This document shows, one piece after another, positions 1 through 64,000 of a stretch of DNA of 64,000 bases. The notes below the pieces were generated by a model. That model ran no database searches, was not told the DNA's origin, and saw only the letters and a list, made by a program, of their open reading frames with translations. Positions within the stretch are counted from its first letter, which is position 1, and every line of letters starts with the position of its first letter. The translations under genes were made by a program, and so were the position numbers. The stretch comes from Trichobilharzia szidati (Eukaryota > Platyhelminthes > Trematoda > Strigeidida > Schistosomatidae). Location: assembly GCA_944472155.2 (NCBI GenBank), contig OX235271.1, positions 41,714,633 to 41,778,632 on the forward strand, read 5' to 3'.

Positions 1-177
1 GATGTCTGAGAATGTTGGAATTCATGCCTCATTTCCATGCTGCTGATCTACTGAGTTCCACATATCACATCTCTAACACTTTTTAACAAGTAATGCGGCT
101 TTCTTGTTGTGAATTTGTCAACCTCAATTCCTCTCTATCAGCTGTCTTGAATGTGCAACATCTCCTCTGCCTTGCAG

Positions 178-248
178 AAGTTCTGAAAGAAGCAGCTCAA
201 AAGACAAAAGACAATTTGAAGAATGTGACAAATGATGCTGAACATTAG
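178..248 (+). CDS. possible terminal exon, unknown host gene
   Basis: A pyrimidine-rich tract ending in CTTGCAG at 171-177 looks like a 3' splice site. One frame downstream reads 23 residues (VLKEAAQKTKDNLKNVTN, then DAEH) to a TAG at 246-248. The peptide is charged and helical in character. No family is recognised and no upstream exon lies in the window, so this could be chance. The following 250 bases show no further coding sequence. Confidence 0.25.
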
Positions 249-507
249 TGTCATAAGCTGTCAACATCGTGCTGACAATTCATCCATTTGTTGTATTATT
301 GTGTGTTCTCTTCTCTTTGTCTCATTTGGAGAATTTAAGGCTGATATTTACAATGAGAAAATTTTTCATGTGTGCAGTTTCGGTTTTCGTTGGGATACAG
401 ATTTTTTGAATTTTCTGGTGATTACGTGGCTGTCGAGTAGCTTGTAGAGAAATAATTTGTACAAACTTGACTGAAGTTCACCGGGTTTCCAATTTGATTT
501 AAACATT

Positions 508-960
508 TCAGGTAATCCACTTCCTTGACATCCATCTGACCAGAAACGCCGACAACTCTCTGAAAAGGTTCGTGTACAAAAAGCCTACATGGAATGGACA
601 GTGCATAAACTTTCAAAGCTTCGTACCCCTAAGCAGAAGGAGGGACTTGATATACGCTCTTTCCTCGAGGATTTGGAAGATATGCAGCGAGGAAGTGATT
701 GAAGAAGAACTGCGTAATCTCCGAGGTACCTTGGTGGAAAACGGCTGTACCATGCACCAGCTTGCAAAACACGTTCGTGAATACTATCCAGCCTGGCTAG
801 TAAAAGGAGAACGGAAACGTGTATATAGTTCAATGACAGAAAATCTAGTCAATCCAGGACATTCATCGCCATCCGAAAAATCCTTCAAAATAGTATACAA
901 GATTCGATCAAACCTAACAAAGGTAGTAAAATTAATACATCTGGGTATCGCCGAGGCACT
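508..960 (+). pseudogene. Penelope-like element fragment, 5' part
   Basis: The reading starts near HFLDIHLTR and continues through KKPTWNGQ, FVPLSRRRDLIYALSSRI and KICSEE, which match the end of the reverse transcriptase domain of the PLE at 8470-10581. It then jumps from LVENGC directly to KHVREYYPAWL, so the linker and the front of the GIY-YIG endonuclease are deleted. It continues through SFKIVYKIRSNL to GIAEAL, where an RTE-like element interrupts it at 960. The frame resumes at 2292. This is a relic: the catalytic YVDD region lies upstream and is absent. Confidence 0.85.
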
Positions 961-2291
961 TATTATTATTGAATTATTGTTCCCTTGGTTTCCTAGTGGA
1001 ACAAAGGGCTTCAACTGCATGGCTTTTTTCCACTTGTTTCTGCCTTCTGCTGTGCTTTTCACCTGCATCCATGTTACTCCATACTGTTTCAACTCCTCTT
1101 CACACGATCTCCTCCATGTCACCCTTGGACATCCCACTCGCCGCTTCTCTGTCGGGTTCCACTCGAGCACTAGCCTGACGAGCGATGTCACCCAGTGGCC
1201 TCCTCAGCGAGTGTCCAATCCATCTCCACTTTATCCTGCATATTTGTTGGGCGACTGGTTCTTGTTTTGTTTGTCCCCATAGCTTCTTGTTGGTGATTCT
1301 TTCCGGCCATCTGATCTTCAGTATAGAACGAAGACAGCTGTTGATAAAGGTCTGCAACCTGTTGGAAATATTCTTTTTGACCCGCCAACTTTCTGATCCG
1401 TATAGCAAAACTGACTTGACGTTTGTATTGAAAATCCGAATTTTGTTGTTGATGCAGCCTGAATGACAGCGGAAGATTTCCAGATTGGTTTCAGGTTGAT
1501 GAATGTGTTTCCCGCCTTCCCGTTTCTCGATTTGACATCCTTGTCCGTTCCTCCTGTAGTTGAGACAATGTTCCCTAGATAAGTGGATGAAGTAACCGCT
1601 TTCAAATCCGTCCCGTCGATGGTGATTGGCGCTGGATATTGTTGCTGTTGTTGTTGTTGGTTGGTTGGTTATTTTCATAACCTCCGTCTTGCCTATGTCC
1701 ACCCGGAGTCCTGTCTTTGCTGCTTCTTCGACCAGTTTGTCGGTTTTCGCTTGTAAGTCTTCGATTTTGTGTGACATCAAACATAAATCATCCGTGAAAT
1801 ATAGGTCTTCTAGGTTCTTCACGTCGGTCCAGGATATCCCTGTCTTCTCGTTTCCCACTGTCAGACGCATAATCCAGTCCACCACAATTAGGAATATCAT
1901 TGGTGATAATAAGCACCCTTGTCTGACTCCTATGTTTACTCGAAACGCCTCGCTGAGTTTTCCGTTGTGGATCACTTGACATGTGCCGTTGTCGTACAGC
2001 TGTTGAATAAGGTTGATGAATATTTGGGGTACGCCGTAGTACTCGAGTATTTTCCAAATTACTTCGCTGTCAACGCTGCGATATCGAAGGGCTTCTCAAA
2101 GTCTATAAAGTTGAGGTAGAGATTTGATTGCCATTCCATGCTTTGTTCGATGATGATGCGTAGAGTTGCAATTTGATCAGAACATGATTTGCTTTTCCTG
2201 AATCCAGCTTGTTCTGGTTGTCGGAGTTCTGTATCCAGTGCGTCCTTTATTCTCTCCAGGATGATGCGACCCAGGATTTTACTTGGCGGCT
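961..2291 (-). mobile_element. 5'-truncated RTE-like LINE inserted in a PLE
   Basis: Read on the minus strand from 2291, the translation gives an RTE-type reverse transcriptase: SKILGRIILERIKDALDTEL, EQAGFRKSKSCSDQIATLR, then VRQGCLLSPMIFLIVVDWIM, the YxDD equivalent as FTDD, and the RTE C-terminal region (KIRWPERITNKKLW, WIGHSLRR, LEWNPTEKRRVGCPR). Several frame changes (near 2085, 1605 and 1190) show decay. The 3' end is a TTATTATTATTG-type tail at about 961-972. The 8 bp GAGGCACT occurs at 953-960 and 2292-2299, as expected for a target-site duplication. The element lacks its endonuclease region. Confidence 0.85.
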
Positions 2292-2800
2292 GAGGCACTA
2301 GCTATCCAAATACTCAGACACGCTGTGTATCCAAAAGAAATATATCCAACCCTTGTCCCTGCCATGGCCATCAAAAACAGGTAATTCTTTTAATAGTGAC
2401 TATCCCATCGCCTTTCTTATCCAAACTTCCTGTTTATTCATGTTATTTTTAAGTTTTTCTTAATCCCTATTTACACTACCTGTCTTTTTTTTCATTTTAT
2501 TATTTCTACATATTTAATCCTTAATTGCATGAACAATTATTCGTCATATTAGTTATGATCCCACTAGATTTTTTTATCCAAACATCTTGTCTATTTTGTT
2601 ATTTCTACATTTCTAACCCCTAATTGCACAATTTATCAATCTTCTCAGTAATTACGATGCTACTTTGTTTGTTTTATCCGTCCCTCTGTTTATTATGGCA
2701 TTTTAATTCCTAATTGTAATTTTATTAATTTGACCCTTAATCGGAAATTATTCTGGAACTTTCCCATTCATTTATTATAAACACAAGAATGTACAGACTA
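2292..2800 (+). pseudogene. Penelope-like element 3' end and 3' UTR
   Basis: Sequence resumes after the RTE insertion as AEALAIQ. A shifted frame then gives LCIQKKYIQPLSLPWP (2323-2370), the standard C-terminal end of this PLE family (compare ELCVQKKLVQPLQLPW ending at 10581). The usual stop codon after the terminal W/WP is not present. Downstream, 2380-2760 holds about three degenerate units of roughly 125 bp beginning TTATCCAAAC, in the position where the PLE at 10582-11188 also carries tandem units. Confidence 0.75.
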
Positions 2801-3479
2801 GTTGATGACTTCCTCGAAAAGAAAATTTTCTTCGCCGCAACTGTCTTTTTATTTTTCAGTTAATGTGTTAAATATTCCTTTTCACAGTATTTGAGTGAAC
2901 ACAATGTTTCAAGCGATCTAGTTATGTGAATGTAAGTTTAGATTGGATTGAATTTGAATTATACGACTTATATCGTACTATGGAAACTATGAGAATATTC
3001 ATCATATATTATTTTAAATAATCCCAGAGTGTTTAAGAAAAATATCAAAACAAGATTTTTTTGAATGTTTCTCCGTGTAGGCCACAACTTCTTCAGTAGC
3101 AGAATTATTCGGGTTTTATCGACCATCTAAATTATATAGTCAAAAACTAAATAAATTGAAGTTAGCTCCTTTGAAGGTCACTTGTGGGTAGACATTTGTA
3201 CCAATAGAAGAATGTAAACAGTCATAACATAGTAGTAATGACTGATGTCAAATTAAAACAATTAGTCCCTTAAATAAATCTGAATGAGGTATGTAGAAGA
3301 CAAATTTCGCGAGATGTTGTCAATTTGTCAAATTGTCATATATGTGTATTTGCCTGTACGAGTGTATGTATATTGTTTGTTATGTGGAAAACACGTCAAA
3401 ACATGATAATATTTCACAGTGGTCATAATATAGGATTGAATTTTTTCCCTCATCTGCTTTGCTTCAGTAGAGTCTGCCA
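2801..3479. other. no gene seen; AT-rich intergenic or intronic sequence
   Basis: I see no supported exon, RNA gene or clear repeat here. Short open frames lack recognisable motifs. Confidence 0.5.
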
Positions 3480-3840
3480 TATATGTGATAAGTCTATCCC
3501 TTCTCTCCTATTTACTTCATTCGACGTGGTTAAAATGTGCAAGGCTTCAGAGGTCAGCCTTTCTTTGTGTGAATGAAAGCCTTTTCGGCATTGTCGAAAT
3601 CAATTTATGTCCGCCGTCTACAACATGCATTAATATGACTGATCTTCTTTCTAGACTTTTTAATTCCACTTCATTTCTAGGTGGATGTTTCGTGCACAGT
3701 CTATGTTCATTTACTCTGACTTTCACCTGTCTACTGCTTTCTCCTATATGGCAGGCTTCCCATTCTGAACACTTTATCTTATAGACACAGTTGCTCTGCC
3801 ATTTCGGGAACCACATCTTTGGCATTCACGAACCATGAAA
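3480..3840 (-). pseudogene. GIY-YIG endonuclease fragment of a second PLE type
   Basis: The minus strand reads KWQSNCVYKIKC, then ACHIGESSRQVKVRVNEHR. This is the C-terminal GIY-YIG module of a Penelope-like element, with CVYK for the GIY part and HIGE for YIG, followed by the conserved R and NEHR. The downstream part (SLERRSVILMHVVDGGHK) matches the S...H...GH region. The fragment has no reverse transcriptase attached and is isolated. Its sequence is closer in style to the PLE at 11584-13490 than to those at 6168-10581. Confidence 0.65.
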
Positions 3841-5057
3841 TTATGACAAGTTTTGATACGGTTTCTTTATTTACTAGTATTCCCGGTTCTGTGCTGAAAC
3901 CAGTCAGTCAGTCTTAACAAGGAACTCGGTAATATTCGTGATCTACTCTGCAGAAACAGATATTTGATGGAGTTCCTAAAATAAATCCATGTGGATTTAG
4001 AAAGCACCAAGATGTCTATGGCTCTAAGAAGAATCAGTGTTCCCAAGACTACATTTCATGAGAGACGTTAACGGAAAAATTGTTTCACAACATTTTACAA
4101 CAGCTTTTAAAAGAGCTACATTATGCTGCTTATTCCGCAACCAGTTCATATTCTCAAGAGTTGGTTTGTAAGGATTATATTTGTCGCTTGTCTACGCCAA
4201 CAAAGTATACAGCAGCTACCCGACTTCCCACCCCGCCACTTAGGCGGGAAAACACAACGAGGTAAGACGGAAAGTATATTTACGTAAGGAAACAATTATA
4301 TACACACATATATTTATACATATATCGTCAGTGTTGTATACGTGAGAAAGGAAAACCCGTTGTTTATCTGTTTATTTCCAGACTGAACATCGGTTACCAT
4401 ATGAGTTAGTGATACCGTATTGGGGTGATATTTAAAGTGAAGGCTTTAGTTGCTGCAGCAGTGTCGAGACGTCTTTAGGACATGTCTCGGATACTCCATC
4501 AACTGAGATTACAAAAGTTATGTGCTGACTGCCTCAGATTCATTTCATAAAGGCTTCGTTAGACAATGTTATCTTGTACATAACTGTCCATTGAGCAAAG
4601 TATGCCAGCTCATGTCTTCTCGTCTCATTTCAAGTTACCACACTAGTATCAATTTGACAGATAGTGCTTGTCTCATTTAACAATGTAATCTGGCTGTTCG
4701 AATCCTCCTGTCAGATACAGGACTCTGAATAGTCACTCTTTGTTTAAATTGTACGTTCAAACCAATCAGCCTGATGCAGTATGTGTATTGTAAACCAGTA
4801 TGACATTAATTACTGGTACGCTAGACTATGATCTATGTCTTTTGTGTAACAGTGGGGGGATATTGTCTAGCTGTTTGAACTTTGCTTCTTGGAACAGGTT
4901 CGAGATCATCAAGTGAGAAGCTAAGTCAGTTAACTGCAATTCATGCATTGCTCAACACAGTCTATCAGTGTGTACTAATGTATTTGAGTTTACTAGTATG
5001 CTCAGTCAATCGTTTGTTTCCCAATTTTGAACTTTCCTCGAAAACTGTTTATATCGT
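3841..5057. other. probable intron of the downstream gene; nothing else seen
   Basis: No recognisable coding sequence. The stretch leads into the polypyrimidine tract of the exon at 5099, so part of it is presumably intron. Confidence 0.4.
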
Positions 5058-5098
5058 TGAGTTTTTTTTGATTACTTTTTGTTTTTTTTTCCCCACAG

Positions 5099-5764
5099 CC
5101 CATACCAACTGACACAACTACAGAGTACGATTCAATGAAAACAAAATCTGAGTCTGACGATTCAGATTCAGACCATAGTGATTCATCCTATGATATTGAT
5201 GATGGACGGACAGTTACACATGTATCAAAATCAAAGGGTAAAAAGAAAGCTAAAAAGGATGGTCAAGTTGGTATAAGTGGTGACAAAGCTGCACAAGATA
5301 AGGCGAATAATGATGAGAGTGAAGAGAGTGATTTCGATCTAGAAGCTGCTCTAATGGATGAAGATGATAATGACAATAAAAGTGAGATTACAGGAGCTCC
5401 AGATGAACTGTCAGAATTCGAGTTGGAAGGTGATTCCAGCGATGAGTACAGTGACGAGAAGGACTCGTTTACTACAGATTTTGATGGTGATGATAATGAA
5501 GATTCCGATGTTGAAATGACTGACCTAACTAAATCTTCTAAACCTTCTGTTAATCGAAAAAAGAAAACGTCAGTAGCGGTTAAGAAGAAGGTGAAAACAA
5601 ACAACCATGTTGTACCTAAAAAACCGATTCCCAAAGGGAAACGTGTGAGCGCTACATCGAAATCCCAACAACCTGCAATTAAACACTCAGATCCAACCAA
5701 AACACAAAGCCTAGTAAAGGATAAAAAGAAGAAAGCTAAGAAAAGGCCTATTGTTGACAAATAA
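5099..5764 (+). CDS. last exon of an acidic/lysine-rich, disordered protein gene
   Basis: A strong polypyrimidine tract (5058-5093) and CCCCACAG at 5091-5098 mark a 3' splice site. The exon is open from 5099 (PIPTDTTTEYDSMKTKSE) to TAA at 5762-5764, about 221 codons. The methionine at 5135 is probably internal rather than the start. Composition is extreme. First comes a Ser/Asp/Glu-rich part (SESDDSDSDHSDSS) with a short lysine cluster (KSKGKKKAKK). A long acidic region follows (SEESDFDLEAALMDEDD, then EFELEGDSSDEYSDEKD), and the tail is basic with repeated KKK runs (KDKKKKAKKRP). This pattern is typical of C-terminal tails of nuclear or nucleolar proteins with CK2-like sites. The catalytic or structural part must lie in upstream exons not identifiable here. 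I do not recognise the family. It is the best host-gene exon in the window, with intact reading and no stops. A (TA)n run follows at 5784-5795. Confidence 0.75.
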   Translation, partial: PIPTDTTTEYDSMKTKSESDDSDSDHSDSSYDIDDGRTVTHVSKSKGKKKAKKDGQVGISGDKAAQDKANNDESEESDFDLEAALMDEDDNDNKSEITGAPDELSEFELEGDSSDEYSDEKDSFTTDFDGDDNEDSDVEMTDLTKSSKPSVNRKKKTSVAVKKKVKTNNHVVPKKPIPKGKRVSATSKSQQPAIKHSDPTKTQSLVKDKKKKAKKRPIVDK

Positions 5765-5861
5765 CTTGTGAAACTTTGTATGTATATATATATATAAATT
5801 CTTGCATCTTTGGTTCTCTTCACTTTTATCATCTGACAAATGTACATGAAAATACTTGCAT

Positions 5862-6152
5862 TTAAATACATAATTTCACATGGAGACAATTCTTGTTTGA
5901 TTCTACATAATTACGACGGCGAATAAAAGGTGATAATTATTTCCAACTAGATATGGTTTTTTACGAGAGGCTTAGAAACAAAATTACACAGGATTAGAAC
6001 GGATATCAAGTGTGTAAAAATGAGCATGGAAACAAAATTGAAATAATAATTTTCAACTTGAGATGGGAATCAGGAGGTGCGAATATGGATTACAAGAGCC
6101 TTAGAAATTATGCAGGGTTACAACGAATTACAGGTGTATCGAAAATGAGCGT
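5862..6152 (-). repeat. PLE terminal repeat, outer left copy
   Basis: This segment is the reverse complement of the outer part of 10900-11188, the 3' region of the PLE at 8470-10581. It ends in a 119 bp unit (6034-6152) that recurs directly at 7886-8004 on the other side of the PLE at 6168. Direct and inverted terminal repeats of this sort are known for Penelope-like elements. Confidence 0.85.
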
Positions 6153-6167
6153 GAATACAAAAGGCAT

Positions 6168-7613
6168 ATGTATGGCGTGCCAAAAATAGATAAACCCAAT
6201 AATCCTCTACGTCCTATATTGTCAATGTGCAAATCTCCAACACATAAACTTGCTAAATGGTTAGTAGAATTATTGCATCCAGTCAAAACACAATTCTGTA
6301 AGTATGTGTTAAAAGATACATTTGAATTGGTTGATTTACTTGACAATAGTAATATTAATATTATGAATAAGAATATGTACTCTTTTGATGTAAACTCGTT
6401 ATTCACTAATGTGCCTTTGCTCAAAACAGTTGACATTTTGTGTGATTATATTTCCACAAACAATTTTTTCATCCCGTTCCCTATATCTTATTTAAGGGAT
6501 TTATTACTTCTATGTACTAACAATGTTAGGTTTATATTTGAAGGCGATTGTTTCCGCCAAGTTGATGGTGTTGCTATGGGAATTCCGTTAGGGCCCATTT
6601 TAGCATATATTTATATGTCGTACATTGAGAATTTATCGGAGGATTTAATCGAAAATGTGCCACTTTATAGAAGGTATGTAGATGATATTGTAATCATAAG
6701 TGATAAACCTTGTTCTCCCATCTCAATTTTAAATCGAATGAATGAAGTCCAGAATAGCATATCACTTACATCTGTAGAAGAGGAAGATAATTGTTTATCT
6801 TTCCTAGACATATTGCTTAGTCGACGGCTTGATGGGTCAATAAAAAGATCTATTGATAGAAAACCTAGCTGGACATGCCAGTATCTTAATTACCACAGTT
6901 TTTGCCCTGTTCGGTACAAAAGAGCCTTAGTAAGGTGCCTCTTCAGTAGAATCCAACGAATATGCACTGAAGACACACTTGATGCGGAAGAAGGAAAAAT
7001 GACACAAACTCTGGTTGATAACAATTATCCAGACAAGTTCATCAGGAGATTTAAAGTAGTCAGAACACCAAGACCCACTCTCCAACTCGTAGCTAAGAAA
7101 GACGTGTACATCAAGCTACCCTATATGGGGCATCAAAGCAGCTTGATAACTAGACAAAGACTGAATGCTGCTGTAAAAAAGACTTTTTATGCAGCCAATA
7201 TCATAATAATAGAGAATGTAAAGCCAATATATCTATCTAAGTCCTTCGAACTTGCGAAAAATGACGTCACATCCCACTGTATTTACCAATCTGAATGTAC
7301 GTGTGGACTCACATACGTAGAGAGGACTCATCGATCTCTGCAAGTAAGGGCTTCAGAGCATATTCCTAAATGCCTCCAGAAACAAATGGAATCTTCAGAA
7401 CCTATTAACGGCGAGAACAGGAGACCTAGCTCATCTATTGCGAAACATATTATAGAGACAGAACATAAAATTGACGTTAACAGATCTTTTAAACCTATCT
7501 ATAAAAAGTGTTTGGGGCGTATCCTAAAGTTTGTGGAAGCCCTAGCAATTAGAAAGTCTAAGCCACCTTTATGTGTTCAAAAACAATTCACCACATTAAA
7601 CCTTCCTTGGTAA
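6168..7613 (+). mobile_element. Penelope-like element polyprotein, 5'-truncated (PLE1)
   Basis: The 481-codon frame encodes the core and C-terminus of a PLE protein. It begins at MYGVPKIDK, which is internal to the reverse transcriptase domain, so the N-terminal region and first RT motifs are missing. Visible motifs are FDVNSLFTNVP (about residue 73), GIPLGPILA (about 138), the catalytic YVDDI (170-174) and the RT end KRSIDRKPSW. The C-terminus is a GIY-YIG endonuclease (CIYQSECTCGLTYVERTHR, about 370-388) in which the usual YIGRT is YVERT, a loss of the conserved glycine that may weaken cleavage. It ends in LCVQKQFTTLNLPW plus stop, the family terminus. It is flanked by 119 bp direct repeats at 6034-6152 and 7886-8004. 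The frame has no internal stop, suggesting fairly recent insertion, but truncation makes autonomy unlikely. Confidence 0.9.
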
Positions 7614-7885
7614 ATTTGTTTTGACACCATAGCAGATGTACTATTACCTCTGTTATTTGGTTTAGTGGTCTTCATTGTTACTTTGACCTGGAATATGTCC
7701 TTTAAACTTGACCTAGGTCTATTTTCTCACCTCTTACCTCTTTATCAATTTCATATATATTCCTATGACAAGTCCGTGTGTGATCAGATTGTTCGAAATG
7801 TGCTGCGCAAATACATTACACAATTCAGACAAATTACGTCATCTTATTGCTTTATCTAAATTCATAAAGGGAACCAATTGTTTTA

Positions 7886-8435
7886 AAAATTGAAATAATA
7901 ATATTCAACTTGAGATGGGAGTTAGGAGGTGCGAATATAGATTACAAGAGCCTTAGAAATTATACAGGGTTACAACGAATTACAGGTGTATCGAAAATGA
8001 GCATGGAACAAAATTGAAATAATAATTTTCAACTTGAGATGGGAGTTAGGAGGTGTGAATATAGATTACAAGAGGCTTAGAAACACAAAAATTGCACAGG
8101 ATTAAGATATAATTGTTAATTTTTTTAAAACGAATTATAAATGTGAACAGGAAAAGCATGGAAACAAACTTAAAATAACTGTTTTTATAACTGGAAAAAA
8201 TGGAGTGAATCGAATGAAGACTGAGGGAGTAAGAATCACACAAATAGCGAACGAAAAAGGATCAAAAAGAAAAAAGAGAACGAAAGAAGAAAAAAACGGA
8301 AGCTAAGGTGACATACCGAGCTAGGTCCATGGTAGTTGTGGAGGTTGGACTAATTTCTTTTGAACACACAGCTCTGGCTTCTCGATGCATATTGAGAGGG
8401 CTTCTGCAGTACAGAGAAGTCGGAAGAAACATATC
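7886..8435 (-). repeat. PLE terminal repeat, inner left copy
   Basis: 7886-8004 repeats 6034-6152 in direct orientation. 8005-8435 is the reverse complement of 10467-10897: it holds the 3' UTR of the adjacent PLE and about 115 bp of its coding end, inverted. PLE2 is therefore bracketed by inverted copies of its own 3' end. The minus-strand frame at 8046-8243 and its mirror at 10659-10856 encode nearly the same peptide, but this is UTR and unlikely to be coding. Confidence 0.85.
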
Positions 8436-8469
8436 ACAGGGATCTTCCGCTCTTTGTGAATTATGATCA

Positions 8470-10581
8470 TGTGAGAGACAATCGTTCAATGAACACGTTA
8501 TCCTAGTGCAGAATAGAAGAGCGGAAAATGTTAAGTCAGATTTGAACAAAAGCCTGGAACCCGTGGAAGTCCAGAATAAATTTCCCAGCGATCCTAATAA
8601 ATTTGTCTTCAATCACTCTTCAGTTCCGTTATCAACGGTACAACTAGAAGCTCTATCTCTTGGTCTAAAATTCTGTGACGTTAATCTTAACAGCAACAGA
8701 CTTCATACGTACATTCAATTCAAGAATTTCATGAGCCAAACTCATGATATTACTCCAGTTTCCGACGCAGAATTTCTACACTTTAAGTCAACAATCTTCG
8801 ACTGCTGTAATCAGTATTTCAGCTTAAAAACTCAAGCCAGACGTCTCCTGACAAAAGGACATAGACAACAACTCAAAGAACAAAGAGACAATAAAGATTT
8901 GATAATAACACGTCCTGACAAAGGATCAGGAGTGGTCCTAATGGATAGAGATGTATATATTAACAAATTGACAACACTTATATCAGATGACAAGAAATTC
9001 GCCAAGCCCAACAACGAGAAAAACAAGACAGAACTGATCGAAAAACAACTAACAGATGTTCTCAGAAGAATGAAGAACGACCGTCTGCTACCTGAGGACC
9101 TGTTCGATCGCCTAAAACCGACAGGATCAACCATTCCCCGACTCTACGGCTTACCAAAGGTGCACAAACCTGGCTTGCCGCTTCGACCGATTCTAGACAT
9201 GTCAGGGTCACCATACCATCCAATCGCAAAATGGTTGTCCGAAGTGTTGGAGCCGGTAAGACAACACCTATGCAAATACTCCCTTCGTGATACCTTTGAG
9301 TTCATTGAATGCATAAAAGATTTGAATGTAAATGATAAACGAATGTTATCACTAGATGTCGAATCTCTCTTCACCAACGTGCCACTAACAGAAACAATTT
9401 GCTTTCTGTGCAATTATATGGAGAAATCCAATATAAACGTCGGAGTACCAATATCATATCTGAAGGAATTGTTGCTGAGATGCACGCTGAATGTACAATT
9501 CACCTTCAACGGCGACATCTACAGACAGAAAGACAGAATTGCAATGGGATCTCCTCTTGGCCCGCTTTTAGCAGACTGCTTTATGGCCAGTTTGGAGAGT
9601 GGAGTTTTAAAATCAACAATAAACAAGTTACTACTGTACAAAAGGTACGTTGACGATACCTTTATAGTCTGCCACGATAACTCGGACCTTAACTGCATCT
9701 TACAAGAATTTAATAATTCCCATCCTTCGATTAAATTCACAATGGAATTAGAAAACGATTCAAAGATTCCATTTCTGGATGTGGAATTAACAAGAAGAGA
9801 TGATGGAACCCTGAAGAGGTCCATCCACAGAAAACCGACATGGAACGGCCAACTAACGCATTTCTATAGTTGGATACCTTTGAGCCGAAAACGTGCTCTC
9901 ATCATCGCACTTACTCATCGCATTAGAAAAATCTGCAGCAGCGATTGCATGGAAGAGGAGCTCCTATTCCTCAAAAATATCCTGGCTCAAAATGGATACC
10001 CGACACGTTTTGTCGAGAAGAACATGAAACCTAAAATAAAAAGAGAAGAATGCGATTCAGCGCCAAAGAAAACGCTGTATCTGAATCTGAATTTCAGGGG
10101 AGATTTGGCAGCCGACATCCTGAAGAGGAGAATATCCAGCTCTTTAAAGAAGACCTTCCCTGCAGCAACACTAAGAGTGACATTCTCTAGCCGTCCAATA
10201 CTTCGAAACAACACGAAGGACAAACTCTCGCATATGACCAATTCAATGTGCATTTACCAGTTCACCTGCTCGTGCGGAGCTAGGTACATAGGTCGTTGTA
10301 TGCGCGTCCTTTCAAAACGTGTTAGAGAACATTATCCAGCGTGGCTGCAAAGAGGAGGCACCGGTTCAATCAGAAGTGCCATTATTGAACATCTGATCAA
10401 CACCTCCCACAACATCTCAACTGATTCTTTCAAAGTAATTTACAAAGTCAACAGAAACCTACCGAAAGCAGTTTGTTTCCGACTTCTCTGTACTGCAGAA
10501 GCCCTCGCAATATGCATCGAGAAGCCGGAGCTGTGTGTTCAAAAGAAATTAGTCCAACCTCTACAACTACCATGGACCTAG
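8470..10581 (+). mobile_element. Penelope-like element, near-complete RT plus GIY-YIG protein (PLE2)
   Basis: This is the most intact retroelement frame in the window: about 700 codons without a stop. No ATG begins the frame. It is open from 8467 (after TGA at 8464-8466), with a GTG at 8506, and reads ERQSFNEHVILVQNRRAE, so the true N-terminus is cut off by the inverted repeat to its left. Counting from 8506, the order is: N-terminal region with ITRPDKGSGVVLMDRD (about 140); RT motifs TIPRLYGLPKVHKPGLPLRP (about 208-227), LDVESLFTNVPL (about 284), GSPLGPLLAD (about 347), catalytic YVDDTF (381-386) and IPFLDVELTRRDDG; the linker with KRRISSSLKKTF; and the GIY-YIG endonuclease with CIYQFTCSCGARYIGRCMRV (YIGR at 594-597) and VREHYPAWL. 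It ends LCVQKKLVQPLQLPWT. Both catalytic signatures are present. By family knowledge such proteins nick DNA and prime reverse transcription. The 3' UTR carries three degenerate tandem units. Confidence 0.93.
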
Positions 10582-11188
10582 TTCGGTATGTTACCTTAGC
10601 TTCCGTTTTTTTCTTCTTTCGTTCTCTTTTTTCTTTTTGATCCTTTTTCGTTCGCTATTTGTGTGATTCTTACTCCCTCAGTCTTCATTCGATTCACTCC
10701 ATTTTTTCCAGTTATAAAAACAGTTATTTTAAGTTTGTTTCCATGCTTTTCCTGTTCACATTTATAATTCGTTTTAAAAAAATTTACAATTATATCTTAA
10801 TCCTGTGCAATTTTTGTGTTTCTAAGGCTCTTGTAATCTATATTCACACCTCCTAACTTCCATTTCAAGTTGAAAATTATTATTTCAATTTTGTTCCATG
10901 CTCATTTTCTATACACCTGTAATTCGTTGTAACCCTGTATAATTTCTAAGGCTCTTGTAATCTATATTCGCACCTCCTAACTCCCATCTCAAGTTGAAAA
11001 TTATTATTTCAATTTTGTTTCCATGCTCATTTTTACACACTTGATATCCGTTCTAATCCTGTGTAATTTTGTTTCTAAGCCTCTCGTAAAAACCATATCT
11101 AGTTGGAAATAATTATCACCTTTTATTCGCCGTCGTAATTATGTAGAATCAAACAAGAATTGTCTCCATGTAAAATTATGTATTTAAA
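10582..11188 (+). repeat. PLE 3' UTR and terminal repeat, right copy
   Basis: It pairs as an inverted repeat with 5862-6152 and 8005-8435. It contains about three degenerate tandem units, beginning near 10735, 10894 and 11021. Each has TTTCCATGCT, a GTAATTCGTT-like segment, TTTCTAAGGCTCTTGTAAT and an AAAATTATTATTTCAATTTT end. The outer end (11140-11188) matches 5862-5910 inverted. Confidence 0.85.
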
Positions 11189-11583
11189 TGCGATTGTACA
11201 GCTTTTGAAAATGAAATCGCCGAAAAGATATCTTTGCTGAACTTCGTTTTCTGTTCTATCTAATGTCCATTTGGGTGTTTTCCACGATCTGAAAATACTT
11301 GCATCTCAAAACAAAACAGACAAGAAATAGTTTGAGATGTTTCCAGTAAAAAAAAATGTTGCAAACACTTCATTGTAGTTAAAGAAGTACATATATAAAC
11401 ATCAACTAGCATTTTATAATTGTTTTCCACATTAATTTGTTTATTGAATATATCACACAGTGTAACAGGATTATTTGCTGGATGACTTTTTGACCACAAT
11501 ATATCGTTCATAATCATATCATCAATTATAACTACACAGTTTCGGAACTCGCATTCCTAGTGTTCTTTTTTCCTCCCCATTCT
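11189..11583. other. no gene seen
   Basis: Short open frames only. The 15 bp TGAAAATACTTGCAT at 11290-11304 also occurs at 5847-5861, just outside the PLE cluster on the left. Confidence 0.4.
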
Positions 11584-13490
11584 TCATAGGGATATTAGAA
11601 TCTTCCAGATGTTCAGGGAAGGTATTGAATCATTCTCGTTGCAAATATTTTCAGATGATTTGATAAATAAAGCTTCCGTTATGAATCTCTCCCTCGAACC
11701 TGTTATATTAGATTTTAATACTATCACTTTGTTCCACCCTATTGTATGGTTGTGTGTAACTGTATATACTGCTATAGGTGAGCTATTTTCTACATTTCTT
11801 ATCTTATTAGGGTCAACTGACCTCGATTTCGCTAGGTTTTTGTGCTCCGCTAATCTGAATGACCCAGTGCTTTTACTTGAACCTGACATTAATTGCAGGG
11901 TCCCAGATAAACTAAGTTGTTTTGTTTAATTGGCTCCACAAGACCCTTTAACCGATGAAGCTCATTTCTCATTAAGTTTGTGGGTAGTCTGAGTCGTCCT
12001 TTTATTCCTGCATTGTTAAGAATTCTACTTAAGGTTTCAGAGGCTCCTTTCCTGTATGGAAGCACTACTGATGTTTGAAATTACCTGTCGTTTGTGTTAT
12101 CATCTATCTGTGTATTATTGTTTTGCATGTCGTCCTTATTACCATTAATTTCATTTCCCTACATAATTCCTGATTAATATGTCAAGCTAATTATTAAATT
12201 TCAAGGTTCCTCTTATATGCTTCACTTCCTGTCTTAGATTTTCCTTGTTACTATTTAGTTTTTTGCCCTATTACTTAAACATTTCACCAATCCTATTGTT
12301 ACTGACATAGTGTGGGATGGGCCGAAACCCAAATATCGGTTTGAATGTGTGGATTTTCTGTACACACTAGTGTTCAAATTCTCATCTTCTTTCCTTTTTA
12401 TGCTACAATCTAACATTAGAAGATCCTCTTCATGACTTTCCGGTTTATAAGTGAATTGCATTGCCTCTACTTTTGAGTTGATGTGTTCGAAAACCTATTC
12501 ATATATTGTGCCTTTAGTACTGTGAATGTGTCGTCTACATACCTCCACTATTCTTTGTGAGTAGGACTGGACGTTTCAATCACAGAGCGTCTTCATTTAC
12601 CCATTAATATATCTGCCACTGTTAGGGATATAGGCTATCCCCTGGGAACTCCCTGAGTTTGTTTGTATATTTTGCCTTATCATTTAAATACTATGGAAGT
12701 CAGGCATAGCTGCAATCCCAGCATGATGTCTTCTTGTAGCACTCTGCTCCTAAATTCGGGTTCTCGGTCAGAAATGAGTTCGTTTCTGACCACTTCTATA
12801 GCCCACATCTATCCGGATTCACGTATATAAATTGATGTCGATGCTATCTAATTTTAGACTGTCTAATGTGTTTTAGTTCATAAGACGTAGACAGTCTAGA
12901 TTTTGAGCAGCCTTTAACTGGATTTGATACCATGGCGGAATATTTTGAACAGTTCACAAGTAGGGGAATTTCTGAAATTATCTATGGATCTAATGGAGCA
13001 TCCTGACTTATGAACTCTAACATTACCATATATCCTGCCGGGACAATTAGTTTCGGGCATCAAACTAAGCCATTTAGACTCATCTGGAAACGGCCCCTTT
13101 GGTATATAAGATTCGCTGTGGATTTCTTAATCTTGTTCACGTCTGTTGATCTCTTAATTCCTTCATACGATCCTGTTTGTATGTGAGTATTAACCTTCTC
13201 CAAATAGTCTGATTTGTCTAATACCATTTGTATCACTTCTATCTGACTTAGTAGTTACTATATCTTTGTTACTCTTAAGGTTTTTAGACATTCTATTTCT
13301 GATTTCAACAAATTACAGATTTCACTCTTTTTTGTCGTTTATTGTCAGCCAGCTCGTACTTCATCTGCAGTTGTTTTATCTAGCCCATTTAGTGCTATTT
13401 CTATTGTTGAGATTACATCCTCGGGTTTCAGCTTGTCTACTGCTACAATGAAATCTCCAATGCACTTATTTCATCACTTGTCCAGGACAT
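11584..13490 (-). pseudogene. decayed Penelope-like element, second lineage (left arm)
   Basis: Minus-strand reading in shifting frames gives, in order: RIYGNVRVHKSGCSIRSID and NSPTCELFKI (RT core), QTQGVPRG, RRYVDDTFTVLKA (catalytic YVDD), and MQFTYKPESHEEDLLMLDCS with YRKSTHSNRYLGF (12461-12255). Next comes a connection with GIKRRLKPPTNLMRNELHRL. The endonuclease C-terminus includes AVYTVTHNHTIGWNKVIVL and RERFITEALFIK (11889-11584). The THSNRYL motif points to a PLE lineage different from PLE1/PLE2. Many stops and frameshifts show it is dead. The left end lies outside the inverted repeat, so this copy shows the complete 3' end. Confidence 0.8.
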
Positions 13491-14046
13491 TTGGCAAGTC
13501 CCACGCCACCACCCTCTCGACGAATGGGAAGGAATAATAAGCACTAAAAACTCAAGTTTCGAGACAGTGCACTTCCAATTTAGGTGGTTATATTCAATAA
13601 GTAAATGAATATGGAATTACATAATACCACAGTGCCTATGTCAAACAATTTAAAGTCGTCCGTTTTTTAGGTTCCCCTCTCCTGGTAACGACAGTAATGG
13701 TTTCGCGTCCTGAATTGTCTAGTATTGTTTAGGGATAGTTGTTAGGTCACGACCTCATCCGTCTCCATAGTTGTTGTGTAATTTACCTAATGTTTGTCAT
13801 TCTAGTCTTCTGGTTGACAAGACAGTAGGATATAGTTCGTGGGCATTCCGATTTGATTTACACTTCGCGCTCACTAGTCACTCATCAGTGAGATGTTTCT
13901 CCAATTCATAGAACCCTGTATTTATTCAGGTTCTTCAACTTTTAATGTTTAATGTGGGAGTCAAAGCTCTTGCTATCTGACTACTGCAACCGGACTGTAC
14001 TTAATCTAGTGAGAACGTTGCAGGCTTGATCGTGCATCTTCGTCTA
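13491..14046. other. no gene seen (mirror 61870-62425)
   Basis: Shared by both arms, with no recognised coding sequence or repeat. It precedes the RTE insertion. Confidence 0.5.
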
Positions 14047-14061
14047 CCATAAGGCACCCAC

Positions 14062-16334
14062 CCCCAGCTCGATCAGGAAACTAAGTCCCTATTTGAGGAA
14101 GAACTAGCTAAACACATATCTGAGTTCGATAGCTGCGCTCACCCTGAAGAAGCCTGGAAGAATATTCAGTCAGCCATAGATACAGCTGTGAATAAGGTAA
14201 ATCCAAAGGTGAGTAAAAACCATTGGATTTCGACTGCCTCATCCGAACTGATAGATGCTACAAGACTTATTCCGGCGAGCTCCGAATTCAATGAGGAGCG
14301 AAAGCTGCACAAAAGGAAACTTACAAAAAGTCTCCGCAAGGACCGTGAACATTGGTGGTTGACAAAGGCGAAAGAGATGGAAAAAGCATCGGCGATAGGC
14401 AACTCTTTAGACTGATCAGGGAAACGGGTGGGAGAAGGCAAATCATAAGTGAGACTATTTCTGAGAAAAATGGCTCCTTAATTAGCTCTCAGGATAGACG
14501 CCTTGAACCCTGGAAAGAACAATTTAACTTGCCTACAGCCACACTGAGCCTCCCCGCCATCCAGCACACACTCGAATGGGACATAGACACTGGCCCGCCG
14601 TCTGTAAGTGAGGTCACAAAAGCTATCTGTAATCTGAAACAAGGCAAAGCGGCAGGACCCAACGGAATTATTCCGGAGGTGTTTAAATATGGGGGTGACA
14701 TACTAGTATATAGTCTAACTAAGGTACTAGGTAACGTCTGGGAATCAGAGACGGTTCCATCAGATTGAGGTAAGTCACTTATTATACCAATATTCAAGAA
14801 GGGAGACAAGTCCTCATGTGATAATCATAGAGGAATCAGCCTGACGAACATAGTCTCTAAAATCCTAGGCTCAGTAATCATGCACAGACTAAGCCGAACT
14901 CGGGAGGAACAAACGAGGGAAAATCAAGCGGGCTTTAGGCCAGGTAGAGGGTGCATAGATCATATCTTCACTCTCCGACAGATCCTAGAACATAGACACA
15001 CTTTTAGGCGTCCAACAATTGCCATATTTCTTGACTTGAAGGCGGCCCTCGACTCCGTGGATCGAGAGGTACTATGGCAATGTTTGACTGTGAAGGGAGT
15101 GCCAAGAAAATACATTGCACTAATCAAGGCACTCTACTCAAACTCACGTAGCCATGTAAGGGCTTATGGGGAATTGTCATCTGAATTGATAACAACCAGT
15201 GGTGTCCGTCAAGGATGTCCACTTTCCCCTTTTCTGTTTAACTTCATCATAGATATGCTAATGGAAGTATCCTTAACTGAACTTAACGACTTGGGAATCG
15301 ACTTGTTACCAGGGAATAGTCTTATGGACTTAGAATATGCAGACGACATAGTTCTGTTAGGGGAGGACGCTGACAAAATGCAAAGTCTTCTAAACACCTT
15401 GAGCAGCAATCTTCATATGTTTGGCATGCGATTCGCCCCTGTAAAATGTAAGATGCTGCTACAGGACTGGACTATGTCAACTCCTAGCTTAGTGATAGGG
15501 AGTGAAGTGATAGAACATGTTGACCACTTCACCTATTTGGGAAGTTGTATCAGCACCAACGGATTGATTGGTGACGAAATCACAGCACGGATCCAAAAAG
15601 CTCGGGCTGCTTTCGCTAACTTACACCGTCTCTGGCGTAGGCGTGACATCCGGCTATCAACCAAGGTACGTGTGTACTGCTCAGCAGTTCGCTCCGTCCT
15701 TCTCTATGGCGGTGAGACGTGGCCATTGAGAGCGGAAGACATGAAGAGATTGTCTGTTTTTGACCACAGATGTTTACGATCTCTTTCTCGCGTTAGGTGG
15801 TATAATAAGGTAAGTAATGTTGACGTTAGGCGTACAGTGTTGGGCAAAGAGGGAAAATCAATCGAAGAGGCTATAAAATTACATAGATTGAGATGGCTAG
15901 GTCACGTGCTGCGCATGCCTAGCCATCGCCTCCTCCGACGGGCATTACTAGCTAATATAGGTGCAGGTTGGAAAAGAGTAAGTGGTGGCCAAACAAAAAC
16001 ATGGCATCAATCCATGAAATCCCTGACAGTTAAACTGAGTCAGGTAGGGAGATGCAAACTTCCGGGTTGGGGCCCTCAGGACTCTAAGAATCAATGGCTG
16101 GAGACACTAGGTGACATGGCTCAAAATCGTTGTCAATGGCTTACGCAGATGTATTCAGTCTCTGTAATCTTTCATATTCCTTTCTATCATTACTCATTCT
16201 GTTTCACTCTTACACCTCTCAAAACTCTACTGATTCTCTTGACTCATTTTCTTGTCTACCTTTGTGTGTTCTTTGGAACGTGGCAACTCAAACTGCTGCA
16301 CTTCGGTGCCAAGTTCTATGTTGAATCCAGCCAG
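14062..16334 (+). mobile_element. RTE-clade LINE (SR2-like), 5'-truncated, left arm
   Basis: A frame from about 14065 (LFEEELAKHISEFDSCAHPE) shifts near 14350-14400 into one running to TAA at 16340. That frame is interrupted once, by TGA at 14766-14768 where a Trp is expected (SETVPSD-stop-GKSLIIPIFKKGD). RT motifs are GKAAGPNGIIPEVFKYGG, NQAGFRPGRGCIDHIFTLRQ, FLDLKAALDSVDRE, GVRQGCPLSPFLFN and catalytic LEYADDIVLL. The C-terminal region has FTYLGSCIST, VRSVLLYGGETW, RCLRSLSRVRWYNK and [12 protein letters not shown], all typical of RTE elements. The apurinic endonuclease domain is missing by truncation. A 15 bp direct repeat, CCATAAGGCACCCAC, lies at 14047-14061 and 16335-16349 and probably is the target-site duplication. 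The element is non-functional because of the stop and the frameshift. Confidence 0.9.
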
Positions 16335-16466
16335 CCATAAGGCACCCACACTACCCACTATCCGACTGACATATTAGGCACCGAATTAGTGTTTACGTCG
16401 AAACTGACATTTCCGGACTGTCGTGTGACAGAATTCTACACTAGGAGGTAGAAACCAAAGAATATC

Positions 16467-16646
16467 GGTGGTTAGGACTCTCGCCAACCATCCACATGGT
16501 CCGGGGTTCGATCCCCCACCGACGCACATCCGATATCTATGGTCGGCCTGCAAAATTTGGGCTACCGATATCCATGCTGAAAATGCCATACTTGTACTGA
16601 AAATACGATGTGGCATCAAGCTGTAATCAAAAATAAAAAATAAGTT
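16467..16646 (+). mobile_element. tRNA-derived SINE, copy 1 (left arm)
   Basis: A tRNA-like head (GGTGGTTAGGACTCTCGCC, then GGGGTTCGATCCCCC as B box) is followed by a conserved body (CCTGCAAAATTTGGGCTACC) and an A-rich tail (AAAAATAAAAAATAAG). The A box region lacks the CACAG present in the copies at 26527 and 35496, so the internal promoter is probably damaged. Confidence 0.75.
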
Positions 16647-16649
16647 TAC

Positions 16650-17850
16650 TGATTAGTGCAACTGACACGCTTCTACTCACAGTAACAATTGGTGTTACGG
16701 AACAAGTTACCACAAATAGCCACAGTGAAGGAATTAAAGGTGGTGTTTATCTGCTCCATTACGCACTGATACATTGATCAACAGAGTAGGATTGGTAACG
16801 TTTATAATGGTCTGATTGATCTGGTGACCTCTTGGTTATCCGACACAGTTAACATCTCTACTCAGCCACCTGCATGCATAATATTATATGAGCTGACTGC
16901 GTTTCAGGCGCGAGAGGACGTGAACAATGCAGTGACATCAAACCAAGATGTATACCAATGGGCAATTACAAACATAACGAGCTCCTACTGAAGAATTGAA
17001 CTGCGCAATCCATTGAACCGTGGCTCATTTTGTCAACTGTTTATGACAAACTAAAGCAGATCATGTTTTGGAGACCAACTACAACCACTCGGATATCCGA
17101 TAGGCTGTCATCCGGAGACTTAGTTTTCTAGAATAAATAAGGGGCGAAGACATTGCAGCCCGAGGGAAGGACCTAGTCAGCTCGTGCACGAGGAACGAAA
17201 CTTATACCTGCACATACCAGGTACATGGCAAGCACATTAAGACGTCAACAAATGGTACATTGACGAGACACAGAGCGAACCAAATGACTTCTGAACAACC
17301 TATTTCCACAATGAATGACGAAAACAAACACGGACCATGTGACGATCCAGCCTGGGCTTTCACACTATACTACGGCTTCTGCATAAGGAAAATTTCCTAC
17401 GCTAACCAAAGTGGAGATTTAGAGTCAGTGTGAGTCTAACAACCAGTTTCCATAATGCTAAATGACCAAATACGTTATTCGCACTCCGATGGCCTACTAA
17501 AACCTAAGTAGTGCACCACCCAAACACATGCCGCTCACTTGTGATATGATAAGCACTTCCTGCTGATAAAGCTAGCAGCTAAGTCCGTAGTCTTGTATTT
17601 AGGAAATAGGGGATAGTGAGCTCATATTAGCTCCAATCGACGTTGGGCTGTACACAAGTTTCCTTGAGTGAAATCGCTATGCAGGATTTGCTCTTAATGA
17701 CCACAGTCAGCATATCGATGACTATTTAAGACTGTAGTAAACCTAAATAGCATTGGGCCCGTTAAGCGTTTGAACAGTCAGTATACATTGTGAACAAACA
17801 CGCATGTGGGGCACTATTAGATGTGAACACAATAAGCACACCAATCAAAA
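16650..17850. other. no gene seen (mirror about 58066-59265)
   Basis: Present in both arms. No coding sequence or known repeat is recognised. It lies downstream of the small gene's polyadenylation signal on the minus strand. Confidence 0.5.
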
Positions 17851-17852
17851 AA

Positions 17853-18569
17853 TTTATTGAACACAATGATCATACAGACTACAGTTCGCATATATAACTC
17901 CGATGCATTTCTGATTGCCTGCTGCAAGTCACGTTTAGTTCATTGATAACATGCGTACATCACGTAGTTGTCCAAAGTGTACTAAAAGTGGAAGAAACGA
18001 GCCATTAGAGAAAGTCAAGTAAAAAGTGAATCAGGAGACTACTAGATACATCTCGTCTCAGACGGGGAAAGATGTTTCATCATTACTTACCTTTTAACTT
18101 CCATGTGAATCAATTTAAGAATACAGCTAATTCGTCCATCGTTAAGCTTTCCATTCATAGTATCACCAACTTTCAGAGAGCTGAAAATAAGTAGGAGAAT
18201 GTAGTCCAGTGAACGAAGTTTTAGAATATGAGGTCAGTTAATACATGCATACATCTCGTCTCAGACGGGGAAAGATGTCTCATCATTGTTTACCTTTTCG
18301 TCACCATCACATTTCTCTCATGTGAATAGATTCTGAAGTTAAGCTAAGGCGCTCATCGTCAACCTTCTCGTTCAAAGTATCACCAGGTCTTGCAACTTTC
18401 AATGAGCTGAAATTAATTAAAAAATTCGTTTGAATGGACGGTACATTGAAGGGATCAGTTAATACATGCATACATCTCGTCTCAGACGGGGAAAGATGTC
18501 TCATCACAAAAAGAACTACACTCACCTTGATCTCATCTGTTCCTTGGCGCTCACCAACGGAGTAACAAC
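17853..18569 (-). pseudogene. 3' end of a small multi-exon gene with a duplicated exon (left arm)
   Basis: Exons on the minus strand are A 18526-18569, B 18294-18406, C 18091-18180 and D 17960-17981 (stop). AATAAA lies at 17853-17858. Each exon has TTTCAG- or GCAG-type acceptors and GTGAGT, GTAAAC or GTAAGT-like donors. B and C are diverged duplicates: SLKVARPGDTLNEKVDDERL versus SLKVGDTMNGKLNDGRI. Splicing A-C-D stays open (VVTPLVSAKEQMRSS, SLKVGDTMNGK..., ending TLWTTT-stop). Including B gives an early stop after IHMREM. The upstream gene body is not identified and I do not recognise the family. It may be a living alternative-splicing gene end or a pseudogene. Confidence 0.55.
18045..18506 (-). 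repeat. three intronic hairpin motifs after 5' splice sites (left arm)
   Basis: Copies at about 18457-18506, 18236-18285 and 18045-18082 share TGATGAGACATCTTTCCCCG followed by TCTGAGACGAGATGT. It can fold as an ACATCT/AGATGT stem with an inner CGTC-TGA-GACG hairpin and a 5 nt bulge. Each begins 8-19 bases after an exon's donor site. The core is nearly identical between copies while the adjoining exons B and C have diverged. Confidence 0.7.
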
Positions 18570-21560
18570 CTGCAACAGGAAATACTATTTAGTTCAACTC
18601 AACTCAGATTACTAAAGAGGCATTCATTGCTACAAGACCGAACCGTAAGAATACCGTAAATACACGTATTTATTGAGAGGGGGAAAGCCTACTGTTTGTA
18701 CGGATGCGTTTGGGTTTTGACAACTTTATGTCCAACCGTCACACATCCCTTTAATGATAGCTCAAGTTTACACCTACTTGACCTCACCAAAGTAGGTAAG
18801 ATTGTGAGCGACGAAGGGGATTACATGGTAATTCAAACGGCCAATGAGTCATGGTCCGTAAATGCTCAGTGAGCCACATCCTCATCACTGTATTCTCACC
18901 TCGGTGCCTAGCCAACATGTCTGGAATTGTAAAGCTACAGAACATCCACGTGACGTAGGTCAACTAGACTTCGGCACATACTTAAACAAAACTCTTGCAC
19001 AATGTCCAATGTAAATTCATTTGGTACAATTGACAATATATATGTTTCTTGAATTCCTACTCAGTGTTCATTTGAATTATTCTCTCCATGGAAAACGTCA
19101 AAAGTATTCACTTCATAATGATGCCCAAAAGGAAAAGAAACTAGTGTAAACATTCACCCTATCTATTATTTCATAGCACTTATATTCTAGAAGAAGAATG
19201 AAAGTCTTCTAAATGCAAATCCTGTGTGACTCAATATATCCATTAGTTCCCTGTCCTACTAATGATCACGGAATATGATGGTGCTGAAACACCAGTCGAT
19301 TGCGAATTAGTCTTTCCTTCTTAAATTACACGACTCGGAGATGAAATTCCCTATTGCTTGTCAGAGTTGCAAGGGATCAAAGAAAGACATGGATCCGATG
19401 GAGTTGGGAATATTTCACCGTTAATGACTAACATGTTTACTTTCGATACTGAAGTTCACACAGTGGTCATGAACCAAAGCCAGTTCCTGAAGAAGCAGTT
19501 ACTTGATAGTTTCATTGTCCTGCAGTATAGTATTCCTGCATTTCGCATCGTCTAATGTACTGTAGCCGTAAATCCTCGCCATTTGGTACTCCGTCTTGTC
19601 ACGTGCGTGCACGATCACTAGCCAGCTAAGCATTCACTTCAGCCCGCGATTTGGTCCAGAAATATATATCGTACTTTGGACGACTAAATCTGGTCTTTTG
19701 CTTTGTCTTTGGTACTCGAAGAGCGAACACTATAGAAGTTGTTGATATAAGATCTTGCGTTAGTATACTCCGTACAATTCGTGAACGTCGATACCTTCAA
19801 CCTCCAAAGTACCTAGACACAGAAGCAGACTTAATAACAGGTTCTCATAAATGTTAAACTGTAAACCATTTACCAAGGTCACCATCAAAGTTGATCGACA
19901 ACCCAAACTCCGTTCCGTTTCCTGCTGATCGTTATGGTCAACCAGTGAACAGCGTATATCTGGGTGAGTGCTATGCCGCCACGTGATTGAACGCTATTTC
20001 AGGAAGAGGAGAAAATTCTGCGCAGCTGCAAAATGGTATAAAATGCGATTATGAACAATACACTATTGGAAGTATATTTACGAGATAAATACAAGGAGAG
20101 GAAGCTATATAGTACTTGAAATGATAGTTTACATTTGCAATGTTTAATGCTAACCATATTGGTCTAAGCATGGAAACTGTCACGTTTCCGATGAAAATAT
20201 AGCTTTGTTCAAACATTAGTATCGTTGTGTTTTTAATCAAAGCAACCAGACTTAAAGCAAGCAACAAATGTGAATAAAGAGCAAGTTTCAGCTTCAATAA
20301 ATTCCTAGGTAGTTAAGATCAGATGGAGTATAATAGTACGCAAATAAAAAGATTAGTGTGAGGTAGGTAAGTGATATTTAAGTGAGGAGTGAATTCAAAG
20401 ATCTGGAAGATTAGAAGCCATAGAACAAGCTGACCTGTAAGATGCCTCACGAATTTCTGTAGGGCCCAATGGGTAGCATCTTGACAAGAAGCTGAACAGG
20501 CTTGTAGATAGTAGGAGCCAAAGCACCTTTCTTATTTATGATTAGATCTGTACAACCCTTATTATTTTTTTGTTGAGGGTCCAGACTAATATTTAATTCT
20601 CGAGCTGTCAAAAAATGCATGTTGGGTAGAGCTAATGAGTTAACCAGTTGCATCGACAAGATGCAATTTAACCAGGACATGTGACTGTTTATCGATTGAT
20701 AATGCCATTATCATTTGAGGTCGAATGTACGATCTCACAGTCCCTCTCGCCACAGGTGCTACATAGGTACTGGCAACTGTCAGGGAAAGGTTTTGGATAT
20801 TACAGGGAATTGTAACAATCAGAAATGTCATCGGAAATTGTATGCGGTGTAGAGGGAGAAATGCTAGGTGAGAGCACCAGCTGTTAGCACCCATTTCGAT
20901 GGCCACTGTCGAGATGGACGCCTATTTACCTCCTCACTAGGTGCTGAGTATTTCCGGCCAACAGCAGCGACAATAGGCAGAAGACATGAAAAACGCTATG
21001 GGATTCCAGTGTAACGACAGAAGGCAAGAGTCAGGCAACAGACCATTTATTAAGGAAATCAACGCATATTTATACATGTTTTCATGTACATTACTATGGA
21101 TATGTGAACAAACAAACAGTCTTCCGATTGGTTGTTTCTCACGACAAATCTTGGGAACGTAAATATTGACGTAAATTACTGTCTACCAATTTGGCTAGTA
21201 AACAGCTCTCACCACACCGGTAGTGCTAGTGTGAGTCGTGGTGACCAACGTCAGTACATAATCGTTAAGTGCGTGCGTGTTATGCAAGAGCTGCTTGCGT
21301 AAGTGTTGGGAGTGCACATAGTTTGTTGGTGAACTTCTTCTTTCCATTCAGTGTTAAGCACCCGGGTGAATGCTGTATAATCACTTACCCTGATGGCTGA
21401 AAATTACTGTAAATATTATCTTATTCCCTGTCTGGAAAACAAACTAACATTCTTATTGTAGGTGATGTTATGCCGAGTATTATTAATAATAATTTATATT
21501 TCGTATAAAAACTAAAGTATCTGAACCACACACAACAACTGACTTTGCTGATGTCGAAAA
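18570..21560. other. unassigned shared segment, partly repeated elsewhere
   Basis: It mirrors 54357-57347. No gene is supported. Minus-strand 20300-20700 and 19990-20300 have diverged copies on the plus strand at about 50620-50900 and 51035-51330, and a short piece (ATCTGTACAACCCTTA, CTCGAGCT) recurs at 26412-26480. This is therefore dispersed repeat DNA. The hydrophobic 82-residue frame at 20049-20297 is conserved only between the arms, and its counterpart at 51043-51270 has changed, so I do not call it a gene. Confidence 0.5.
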
Positions 21561-21586
21561 TCCGAATCTGGTTGTTTACACTGAGA

Positions 21587-22577
21587 TCAGCGGAATTCCA
21601 TACTGATTTCGAAGTAATAAAGGTCTGCCTTACTTTTCCAATCCTGGCTGTTACTTACGTCCTCGTCCGTGCCACCGCATGTAGTTGAAATAATGCTGTT
21701 AAGGTAGGTGAAAGAGACGACTTCCTCCAGTTTTCCCTCGCTGATTACGGTTGGTGCTTGTTGTTGTGGGTTAGGTTTCTTCTTCACCCCTATCTTCCAT
21801 ATGTTCACTGGAAGTTCTCCCTCTGACACCTCTTCCACCATTTCGTTGTCTTCCAACTGCTGATCTTAGGAGGAGGGTGAAATTAGACGCAAATCATCTG
21901 CAGAGTACATATCTTCTATTGTCTTCCTGTCAATCCAAAGTATTCCCGTCCCCCAGCTCTTCACAGCTTGCTCCGATTCACCACAATTAAGAATCTCATC
22001 GGCAGTAGTAAGGTGCCCTGCCTCAATTCTGTCTTCACTTTAAAAGCTTCACTGAGACTTCTGCTGTGGATAACCTGGCCTCTGACATCACCATACACCT
22101 GCTGAATGTAGTCTATAAAGGTTTGAGGCAGTTTCCAGAGCGACTAACGACCGACTATATCAAAGTCCTACCCAAAGTCAAAACGGCAAACCTATGTTTT
22201 GCCCTCGATAAATTGAGCTTGTTACAAGTGGAGTTTCGCATCCAGTACGTCTTTTAGTCGCTCCGATATGCAGCGAATTGTTTTTTGCTTGAGGTGGAGA
22301 GAAGTATTATCACACGCCAGCTCTATTAAAGGCATAAGCCGACTTTATTCAGGAGTTTTACAAAGTAGCTCTTCTTTCAATTCTCAAGTATTTCCCTAGG
22401 TCTGAAGACCCTGTGTAGCAGCGACGTGACCATATACGCCGATGTTTCTAGATCTGATTAGGATGATTCTGGGGAAATTGCATCTGGTCCTGGTGTTTCC
22501 CTAGCTTGCTTTGACTGTAGCATTCAAGGCTCCTATCTCTATCGGAGAACCGGCGTTCACTGACAGCTCTGTCGCTC
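21587..22577 (-). pseudogene. RTE-like LINE relic (left arm)
   Basis: Minus-strand pieces in shifting frames read TPGPDAISPE, KLPQTFIDYIQQVYGD, VIHSRSLSEAFKVKT and VVSFTYLNSIISTTCGGTD. They resemble the same regions of the RTE at 961-2291 (VIHNGKLSEAFRVNIGVRQG, SSTYLGNIVSTTGGTD). It is heavily broken by stops and an internal deletion. The mirror lies at 53340-54330 with the same damage. Confidence 0.7.
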
Positions 22578-23589
22578 TTAATGTTAATGTTAATAGAATA
22601 TACAATAAAAATTAAGCCAAATCACGGGTGGCTAGTAGTTAGGGAATGCAGATGGACGGAACGAACAACAAAGTTGTTACTTCTAATATTTGTACCTTTA
22701 GAAGCTAAAGCTGCACTTTACATACCATTCTGCATTCTGTGTTAATTAGACCGTTTGCAGTCCACTGGACCATTGTACATTTTTGTTTGAATGTGCACTA
22801 TTGTCGGCTGCGAACCATTTTGTGTCCAGCCATTGTGTTCATAGTGTTTGGATAGCGGACAACCTCACATATGAAGGTTCGTACCATGTTTATCCTACAC
22901 ATTTTGTTTAATAAAACAATAATCTTTCCGTTCTTCAACAGTCTGTTATCAACATAATTCTATTTGGAATCATTTAGTTTCGTTTTGGATTTCGGTCGAA
23001 GACTGCAATTCCGTTTCTTCGGAGCGTTATTCATGCTGTAGAAATTATACCCTTCTCTTGCTCTTTTGGACGCTGGCGAGTGGTGAATGTCCCCGCCCTG
23101 TGGGTTTGGCTAGGTAGCCTGCTTTAGTCTCTTACCAGTGTGCTTTCGAGACAGGAGTTCAAAATAAACTGCTCGCTTCTATTCTCATTTGCGCTATCTG
23201 TCGGTGATTTTGTTATTGATTTTGATGCGAGAATCTAGTACTCAATCGTCGGACTCAAGTCATTCAGAAGTCCTCTTCTTTCATTGTAGTTGACTTTTTA
23301 TTATAATTTTGATCTTATTCAGCGTTTGACATCTTCTGGTTTTCCAGACATTCTATAGCCGCTCCCAGATCTAGTTAGTGATCAGGGATTTCAGGAGGAT
23401 GAGATGAGTAACAAAGTAGGAACCAAGGTTTTTCATAATTTGCATGGCTATCTTCACCAGTTGAACAATGGATGTCCACCCGTGTATCTGACTTGGTTCC
23501 TCTTCACTTGCTCACTGCCGTGCTTCCGAAGGTAAGCGTCTAGAAACCACTCGTTAAAGTATGAAAATGTCTTGTAAAACCATAGTCAG
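22578..23589. other. no gene seen; contains the empty site of the gypsy insertion
   Basis: Around 22840-22850 this arm reads straight through the position where the right arm carries the gypsy element (41816-53072). No coding sequence is recognised. Confidence 0.6.
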
Positions 23590-24256
23590 TCTAATAATAA
23601 TAATTTATATTTTCATATAAACATAAATTCACATGAAAATGCATGTCATTTTTACAGGCACGATCAAGTATGATATAATGACAAATAGTAGATTATCGAT
23701 GTTTGCAGTGATAGTATGTGCAGGCTGCTCACCATAACAGTTAGTGTCCAATGAAAGGTGTAAAGAAGTAGTGTTACATCCAGAGTAATCAGCAACAGTT
23801 TAATTTTTCAGTACGTTTGTGGTTAGGAACCAGAATTATGGCGAACTGATCCATAAAAAACAACAGATGAACCATTTCGGAGCTGAATATTACCATTGAA
23901 TGAGCCAGTGAGATTTAAAATGCTGCCACGATCACTAATCCTTGGATTTCCAGATTTATTAGCGCTGTACAGGTAGTGATTGGGATTTATTTGTTGGTAT
24001 GAAGGTAGTATTCCATAATTATCATACAGGATGCATTGCAGGAGAAAGTAATCAGTATTATGCACGGCGGGATCTGTGGCCATTGACGTTCGCATACCTT
24101 TTTGGATTGTCATAGTAAGTCGCCAAATGTTTATATTCTTTGTGATCATTCAGAGAATAAAACCGGCGAGGGAGATAAAGAAGACAAATGACAACAACAC
24201 AGAAAGAAGCACAAGGAGTCCTCAAGTGGCGACATGTAAGATTATATTTATATATA
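23590..24256 (-). mobile_element. CR1-like LINE 3' region (left arm)
   Basis: On the minus strand the 3' end is a TTATATGAAAATATAAATT-type terminus followed by an ATT-rich tail at 23590-23610. A GCCTGTAAAAATGGC hairpin precedes it by about 40 bases. The 3'-UTR-like body (23690-24230) has a diverged copy at 25020-25300 and distant similarity to 28790-29100, which follows a CR1 RT. The 108-codon frame here (23823-24149) is likely accidental. Confidence 0.65.
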
Positions 24257-25325
24257 ATAATAATAATAATAGTATATTCTCATTTTTTACATGAGGGACA
24301 CCAGTTTACAGGCATCATCACTTCGATAAATTACACATACGATTAGTAAATATAGTTAGTAATGATAATATAATAGGGTACATATTTGTTCATACAAATA
24401 TAGGAAAAACAAGTTCTATAGGAATGGATAAGAATTATTTAAGTTACATATTTAAATTACATGATTTACGGTTAAATAACATGGTTGCTGTCATTTTATC
24501 TTTAGTTTGTGGGGAAAATCGGATAACTGGTGATTCAATGGAACACACCAACAAATATAGAGATATTGACTTCGCATTAACAAAAAAAACCCAAGTATGC
24601 GTTGGATGGATTACATATACTTGGGAAAATAAATAAAGCTTGAAGTCAATTCCCTCATAATACAATAAAATGCGTCTTACAATAATATATTCCCACTTTA
24701 TGCACATGAGGGACTCCAGTTGACAGGCATCAACAATATGGTAATAATGCACACATGGAGTAAACATGTTTAAAATTTTCCACTAACACAAAATATATAT
24801 ACAAGGTAAGATAATGAAATATTGACCGTAAGTACACTCTGCATAAGTTAAAACAGTTTATATGGCATAATCCTAGGCACAATTATTGTTTGAATTTGTT
24901 GAACATGAGCGAAACAACTGAGTGTTGCGTTACATTCGGTCGATATGGTGGTTTAGTCACAAAAGTATAAAAATGACTTATAAAACGTTACTCAGTTTAC
25001 CGTAAACGATGTTTTAAGCAATATAAACTGCAAACGGCTCACCACAGCAGTTATTATCCAGTTAAACATGCAGAGAAGTAATCATAATTCAGCAACTTGT
25101 GAATTTTTATTCTTTTCTGTCTGGAACCTGAGTAACTGCGAACCAATCCATGCAAAAATGTCGAAAGAGGCATGCAGGAGCAGAATTTTGCCATTGAATG
25201 AGTCATTGGTATCTGAGATGCAGCTATCAGCATATTTTCGTCATTTCATAGATATCCAGATTTATTGACGCTGTATAGGTAGTGATTTGGATTTGTTTGC
25301 CTTTCGGATTTACTTAATATATATA
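24257..25325 (-). mobile_element. 1.07 kb CR1-like 3'-end insertion, left arm only
   Basis: The right arm lacks this segment (its site is at about 40400-40408). ATATATA occurs at 24250-24256 and 25319-25325, suggesting a short target duplication. The minus-strand 3' end at 24257-24330 has the (ATT)n tail and the GCCTGTAAACTGG hairpin. A second diverged 3' end lies at 24675-24740. The conserved CCCAAGTAT/ATACTTGGG hairpin is at 24590-24625. The part at 25020-25300 is a diverged duplicate of 23700-24000. Confidence 0.75.
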
Positions 25326-25450
25326 CTTATACCTTCTATAGAAACCACGAAATCTAATGATACACTAAGTATTTCAGTTAAGCTAACATTTATAATATAA
25401 GTATGAGCTAAAGTTTTTGCTGTGTCCAGAAATATTCATCGTGTTCTTGC

Positions 25451-25900
25451 AATAATAATAATAATATTTATTGAAAAAATTCTGTTGTTACTCATGCGTT
25501 TAATGCATCAAGCACGCATGCGTGGGGTGGAAAAGACGGTGTAGGAGTCAGGCGAAGGGGAGCGCTGTGATATTTGAGGAGTCTAGTGACTGAGGAGACG
25601 AACACTGGCAGTGTGTTTGCGTCACGCACAATAGCCGGTAGTCTACTCCAAATGACTGAAAACTTATTTAAGACTTTGTGCCACATGTAAGTCTGACAAT
25701 GTTCTATAGAGACTGGGTTGTCAAGATTTCTGAGGATGCAACTGATGACAGCGGTAGATTTAGTTATTTGCCTGGAGGAGTGCAAGAGAAGATTAGTTAA
25801 CTTGTAGTAGAAAATAAGGCTAAGCTTAAGACGTCTCTTAAAGTGATTATATTTTCAGTCTATTTCAGTGTTCAACGTAGTCAAGAGCGAATTCTAAGCG
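25451..25900 (-). pseudogene. CR1-like RT C-terminal fragment and tail (left arm)
   Basis: The minus strand reads LHSSRQITKSTAVISCILRN, SIEHCQTYMWHKVLNKFSVI and RLPAIVRDANTLPVFVSSVT, homologous to the end of the RT at 27088-28541 (AIEHCQTYLRYNFFLNKF, RLPADVRDANTLAVF). It ends in an AATAAATATTATTATTATT-type tail at 25451-25473. Copies lie at 31995-32430 (same orientation) and 39822-40271 (inverted). Confidence 0.8.
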
Positions 25901-26383
25901 AAGAGCCAAGGGTGAATGCAATCGTTTGAAGTGTTGCGCTACAGGTGTTCAGTTTCTACGTGAATCTTCTTGCCATATTCTTTTGGAATTCAGCCGCGTT
26001 CCTCACAATACCCACATATCCATACTTAGCAAGGATCACATTCTGTCGCCTGGAAATATATATGGTATTCACTTGTGGAATCTACTACCCGGAATCTTCT
26101 GACACCCGTTCTAACCACGCGGGACTAAGGATTTTATCCCAAGGCAGTACTGTTAAAGGAATATCCGACTTTTTATTTTCCAATATACAGCCACTTATCG
26201 TTTTTTTGATACTTCGATAATACAACAATCTTTTTTATATCCTCAAGACTTTTCTCCGGACGCTGTGAAAATTCTTGTTTCTGTAATGGTTAAGTCTGTC
26301 ATACGTGTAAGTACCGCTAAGAGACTGAGATCTAATACTCGTCAACCATCTGAAGACACCGGTTCCGTAGACGATCTTACACT
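25901..26383 (+). repeat. 0.48 kb segment shared by three loci
   Basis: It continues the repeat shared with 32431-32907 (direct) and 39339-39821 (inverted). At 32907 the same sequence runs directly into a CR1 reverse transcriptase, so it probably is CR1 ORF2 sequence upstream of the RT. Here it ends at the 26383 breakpoint. Confidence 0.75.
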
Positions 26384-27087
26384 GTACCACAGGGCATTTT
26401 TATCTAATGTAGATCTGTACAACCCTTAGTTTTCTTCTTCGCTAATGTTTGACTCTCGAGCTCTCAAAAATGCATATTGCTATCCCACAGACCGGAGCGT
26501 GTCACATTTGTGACCACTGCCCTATACGTCGGTGGCACAGTGGTTAGGACTCTCGCAGGCCATGCACATGGTCCGAGGTTCTATCCCCTGCCGACTCACA
26601 CCCGATATCTATGACCGGCCTGCAAAATTTGGGCTACCGATATCCATGCTGAAAATTCCATACTTGTACTGAAAATACGGTGTGGCATCAAGCTGTAATA
26701 AAAAATAAAATTAAAAAATAAATAAAATAATATATATGGAGCTTCGAATTACGGAAAATTGATCAGGGCAACATTCTCTGACAAATGTGTATTTGTAATT
26801 TTTCATAAAGTCGATTCGGCACAGGTTACTGAGATGCAGAGCTAGAGCCGTAGGCCCTCTTCTCTTTACACTTTATGTTAATAAGATCACACAAAGTTGA
26901 AAACATACAAAAATATTGTCATGCAGTCAGCTGATACATGTAGATAGAGACAGAGAAATGAAATTTTGTCGCAAATCCTGGAGGCATTGTTTCACTCATC
27001 AATTCGAAAACACATGTGAAAATATATGAAAATATAAATTATTATTATAAAATATTAATGTTCTTTACATGTTCACATACTTTCTTT
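26384..27087. other. unassigned sequence with a SINE, left arm only
   Basis: Apart from the SINE at 26527-26731 and a short repeat piece at 26412-26480, nothing is recognised. It starts the 8.9 kb segment missing from the right arm. Confidence 0.5.
26527..26731 (+). mobile_element. tRNA-derived SINE, copy 2
   Basis: It has the A box region GTGGCACAGTGGTTAGGACT, the B box GAGGTTCTATCCCC (one change from GGTTCGATCCC), the shared body with CCTGCAAAATTTGGGCTACC and a tail of A/T-rich AAATAAAATAAT type. It is the best preserved head among the copies, though the B box mutation may weaken transcription. Confidence 0.8.
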
Positions 27088-28541
27088 TTCTGGGATTCCA
27101 TTGTTGATGATATACCCCTACTACTTCTTAAATTCTTCTCAATATCTATGGACACTGGCACTTACCCTAATGAGTGGAAAACTAGCTTCATCATTCAACA
27201 CTATAAATCCGGTGATAAGGCAAACGTCCGCAATTACAGACCTATAAATATAACCCCAGTTGTCTCTCGAATCATGGAGAAAGTTGTCAAAGATCAGTTG
27301 TCAGACTATCTACTTAAGGAAGATCTTGTTACAAGGTCTCAACACGGATTTCTCAAAAATAGGTCTTGCGTTACTTGCCACTTCGACTTTTTCAACTGCA
27401 TCACTAGTAGTCGCGAAGCACGTAAGCTAGTTGTTGTTCTCTACTTCAACATATCTAGGGCATTTGACATGGTATCTCACAGTATTCTCTTTGAGAAGCT
27501 GTATTCATGTGGGATTCGCAATCCATTACTGAGCTGGTTAAAATCGTTTCTAAGCAATAGGGTACAAATAACCAAGGTTGGATCTGTATTGTCTCATCCT
27601 AGGCAGGTCACAAGTGCGGTTGTGCAAGGTAGTGTCCTAGGTCCACTTTTATTTACAGTATACATTAACAGCATTTGCAACTGCTTCACCTCAGGTAAAT
27701 CATTCCTATATGCTGACGACCTCAAAGTCGTTTACTCCTGCCACGCTCATGAACTAAGCTATATGGTGAATAAAATACATCTTGAACTAAATAGTCTCGC
27801 AACACGGTGTACTGAATCCTGTCTAAAGTTCAACATTGATAAATGCGGCTGGATTTGTATCGGAAACAGTAACCTTGACCTGAATCTTGAAATAAACGGG
27901 CGTAAACTAGCCAGGCTCAACTCAGTCGTAGATCTCGGTATCAGATACCCTAATAACTTAACGTTCTCTGAACAAACTGATTATGCCAGACGTAAAACAC
28001 GAAGGCTCCTAGGATGCATAACTCGCAATTTCTTTTGTTGTGAGACTAGGGTTTTATTATATAAAGTATGTCTCCGACCTATTTTAGAATACTGCCCGTT
28101 TATTCTTAGCGGACTCAGACAAAATGACAAGGAGTGCAACGGCAATTCACCTTAAGAATTCTTGGTTTAGAAAGTGGTCTCCAATACTATAAACGTTGCG
28201 ACAAACTAAGTTTAGAACCACTCTGGAAAAGACGTCTTAAGCTAAACCTGATTTTTTACTACAAGCTAACTAATCCGCTCGTGCACTCCTCCGAGCCAAT
28301 AATTAAACCTACCGCTGTCATCAGTTACAATCTTAGAAATCATCACAACCTAGCTGCTATAGAGCATTGTCAGACTTACCTGCGGTATAATTTCTTCTTA
28401 AATAAGTTTTCAGTCATTTGGAATAGACTACCAGCTGATGTGCGCGATGCAAACACACTCGCAGTGTTTATCTCCTCAGTCACCAGACTGCTCAAAGATG
28501 ACAATGCACTTCTGCGTCTGAAACCTACACCCTCTTTATAA
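27088..28541 (+). mobile_element. CR1-like LINE reverse transcriptase, 5'-truncated (CR1-A)
   Basis: The frame at 27088-28154 reads DDIPLLLLKFFSISMDTGTY, YRPINITPVVSRIMEKVVKD, QHGFLKNRSCVTCHFDFFN, YFNISRAFDMVSHSIL and VVQGSVLGPLLFTVYI. Catalytic LYADDLKVVY is near 27709. A frameshift near 28130 moves it into 28134-28541 (LRILGLESGLQYYKRCDKL, ending LRLKPTPSL-stop). The usual FxDxSRAFD has N for the first catalytic Asp (YFNISRAFD), so it is inactive in two ways. Endonuclease and ORF1 are absent. The 3' UTR runs to about 29650. Confidence 0.88.
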
Positions 28542-29655
28542 CCCCACATAGATATTTTAAGTTCATTAAACGTGTAGTTACAACAAACTACAATTATAAA
28601 TTTTTATATTATTGGAAGCACATGATAGACATTTTTACACGGGACAATAATATTAGTTCACACAATATAAAAGTTAGCATCACGGGAATAGTTAGTTAGT
28701 GCACCAAAATAACTATAATTACTAAACAGAATATAAATGTATATATACATATTAATCACTCCCTAAGTACTCCACTTGCTTTCTTTTGCGTTGTTGTTGT
28801 TGTTTGTCTTCTTTTGTCTCTCACTATTTCAGCTTCCATTTAACTTTTTGAAAGAGAACAAAGAATGTACGTTTCGACCACTTACAATGACAAATGATCT
28901 GCAAACATTATTGGTCCCATATCTTAGAATTCCCTCGTGAATTGCGCATTGCCTTCACCAACGACGCAACCTGGATTACAGTTGTGAAATATATCTTTAT
29001 ACCAATAAAAAAGAATTGATTCATAATGCTTCACGATTGTAACATACAAAATAACCGATGTTGTCTGCAAAAGTAGCTTGCATCTCTTGAAAACACCCGT
29101 TTATAAGAAAATACAGACTGTCATTATTATTAGCCTACCTTGAGTACTATTCACTTGTGATGTTACGAAGAAAATGCTGACAAAAGTATGCAAGTGTATT
29201 ACTTGTTTTAAATTATTATCAAATTTGGATATAAATCAAGAATAAGACTCGATGCCGTACACTCCAAAGTTATATGGAGGAATTACTTCAAGCTTTATTT
29301 TTTTCCCAAGTATTTGTAATCCATCCAAAACATACTTGGGTTTTTTTGTTAATGCGAAGACAATATTTCTATATTTCTTGATGTGCTCCACTGAATGACT
29401 AGTTATCATATTGTTCCCATAGACAAAATGACTGCAACCTTATAATTTTACCATGAACCAAATTTATGTAATTTAAATAATACTTATCCATGCCTGTAAA
29501 ATTGGTGTGTCCTACACAGGTAGGAAAAATGTATTTTATTAAATTACTATTATTAAATATGCTTACTAATCGTATATGTAATATATCATATTGATGATGC
29601 CTGTAAACTGGCGTGTCCCTCATGTAAAAGTGAGAATATACCATTATTATTATAT
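28542..29655 (+). mobile_element. 3' UTR and 3' ends of CR1-A
   Basis: It contains the CCCAAGTAT/ATACTTGGG hairpin (29305-29340) followed by GTTAATGCGAAGACAATA. A first GCCTGTAAAATTGG motif lies at 29492-29510 and a second, GCCTGTAAACTGGCGTGTCC, at 29599-29618. It ends with ATTATTATT at about 29643-29651. The two successive 3' ends suggest nested or read-through insertion. Confidence 0.65.
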
Positions 29656-30365
29656 ACCTCCTGGTCGAGATCGAACAACCCAACATCTAAACTGAAATGA
29701 CCATTTAAGTAAATTCAAACTCAAATTCCATGAACGATCCAATGCTACCATTCGAAAACGCTGGCCAACATTCTGTACAGGCAGTATTCTTGGTCTGAAA
29801 TATAGAAGCAACTGGTTTTCAAACAGTTTTCAGTGTATTACTCGACTCACATGTACAGTCTGCCACGCTGACACAAATGGCGCCAAATGATAATTCTAGA
29901 ATCGACCTCGGCCCCATTTCATGCAGTAGAACAATCCAACATGACCTTATCTAGTTTTCGTATCCACGATCAAATTTCTTTCCTATTATAAAACTACGAT
30001 TAGACTGCTGACAAAAATGGAATAAATACATCACTGACCTCAAAATAATACATCAATAAACTTTAACTCAAGGATGCTGTTCATAACAAAGTTATATAGG
30101 AGAATTGACTTCAAGCTTTATTTTTCCCAGATATTTGTATTATATTCATCTGATGTCTGGGTTTTTGTTAATGCGAAGACAATATTTCTATATCTCTTTA
30201 TGTGTTACACAGACAGACTATTTTGCAGACTGTTCCGACTGACTCTAACGTCAGAAAGAACAAACAAACTGTAAATTCAACATACATCGAAATGTGTGAA
30301 ATTTATATAAAAACTTATCCATGCCTGTACAATTGGTATGTTCCTGCACAAACAGGAATGAATAT
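29651..30365 (+). repeat. 0.7 kb direct repeat, copy 1
   Basis: It matches 34622-35300 in direct orientation with scattered differences, from ATACCTCCTGGTCGAG to CCTGTACAATTGGTATGTTC. It includes a variant hairpin at 30126-30161 (CCCAGATAT with ATGTCTGGG). It probably is the 3' part of another CR1 subfamily. Confidence 0.75.
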
Positions 30366-31010
30366 AAATATATACATTCCAGCATGGTTTTACAACGGAG
30401 AAAGGAAGTGTGTGCGAAGCTCTATTTTGGAACACCTGATTGACTTCTGCCACTCTGTCAACCCTGGCCATGATTTTACGATCATATATAGAATCCATGC
30501 TAACTTCCCACGTTTTCTTCGTTACAGACTTCTAAAGACAGCTGAGGCCTTGGCAATTCATGACTTTAAGCCAGACCTTTGTGCACAAAAGAAGTATGTA
30601 AAATCCCTACTTCTGCCTTGGCCGTAGAGGGATAGATATTCATTTATTTTATTTTGTTTATTTAGTTATTCTATGTACTTTTCCCTTATTACTTCGATTA
30701 CTATTATTATCATTATTATTACTATTTTCACTCTAAATCTTTTTTACTTGAACCACTTGACATTTTAAACCCAAAATTATTGATTTTTTATTTTTTATTT
30801 TTACAATGTTGAATAGTATCTTACCTAATTTCACACCATGTTATGTAACATTTTATATTCGTCTACTAATCTTATAATTATGTACTCCTTTCCAAAATTC
30901 TATACACATTAAGTATTATGATATATAGGACACCAAATATTTTGCCACTTGACATTAAACTATGATTACAATCACAAATATTTTAATTGCATTTCATACT
31001 ATTATTACTT
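30366..31010 (+). pseudogene. PLE C-terminal fragment with 3' UTR
   Basis: The frame reads IPAWFYNGERKCVRSSILEH, FTIIYRIHANFPRFLRYRLL, KTAEALAIHDFKPDLCAQKK and YVKSLLLPWP-stop at 30625-30627. This is the last 85 or so residues of a PLE endonuclease region of the PLE1/PLE2 type. The catalytic YIG part and the RT are missing. The following AT-rich sequence to about 31010 is probably its 3' UTR. Confidence 0.85.
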
Positions 31011-31013
31011 CAT

Positions 31014-31305
31014 GTAATAATAATAATATATATTTCCTATCAATGTAGGACACACCAGTTGTACAGGCATGGATAAGTATTATTTAAATTACATGAATTT
31101 GATTTATAGTGAAATTACATGGTTGCTGTCCACTCTGACATCAGTTAGTGAGCATATTCTAATTGTTAGTCGTTCAATGGAGCACATAAACAAATATAGA
31201 AATATTGTCTTCGCATTAACAAAAAAACCCAAGTATGTGTCGGATAAATTACAAATATTTGGGGAAAAAATAAAGCTTGAAGTCAATTCCTCCATATAAC
31301 TTTGC
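31014..31305 (-). mobile_element. CR1-like 3' region fragment
   Basis: The minus strand carries the conserved hairpin (31228-31263), GTTAATGCGAAGACAATATT, ATGCCTGTACAACTGG-type sequence at 31050-31070 and an AT-rich tail (ATTATTATT, 31014-31025). Confidence 0.65.
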
Positions 31306-31994
31306 TGTGTGCGGCATCGTATCTTGTTCTTGTTTTATGTTCAAATTGGGCATTAATTTAAAATGAGTGATTAATTTTCATGATTTTGACATCATTTTTT
31401 GCAAGTAATACCAGATGTGAATTTAACTGAATGCAGATTAATATTGGTCAATTTCAAGCAGATTTGTTTTACTGCACTCAAGTCACCCATAGCCCGCTAT
31501 TTGTCACAGCATGGTTGCTCCGAACGAGTAAGTTGATAAACACGTCGAAAGCTATATAAAAACCATTTTAGATCGTTGACAGTGCTTGTATAAGATGCTG
31601 TACAGCGTCTTGTTATGGTGACAGTGGATTTCATCAAGGATGCTGAGCCATTACTAGCCAAACCTTGGGGGATAATATATGAGTAAGTGACTTCAATTGT
31701 TTCTCAGCTTCAGTCGGAATGTAGATCAATGCAACTTGAACTACAAAGTAAATACAACAGAAATGTACCAGAGGACAAAATAAAAGTATGTGGTGACAAA
31801 AATATTTGTTTATATTCGTTGTACATTGTAATTTGATGAACAAAAATTTGTATACACACCTTTGACCCAATAATATTACCGGATACAATTATTATAAAAA
31901 AAGCCATTTATACGCTTGTACAGCTTGACAATAAATTCATCGAAAAGAGTCCACTCGATGAATATTGTGTTCCTAAGACTGCGATGGGTATTAT
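31306..31994. other. no gene seen
   Basis: Short open frames without motifs. A piece at 31910-31960 (TTGTACAGCTT..CGAAAAGA) weakly resembles 11190-11235. Confidence 0.4.
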
Positions 31995-32430
31995 TAAACT
32001 GTTGAAAAAATTCTGCAGTTACTCATACGTTTAATGCATCAAGCATGCATGCGTGGGGTGGAAAAGACGGTGTAGGAGTCAGGCGAAGGGGAGCGCTGTG
32101 ATATTTGAGGAGTCTAGTGACTGAGGAGACGAACACTGGCAGTGTGTTTGCGTCACGCACAATAGCCGGTAGTCTACTCCAAATGACTGAAAACTTATTT
32201 AAGACTTTGTGCCACATGTAAGTCTGACAATGTTCTATAGAGACTGGGTTGTCAAGATTTCTGAGGATGCAACTGATGACAGCGGTAGATTTAGTTATTT
32301 GCCTGGAGGAGTGCAAGAGAAGATTAGTTAACTTGTAGTAGAAAATAAGGCTAAGCTTAAGACGTCTCTTAAAGTGATTATATTTTCAGTCTATTTCAGT
32401 GTTCAACGTAGTCAAGAGCGAATTCTAAGC
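31995..32430 (-). pseudogene. CR1-like RT C-terminal fragment, third copy
   Basis: It is a direct copy of 25466-25900 with few changes (for example VLDALN to MLDALN). Its 3' tail lacks the long ATT run of the other copies, so the repeat boundary here falls near 32000. Confidence 0.75.
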
Positions 32431-34436
32431 GAAGAGCCAAGGGTGAATGCAATCGTTTGAAGTGTTGCGCTACAGGTGTTCAGTTTCTACGTGAATCTTC
32501 TTGCCATATTCTTTTGGAATTCAGCCGCGTTCCTCACAATACCCACATATCCATACTTAGCAAGGATCACATTCTGTCGCCTGGAAATATATATAGTATT
32601 CACTTGTGGAATCTACTACCCGGAATCTTCTGATACCCGTTCTAACCACGCGGGACTAAGGATTTTATCCCAAGGTAGTACTGTTAAAGGAATATCCGAC
32701 TTTTTATTTTCCAATATACAGCCACTTATCGTTTTTTTGATACTTCGATAATACAACAATCTTTTTTATATCCTCAAGACTTTTCTCCGGACGCTGTGAA
32801 AATTCTTGTTTCTGTAATGGTTAAGTCTGTCATACGTGTAAGTACCGCTAAGAGACTGAGATCTAATACTCGTCAACCATCTGAAGACACCGGTTCCGTA
32901 GACGATCCTAGTGCCGGTTTTGACGGTATACCATCGTATCTTTATAAACACGGTGGTTCTGACATTTCCGTTTTATTACTTAAGATTTTTACAATGTCCC
33001 TAGAAAGCCAAACCTATCCAGATAAATGGAAAACGACATTTATAGTACCTAAACACAAATCCGGATCAAAAACTGAAGTCAACAACTATAGGCCAATCAA
33101 TATTACACCCATAATATCTAGAATCATTGAACGAATTGTTAAAGATGATATCCTCAAACATATGCTCAGCTGCAATATTCTAAGCCCAAACCAACATGGA
33201 TTCCTAAAATCCAGATCATGCATGACATGTCACCTTGACTTCTTTAACTATATAACTAGCAGCCGAGACAAACAACAACTAGTACTAGTCATCTACTTCG
33301 ACATATCCAAAGCCTTTGACCGCGTTGACCATTTGCTTCTAATAAATAAACTAAACTCCTTAGGAATAAGTAACCCATTATTAGGATGGATTGAATCATT
33401 CCTTAACAATAGGTCCCAAGTAGTTAGACTGGGCTCTGTAAACTCTAAACCTAGTCCAGTCACTTCTGGAGTAGTTCAAGGTAGCGTCTTAGGCCCCCTC
33501 CTATTCACTCTATATGTCAACGACATATGCAGCTGTTTCTCACTTGGCAAACCATTCATCTTTGCAGATGATCTTAAAGTAGCTTACACATTCCACTGTG
33601 ATGACTTAGGGTACTTTCAGAAAGCTGTTCAGTAAGAACTAGATCGAGTAACTGCATGGTCCTCCACATGGAACCGAAAATTCAACCTTAAAAAATGTGG
33701 TTGGATCTGTTTCGGTGCACCCTCAATAAACATTAAACTGGTACTTGAATCTCTTGACTTGCCTTAACTCCAAAGTGTTGTTGACCTAGGACTCAGGTAC
33801 TCTAGTGACTTGACATTTTCTGAGCAAGTGGCGACACAGACGCGTAAATCGAGGATGCTCCTAGGATGCATACTCAGGAATTTCCACAACTACGAGGCGA
33901 AGCTAATATTATATAAAACTTGTGTCAGACCACTACTTGAATATTGTCCATTTATTCTCAGCAGCACTCGCGTAAGTGACAAACTTAAAATAGAAAGTGT
34001 CCAACGATACTTCACGTCTAAACTACTAGGATTTGACTGCGAAAAGGACTACACATCAAGGTGTATAACTCTAGGTATCGACCAACTCTGGATGAGACGA
34101 CTCAGCATTAACCTAACATTCTTCTCTAAAATATTGCATAAAATATCATTCTCAGACAGCAAAGAGGTACAGTTCTCACCGGAAGGCTCTTACAACCTTC
34201 GTAACCAAACGTGCAAAGTATCTAGGAAAAACTGTAAAACAGCACTCCGTGCAAACTTCTTCATAGTCATGTACTCTAAGATCTGGAACAGTTTACCCCT
34301 AGAAATAAGGACCTGTCACTCTATTATAACCTTCAAACGCTTGCTATATAAACTGCTTCATCCCAATGACTATGCCAATCACACCGCACCACTTATTTCC
34401 AAAACGCATGAGCTATTAGAACACTATAACGCCTAG
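32431..34436 (+). mobile_element. CR1-like LINE ORF2 fragment with reverse transcriptase (CR1-B)
   Basis: 32796-33635 reads SAGFDGIPSYLYKHGGSD, YRPINITPIISRIIERIVKD, QHGFLKSRSCMTCHLDFFN, YFDISKAFDRVDH, VVQGSVLGPLLFTLYV and catalytic IFADDLKVAY. A TAA at 33633-33635 interrupts after KAVQ and a further TAA lies near 33765. The frame then continues 33810-34436 with RKSRMLLGCILRNFHN, YKTCVRPLLEYCPFIL and a proper C-terminal stop after EHYNA. Catalytic aspartates are retained but the stops disable it. 32431-32907 is the segment repeated at 25901-26383 and 39339-39821. Confidence 0.88.
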
Positions 34437-34621
34437 ACTCATTACTAAATATTACGACACTAAATAAACTCTAAGACTTCGCAAAATTACATGAAAAACA
34501 ACTAGATTATGGGTAGTGTTTACTATACAATGATATACATTTATAAACATTTATATGTACATAAAATAATAAAGTTCTTTCCGTATTTACATACTTTATC
34601 TCCCTGCTGAGCGTAATCTTC
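34437..34621 (+). mobile_element. 3' UTR of CR1-B
   Basis: A short AT-rich segment with ATAAAATAATAAAGTTC (possible polyadenylation signal at about 34567). It ends where the second 0.7 kb repeat begins. Confidence 0.5.
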
Positions 34622-35300
34622 TATATACCTCCTGGTTGAGGTCGAACAACCCAACATCCAAACTGAAATGACCATTTATGTAAATTCAAACTCAAATTCC
34701 ATGAACGATCCGCTGCAACCACTTGAAAACGCTGGCTAACATTCTGTACAAGGAGTATTCTTGATCTGAAATAAAGAAGCAACTGTTTTTCAAACAGTTA
34801 TCAATGTATTACTCAACTTACATGTACAGTCTGCCATGCTGACGCAAATGGCGCAAATGGATAGTTCTAGAATTGACCCCATTTGATGCAGTAAAACAAT
34901 CTAGCGTGAACTTATCTAATTTTGTATCAAAGATCAAATTTCTTTCCTATTATAAAACTACGATAAGACTGCTGACAAAAATGGAATAAATACATTATTC
35001 AATCAAAATAATACATCAATAAACTTTATCTCACGGATGCTGTTCACAACAAAGTTTTATAGGAGAATTGACTTCAAGCTTTATTTTTCCCAGATATTTG
35101 TATCACATTCATCTGAAGTCTGGGTTTTTTGTTAATGCGAAGACAATATTTCTATATCTCTTTATGTGTTACACAGACAGACTATTTTGCAGACTGTTCT
35201 GACTGACTCTAATGTTAGATTGAACAAACAAAATGTAATTTATAAAATAACTTATCCATGCCTGTACAATTGGTATGTTCCTGCATAAACAGGAATAAAT
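34622..35300 (+). repeat. 0.7 kb direct repeat, copy 2
   Basis: A diverged copy of 29651-30365, with the hairpin variant at 35089-35124 (CCCAGATAT and AAGTCTGGG) and the CCTGTACAATTGGTATGTTC end. In both copies it abuts an unrelated element on its right. Confidence 0.75.
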
Positions 35301-35315
35301 ATATAAATAAATACG

Positions 35316-36420
35316 CTTTTGACATCACACACACACCCAAAGTTATGGTATCTGATATCATGGAGGAACTGGTAAATGATGCGGCTAGTGGCAAAAATGG
35401 TTTACTGACACTTCAGAGATCAATGGCAGACCTACAGAGGAAGTTTGACAGTATTATGCCCCTCACGCAACTGTATGACCCATCATAAAACATCTGTGCG
35501 TCGGTGGCACAGTGTTTAGGACGCTCACCGACTATGCACATGGTCCGGAGTTCGATCCCCTGCCAACGCACACCCGATATCAATGGCCAGCCTGCAAAAT
35601 TTGGGCCACAAATACCACACGCTGTAAATTACATGCTTGTACCAAAAGCACTGTGTGGTTTCAAGCGATAATCAAAATAAAATATAAAATAAACTTATCA
35701 AACCCGAGCGCATACTTGACTATTTGGCTGAAGAAGCTGTTAAGAGGATTTTGTATTCACATAAAGTCTTGGCTTATAACATTCCAGACAGAGAGGCTAT
35801 TGCCAAACTTATAACTTCATGTCTAAAGTCGTGTGATATATCGTTAACAGAATGTCAGGTTTCGCGTCTTCGTAAGAAATCTGCTTTTCAAGCTCAGGTG
35901 CATTGAAGAATCTAGGAATTTTCTGAAATCTGGTAAGATAATAGGCTCTTCAACACCCTACACTAACACTAGTATTTAACACCATGCCAAAGACGATGCT
36001 GCTCAGGAACACTGAATGGCGATAACCCCAATAGGACGTAATGTTGAAATACACCGTTTGCACACCGACGCAGACGTCAGGAGCCAGAAAACATCAAAAC
36101 ACATCCCACTGGTGTTCCACCCATCTCCTCATAAGTCGGTTACTCCTCAGTCTGACAATCCATCCACTGTGAAGTATCAGCCCAATGTAGCTACCCAATT
36201 TAGGAAGTTTTCTAGGCTTTGTGACAAACATCCTATTTCCATTATGAGAACTAAAGCGCCGGAGGTTTCCAAGCAACACAAACCCTACATAGCATGTGCT
36301 GGCTGCCCTGTTAGCCATCACCAACCAGTTGATCACAAGGAAGAGGAAACCGAAGTAAATAAATTAAATACTGAACCCAGAGCAAGAATGCCCTTCAATA
36401 TGATAGATGCGCAAGCACCT
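35316..36420 (+). pseudogene. CR1-like LINE ORF1 region, interrupted by a SINE (left arm, CR1-C)
   Basis: Reading begins VMVSDIMEELVNDAASGKNG and LLTLQRSMADLQRKFDSIMP to a stop at 35486. A SINE occupies 35496-35693. Coding then resumes as ERILDYLAEEAVKRILYSHK, DREAIAKLITSCLKSC and SRLRKKSAFQAQVH. The frame at 36016-36420 adds AITPIGRNVEIHRLH and a His/Cys-containing stretch (YIACAGCPVSHHQPVDHKEE), also found in CR1-D at 45790-45960. I infer ORF1 from its place upstream of the endonuclease in the inverted copy at 36905-39339. The end at 36420 is the inverted-repeat breakpoint. Confidence 0.65.
35496..35693 (+). mobile_element. tRNA-derived SINE, copy 3
   Basis: It has the A box region GTGGCACAGTGTTTAGGACG, the B box GAGTTCGATCCCC, the body CCTGCAAAATTTGGGCCAC and the tail AAAATAAAATATAAAATAAA. 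It splits the CR1 ORF1. It is mirrored at 38963-39160, so it predates the duplication. Confidence 0.85.
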
Positions 36421-36904
36421 TTATATGTAGTTACATGATATCTGCCCTTGTTTTTGACAGTCTGATATATTTTGCTATGTGTATATTAATCGATATTCCA
36501 TTATATCTCACAGTATGCTTTGTCTGTCCATTAACTAAATAAACAATGTATGACCTTTTTGTCACATGACGTTGCAACCAGTCAGAATCCAATGATGGTA
36601 AGAAAAACTACTGTGTATCTTATTGGTCCATGTATATGAGTCATTTTCATATATACTCTTGCATTGTACACTCTTACTCTCTCTTTCACACCTTTCGTAC
36701 TTTGGTACTTTCACTCACACTTTGTGTGACAGTTAATTTCCCTTGTGGAAAATACAGGTATCATCGTGAGCGTGCTGGTCTTTTGATTTTCTTCTTCGCG
36801 TCAGGACAAGTTAACTACTCAGTAGTACCAGTATGTACGTTATCGTCTGTTATATCTCATTAGCATATATTTACACTCGGTCACACCCTAATATCGGCAA
36901 TTTC
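36421..36904. other. left half of the palindrome centre; no gene seen
   Basis: Unpaired sequence between the arms, with AT-rich character and no recognised motif. Confidence 0.5.
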
Positions 36905-39339
36905 GGTCTACCCTCCTGTGATAATGGAATTCAGGAAATTGTTATACCTTTGTAGTCCCCGGAGTGAAGAACATGATAGTTCTGGCATGTTGAAATCCCC
37001 TCCAATAATTTTATGACTGAAGGGACGATTGTATGTGACACCAAAAATGTCGCTGAGCATGTTATCACACTCCCTACCGGATGAAAGGGTCGCTACACAC
37101 AACCCACAAGTATAGGTTTACTTCTGACAAGTTTTATTTCATCCCAGATTAAGTCATTGAGTTGTGGCAGAATTGGGTCACTGAATTGGGCTGCACACGT
37201 GGATTGTTCACAGTAAATTAGTGTTCCACCCCCACGACCTCTCTGTCTGTTCCCTCAGAAAAGGTTGTATTTATCAATCCTTAGGCTGTCATTAGGGATT
37301 TCACTTGTGCACCACGCTACAGTGATTATAATCAATGGCAGTCTGCATGTAGAAGCTAGTGTACTGAGTGTTAAGTGTTTATTTAGAAATGATCTAATAT
37401 TTACTAGGATAATAGATAAACACTGGCTACGTGGTTTCAGTGAGCAGACAACATCCTGATAAAATATTCCGTGAGTATCCTTGATATACATGTTTTTAAA
37501 CTCACAACCATTATCTTTGGATAACAGGAAGACTTCAGGCAGGTTTGTGAGTTGGTAGTCAGGCGTGGTCTGTCGTTTGGATAGGGTATGCAGTGAGAAA
37601 CAACCGTATGATAATTAGATACTAGTGTTTTAGAGATATTAGTATCCGAGTCTGGTGCTGACACTGTGCCAGCTACCTGCCAGGGAATATGCCTTGCCCT
37701 GACAGTAGGCTGTTCGCTATGCCAGCAAGGGATTGATCCGACATCATGAGTGCTATATGTATGATGTCAGGCGTTTCTGTTAACTGACACTCGAAGCAGC
37801 CAGTAGGGGCAGTGTTGTTGTGAAAGGCATAATCGGTATGAGTATTCGGTAATTTGTCTCCAGAATAAGAACGAAGTGTCGGTATCTGTTTGGGGTAGAC
37901 ATCAGACCACAGTAAGCTTTGTGCAGACATCGGCACATGCTCCCTACTAAATACATAAGATGTGCGAGTGAGTTCTGTGAGCTTGTTTGGCTTGCTAAAT
38001 GAAGTCTTTAGCTGATGTCTGGGGGATTTTCTATAACTTTCATTTTATAGAACATTCAAAAGGGGCTAACAACTGGTTTGCGTAGTGGAAGCGCAGAATA
38101 ATACTGATTATCTCGCTGTGTTGTTTGTCTAGAATCACTGGTTGGATATATTTAGCTTTCCACTTGAGACTAATTAGGCCTACCTCTAGGAGTTTAGTCT
38201 ATCATAACTCAATTTCTCTTGGGAAGATGGAACAGAGGCGCTTGCGCATCCATCATATTGAAGGGCATTCTTGCTCTGGGTTCAGTATTTAATTTATTTA
38301 CTTCGGTTTCCTCTTCCTTGTGATCAACTGGTTGGTGATGGCTAACAGGGCAGCCAGCACATGCTATGTAGGGTTTGTGTTGCTTGGAAACCTCCGGCGC
38401 TTTAGTTCTCATAATGGAAATAGGATGTTTGTCACAAAGCCTAGAAAACTTCCTAAATTGGGTAGCTACATTGGGCTGATACTTCACAGTGGATGGATTG
38501 TCAGACTGAGGAGTAACCGACTTATGAGGAGATGGGTGGAACACCAGTGGGATGTGTTTTGATGTTTTCTGGCTCCTGACGTCTGCGTCGGTGTGCAAAC
38601 GGTGTATTTCAACATTACGTCCTATTGGGGTTATCGCCATTCAGTGTTCCTGAGCAGCATCGTCTTTGGCATGGTGTTAAATACTAGTGTTAGTGTAGGG
38701 TGTTGAAGAGCCTATTATCTTACCAGATTTCAGAAAATTCCTAGATTCTTCAATGCACCTGAGCTTGAAAAGCAGATTTCTTACGAAGACGCGAAACCTG
38801 ACATTCTGTTAACGATATATCACACGACTTTAGACATGAAGTTATAAGTTTGGCAATAGCCTCTCTGTCTGGAATGTTATAAGCCAAGACTTTATGTGAA
38901 TACAAAATCCTCTTAACAGCTTCTTCAGCCAAATAGTCAAGTATGCGCTCGGGTTTGATAAGTTTATTTTATATTTTATTTTGATTATCGCTTGAAACCA
39001 CACAGTGCTTTTGGTACAAGCATGTAATTTACAGCGTGTGGTATTTGTGGCCCAAATTTTGCAGGCTGGCCATTGATATCGGGTGTGCGTTGGCAGGGGA
39101 TCGAACTCCGGACCATGTGCATAGTCGGTGAGCGTCCTAAACACTGTGCCACCGACGCACAGATGTTTTATGATGGGTCATACAGTTGCGTGAGGGGCAT
39201 AATACTGTCAAACTTCCTCTGTAGGTCTGCCATTGATCTCTGAAGTGTCAGTAAACCATTTTTGCCACTAGCCGCATCATTTACCAGTTCCTCCATGATA
39301 TCAGATACCATAACTTTGGGTGTGTGTGTGATGTCAAAA
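36905..39339 (-). pseudogene. CR1-like LINE 5' half: ORF1 and start of endonuclease (CR1-C')
   Basis: On the minus strand ORF1 (39339-38209, with the SINE at 38963-39160) runs into MPMSAQSLLWSDVYPKQIPT (37936-37673) and then the endonuclease start: SIILVNIRSFLNKHLTLSTL, IIITVAWCTSEIPNDSLRID (37491-37255). A broken part follows with IIGGDFNMPE (about 37000). It is a diverged copy of CR1-D at 45786-47150. Here ORF1 and ORF2 are contiguous, while the left-arm copy stops at the breakpoint. Confidence 0.75.
38963..39160 (-). mobile_element. tRNA-derived SINE, mirror of copy 3
   Basis: Reverse complement of 35496-35693, apparently without changes, in the ORF1 of CR1-C'. Confidence 0.85.
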
Positions 39340-39821
39340 GTGTAGGATCGCCTACGGAACCGGTGTCTTCAGATGGTTGACGAGTATTAGATCTCAGTCT
39401 CTTAGCGGTACTTACACGTATGACAGACTTAACCATTACAGAAACAAGAATTTTCACAGCGTCCGGAGAAAAGTCTTGAGGATATAAAAAAGATTGTTGT
39501 ATTATCGAAGTATCAAAAAAACGATAAGTGGCTGTATATTGGAAAATAAAAAGTCGGATATTCCTTTAACAGTAATACCTTGGGATAAAATCCTTAGTCC
39601 CGCGTGGTTAGAACGGGTATCAGAAGATTCCGGGTAGTAGATTCCACAAGTGAATACTATATATATTTCCAGGCGACAGAATGTGATCCTTGCTAAGTAT
39701 GGATATGTGGGTATTGTGAGGAACGCGGCTGAATTCCAAAAGAATATGGCAAGAAGATTCACGTAGAAACTGAACACCTGTAGCGCAACACTTCAAACGA
39801 TTGCATTCACCCTTGGCTCTT

Positions 39822-40271
39822 CGCTTAGAATTCGCTCTTGACTACGTTGAACACTGAAATAGACTGAAAATATAATCACTTTAAGAGACGTCTTAAGCTT
39901 AGCCTTATTTTCTACTACAAGTTAACTAATCTTCTCTTGCACTCCTCCAGGCAAATAACTAAATCTACCGCTGTCATCAGTTGCATCCTCAGAAATCTTG
40001 ACAACCCAGTCTCTATAGAACATTGTCAGACTTACATGTGGCACAAAGTCTTAAATAAGTTTTCAGTCATTTGGAGTAGACTACCGGCTATTGTGCGTGA
40101 CGCAAACACACTGCCAGTGTTCGTCTCCTCAGTCACTAGACTCCTCAAATATCACAGCGCTCCCCTTCGCCTGACTCCTACACCGTCTTTTCCACCCCAC
40201 GCATGCGTGCTTGATGCATTAAACGTATGAGTAACAACAGAATTTTTTCAATAAATATTATTATTATTATT
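39822..40271 (+). pseudogene. CR1-like RT C-terminal fragment (right arm)
   Basis: Mirror of 25451-25900 on the plus strand: LHSSRQITKSTAVISCILRN to FPPHACVLDALNV-stop, then CAATAAATATTATTATTATT. At the variable sites it resembles partly the left-arm copy and partly the copy at 32000. Confidence 0.8.
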
Positions 40272-40399
40272 ATTGCAAGAACACGATGAATATTTCTGGA
40301 CACAGCAAAAACTTTAGCTCATACTTATATTAAAAATGTTAGCTTAACTGAAATACTTAGTGTATCATTAGATTTCGTGGTTTCTATAGAAGGTATAAG

Positions 40400-41066
40400 T
40401 ATATATAAATATAATCTTACATGTCGCCACTTGAGGACTCCTTGTGCTTCTTTCTGTGTTGTTGTCATTTGTCTTCTTTATCTCCCTCGCCGGTTTTATT
40501 CTCTGAATGATCACAAAGAATATAAACATTTGGCGACTTACTATGACAATCCAAAAAGGTATGCGAACGTCAATGGCCACAGATCCCGCCGTGCATAATA
40601 CTGATTACTTTCTCCTGCAATGCATCCTGTATGATAATTATGGAATACTACCTTCATACCAACAAATAAATCCCAATCACTACCTGTACAGCGCTAATAA
40701 ATCTGGAAATCCAAGGATTAGTGATCGTGGCAGCATTTTAAATCTCACTGGCTCATTCAATGGTAATATTCAGCTCCGAAATGGTTCATCTGTTGTTTTT
40801 TATGGATCAGTTCGCCATAATTCTGGTTCCTAACCACAAACGTACTGAAAAATTAAACTGTTGCTGATTACTCTGGATGTAACACTACTTCTTTACACCT
40901 TTCATTGGACACTAACTGTTATGGTGAGCAGCCTGCACATACTATCACTGCAAACATCGATAATCTACTATTTGTCATTATATCATACTTGATCGTGCCT
41001 GTAAAAATGACATGCATTTTCATGTGAATTTATGTTTATATGAAAATATAAATTATTATTATTAGA
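40400..41066 (+). mobile_element. CR1-like LINE 3' region (right arm)
   Basis: Mirror of 23590-24256 without the 1.07 kb insertion. The end reads GCCTGTAAAAATGACATGC, then TATATGAAAATATAAATTAT with an ATT tail at 41056-41066. Confidence 0.65.
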
Positions 41067-41815
41067 CTGACTATGGTTTTACAAGACATTTTCATACTTT
41101 AACGAGTGGTTTCTAGACGCTTACCTTCGGAAGCACGGCAGTGAGCAAGTGAAGAGGAACCAAGTCAGATACACGGGTGGACATCCATTGTTCAACTGGT
41201 GAAGATAGCCATGCAAATTATGAAAAACCTTGGTTCCTACTTTGTTACTCATCTCATCCTCCTGAAATCCCTGATCACTAACTAGATCTGGGAGCGGCTA
41301 TAGAATGTCTGGAAAACCAGAAGATGTCAAACGCTGAATAAGATCAAAATTATAATAAAAAGTCAACTACAATGAAAGAAGAGGACTTCTGAATGACTTG
41401 AGTCCGACGATTGAGTACTAGATTCTCGCATCAAAATCAATAACAAAATCACCGACAGATAGCGCAAATGAGAATAGAAGCGAGCAGTTTATTTTGAACT
41501 CCTGTCTCGAAAGCACACTGGTAAGAGACTAAAGCAGGCTACCTAGCCAAACCCACAGGGCGGGGACATTCACCACTCGCCAGCGTCCAAAAGAGCAAGA
41601 GAAGGGTATAATTTCTACAGCATGAATAACGCTCCGAAGAAACGGAATTGCAGTCTTCGACCGAAATCCAAAACGAAACTAAATGATTCCAAATAGAATT
41701 ATGTTGATAACAGACTGTTGAAGAACGGAAAGATTATTGTTTTATTAAACAAAATGTGTAGGATAAACATGGTACGAACCTTCATATGTGAGGTTACCCG
41801 CCATCCAAACTCTTA

Positions 41816-42032
41816 TGTAACAGAACAACCCAAACAATTATACAGACCTAGCACGCAGGGTAGAGCGGAGAAGCAGAACACGACTTGAGAAAAAGCACTT
41901 TATAATTGACACTGAATTACACCAACAGAAGTACAAAAATTATATACATGTAGATACAAAGAGCTAGGCTATAAAAGTTCAGCGTCCACCGGTTTTTGAA
42001 CTGACGCTTCCTTTCAAATTTGAACCACTACA
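41816..42032 (-). mobile_element. gypsy 3' LTR
   Basis: 217 bp, TG...CA on the minus strand (TGTAGTGGTTC to GTTCTGTTACA). A purine-rich GAAGCGAGGGGGTTT lies immediately upstream on the minus strand, as expected for the polypurine tract. It matches the two pieces 45677-45785 and 52965-53072 with about ten differences by eye. Confidence 0.9.
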
Positions 42033-43430
42033 AAACCCCCTCGCTTCCAAAAAGCTCTCCCCAGCGACTTCTTTCTTTCCTTCTCCCTGCCTCGGTATCG
42101 ACCCTGCAAGAGACAGAAACACATGATTATTTTGGTTATCGAGATTAGGCGGAATTTTCGTCGGTGCCTGTCGGTTTGGTCTGGACGGTTTCAGATGGTT
42201 GAAGTGCACTATCATTCTCTGGGGGTTGTCGTTGTCCTCTTGGATTTCGTAGGTGTTGTCCGTTACTCTGCGGTATACCACATATGGGCCCGTCCACTGT
42301 GCTGGGGCTTTATGACGACTCAAGTTGGCAGTCGGTGGTTGACGCAGCCACACCTTATCCCCTGTCTCTAATGGTGTACCCCACTGCTTCCGATCATAGT
42401 AGTGTTTCTCTCGCTCTTGTACCCGTTGAAGTTCTTAGCGTGCATAGCTATGATATCTGGCTATGTTCCCTCGTAACCTGATCACCATTTCCGACGTAGT
42501 TAGCGGGTCATCCCATCGGGGCATAACCAAGGTATCACTGGGTAGTCGTAACTCGCGGCCGGTCAATAAAAGGTGTGGAGTCTTTCCCGTAGACATGTGT
42601 GTGCTTCCTTGGTAGGCCAACAAGCATCTCGGTAAGATCATATCCCAGGCTGATTGTGATTCTCTCTCTAAGAATAGGCGTAGTAATGATTTTAAGGTTC
42701 GATTGGTACGTTCGACTAACCCATTGCCTTCAGGATGGTACGCTGTGGTTCTAGACTTCTTAATCCCGAATAGATGGCACAACTCTCTAACCAAGATACT
42801 TTCGAAGTTAGTTCCTTGATCCGAATGCAATTGCTCGGGTGCGCCCCAACGGGCAATCCAACAATCAAATATAGCTTTAGCTACTGTGGAGGCATCAATA
42901 CGATGTAGGGGAACAGCTTCACACCATTTCGTAAAGTAATCAACCACGACCAAGATATACTTGTTCCCCCGCGGGGTCTCCCGTTAAGGTCCAATGATAT
43001 CTACGCCAATTATTTCGTTGGGGTAACCAGCCTTCATGTTAATAAGTGGCGCCCTGGCTTTCCTCTGTTGGTTCTTTACTTTACCACATGTTGCACACCC
43101 CTGGACAAAATCTCGAACATCACGCCGTTGGCGAGGCCACCAGTAAAGTTGGGTAACTGCTTGCAACATCTTATTAATTCCAGCGTGTCCCAAGTCGTAG
43201 TGTATATTCTCCAGAATTGCAGTTATGAACGACTGAGGAACAACAACTCTTCTCAAGTAGTTAGGGCCTGGTTGAACGCACATGATGCCATTCACGAGCA
43301 CTAGGTGGTCCCATAACGCCCACAAACATCTGGTCTGCCAACTTTTCCCTTCCACATCAGCTTCAACTGGCCTACCAGTCTGATTCAACAGGGCGATGTA
43401 TCCGGGAATGCTAAAATGGGCACCGAGCAT
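41979..43430 (-). pseudogene. gypsy integrase region
   Basis: The zinc-binding module reads HYDLGHAGINKMLQAVTQLY, then FVQGCATCGKVK (an HHCC pattern), in the frame 43430-42984, which ends at a TAA after IIGVDIIGP. The core continues in 42953-42435: VVVDYFTKWCEAVPL, HSDQGTNFES and GNGLVERTNRTLK provide the D, D and E residues. The C-terminal GPY-type module is WTGPYVVYRRVTDNTYEIQ (42353-41979), in another frame overlapping the LTR. RNase H is missing: the RT end joins the integrase region with little between. Confidence 0.88.
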
Positions 43431-44378
43431 AATGAATCTTTCAGTTGCTGAAAAGCACGGTCACAATCCTCGGTCCAAACGAAGGGAATTTTTTCTAGTC
43501 AAACTCGCTAGAGGGCTAGCGATCTCTGAGTGGTTTCTCACGAACCGGTGGTAATAAGAGGCCAACCCTAGAAAACTGCGTAACTCATTCGCGGATTTAG
43601 GTACGGGCCACTCTTTGACTGCTGCAACCTTTTCGGGATCGCCATGAATGCCCTGTGAGCTGACAACGTGCCCCAAGAAAGTGACTTCTGTTCTGAATAA
43701 ACGGCATTTAGCGGGTTGCACTTTGAGTCCCACTTCCTTCAAACGTTTCAAGACAATCCGCAGCCTTTCGAGGTGTTCTTCGACGGTGTGACTGAACACG
43801 ATGATATCGTCTAAATATACGAGGCATACTTGTGGGACTAGTCCTTTGAGTACCGTGTGCATCAATCGTTGAAACGTTGCTGGTGCATTACTTAACCCGA
43901 AAGGCATGGTCTGGAATTCATACAAACCGGTGGGTATAGTAAAAGCAGTCTTTTGCCGATCACGAGGATGGACTTCCACCTGCCAATATCCAGACGCTAA
44001 ATCAAGGGTGGAGAACCAGACGGCGCCTGATAATGCCTCTAATGTCTCGTCTATTCTAGGCAGTGGGTAAGCATCTTTGCGAGTCACTGCGTTTAATTTT
44101 CTGTAATCAACGCACAAGCTCAGGGAGCCATTTTTCTTCTTAACTAACACTATAGGTGAAGCCCACGGTGAGTTTGATGGCGCAATTATTTTTTTCTGCA
44201 GCATTTCGTCAATCATGCTTTCCAGCTGTGGACGGAACTTAACCGGAACTCGACGAGGTGGTTGTCGTATAAGAGCGCAAGTACCAGTTTCAATAGTGTG
44301 TTGAATAGCTGTGGTTCTCCCCAGGTCAGCTGGGGACCACAATACGACTTCTGAAAACTCTGAAATTAAGCGATGCAC
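43431..44378 (-). pseudogene. gypsy reverse transcriptase
   Basis: The frame 44378-43461 reads SNSPWASPIVLVKKKNGS, CVDYRKLNAVTRKDAYPLPR, FSTLDLASGYWQVEV, GLYEFQTMPFGLSNAPATFQ and catalytic LVYLDDIIVFS. The connection follows with FLGHVVSSQGI, ELRSFLGLASYYHRFVRNHS. All RT motifs are intact. The frame ends by a shift at about 43490, and the following RNase H domain is largely deleted. A TAG at the upstream end separates it from the protease frame. Confidence 0.93.
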
Positions 44379-45672
44379 CTAATCTTTGTGTTCTCGCGGA
44401 ACCTGTGTTAACATACTTTCCATCAGGGCGGCATCAACTGCATTCACACTCAACTGTAAATAGGTATTACTACTGTCTGATCCAAACAGTAATGTAGAAC
44501 CTAGCAGGGTGGTCGTTTGGGATTCAATATCAATGGAAGCGTTGCAGCTGCGTAGGAGGTCATAACCTAGTATCAAATCCCATGACAATCCATAAACTAC
44601 TAAACACGGATGCCGCACACGATCATGGTCACCTTCCCACAATAGTGACAGCTCGCCAGCTACTTTCATGCGAGAGCCATTCGCCGCTTGGATGTTTAGG
44701 TGGGGGTGGCATTTTTAGCTATATTATTACAATGTTTGCTGGACAGTAATGTGCAAGCTGCACCTGTGTCTACCAAGCCAACTAGGGTTCTGTCATAAAA
44801 TTTGACTAAAACAGCGGGCAAACGCTGGGCTAGATATGGCTCGTTTGATACTCGCATAACATTAGGTAAAAACAGAGCAGACTCACCAACTTTTTCTGGG
44901 AAGCGAGAGTTCATCCAGCCCGCCCTTGGACGTAGTTGGTTTGGGGTTTGTCTTGCTTTCGGGGAAGGTCGACACCTCCACTCTATAGGTCGTTTCGCAT
45001 GATGCTCACAAGGTGGCGTCGATTCTTGATATTTTGGCGGAGTATAGGACCCTTCTGTTAATCGCCGATTATTACGAAGCTTATTTAGAGCCTCCTTCTG
45101 TTTGGCAACCTGTAGCGCCTCCACGGGCGATGTAGGGTTAGTTTCAATGACTCTTTCCCTGACTTCGTCATGCAATAACCCTTCTGCGAACTGGTGGAGA
45201 ATACGGGAGTTGATCTCGGTTGCCGTGTCTCCTTCGAAAGCCACGGGGGCCAACTCTTGAAGGCGCCAGAGGAATTCTTCTGTACTTTCGCCACTTTGCT
45301 GGACACATGCGTGGAACGCAGCCCGCTGCCCAAGAACATGAGTATGCGGCGCAAATGCTCGACGCATAGCTGTAAATAGTTCCCCCACTTCCATAGTCTT
45401 GTCACTGTCGACGCCAGCTAGCTTGAGACGTTTTAATGCAGGTATCGATAATAAACAGATGATAGAACTAGCTCTTTGTTCTTCATCAAATTGTTGTATA
45501 TAGCGACGACACTGTTCTTCCCACAATGTGAACGATTCCCCGGGAAAAAACTTTTCCGGTGCAGGAAATTTAACGTTCGTTGCTGGAGGACGATGTAAGT
45601 GTATTAGGCGTCATCAGTGCTATTCTGAACGCCGCGACCATTGCTTGGATCATATCCTGGCAGGCTCGCCAT
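44379..45672 (-). pseudogene. gypsy gag and protease
   Basis: The first ATG (45672-45670) begins MASLPGYDPSNGRGVQNS but hits TAA after 22 codons. A second frame (about 45600-44696) encodes Gag: WEEQCRRYIQQFDEEQ, RRAFAPHTHVLGQRAAF, FAEGLLHDEVRERVI. It ends in the retroviral-type protease with catalytic VGLVDTGAACTLL (near 44770). The protease C-terminus (LSWDLILGYDLLRSC) lies in 44669-44379. No clear zinc knuckle is seen. At least two frameshifts disable the polyprotein. Confidence 0.85.
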
Positions 45673-45676
45673 GTTC

Positions 45677-45785
45677 TGTAATAGAACAACACAAACAATT
45701 ATACAGGTCAAGCACGCAGGGTAGAGCGGGGAAGCAGAACACGACTTGGGAAAAAGCACTTTATAATTGACACTGAATTACACCA
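45677..45785 (-). mobile_element. gypsy 5' LTR, inner half
   Basis: It matches 41816-41924, the first half of the LTR as read on the plus strand. It stops abruptly after GAATTACACCA. The missing half is at 52965-53072. After the LTR, the minus strand reads GAACA then TGGCGAGCCTGCCAGGAT, a candidate primer-binding site overlapping the gag start. Confidence 0.88.
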
Positions 45786-48700
45786 TTTCCATTAAGAAAA
45801 CTAAAGCGCATGAGGTGTCCAAGCAACAGAATCGCTACATAGCATGTGCTGGCTGCCCTGTTAGCCATCATCAACCAGTTGATCATAAGAAAAGGGAAAA
45901 AGAAGTAAATAAATTAAATACTGAACCCGGAATAAGAAAGCCCTTTGATATGATAGAGACGAAAGCACCTCTGAGCCATCATCCTAAGAGAAAGTCAAAT
46001 ATGGTAGACCTAGCTCCTAGAGGTAGGCCTAATTGGTGTCAAGTGGAAAGTCAGTTATATCCTACCACTAATTCTAGACAAACAGCACAGTAAGGTAGTA
46101 GGTATTATTCTGCTCATCCACTACGTAAACCCATTGTTAGCCAACCCCCTTCCAATGTTCTATCAACCGAAAGTTATAGAAAATCCCCCAAACATCGGCC
46201 ACAGGCTACATTTAGCAAGCCAGCAGAACCCACTCATACATCCTATGTCTCTAGTAGGGAGCATGTACCAATTTCTGCACAAAACTTGCTATGGTCTGAT
46301 GACTACCCGGAACATATACAAACACTTCATTCTTGTACTGGCAACAAATTACCGAATACTCATATCGGTTATACTTTCTGGCAGGATTTTCACCGGCGCC
46401 AGTTAACAGAAACACCTGGCATCATGCATATAGCACGCATGATATCAGATCAAATCCTTGCCGGCATAGCGAACAGTCTACAGCTAGGGCAAGGCATATT
46501 TCCTGGGAGATAGCTGACACACTGTCGACACCAAATTAGTCTAATAACATGCATATAGAGGATACTCATGGATTATTTTATCAAGATGTTGTCCACTCAC
46601 TGAAACCACATAACCAGTGTTTATCTATTATCCTAGTAAATACTAGATCAGTTCTAAGCAAACACTCAACACTAAGTACATTAGCTTCTATATGCAGACC
46701 GTCATTGATTATGATCACTGAAGCCTGGTGCACAAGTGAAATCCCTAATGATAGCCTAAGGATTGATAAATACAACCTTTTCTGAGGGAACAGACAGAGA
46801 GGTTTTGGGGGGGTGGAACACTAATTTACTGTGAACAATCCTTATGTGCAACCCAGTTCAGTAACCCAATTCTGTCACAACTCAATGACTCGGTCTTGGT
46901 TGAAATAAAAGTTGTCAGAAGTAAACCTTTACTTGTGAGTTGTGTGTACCGACCCCCTTCATCCAACAGGGAATATGATAATATGCTCAGCAATATTTTT
47001 AATGTTACAGCCAATCTTCCCCACAGTTATAAAATTATCGGAGGTGATTTCAACATGCCAGAAGTATCATGGTCTTCACTCCGAGGACCCCAAAGGTATG
47101 ATAATCTCCTGAATTCCGTCGTCACGGGAGGGTGGACACAACACATAAATTCACCCACTAGATCCGCAAATATCCTAGACCTTATTTTCACGAACAACAT
47201 AAAACCATCTACAGTACATGTGGGACATGAATTTCCAGGTAGTGACCATAAAATAGCAGTGTGTTCTTTTGACATCTTTGCTGAAACAAAGCGCAGAGAT
47301 GAAGCTGGCCAGACACCTATGAGATTGTACACACATGCTGACTGGGAATTGTATCAGCACCTAATTAGATGTTCTTATTGGGACTCGTACTTTTCGAACG
47401 AGTCCTTAGAGGCAATTCTTAACAATTTTTATCAGAATATTAACTCAATTCATGACGTCATTGCACCCGAGAAGATTCTTGGCTTCAGATTCCCCCAAAG
47501 CGAATATATTCCGACATCGTTTAGGAGAAGTCTACGAAAGCACTCAATAAAGTACCACAGATATCTTGACTTATCATCAATAATCGCTGTTACGTCCCAT
47601 CTCAAGAGAATTGAAGAGTTGAGAAATATAGGCCTCAGAAACAAAGAAATGCGGGTCATTCAAGCACCGCATAACTCAAGAGAAATAGCAAACTTTTCAA
47701 AAGTAGGTTGAAGAACTCCAAAACAGCCTATCCGAAAATAATAGACGGCATTGCTCACGAAAATACTGAGGTGATATGTGAACTGTTTAGCAAGCACTTC
47801 GCCAGGTTATACACCTTAGAGAACGATGAGGTCGTGGGTTTCCCACGTAAAACAGACGAATGTTTAAGTGACATGCTTTTCACCACACACGAGATCGATA
47901 AAGCTGTCACAAATCTAAAGCTTAGTAACACTATTGGTCCAGACAGTATATCTTCCATTCTGCTGAGAAACGGTGGCAATGACATGAATTTACCCCTACT
48001 CAAGTTATGCTCAATTTCACTAAGTGATAGGACAAACCCTACCTGCTGGAAGAAGTCTTATATTGTATTTATCCATAAATGCGGACCTACAGCTGATATC
48101 AACAACTACCGCCCCATCAACATCACGCCTGTAGTTTCACGTGTAATGGAAAAGATAGTAAAGACCGAAATCATTCAGTACTTGCTATCAAATGACCTAC
48201 TATCCCCATCCTAATACGGTTTCTTAAGTAGAAGGTCGTGCATTACTTGCCACTTGGATTATTTTGACTACATTACACAATGCATTGATAATGGGCATTC
48301 GGTAACAACATTATTTCTCGACGTTAGCAAGGCTTTCGATAAAGTCCCACATATCAGACTCATAACAAAACTCCAATCCTACGGAATAACCGGGTAACTC
48401 CTCAAATGGATAAATTCTTTTCTCACAGAAAGAGAGCAATTAGTCAAAATCAACCACCAGCTGTCTCCATCAAAGCCGATAACTAGTGGTGTAATACAGA
48501 GTAGCGTTCTTGGCCCTATTCTATTCCTCCTATTTATAAATGACATAGTCTCTGTGATCAAGTATGGCAAGCCATACCTCTTTGCAGATGATCTCAAGAT
48601 AGTATATGATTATGGGTACGATGATATGAGCGTCGAAAGCAAAATCCAACATGACTTAAACAATCTAGGCGATTGGAGCGAAAAGTGGCAACTGACTTTC

Positions 48701-49420
48701 AACCCAGACAAGTGCGGTATAGCCCACCTTGGACGCTGGAAACCGAGAATGTGCCTATATATGTACGGTAAGCTCCTCTCGAAACTCAACACTGTCACAG
48801 ATCTCGGGATAACATACTCAGATCTAACCTTTTCCGATCATGCAAATAAGGTTGTATCCGAATGTAAACGACTTATTCGCTTTGTGCTGCGTAACTTCTA
48901 CACCCAAGAAGCAAGATTAGCTATATATAGAACATGTATCTGCCCCAAACTTGAATATCGTGCTCTCCTGTATAGTAACCTAAGGTCTGCAGACCGAAAA
49001 AAAATCGAAAGTGTTCAGAGATTCCGAACGAAACGCATAATAGGGTTTGACCAACCAGTGGAATATGTTGACAGGTGTATGCGTCTGAATTTAGAACCTT
49101 TGTGGTTAAGGAGAGTGAAGTGCAACTTATTTCTACTATTCAAAGTCATAAGAAAACACTGTTATAGTAACTCATCCATAACGTGGGAAAATATTAAATC
49201 ATATCAGCTGTGAAACCACAACTACCTTGTCAAGGTGGCTACCTACAGAAAATCCATTAGGGCAAACTTTTTCACCATTAAATATCGCACTCTTTGGAAC
49301 CAACTATCATCTGAAATTAGATGTTGTGAAAACCCCAATGGGTTCAAACGGAGCCTAGAGAGACACATTAACATGTCCACCCTAGCTTGTCTAAAAGACC
49401 ACAAATGTTGGTAAAGTGGT
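45786..49420 (+). pseudogene. CR1-like LINE with ORF1 end, endonuclease and reverse transcriptase (CR1-D)
   Basis: Starts inside ORF1 (KTKAHEVSKQQNRYIACAGC). The apurinic-type endonuclease follows: LSIILVNTRSVLSKHSTLST, IMITEAWCTSEIPNDSLRID (46549-46785), YKIIGGDFNMPEVSWSS and GSDHKIAVCSF (46896-47711), with frameshifts near 46785 and 47705. The RT (47708-48214) reads TIGPDSISSILLRNGG and YRPINITPVVSRVMEKIVK. A TAA falls at SPS-stop-YGFLSRRSCITC. It continues LFLDVSKAFDKVPH, VIQSSVLGPILFLLF and catalytic LFADDLKIVY (about 48580). The C-terminus, QARLAIYRTCI-like to EPLWLRRVKCNLF, runs to 49213, with more remnant to about 49420. It is the longest CR1 copy here and dead. It occupies the left part of the insertion that splits the gypsy LTR. 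Confidence 0.85.
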
Positions 49421-50550
49421 AAGTAAAAGCCGGTCCAGTCTTCAGCTCAGTCAGTTACATATAATTCGACTCTACTACTTACGCAGCGAACGTTTAACTA
49501 ATTTATTGATTTTCCTTTCTGTATAGTCTTCAATAAGTTATGTTAATATAAGTACTTCTAGAAACAACTATATTAGCAACCACACCTTTTATTCTTTTAC
49601 ATATGTGTATACAGTTAATAATACAATGCTACTTTTTTGTGTCTGAATGACTTTACTCAGCCAATAACCACCTTTTCTCATACACCTTCCTAAAATGTAT
49701 AATCTTTATAATATTTCGCAGTATTTTTAACATTATATAAATTGAAGGGTTACTTTGCAATATCTAATGCGCACCGTATGAAAATCGATCATGAAAATTT
49801 AGTATAACTAGCTCTGTTAACCGGCTGTCTTCTTCAGGATCATTATACATAATTTTATCACTAATTGTTTCACTACACTTTTTACGCTGCTAAATGGACT
49901 ACAACTTAGTTGCTGTAACACTAGCTACTTCTATACTTCATATTTCTTGAAAGCAATTTCCTAGGCGTTTGTTACAAATATATTGTTAGTATTATTAGTA
50001 CTATTTTTGAGTTGAAATGACTATCTTCAGTCAACAGTTACCCATTTTCATATAATTTTCTAAAAAATTCATATTGTTGAAATTATGTAGTATTTTTCCA
50101 TTATGTAATTGATGAGTCACTTTGCAATGTGTAACGCACACCATATAAAATCGGTTGTGAAAATTTAGCAGAACAAGTTCTGCTAACCAGTTGCCTTACT
50201 CAGGACCACTTTACATAACTTTATCACTAATTGTTCCACTACTCATATCCCTCTGCTAAATAGAATATAACTTAGTTGCTCTAATATGAGCTACTTTTAT
50301 ACTTCATAACTCTTAAGGGAAACCTAATTTCTTAGTCTTTTGTAGTAATCCACTTGTTAACTAGTATGATGATAATACTGCTAACAATGTCCTCCGGTAT
50401 TATTGTGTCATGTGACCTAATGGGAAGCGCTTGTCATGAAAGCTGTTAATGTGCAGCATACTGTATGATTGGGACGGAGTCAAAGCAATCCAATATTACA
50501 ACTGCAGTCATTGTAAAAGGTCTCAGAGCTTAATGTCAAAAAAGGAGGGA
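49421..50550 (+). repeat. AT-rich stretch with a diverged tandem duplication
   Basis: Units at about 49640-49985 and 50013-50345 align in direct orientation, sharing TTTATCACTAATTGTT, ACTTTGCAAT and CAACTTAGTTGCTGTAA-like segments. No coding sequence is present. It may be the 3' UTR of CR1-D. Confidence 0.65.
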
Positions 50551-50559
50551 GGGTGGCGC

Positions 50560-51400
50560 ATGCTGATCAGCAGATTTGGTAGTGGTCACAAATAGGAATC
50601 GCTCCGATCTTTAGGACAGCAACATGCATTATTTTGGCAGCTCGAGAATTAAACATGAGTTTAGATACTGAAAGTATAAAAAAATTGACTTTATAAAAAA
50701 ATTTTGAAAAAAAACTAAAACAATAATGACTGTACAGTTTTAGCTTGTAAAAAAATAATGCTTTCGCTCCTAACATCTACAAGCCTGCTCAGTTTCTTGT
50801 CAAGATGCTATCCCATGGGCCATACACAAGTTCACCAGACATCCTTCAGGTCACCATATTCAACAGGTTTTAATCCTTCTAGCCACTTCTCTCTAAAATG
50901 TCACTTATATACTTCACGATAATCCTTCTACCTAATTACTATTATACTCTATTTTATCTCAACTTCCTAGGCCTTTAGTATAGCTGAAATTTACTCCCTT
51001 GTTTTTCTTTTTTCTCATTCACACTCTTCTCTCGCATAAAGTTTGGTTGCTCTGATGGTAAAAACCATAACAACAGCACTCATGTTTGAGAATAACTTTA
51101 TTTTCATAGAAAACGTCATAGTTTTCTGCGGTAAGACCAATATGGTTAGCATCATACATTGCAAATGTGTACTATCATATCAAGTACTGTATAGCTTATT
51201 CTTGTATTTTTCTTGTAAACATACTTCTAATAATGTATTATTCATGATTGCATTTTATACCACTTTGTAGCTGTGGAGGATTTTCTCCTCTTCCTGAAAT
51301 AGCGTTCAAGCACGTGGTTGTCGCTCAACTTCGATGGAAACCTTCGTGGAAGATATACAAATTGACAATTATCTGAATCTGTTCCGATTGCTTGTACTAT
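50560..51400 (+). repeat. diverged copy of the shared arm segment 55240-55990
   Basis: Corresponding runs include GCAGCTCGAGAATTAAA (here) with ACAGCTCGAGAATTAAA (55310), TTTCTTGTCAAGATGCTA, and GACCAATATGGTTAGCAT. The match has many substitutions and an extra AT-rich insert at about 50670-50760. No function is assigned. Confidence 0.65.
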
Positions 51401-51649
51401 ATAATTCAACAATTTGAACTTTTAAAAAAAGTGATAATCTTACTGTCCTTTGTAAACGTTGTACTTACCTCAATATTGGTTGGCTATCGTATGCCTACAA
51501 CTACGGGTTGAAAACGAAACGAAGTCGATTTTCCTGCGCAACCTGGAGGACTACTGTTTAATTCAATAATTATACGACATGGGTCAGACGATGAGTGTAT
51601 TTATATATATATCAAATATTTAGCTGTTCAAACATTATTAACTTGCAGA

Positions 51650-52480
51650 CAATCTACTATTTGTCTATAAGCTTCTTTTACTATAAGCTTCTAAACCACT
51701 TAGTTTTTACCTCTACTAATGGCACTCGACTTTCAGATGACAATGGCTACAAACTAAGACACACTAAGGGTACAGTAGCTATGGAACAATGTAAAACAGC
51801 CACCAGGCAAAAGTTTTACTTGATTAGGTATGCACAGATATGGAATAAACTGCCAATGGAAATGCGTCAAGCAAGTACATTGGCCTCCTTCAAAAAGGTG
51901 CTTAATGACAAACTACAAGAGTTTGCAAACGATAGTAGTTCTAGTTCCTATCTGAGAGCCTCCGAAATTATAGGTCCATTTGATGTATAAGCTTAAATAC
52001 TACACCTGTTGTTTTTTGCCTATAATTATAATTCTAGATAAAACATTAACGGTTAAGATACGCATCCTCAAACAGACAAGAAATCTCGTTTGTAAAACTA
52101 CTACCCAACACAATAAGTGGAATAAAATGGACATAAACCGACAACGTGAAAAAGGTATAACTCACCACAACATCACAAGGACAGATGAACGCTCGTTGGG
52201 CACCATATATCCCTCACCAACTGCAACCCACCTTTCCTTAGATAATGTGATGAACTTATATCCATAATGTTGCTGAGCAGTTAATATTCTCAACCCCTGT
52301 CGGAACAGCTGAAATTCATAAACCTTCCTCACGCTAAGAAAATGCCCACAAGTAGTAGAAATCCATTAATTGATGCGTCTGAAGCTTATGTATTTACTCC
52401 CAACAATGACATTGCAGATCAAATGAGATAAACATATCACTGATTTCAAAATAACACATCAATGAACTATAATTCAAGGA
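51650..52480 (+). pseudogene. CR1-like RT C-terminal fragment
   Basis: 51680-51990 reads YYKLLNHLVFTSTNGTRLSD, KGTVAMEQCKTATRQKFYLI, YAQIWNKLPMEMRQASTLAS and FKKVLNDKLQEF, a CR1 RT C-terminus ending in TAA at 51988-51990. The upstream RT is absent. 51991-52480 is unassigned. Confidence 0.8.
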
Positions 52481-52484
52481 TTCT

Positions 52485-52964
52485 GCACACAACGAGGTTA
52501 TGTATGAAAATTGACTTCAAGCTTTATTTTTTTCCCAGACATTTATAATCCATCCACCAAAGACCTGTTTTTTTTGTTAATGCGAAGACAATACTACTGT
52601 ATTTCCTGTTGTGTTGCACTCACTGACAATCTAACAGATTTTTCCAACTGTGCACAGAAATGATTGTATATAAGTGAAAAGGCTGTTTTATACTACTGGG
52701 ATTAACATTTATCAAGTGTACGTATAATCTCCAGCGAACATGTAAGGCATATCTTGCTACTGCCTGTAAGTTTTGATTGAATTATGTGGTTCTATTTCTG
52801 TAACAATTTGATGATGCCTGTAAACTGGCGTCCCTCATGTACTGTACTATGAGAATAAATTTATTTATTTATTTATTATATCATACTTGATCGTGCCTGT
52901 AAAAATGGCATGCATTTTCATGTAAATTTATCTTTATATGAAAATATAAATTATTATTATAATA
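52485..52964 (+). mobile_element. two CR1-like 3' ends in series
   Basis: It contains the decayed hairpin at 52534-52567 with GTTAATGCGAAGACAATA. A first end follows (GCCTGTAAACTGGCGTCCCT at 52816-52835, then a (TTTA)n tract at 52857-52878), and a second end (GCCTGTAAAAATGGCATGC at about 52895-52913, ATGAAAATATAAATTATT to 52964). The last base abuts the outer LTR half. Confidence 0.75.
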
Positions 52965-53072
52965 ACAGAAGTCCAAAAATTATATACATGTAGATACAAA
53001 GAGCTAGGCTATTACAGTTCAGCGTCCACCGGTTTTTGAACTGACGCTTCCTTTCAAATTTGAACCACTACA
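52965..53072 (-). mobile_element. gypsy 5' LTR, outer half
   Basis: It matches 41925-42032. Its right end (ACCACTACA) joins the arm sequence at 53073. Together with 45677-45785 it forms one full LTR once the intervening CR1-derived DNA is left out. Confidence 0.9.
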
Positions 53073-53339
53073 CTAAGAACACAATGGCCGGACACAAAAT
53101 GGTTCGCAGCCGACAATAGTGCACATTCAAACAAAAATGTACAATGGTCCAGTGGACTGCAAACGGTCTAATTAACACAGAATGCAGAATGGTATGTAAA
53201 GTGCAGCTTTAGCTTCTAAAGGTACAAATATTAGAAGTAACAACTTTGTTGTTCGTTCCGTCCATCTGCATTCCCTAACTACTAGCCACCCGTGATTTGG
53301 CTTAATTTTTATTGTATATTCTATTAACATTAACATTAA

Positions 53340-54330
53340 GAGCGACAGAGCTGTCAGTGAACGCCGGTTCTCCGATAGAGATAGGAGCCTTGAATGCTAC
53401 AGTCAAAGCAAGCTAGGGAAACACCAGGACCAGATGCAATTTCCCCAGAATCATCCTAATCAGATCTAGAAACATCGGCGTATATGGTCACGTCGCTGCT
53501 ACACAGGGTCTTCAGACCTAGGGAAATACTTGAGAATTGAAAGAAGAGCTACTTTGTAAAACTCCTGAATAAAGTCGGCTTATGCCTTTAATAGAGCTGG
53601 CGTGTGATAATACTTCTCTCCACCTCAAGCAAAAAACAATTCGCTGCATATCGGAGCGACTAAAAGACGTACTGGATGCGAAACTCCACTTGTAACAAGC
53701 TCAATTTATCGAGGGCAAAACATAGGTTTGCCGTTTTGACTTTGGGTAGGACTTTGATATAGTCGGTCGTTAGTCGCTCTGGAAACTGCCTCAAACCTTT
53801 ATAGACTACATTCAGCAGGTGTATGGTGATGTCAGAGGCCAGGTTATCCACAGCAGAAGTCTCAGTGAAGCTTTTAAAGTGAAGACAGAATTGAGGCAGG
53901 GCACCTTACTACTGCCGATGAGATTCTTAATTGTGGTGAATCGGAGCAAGCTGTGAAGAGCTGGGGGACGGGAATACTTTGGATTGACAGGAAGACAATA
54001 GAAGATATGTACTCTGCAGATGATTTGCGTCTAATTTCACCCTCCTCCTAAGATCAGCAGTTGGAAGACAACGAAATGGTGGAAGAGGTGTCAGAGGGAG
54101 AACTTCCAGTGAACATATGGAAGATAGGGGTGAAGAAGAAACCTAACCCACAACAACAAGCACCAACCGTAATCAGCGAGGGAAAACTGGAGGAAGTCGT
54201 CTCTTTCACCTACCTTAACAGCATTATTTCAACTACATGCGGTGGCACGGACGAGGACGTAAGTAACAGCCAGGATTGGAAAAGTAAGGCAGACCTTTAT
54301 TACTTCGAAATCAGTATGGAATTCCGCTGA
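53340..54330 (+). pseudogene. RTE-like LINE relic (right arm)
   Basis: Mirror of 21587-22577 with the same stops. Pieces such as TPGPDAISPE (about 53415) and VVSFTYLNSIISTTCGGTDE (about 54200) are legible. Confidence 0.7.
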
Positions 54331-54356
54331 TCTCAGTGTAAACAACCAGATTCGGA

Positions 54357-57347
54357 TTTTCGACATCAGCAAAGTCAGTTGTTGTGTGTGGTTCAGATAC
54401 TTTAGTTTTTATACGAAATATAAATTATTATTAATAATACTCGGCATAACATCACCTACAATAAGAATGTTAGTTTGTTTTCCAGACAGGGAATAAGATA
54501 ATATTTACAGTAATTTTCAGCCATCAGGGTAAGTGATTATACAGCATTCACCCGGGTGCTTAACACTGAATGGAAAGAAGAAGTTCACCAACAAACTATG
54601 TGCACTCCCAACACTTACGCAAGCAGCTCTTGCATAACACGCACGCACTTAACGATTATGTACTGACGTTGGTCACCACGACTCACACTAGCACTACCGG
54701 TGTGGTGAGAGCTGTTTACTAGCCAAATTGGTAGACAGTAATTTACGTCAATATTTGCGTTCCCAAGATTTGTCGTGAGAAACAACCAATCGGAAGACTG
54801 TTTGTTTGTTCACATATCCATAGTAATGTACATGAAAACATGTATAAATATGCGTTGATTTCCTTAATAAATGGTCTGTTGCCTGACTCTTGCCTTCTGT
54901 CGTTACACTGGAATCCCATAGCGTTTTTCATGTCTTCTGCCTATTGTCGCTGCTGTTGGCCGGAAATACTCAGCACCTAGTGAGGAGGTAAATAGGCGTC
55001 CATCTCGACAGTGGCCATCGAAATGGGTGCTAACAGCTGGTGCTCTCACCTAGCATTTCTCCCTCTACACCGCATACAATTTCCGATGACATTTCTGATT
55101 GTTACAATTCCCTGTAATATCCAAAACCTTTCCCTGACAGTTGCCAGTACCTATGTAGCACCTGTGGCGAGAGGGACTGTGAGATCGTACATTCGACCTC
55201 AAATGATAATGGCATTATCAATCGATAAACAGTCACATGTCCTGGTTAAATTGCATCTTGTCGATGCAACTGGTTAACTCATTAGCTCTACCCAACATGC
55301 ATTTTTTGACAGCTCGAGAATTAAATATTAGTCTGGACCCTCAACAAAAAAATAATAAGGGTTGTACAGATCTAATCATAAATAAGAAAGGTGCTTTGGC
55401 TCCTACTATCTACAAGCCTGTTCAGCTTCTTGTCAAGATGCTACCCATTGGGCCCTACAGAAATTCGTGAGGCATCTTACAGGTCAGCTTGTTCTATGGC
55501 TTCTAATCTTCCAGATCTTTGAATTCACTCCTCACTTAAATATCACTTACCTACCTCACACTAATCTTTTTATTTGCGTACTATTATACTCCATCTGATC
55601 TTAACTACCTAGGAATTTATTGAAGCTGAAACTTGCTCTTTATTCACATTTGTTGCTTGCTTTAAGTCTGGTTGCTTTGATTAAAAACACAACGATACTA
55701 ATGTTTGAACAAAGCTATATTTTCATCGGAAACGTGACAGTTTCCATGCTTAGACCAATATGGTTAGCATTAAACATTGCAAATGTAAACTATCATTTCA
55801 AGTACTATATAGCTTCCTCTCCTTGTATTTATCTCGTAAATATACTTCCAATAGTGTATTGTTCATAATCGCATTTTATACCATTTTGCAGCTGCGCAGA
55901 ATTTTCTCCTCTTCCTGAAATAGCGTTCAATCACGTGGCGGCATAGCACTCACCCAGATATACGCTGTTCACTGGTTGACCATAACGATCAGCAGGAAAC
56001 GGAACGAAGTTTGGGTTGTCGATCAACTTTGATGGTGACCTTGGTAAATGGTTTACAGTTTAACATTTATGAGAACCTGTTATTAAGTCTGCTTCTGTGT
56101 CTAGGTACTTTGGAGGTTGAAGGTATCGACGTTCACGAATTGTACGGAGTATACTAACGCAAGATCTTATATCAACAACTTCTATAGTGTTCGCTCTTCG
56201 AGTACCAAAGACAAAGCAAAAGACCAGATTTAGTCGTCCAAAGTACGATATATATTTCTGGACCAAATCGCGGGCTGAAGTGAATGCTTAGCTGGCTAGT
56301 GATCGTGCACGCACGTGACAAGACGGAGTACCAAATGGCGAGGATTTACGGCTACAGTACATTAGACGATGCGAAATGCAGGAATACTATACTGCAGGAC
56401 AATGAAACTATCAAGTAACTGCTTCTTCAGGAACTGGCTTTGGTTCGTGACCACTGTGTGAACTTCAGTATCGAAAGTAAACATGTTAGTCATTAACGGT
56501 GAAATATTCCCAACTCCATCGGATCCATGTCTTTCTTTGATCCCTTGCAACTCTGACAAGCAATAGGGAATTTCATCTCCGAGTCGTGTAATTTAAGAAG
56601 GAAAGACTAATTCGCAATCGACTGGTGTTTCAGCACCATCATATTCCGTGATCATTAGTAGGACAGGGAACTAATGGATATATTGAGTCACACAGGATTT
56701 GCATTTAGAAGACTTTCATTCTTCTTCTAGAATATAAGTGCTATGAAATAATAGATAGGGTGAATGTTTACACTAGTTTCTTTTCCTTTTGGGCATCATT
56801 ATGAAGTGAATACTTTTGACGTTTTCCATGGAGAGAATAATTCAAATGAACACTGAGTAGGAATTCAAGAAACATATATATTGTCAATTGTACCAAATGA
56901 ATTTACATTGGACATTGTGCAAGAGTTTTGTTTAAGTATGTGCCGAAGTCTAGTTGACCTACGTCACGTGGATGTTCTGTAGCTTTACAATTCCAGACAT
57001 GTTGGCTAGGCACCGAGGTGAGAATACAGTGATGAGGATGTGGCTCACTGAGCATTTACGGACCATGACTCATTGGCCGTTTGAATTACCATGTAATCCC
57101 CTTCGTCGCTCACAATCTTACCTACTTTGGTGAGGTCAAGTAGGTGTAAACTTGAGCTATCATTAAAGGGATGTGTGACGGTTGGACATAAAGTTGTCAA
57201 AACCCAAACGCATCCGTACAAACAGTAGGCTTTCCCCCTCTCAATAAATACGTGTATTTACGGTATTCTTACGGTTCGGTCTTGTAGCAATGAATGCCTC
57301 TTTAGTAATCTGAGTTGAGTTGAACTAAATAGTATTTCCTGTTGCAG
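54357..57347. other. unassigned shared segment (right arm)
   Basis: Mirror of 18570-21560. No gene is supported. The part at 55240-55990 is repeated with divergence at 50560-51400. Confidence 0.5.
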
Positions 57348-58064
57348 GTTGTTACTCCGTTGGTGAGCGCCAAGGAACAGATGAGATCAAGGTGAGTGTA
57401 GTTCTTTTTGTGATGAGACATCTTTCCCCGTCTGAGACGAGATGTATGCATGTATTAACTGATCCCTTCAATGTACCGTCCATTCAAACGAATTTTTTAA
57501 TTAATTTCAGCTCATTGAAAGTTGCAAGACCTGGTGATACTTTGAACGAGAAGGTTGACGATGAGCGCCTTAGCTTAACTTCAGAATCTATTCACATGAG
57601 AGAAATGTGATGGTGACGAAAAGGTAAACAATGATGAGACATCTTTCCCCGTCTGAGACGAGATGTATGCATGTATTAACTGACCTCATATTCTAAAACT
57701 TCGTTCACTGGACTACATTCTCCTACTCATTTTCAGCTCTCTGAAAGTTGGTGATACTATGAATGGAAAGCTTAACGATGGACGAATTAGCTGTATTCTT
57801 AAATTGATTCACATGGAAGTTAAAAGGTAAGCAATGATGAAACATCTTTCCCCGTCTGAGACGAGATGTATCTAGTAGTCTCCTGATTCACTTTTTACTT
57901 GACTTTCTCTAATGGCTCGTTTCTTCCACTTTTAGTACACTTTGGACAACTACGTGATGTACGCATGTTATCAATGAACTAAACGTGACTTGCAGCAGGC
58001 AATCAGAAATGCATCGGAGTTATATATGCGAACTGTAGTCTGTATGATCATTGTGTTCAATAAA
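57348..58064 (+). pseudogene. 3' end of a small multi-exon gene with a duplicated exon (right arm)
   Basis: Exon A is 57348-57391 (acceptor CCTGTTGCAG, donor GTGAGT). Exon B is 57511-57623 (acceptor TTAATTTCAG, donor GTAAAC). Exon C is 57737-57826 (acceptor CATTTTCAG, donor GTAAGC). Exon D starts at 57936 (acceptor CCACTTTTAG), with TGA at 57955-57957 and AATAAA at 58059-58064. Phases fit A-C-D, giving an open end of about 52 residues. B carries an in-frame TGA and its length (113 bp) breaks the phase. B and C share LKV..GDT.N.K..D.R.S, so one arose by duplication. The product is unknown. The exon structure is the same in both arms, so neither arm has lost it since duplication. Confidence 0.55.
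57411..57872 (+). repeat. three intronic hairpin motifs after 5' splice sites (right arm)
   Basis: Copies begin at 57411, 57632 and 57835, respectively 19, 8 and 8 bases into the introns after exons A, B and C. The first two are alike for about 50 bases (TGATGAGACATCTTTCCCCG to ATGTATTAACTGA). The third has one core change (TGATGAAAC) and ends after GAGATGTAT. The motif also reads as an open stretch (MRHLSPSETRCMHVLT), but the splice layout favours an intronic role. Confidence 0.7.
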
Positions 58065-58065
58065 T

Positions 58066-59265
58066 TTTTTGATTGGTGTGCTTATTGTGTTCACATCTAA
58101 TAGTGCCCCACATGCGTGTTTGTTCACAATGTATACTGACTGTTCAAACGCTTAACGGGCCCAATGCTATTTAAGTTTACTACAGTCCTAAATAGTCATC
58201 GATATGCTGACTGGTCATTAAGAGCAAATCCTACATAGCGATTTCACTCAAGGAAACTTGTGTACAGCCCAACGTCGATTGGAGCTAATATGAGCTCACT
58301 ATCCCCTATTTCCTAAATACAAGACTACGGACGTAGCTGCTAGCTTTATCAGCAGGAAGTGCTTATCATCTCACAAGTGAGCGGCATGTGTTTGGGTGGT
58401 GCACTACTTAGGTTTTAGTAGGCCATCGGAGTGCGAATAACGTATTTGGTCATTTGGCATTATGGAAACTGGTTGTTAGACTCACACTGACTCTAAATCT
58501 CCACTTTGGTTAGCGTAGGAAATTTTCCTTATGCAGAAGCCGTAGTATAGTGTGAAAGCCCAGGCTGGATCGTCACATGGTCCGTGTTTGTTTTCGTCAT
58601 TCATTGTGGAAATAGGTTGTTCAGAAGTCATTTGGTTCGCTCTGTGTCTCGTCAATGTACCATTTGTTGACGTCTTAATGTGCTTGCCATGTACCTGGTA
58701 TGTGCAGGTATAAGTTTCGTTCCTCGTGCACGAGCTGACTAGGTCCTTCCCTCGGGCTGCAATGTCTTCGCCCCTTATTTATTCTAGAAAACTAAGTCTC
58801 CGGATGACAGCCTATCGGATATCCGAGTGGTTGTAGTTGGTCTCCAAAACATGATCTGCTTTAGTTTGTCATAAACAGTTGACAAAACGAGCCACGGTTT
58901 AATGGATTGCGCAGTTCAATTCTTCAGTAGGAGCTCGTTATGTTTGTAATTGCCCATTGGTATACATCTTGGTTTGATGTCACTGCATTGTTCACGTCCT
59001 CTCGCGCCTGAAACGCAGTCAGCTCATATAATATTATGCATGCAGGTGGCTGAGTAGAGATGTTAACTGTGTCGGATAACCAAGAGGTCACCAGATCAAT
59101 CAGACCATTATAAACGTTACCAATCCTACTCTGTTGATCAATGTATCAGTGCGTAATGGAGCAGATAAACACCACCTTTAATTCCTTCACTGTGGCTATT
59201 TGTGGTAACTTGTTCCGTAACACCAATTGTTACTGTGAGTAGAAGCGTGTCAGTTGCACTAATCA
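58066..59265. other. no gene seen (mirror of 16650-17850)
   Basis: Shared by both arms, no recognised coding or repeat sequence. Confidence 0.5.
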
Positions 59266-59268
59266 GTA

Positions 59269-59448
59269 AACTTATTTTTTATTTTTGATTACAGCTTGAT
59301 GCCACATCGTATTTTCAGTACAAGTATGGCATTTTCAGCATGGATATCGGTAGCCCAAATTTTGCAGGCCGACCATAGATATCGGATGTGCGTCGGTGGG
59401 GGATCGAACCCCGGACCATGTGGATGGTTGGCGAGAGTCCTAACCACC
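59269..59448 (-). mobile_element. tRNA-derived SINE, mirror of copy 1
   Basis: Reverse complement of 16467-16646, with the same missing CACAG in the A box region. Confidence 0.75.
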
Positions 59449-59580
59449 GATATTCTTTGGTTTCTACCTCCTAGTGTAGAATTCTGTCACACGACAGTCC
59501 GGAAATGTCAGTTTCGACGTAAACACTAATTCGGTGCCTAATATGTCAGTCGGATAGTGGGTAGTGTGGGTGCCTTATGG

Positions 59581-61854
59581 CTGGCTGGATTCAACATAGA
59601 ACTTGGCACCGAAGTGCAGCAGTTTGAGTTGCCACGTTCCAAAGAACACACAAAGGTAGACAAGAAAATGAGTGAAGAGAATCAATAGAGTTTTGACAAG
59701 TATAAGAGTGAAACAGAATGAGTAATGGTAGAAAGGAATATGAAAGATTACAGAGACTGAATACATCTGCGTAAGCCATTGACAACGATTTTGAGCCATG
59801 TCACCTATTGTCTCCAGCCATTGATTCTTAGAGTCCCGAGGGCCCCAACCCGGAAGTTTGCATCTCCCTACCTGACTCAGTTTAACTGTCAGGGATTTCA
59901 TGGATTGATGCCATGTTTTTGTTTGGCCACCACTTACTCTTTTCCAACCTGCACCTATATCAGCTAGTAATGCCCGTCGGGGGAGGCGATGGCTAGGCAT
60001 GCGCAGCACGTGACCTAGCCATCTCAATCTATGTAACTTTATAGCCTCTTCGATTGATTTTCCCTCTTTGCCCAACACTCTACGCCTAACGTCAACATTA
60101 CTTACCTTATTATACCACCTAACGCGAGAAAGAGATCGTAAACATCTGTGGTCAAAAACAGACAATCTCTTCATGTCTTCCGCTCTCAATGGCCACGTCT
60201 CACCGCCATAGAGAAGGACGGAGCGAACTGCTGAGCAGTACACACGTCCCTTGGTTGATAGCCGGATGTCACGCCTACGCCAGAGACGGTGTAAGTTAGC
60301 GAAAGCAGCCCGAGCTTTTTGGATCCGTGCTGAGATTTCGTCACCAATCAATCCGTTGGTGCTGATACAACTTCCCAAATAGGTGAAGTGGTCAACATGT
60401 TCTATCACTTCACTCCCTATCACTAAGCTAGGAGTTGACATAGTCCAGTCCTGTAGCAGCATCTTACATTTTACAGGGGCGAATCGCATGCCAAACATAT
60501 GAAGATTGCTGCTCAAGGTGTTTAGAAGACTCTGCATTTTGTCAGCATCCTCCCCTAACAGGACTATGTCATCTGCATATTCTAAGTCCATAAGACTATT
60601 CCCTGGTAACAAGTCGATTCCTAAGTCGTTAAGTTCAGTTAAGGATACTTCCATTAGCATATCTATGATGAAGTTAAACAGAAAAGGGGAAAGTGGACAT
60701 CCTTGACGGACACCACTGGTTGTTATCAATTCAGATGACAATTCCCCATAAGCCCTTACATGGCTACGTGAGTTTGAGTAGAGTGCCTTGATTAGTGCAA
60801 TGTATTTTCTTGGCACTCCCTTCACAGTCAAACATTGCCATAGTACCTCTCGATCCACGGAGTCGAGGGCCGCCTTCAAGTCAAGAAATATGGCAATTGT
60901 TGGACGCCTAAAAGTGTGTCTATGTTCTAGGATCTGTCGGAGAGTGAAGATATGATCTATGCACCCTCTACCTGGCCTAAAGCCCGCTTGATTTTCCCTC
61001 GTTTGTTCCTCCCGAGTTCGGCTTAGTCTGTGCATGATTACTGAGCCTAGGATTTTAGAGACTATGTTCGTCAGGCTGATTCCTCTATGATTATCACATG
61101 AGGACTTGTCTCCCTTCTTGAATATTGGTATAATAAGTGACTTACCTCAATCTGATGGAACCGTCTCTGATTCCCAGACGTTACCTAGTACCTTAGTTAG
61201 ACTATATACTAGTATGTCACCCCCATATTTAAACACCTCCGGAATAATTCCGTTGGGTCCTGCCGCTTTGCCTTGTTTCAGATTACAGATAGCTTTTGTG
61301 ACCTCACTTACAGACGGCGGGCCAGTGTCTATGTCCCATTCGAGTGTGTGCTGGATGGCGAGGAGGCTCAGTGTGGCTGTAGGCAAGTTAAATTGTTCTT
61401 TCCAGGGTTCAAGGCGTCTATCCTGAGAGCTAATTAAGGAGCCATTTTTCTCAGAAATAGTCTCACTTATGATTTGCCTTCTCCCACCCGTTTCCCTGAT
61501 CAGTCTAAAGAGTTGCCTATCGCCGATGCTTTTTCCATCTCTTTCGCCTTTGTCAACCACCAATGTTCACGGTCCTTGCGGAGACTTTTTGTAAGTTTCC
61601 TTTTGTGCAGCTTTCGCTCCTCATTGAATTCGGAGCTCGCCGGAATAAGTCTTGTAGCATCTATCAGTTCGGATGAGGCAGTCGAAATCCAATGGTTTTT
61701 TACTCACCTTTGGATTTACCTTATTCACAGCTGTATCTATGGCTGACTGAATATTCTTCCAGGCTTCTTCAGGGTGAGCGCAGCTATCGAACTCAGATAT
61801 GTGTTTAGCTAGTTCTTCCTCAAATAGGGACTTAGTTTCCTGATCGAGCTGGGG
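59581..61854 (-). mobile_element. RTE-clade LINE (SR2-like), right arm copy
   Basis: Mirror of 14062-16334 with the same frameshift and the same TGA in place of Trp. The 486-codon part (61035-59575) differs from the left copy at about ten residues, including ISARIQ for ITARIQ, STKGRVYC for STKVRVYC and LADIGA for LANIGA. The catalytic LEYADDIVLL is present. The 15 bp flanking repeat is present as GTGGGTGCCTTATGG at both ends. Confidence 0.9.
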
Positions 61855-61869
61855 GTGGGTGCCTTATGG

Positions 61870-62425
61870 TAGACGAAGATGCACGATCAAGCCTGCAACG
61901 TTCTCACTAGATTAAGTACAGTCCGGTTGCAGTAGTCAGATAGCAAGAGCTTTGACTCCCACATTAAACATTAAAAGTTGAAGAACCTGAATAAATACAG
62001 GGTTCTATGAATTGGAGAAACATCTCACTGATGAGTGACTAGTGAGCGCGAAGTGTAAATCAAATCGGAATGCCCACGAACTATATCCTACTGTCTTGTC
62101 AACCAGAAGACTAGAATGACAAACATTAGGTAAATTACACAACAACTATGGAGACGGATGAGGTCGTGACCTAACAACTATCCCTAAACAATACTAGACA
62201 ATTCAGGACGCGAAACCATTACTGTCGTTACCAGGAGAGGGGAACCTAAAAAACGGACGACTTTAAATTGTTTGACATAGGCACTGTGGTATTATGTAAT
62301 TCCATATTCATTTACTTATTGAATATAACCACCTAAATTGGAAGTGCACTGTCTCGAAACTTGAGTTTTTAGTGCTTATTATTCCTTCCCATTCGTCGAG
62401 AGGGTGGTGGCGTGGGACTTGCCAA
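61870..62425. other. no gene seen (mirror of 13491-14046)
   Basis: Shared arm sequence without recognised features. Confidence 0.5.
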
Positions 62426-64000
62426 ATGTCCTGGACAAGTGATGAAATAAGTGCATTGGAGATTTCATTGTAGCAGTAGACAAGCTGAAACCCGAGGATG
62501 TAATCTCAACAATAGAAATAGCACTAAATGGGCTAGATAAAACAACTGCAGATGAAGTACGAGCTGGCTGACAATAAACGACAAAAAAGAGTGAAATCTG
62601 TAATTTGTTGAAATCAGAAATAGAATGTCTAAAAACCTTAAGAGTAACAAAGATATAGTAACTACTAAGTCAGATAGAAGTGATACAAATGGTATTAGAC
62701 AAATCAGACTATTTGGAGAAGGTTAATACTCACATACAAACAGGATCGTATGAAGGAATTAAGAGATCAACAGACGTGAACAAGATTAAGAAATCCACAG
62801 CGAATCTTATATACCAAAGGGGCCGTTTCCAGATGAGTCTAAATGGCTTAGTTTGATGCCCGAAACTAATTGTCCCGGCAGGATATATGGTAATGTTAGA
62901 GTTCATAAGTCAGGATGCTCCATTAGATCCATAGATAATTTCAGAAATTCCCCTACTTGTGAACTGTTCAAAATATTCCGCCATGGTATCAAATCCAGTT
63001 AAAGGCTGCTCAAAATCTAGACTGTCTACGTCTTATGAACTAAAACACATTAGACAGTCTAAAATTAGATAGCATCGACATCAATTTATATACGTGAATC
63101 CGGATAGATGTGGGCTATAGAAGTGGTCAGAAACGAACTCATTTCTGACCGAGAACCCGAATTTAGGAGCAGAGTGCTACAAGAAGACATCATGCTGGGA
63201 TTGCAGCTATGCCTGACTTCCATAGTATTTAAATGATAAGGCAAAATATACAAACAAACTCAGGGAGTTCCCAGGGGATAGCCTATATCCCTAACAGTGG
63301 CAGATATATTAATGGGTAAATGAAGACGCTCTGTGATTGAAACGTCCAGTCCTACTCACAAAGAATAGTGGAGGTATGTAGACGACACATTCACAGTACT
63401 AAAGGCACAATATATGAATAGGTTTTCGAACACATCAACTCAAAAGTAGAGGCAATGCAATTCACTTATAAACCGGAAAGTCATGAAGAGGATCTTCTAA
63501 TGTTAGATTGTAGCATAAAAAGGAAAGAAGATGAGAATTTGAACACTAGTGTGTACAGAAAATCCACACATTCAAACCGATATTTGGGTTTCGGCCCATC
63601 CCACACTATGTCAGTAACAATAGGATTGGTGAAATGTTTAAGTAATAGGGCAAAAAACTAAATAGTAACAAGGAAAATCTAAGACAGGAAGTGAAGCATA
63701 TAAGAGGAACCTTGAAATTTAATAATTAGCTTGACATATTAATCAGGAATTATGTAGGGAAATGAAATTAATGGTAATAAGGACGACATGCAAAACAATA
63801 ATACACAGATAGATGATAACACAAACGACAGGTAATTTCAAACATCAGTAATGCTTCCATACAGGAAAGGAGCCTCTGAAACCTTAAGTAGAATTCTTAA
63901 CAATGCAGGAATAAAAAGACGACTCAAACCACCCACAAACTTAATGAGAAATGAGCTTCATCGGTTAAAGGGTCTTGTGGAGCCAATTAAACAAAACAAC
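62426..64000 (+). pseudogene. decayed Penelope-like element, second lineage (right arm, cut by window end)
   Basis: Mirror of 11916-13490. RRYVDDTFTVLKA is legible at about 63370-63410 and MQFTYKPESHEEDLLMLDCS from 63455. The endonuclease end lies beyond the window. Confidence 0.8.

Follow-up and report, generated by a model that had tools for sequence, protein, structure and literature searches.

Palindromes kept alike by gene conversion are already known, and the repeat described in this study is most likely a further case, in schistosomes. Among the described systems, the palindromes of the human Y chromosome such as P6 (PMC3723533) and of the willow W chromosome (PMC7023750) likewise comprise long and very similar inverted arms around a turn with signs of conversion. 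The Trichobilharzia repeat is far smaller than P6, for which 104,230 aligned arm bases are given (PMC3723533), and its arms fall below the 99.9% identity stated for human Y palindromes, with no host gene recognised in its scanned frames. The long inverted repeats of Caenorhabditis (PMC1803023) offer an old, non-mammalian case, where the arms are described to stay alike over species splits and where one repeat is broken by an insertion, which is similar to our observations. However, these repeats hold gene pairs, with arms of 2,207 bp at the locus quoted, whereas in Trichobilharzia each arm spans more than 24 kb and only retroelement domains were recognised. For duplicated sequences, conversion is described to persist until transposable elements or other large indels disrupt pairing (reviewed in PMC3924837). 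Divergence in the present repeat likewise rises next to insertions, but in contrast to that description the block appears to be local and to extend over tens of bases, with conversion seemingly continuing in the remaining sequence. Inverted arms around a turn are also a property of artificial palindromes in amplified and nanopore reads (PMC6218980, PMC12870357), although the arms of such fold-backs stem from one template and would lack arm-specific insertions like those found in Trichobilharzia.

The repeat is contained in a stretch of 64,000 nucleotides from Trichobilharzia szidati, which we refer to as the window. Schistosomes have a ZW system. As judged by titles and the openings of abstracts, with subscription papers mostly outside the scope of the search, we found no report of a schistosome palindrome of such kind, and a term search of the accessible text of a paper on flatworm sex chromosomes (PMC9187692) returned neither Trichobilharzia nor palindromes.

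Results

Two inverted arms around a single-copy spacer

In a self-blastn of the window, the region 11916-36420 mirrors 64000-38236 in four collinear blocks, each with a printed E-value of 0.0. The mirrored stretch spans more than 52,000 bases and contains two near-identical arms with the following features:

11916-22847, plus strand: left arm outer block, paired with 53070-64000 (minus); 99.62% identity over 10,933 columns
22833-24262, plus strand: left arm second block, paired with 40394-41825 (minus); 99.37%; true pairing 22845-24256
24257-25317, no strand assigned: small insertion confined to the left arm; 1,061 bp, with an additional target copy of 8 bp; one end carries (AAT)n
25318-26383, plus strand: left arm third block, paired with 39339-40407 (minus); 98.97%
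26384-35311, plus strand: large block confined to the left arm; 8,928 bp, with an additional target copy of 6 bp; nested retroelement sequence
35312-36420, plus strand: left arm inner block, paired with 38236-39344 (minus); 99.73%; stops 186 bp into the retroelement E2
36421-38235, minus strand: spacer; 36906-38235 is E2 continuing from the right arm, 36421-36905 is other sequence
38236-39344, minus strand: right arm inner block, paired with 35312-36420
39339-40407, minus strand: right arm third block; both its ends are empty sites of the two left-arm insertions
40394-41825, minus strand: right arm second block, paired with 22833-24262
41816-53072, minus strand: Ty3/Gypsy-like LTR element, right arm only; 11,257 bp, with an additional target copy of 4 bp
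45785-52963, plus strand: further retroelement sequence of about 7.2 kb that splits the outer LTR of the Ty3/Gypsy-like element; endonuclease domain in 46896-47711
53070-64000, minus strand: right arm outer block, paired with 11916-22847; truncated at the window edge

Inside the window, the left arm spans 24,505 bp and the right arm 25,765 bp. As stated in a preliminary description of this DNA, the right arm passes the window edge: the outermost pair connects position 11916 with the last base of the window at 64000, and neither outer arm end is seen. The number of N bases in the whole window is 0. When the blocks were delimited by the target-site copies and each base was counted only once, 56 of the 14,502 paired left-arm sites differ (0.39%), which bears out the at least 14 kb of almost identical paired sequence per arm that had been proposed. 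The arrangement is that of a palindrome, with two long inverted arms of more than 99% identity outside three inserts, placed around a single-copy spacer of 1,815 bp. Four large differences between the arms had been described earlier, with events of 1.07, 8.9 and 11.3 kb; three of these are the inserts, measuring 1,061, 8,928 and 11,257 bp plus target copies, and the fourth presumably is the spacer (36421-38235).

In this tally of 56 differences, multi-base gaps are counted once each (2 bp at 17702 and 3 bp at 25450). Nine of the initial 68 differing columns were removed, seven at 22835-22845, where the second block overlaps the first, and two at 24257 and 24259, which are located in an insert. 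A first set of block ends, in which 12 bases of the right arm entered two blocks at the joints, gave 56 differences in 14,512 sites. With the ends at the target copies, position 35315 is excluded as part of a second target copy and 22845 is included, resulting in the 14,502 sites used here and leaving the count at the edges (10 of 147, see below) unchanged.

Gene and domain content

The arms are largely old retroelement remains. The outer left block contains a reverse transcriptase frame of 486 amino acids (14880-16340; RVT_1, E 1.5e-26), which is open in both arms and matches a sequence of Trichobilharzia regenti with 91% over 92% of its length; an assembly of this species, tdTriRege1.1, is named in PMC13155389. 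The reverse transcriptase inside the 8.9-kb insert shows a T. szidati match with 96% over 49%. At the level of the genus, the proteins thus assign the window to Trichobilharzia, whose members are avian schistosomes. Our Pfam scans took in 20 of the 44 listed open reading frames and 139 of the 194 stop-to-stop frames of at least 60 amino acids outside the right-arm blocks. In these scanned frames we recovered reverse transcriptase, endonuclease, integrase and zinc-binding domains and DUF6451, besides weak matches to PNMA, below threshold (E 2.1e-5; 24.4 versus a cut-off of 25), and to DUF1980 (E 0.0057). Pfam recognised no host gene in the scanned set, where short exons may escape detection, and the arms were not found to carry germline or other genes, the scanned frames containing retroelement domains and the one weak DUF1980 match. 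Neither RNA genes nor tRNAs were reported in the window, and its three tandem arrays are small, none being satellite-sized. A Penelope-like label for 8506-10581 was not confirmed. Purifying selection on the paired reverse transcriptase frame is unsupported, with eight synonymous versus 11 non-synonymous codon differences.

Insertions confined to one arm

Two of the three inserts reside in the left arm, at points where the right arm is unbroken. The smaller one (24257-25317) is flanked by two identical TATATATA copies (24249-24256 and 25318-25325) and no arm differences are found within 20 bp of it, as expected if this insertion is young. The larger block (26384-35311), which is bounded by TACACT (26378-26383) and TACGCT (35312-35317), contains reverse transcriptase frames at 27016-28155 and 32796-33635. 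The sequence at 25471-26379 recurs at 32002-32910 and would constitute the 5' part of a retroelement.

The right-arm insert displays the features of a Ty3/Gypsy LTR retrotransposon, with TG...CA ends of its LTRs, a target-site duplication and a reverse transcriptase that precedes the integrase. The LTR has a length of 217 bp (TGTAG...TTACA), the reverse transcriptase matches Ty3 Gag-Pol (7q5b) with an E-value of 9e-69 and is followed by H2C2 and rve domains, and gag is represented only by the sub-threshold PNMA match (24.4 versus 25). Stops at 43463 and 42986 interrupt the pol frame between the reverse transcriptase, zinc-binding and integrase domains, which fits an old copy. The two LTRs differ at 10 of 217 sites, equivalent to 4.6% (95% CI 2.2-8.3%). 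The element is flanked by TTAG and TAAG, which differ in one of four bases, and the left arm carries ATAG once. When target lengths from 0 to 8 were compared, the left arm was found to be a length-exact empty site for a 4-bp target duplication, with 4 mismatches of 31, compared to 6 to 17 mismatches of 27 to 35 for the other eight lengths. Since this empty site is the best fit, the left arm is unlikely to have once carried the element and lost it precisely. The nested material of about 7.2 kb (45785-52963) shows no clear target-site duplication, and a 9-bp duplication was not seen at its ends.

The centre of the repeat

The element E2 extends from 38421 to 36906, crossing from the right arm into the spacer and covering most of the latter, with one size difference of 150 bp (37503-37652). 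In the left arm, E2 is cut at 36420, 186 bp from its start, and this starting segment (36235-36420) resembles the sequence at 45785-45970 with 87% identity in self-blastn. Because E2 continues from the right arm into the spacer and is cut in the left arm, the parental order is likely that of the right arm plus spacer, and the breakpoint would be located at 36420/36421, as in a fold-back duplication. Within the inner block, between 35318 and 36420, the arms differ solely at 36405 and 36417, at distances of 15 and 3 bp from the breakpoint, and in both cases the right arm is derived when judged against the E2 copy near 45950-45990. An artificial join would give no reason for such a pair of differences in an otherwise identical block. 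The breakpoint shows no special fold (z-score 0.03).

Distribution of the differences between the arms

The 147 sites located no more than 20 bp from an inner discontinuity include 10 differences (6.8%), compared to 46 in the 14,355 sites elsewhere (0.32%). This enrichment, which depends on 10 differences as the LTR age depends on 10 of 217 sites, was reached in none of 20,000 random placements and in 0.055% of circular shifts, where clustering is kept. With the first set of block ends, widening the edges to 30 and 50 bp gave shift fractions of 0.13% and 0.27%, and trimming by 3, 5 or 8 bp gave fractions of 0.062 to 0.145%, with 0.062% for the untrimmed edges; after removal of 8 bp per edge, six of 52 differences were still near edges (about 0.15% of shifts). 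With the same ends, 20-bp pieces holding at least two differences account for 4 of 7 at the edges versus 104 of 14,149 elsewhere. The second block contains four differences, all in 22845-22860, and divergence also climbs above background at the centre of the palindrome. Overall, the differences are overdispersed (index 3.5 with the first set of ends), and identical runs reach 2,148 bp.

Age of the repeat and exchange between copies

The difference between the LTRs (10 of 217) exceeds that between the arms (56 of 14,502; Fisher's test, 4e-8), and the element found only in the right arm thus looks about 12 times older than the arm difference. The rate at the edges does not differ from the LTR rate (p 0.48). 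Simple divergence since the LTR insertion predicts several percent between the arms versus the 0.39% observed, which favours conversion over a recent duplication, and the short islands at the edges are the expected residue of conversion that is blocked by unpaired inserts. Comparable islands would also result from allelic recombination around insertion polymorphisms. The age of the right-arm element, which far exceeds that indicated by the difference between the arms, led us to reject a plain recent duplication followed by insertions. Our comparison suggests that the inverted duplication is old rather than recent, and that its arms owe their similarity to gene conversion, which weakens next to large insertions. 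The preliminary description had offered recent duplication or ongoing gene conversion as alternatives, of which conversion provides the better fit, with LTRs that are 4.6% apart next to arms differing by 0.39% speaking against the other.

Exchange between the arms is probably not the sole process, and exchange with other copies of the family appears to be also at work. A stretch of 909 bp is present in three copies, and there the right arm shows five differences from the third copy and seven from the left arm; its closer relationship to the third copy implies that arm-to-arm exchange is not dominant in this stretch. The patch 15293-16241 holds 19 arm differences, with the right arm sharing the residue of the nearest relative (P0001) at 10 of 10 amino-acid differences where this protein has a letter. 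In the 120 relatives listed, eight of 11 positions show the right-arm state more often and one the left-arm state, with ties at two. Equal decay does not give such a skew towards the right-arm state, and exchange with a third copy was thus probably also active. The changes in this patch show no GC bias (8 versus 7 of 19).

Discussion

With moderate confidence, we interpret the repeat as a real and old palindrome without recognised genes, which would be kept by conversion and reside in a retroelement-rich part of a Trichobilharzia chromosome. Such a palindrome probably originated when a broken or stalled strand that was reading through E2 folded back on itself and took up copying again at a point 186 bp into the element. 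The outcome would be an E2 that is cut in the left arm and that continues via the right arm and most of the spacer, with a single-copy turn of 1.8 kb. Each arm may later have gained its own insertions; the three inserts with their empty sites are observed, and their placement after the duplication would follow from this scenario. Gene conversion between the arms would then have overwritten most of the paired sequence, as suggested by a divergence of 0.32% beside an element whose LTRs are 4.6% apart. Its tracts would stop at unpaired inserts and at the spacer, so that short islands of older divergence may survive at the edges, where 6.8% is observed within 20 bp. A selected function would be unnecessary in such a process, with conversion being the passive consequence of two long matching arms that are located close together.

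The same sequence could have resulted from an assembly misjoin, where two parental haplotypes with insertion polymorphisms were joined head to head via a chimeric or amplified molecule, leaving only one arm on each chromosome. A difference of 0.39% together with three insertion differences is compatible with two alleles, and amplification is described to generate artificial palindromes (PMC6218980). We regard this explanation as the main rival of a real palindrome, but as the less likely of the two, since the right-arm insertion, by its LTRs about 12 times older than the arm difference, would need a very long-lived polymorphism, and since the inner block, identical from 35318 up to two differences within 16 bp of the centre, shows a pattern that is unexpected at an artificial join. 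The window also contains no N gap. In a survey that includes three PacBio samples in all, fold-back reads are given as virtually absent in PacBio HiFi data and as about 0.55-0.6% in nanopore genomic DNA (PMC12870357), figures whose bearing on the present assembly would depend on its sequencing platform. The related artefact of a single molecule folding back on itself, by read-through of both strands or during whole-genome amplification, accounts for the shape of a single-copy turn between inverted arms, but its probability is close to nil in light of the 56 substitutions and small indels and the three large insertions that separate the arms, and the arm-specific insertions refute it as sole cause. 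The preliminary claim that structural differences argue against an assembly fold-back therefore holds for a fold-back of the same molecule and not for assembly errors in general, since joined alleles would differ likewise.

The palindrome could also be real and recent, if a single inverted duplication had joined different alleles or sister copies whose structural differences already existed, in which case no conversion between the arms would be needed. The low overall divergence and the identical run of 2,148 bp are in line with such an origin, which would account for an old element in one arm only if this element was polymorphic at the time of duplication. It thus requires a polymorphic insertion with an age of about 4.6% in a locus that differs by about 0.3%, and it does not predict a divergence that rises at the inner end of the arms, which makes this origin improbable. 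An old palindrome that is maintained by conversion remains the account that we prefer. If real, it would be a large palindrome whose arms stay similar although no gene was recognised in them, and conversion between arms would then depend neither on selection for gene rescue nor, perhaps, on sex linkage. Divergence increases next to insertions but not next to the youngest-looking one, a contrast that would help to distinguish old converted palindromes from recent ones within a single assembly. If a misjoin, the locus would be a warning that insertion differences between arms alone fail to authenticate a palindrome.

As a highly speculative role, to which we assign very little probability, a palindrome without genes might serve as a putative source of hairpin RNA directed against retroelements, with conversion between the arms keeping the hairpin paired. 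By analogy, transcription across the turn of 1.8 kb would yield kilobases of double-stranded retroelement RNA as putative feed for small RNAs. In Schistosoma japonicum, small RNAs bound to Argonaute 2 are reported to derive prominently from retrotransposons (PMC3409120).

A 909-bp part of a retroelement is present in three copies, with 5 to 8 differences between them:

25471-26379, left-arm copy
32002-32910, middle copy
39343-40251, right-arm copy

The middle copy continues into a reverse transcriptase (RT) frame. Both arm copies stop at the insertion joint of the 8.9-kb block of nested retroelement sequence found only in the left arm.

Divergence between the arms is elevated in a patch within the open RT frame of the outer arm (15293-16241, partner 59674-60622; 19 differences), where the right arm carries the residue of the nearest relative, P0001, at 10 of the 10 scorable amino-acid differences.

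Outside the arm blocks that pair within the window, the region 5858-11191 contains two further RT frames:

6168-7613, RT frame
8506-10581, RT frame

Self-comparison of the window places 300-540-bp repeats around both frames in direct and inverted orientation, including an inverted pair of 98% identity (7886-8425 and 11016-10477). This layout is, we presume, reminiscent of Penelope-like elements; no GIY-YIG domain is listed for the three frames examined in the region.

Several trematode-like RTs matched by frames of the window (P0007, P0018, P0019, P0128, P0175, P0248 and P0251) are recorded in public databases as proteins of Streptococcus dysgalactiae or Lactococcus garvieae, perhaps reflecting contamination of bacterial assemblies with animal DNA.
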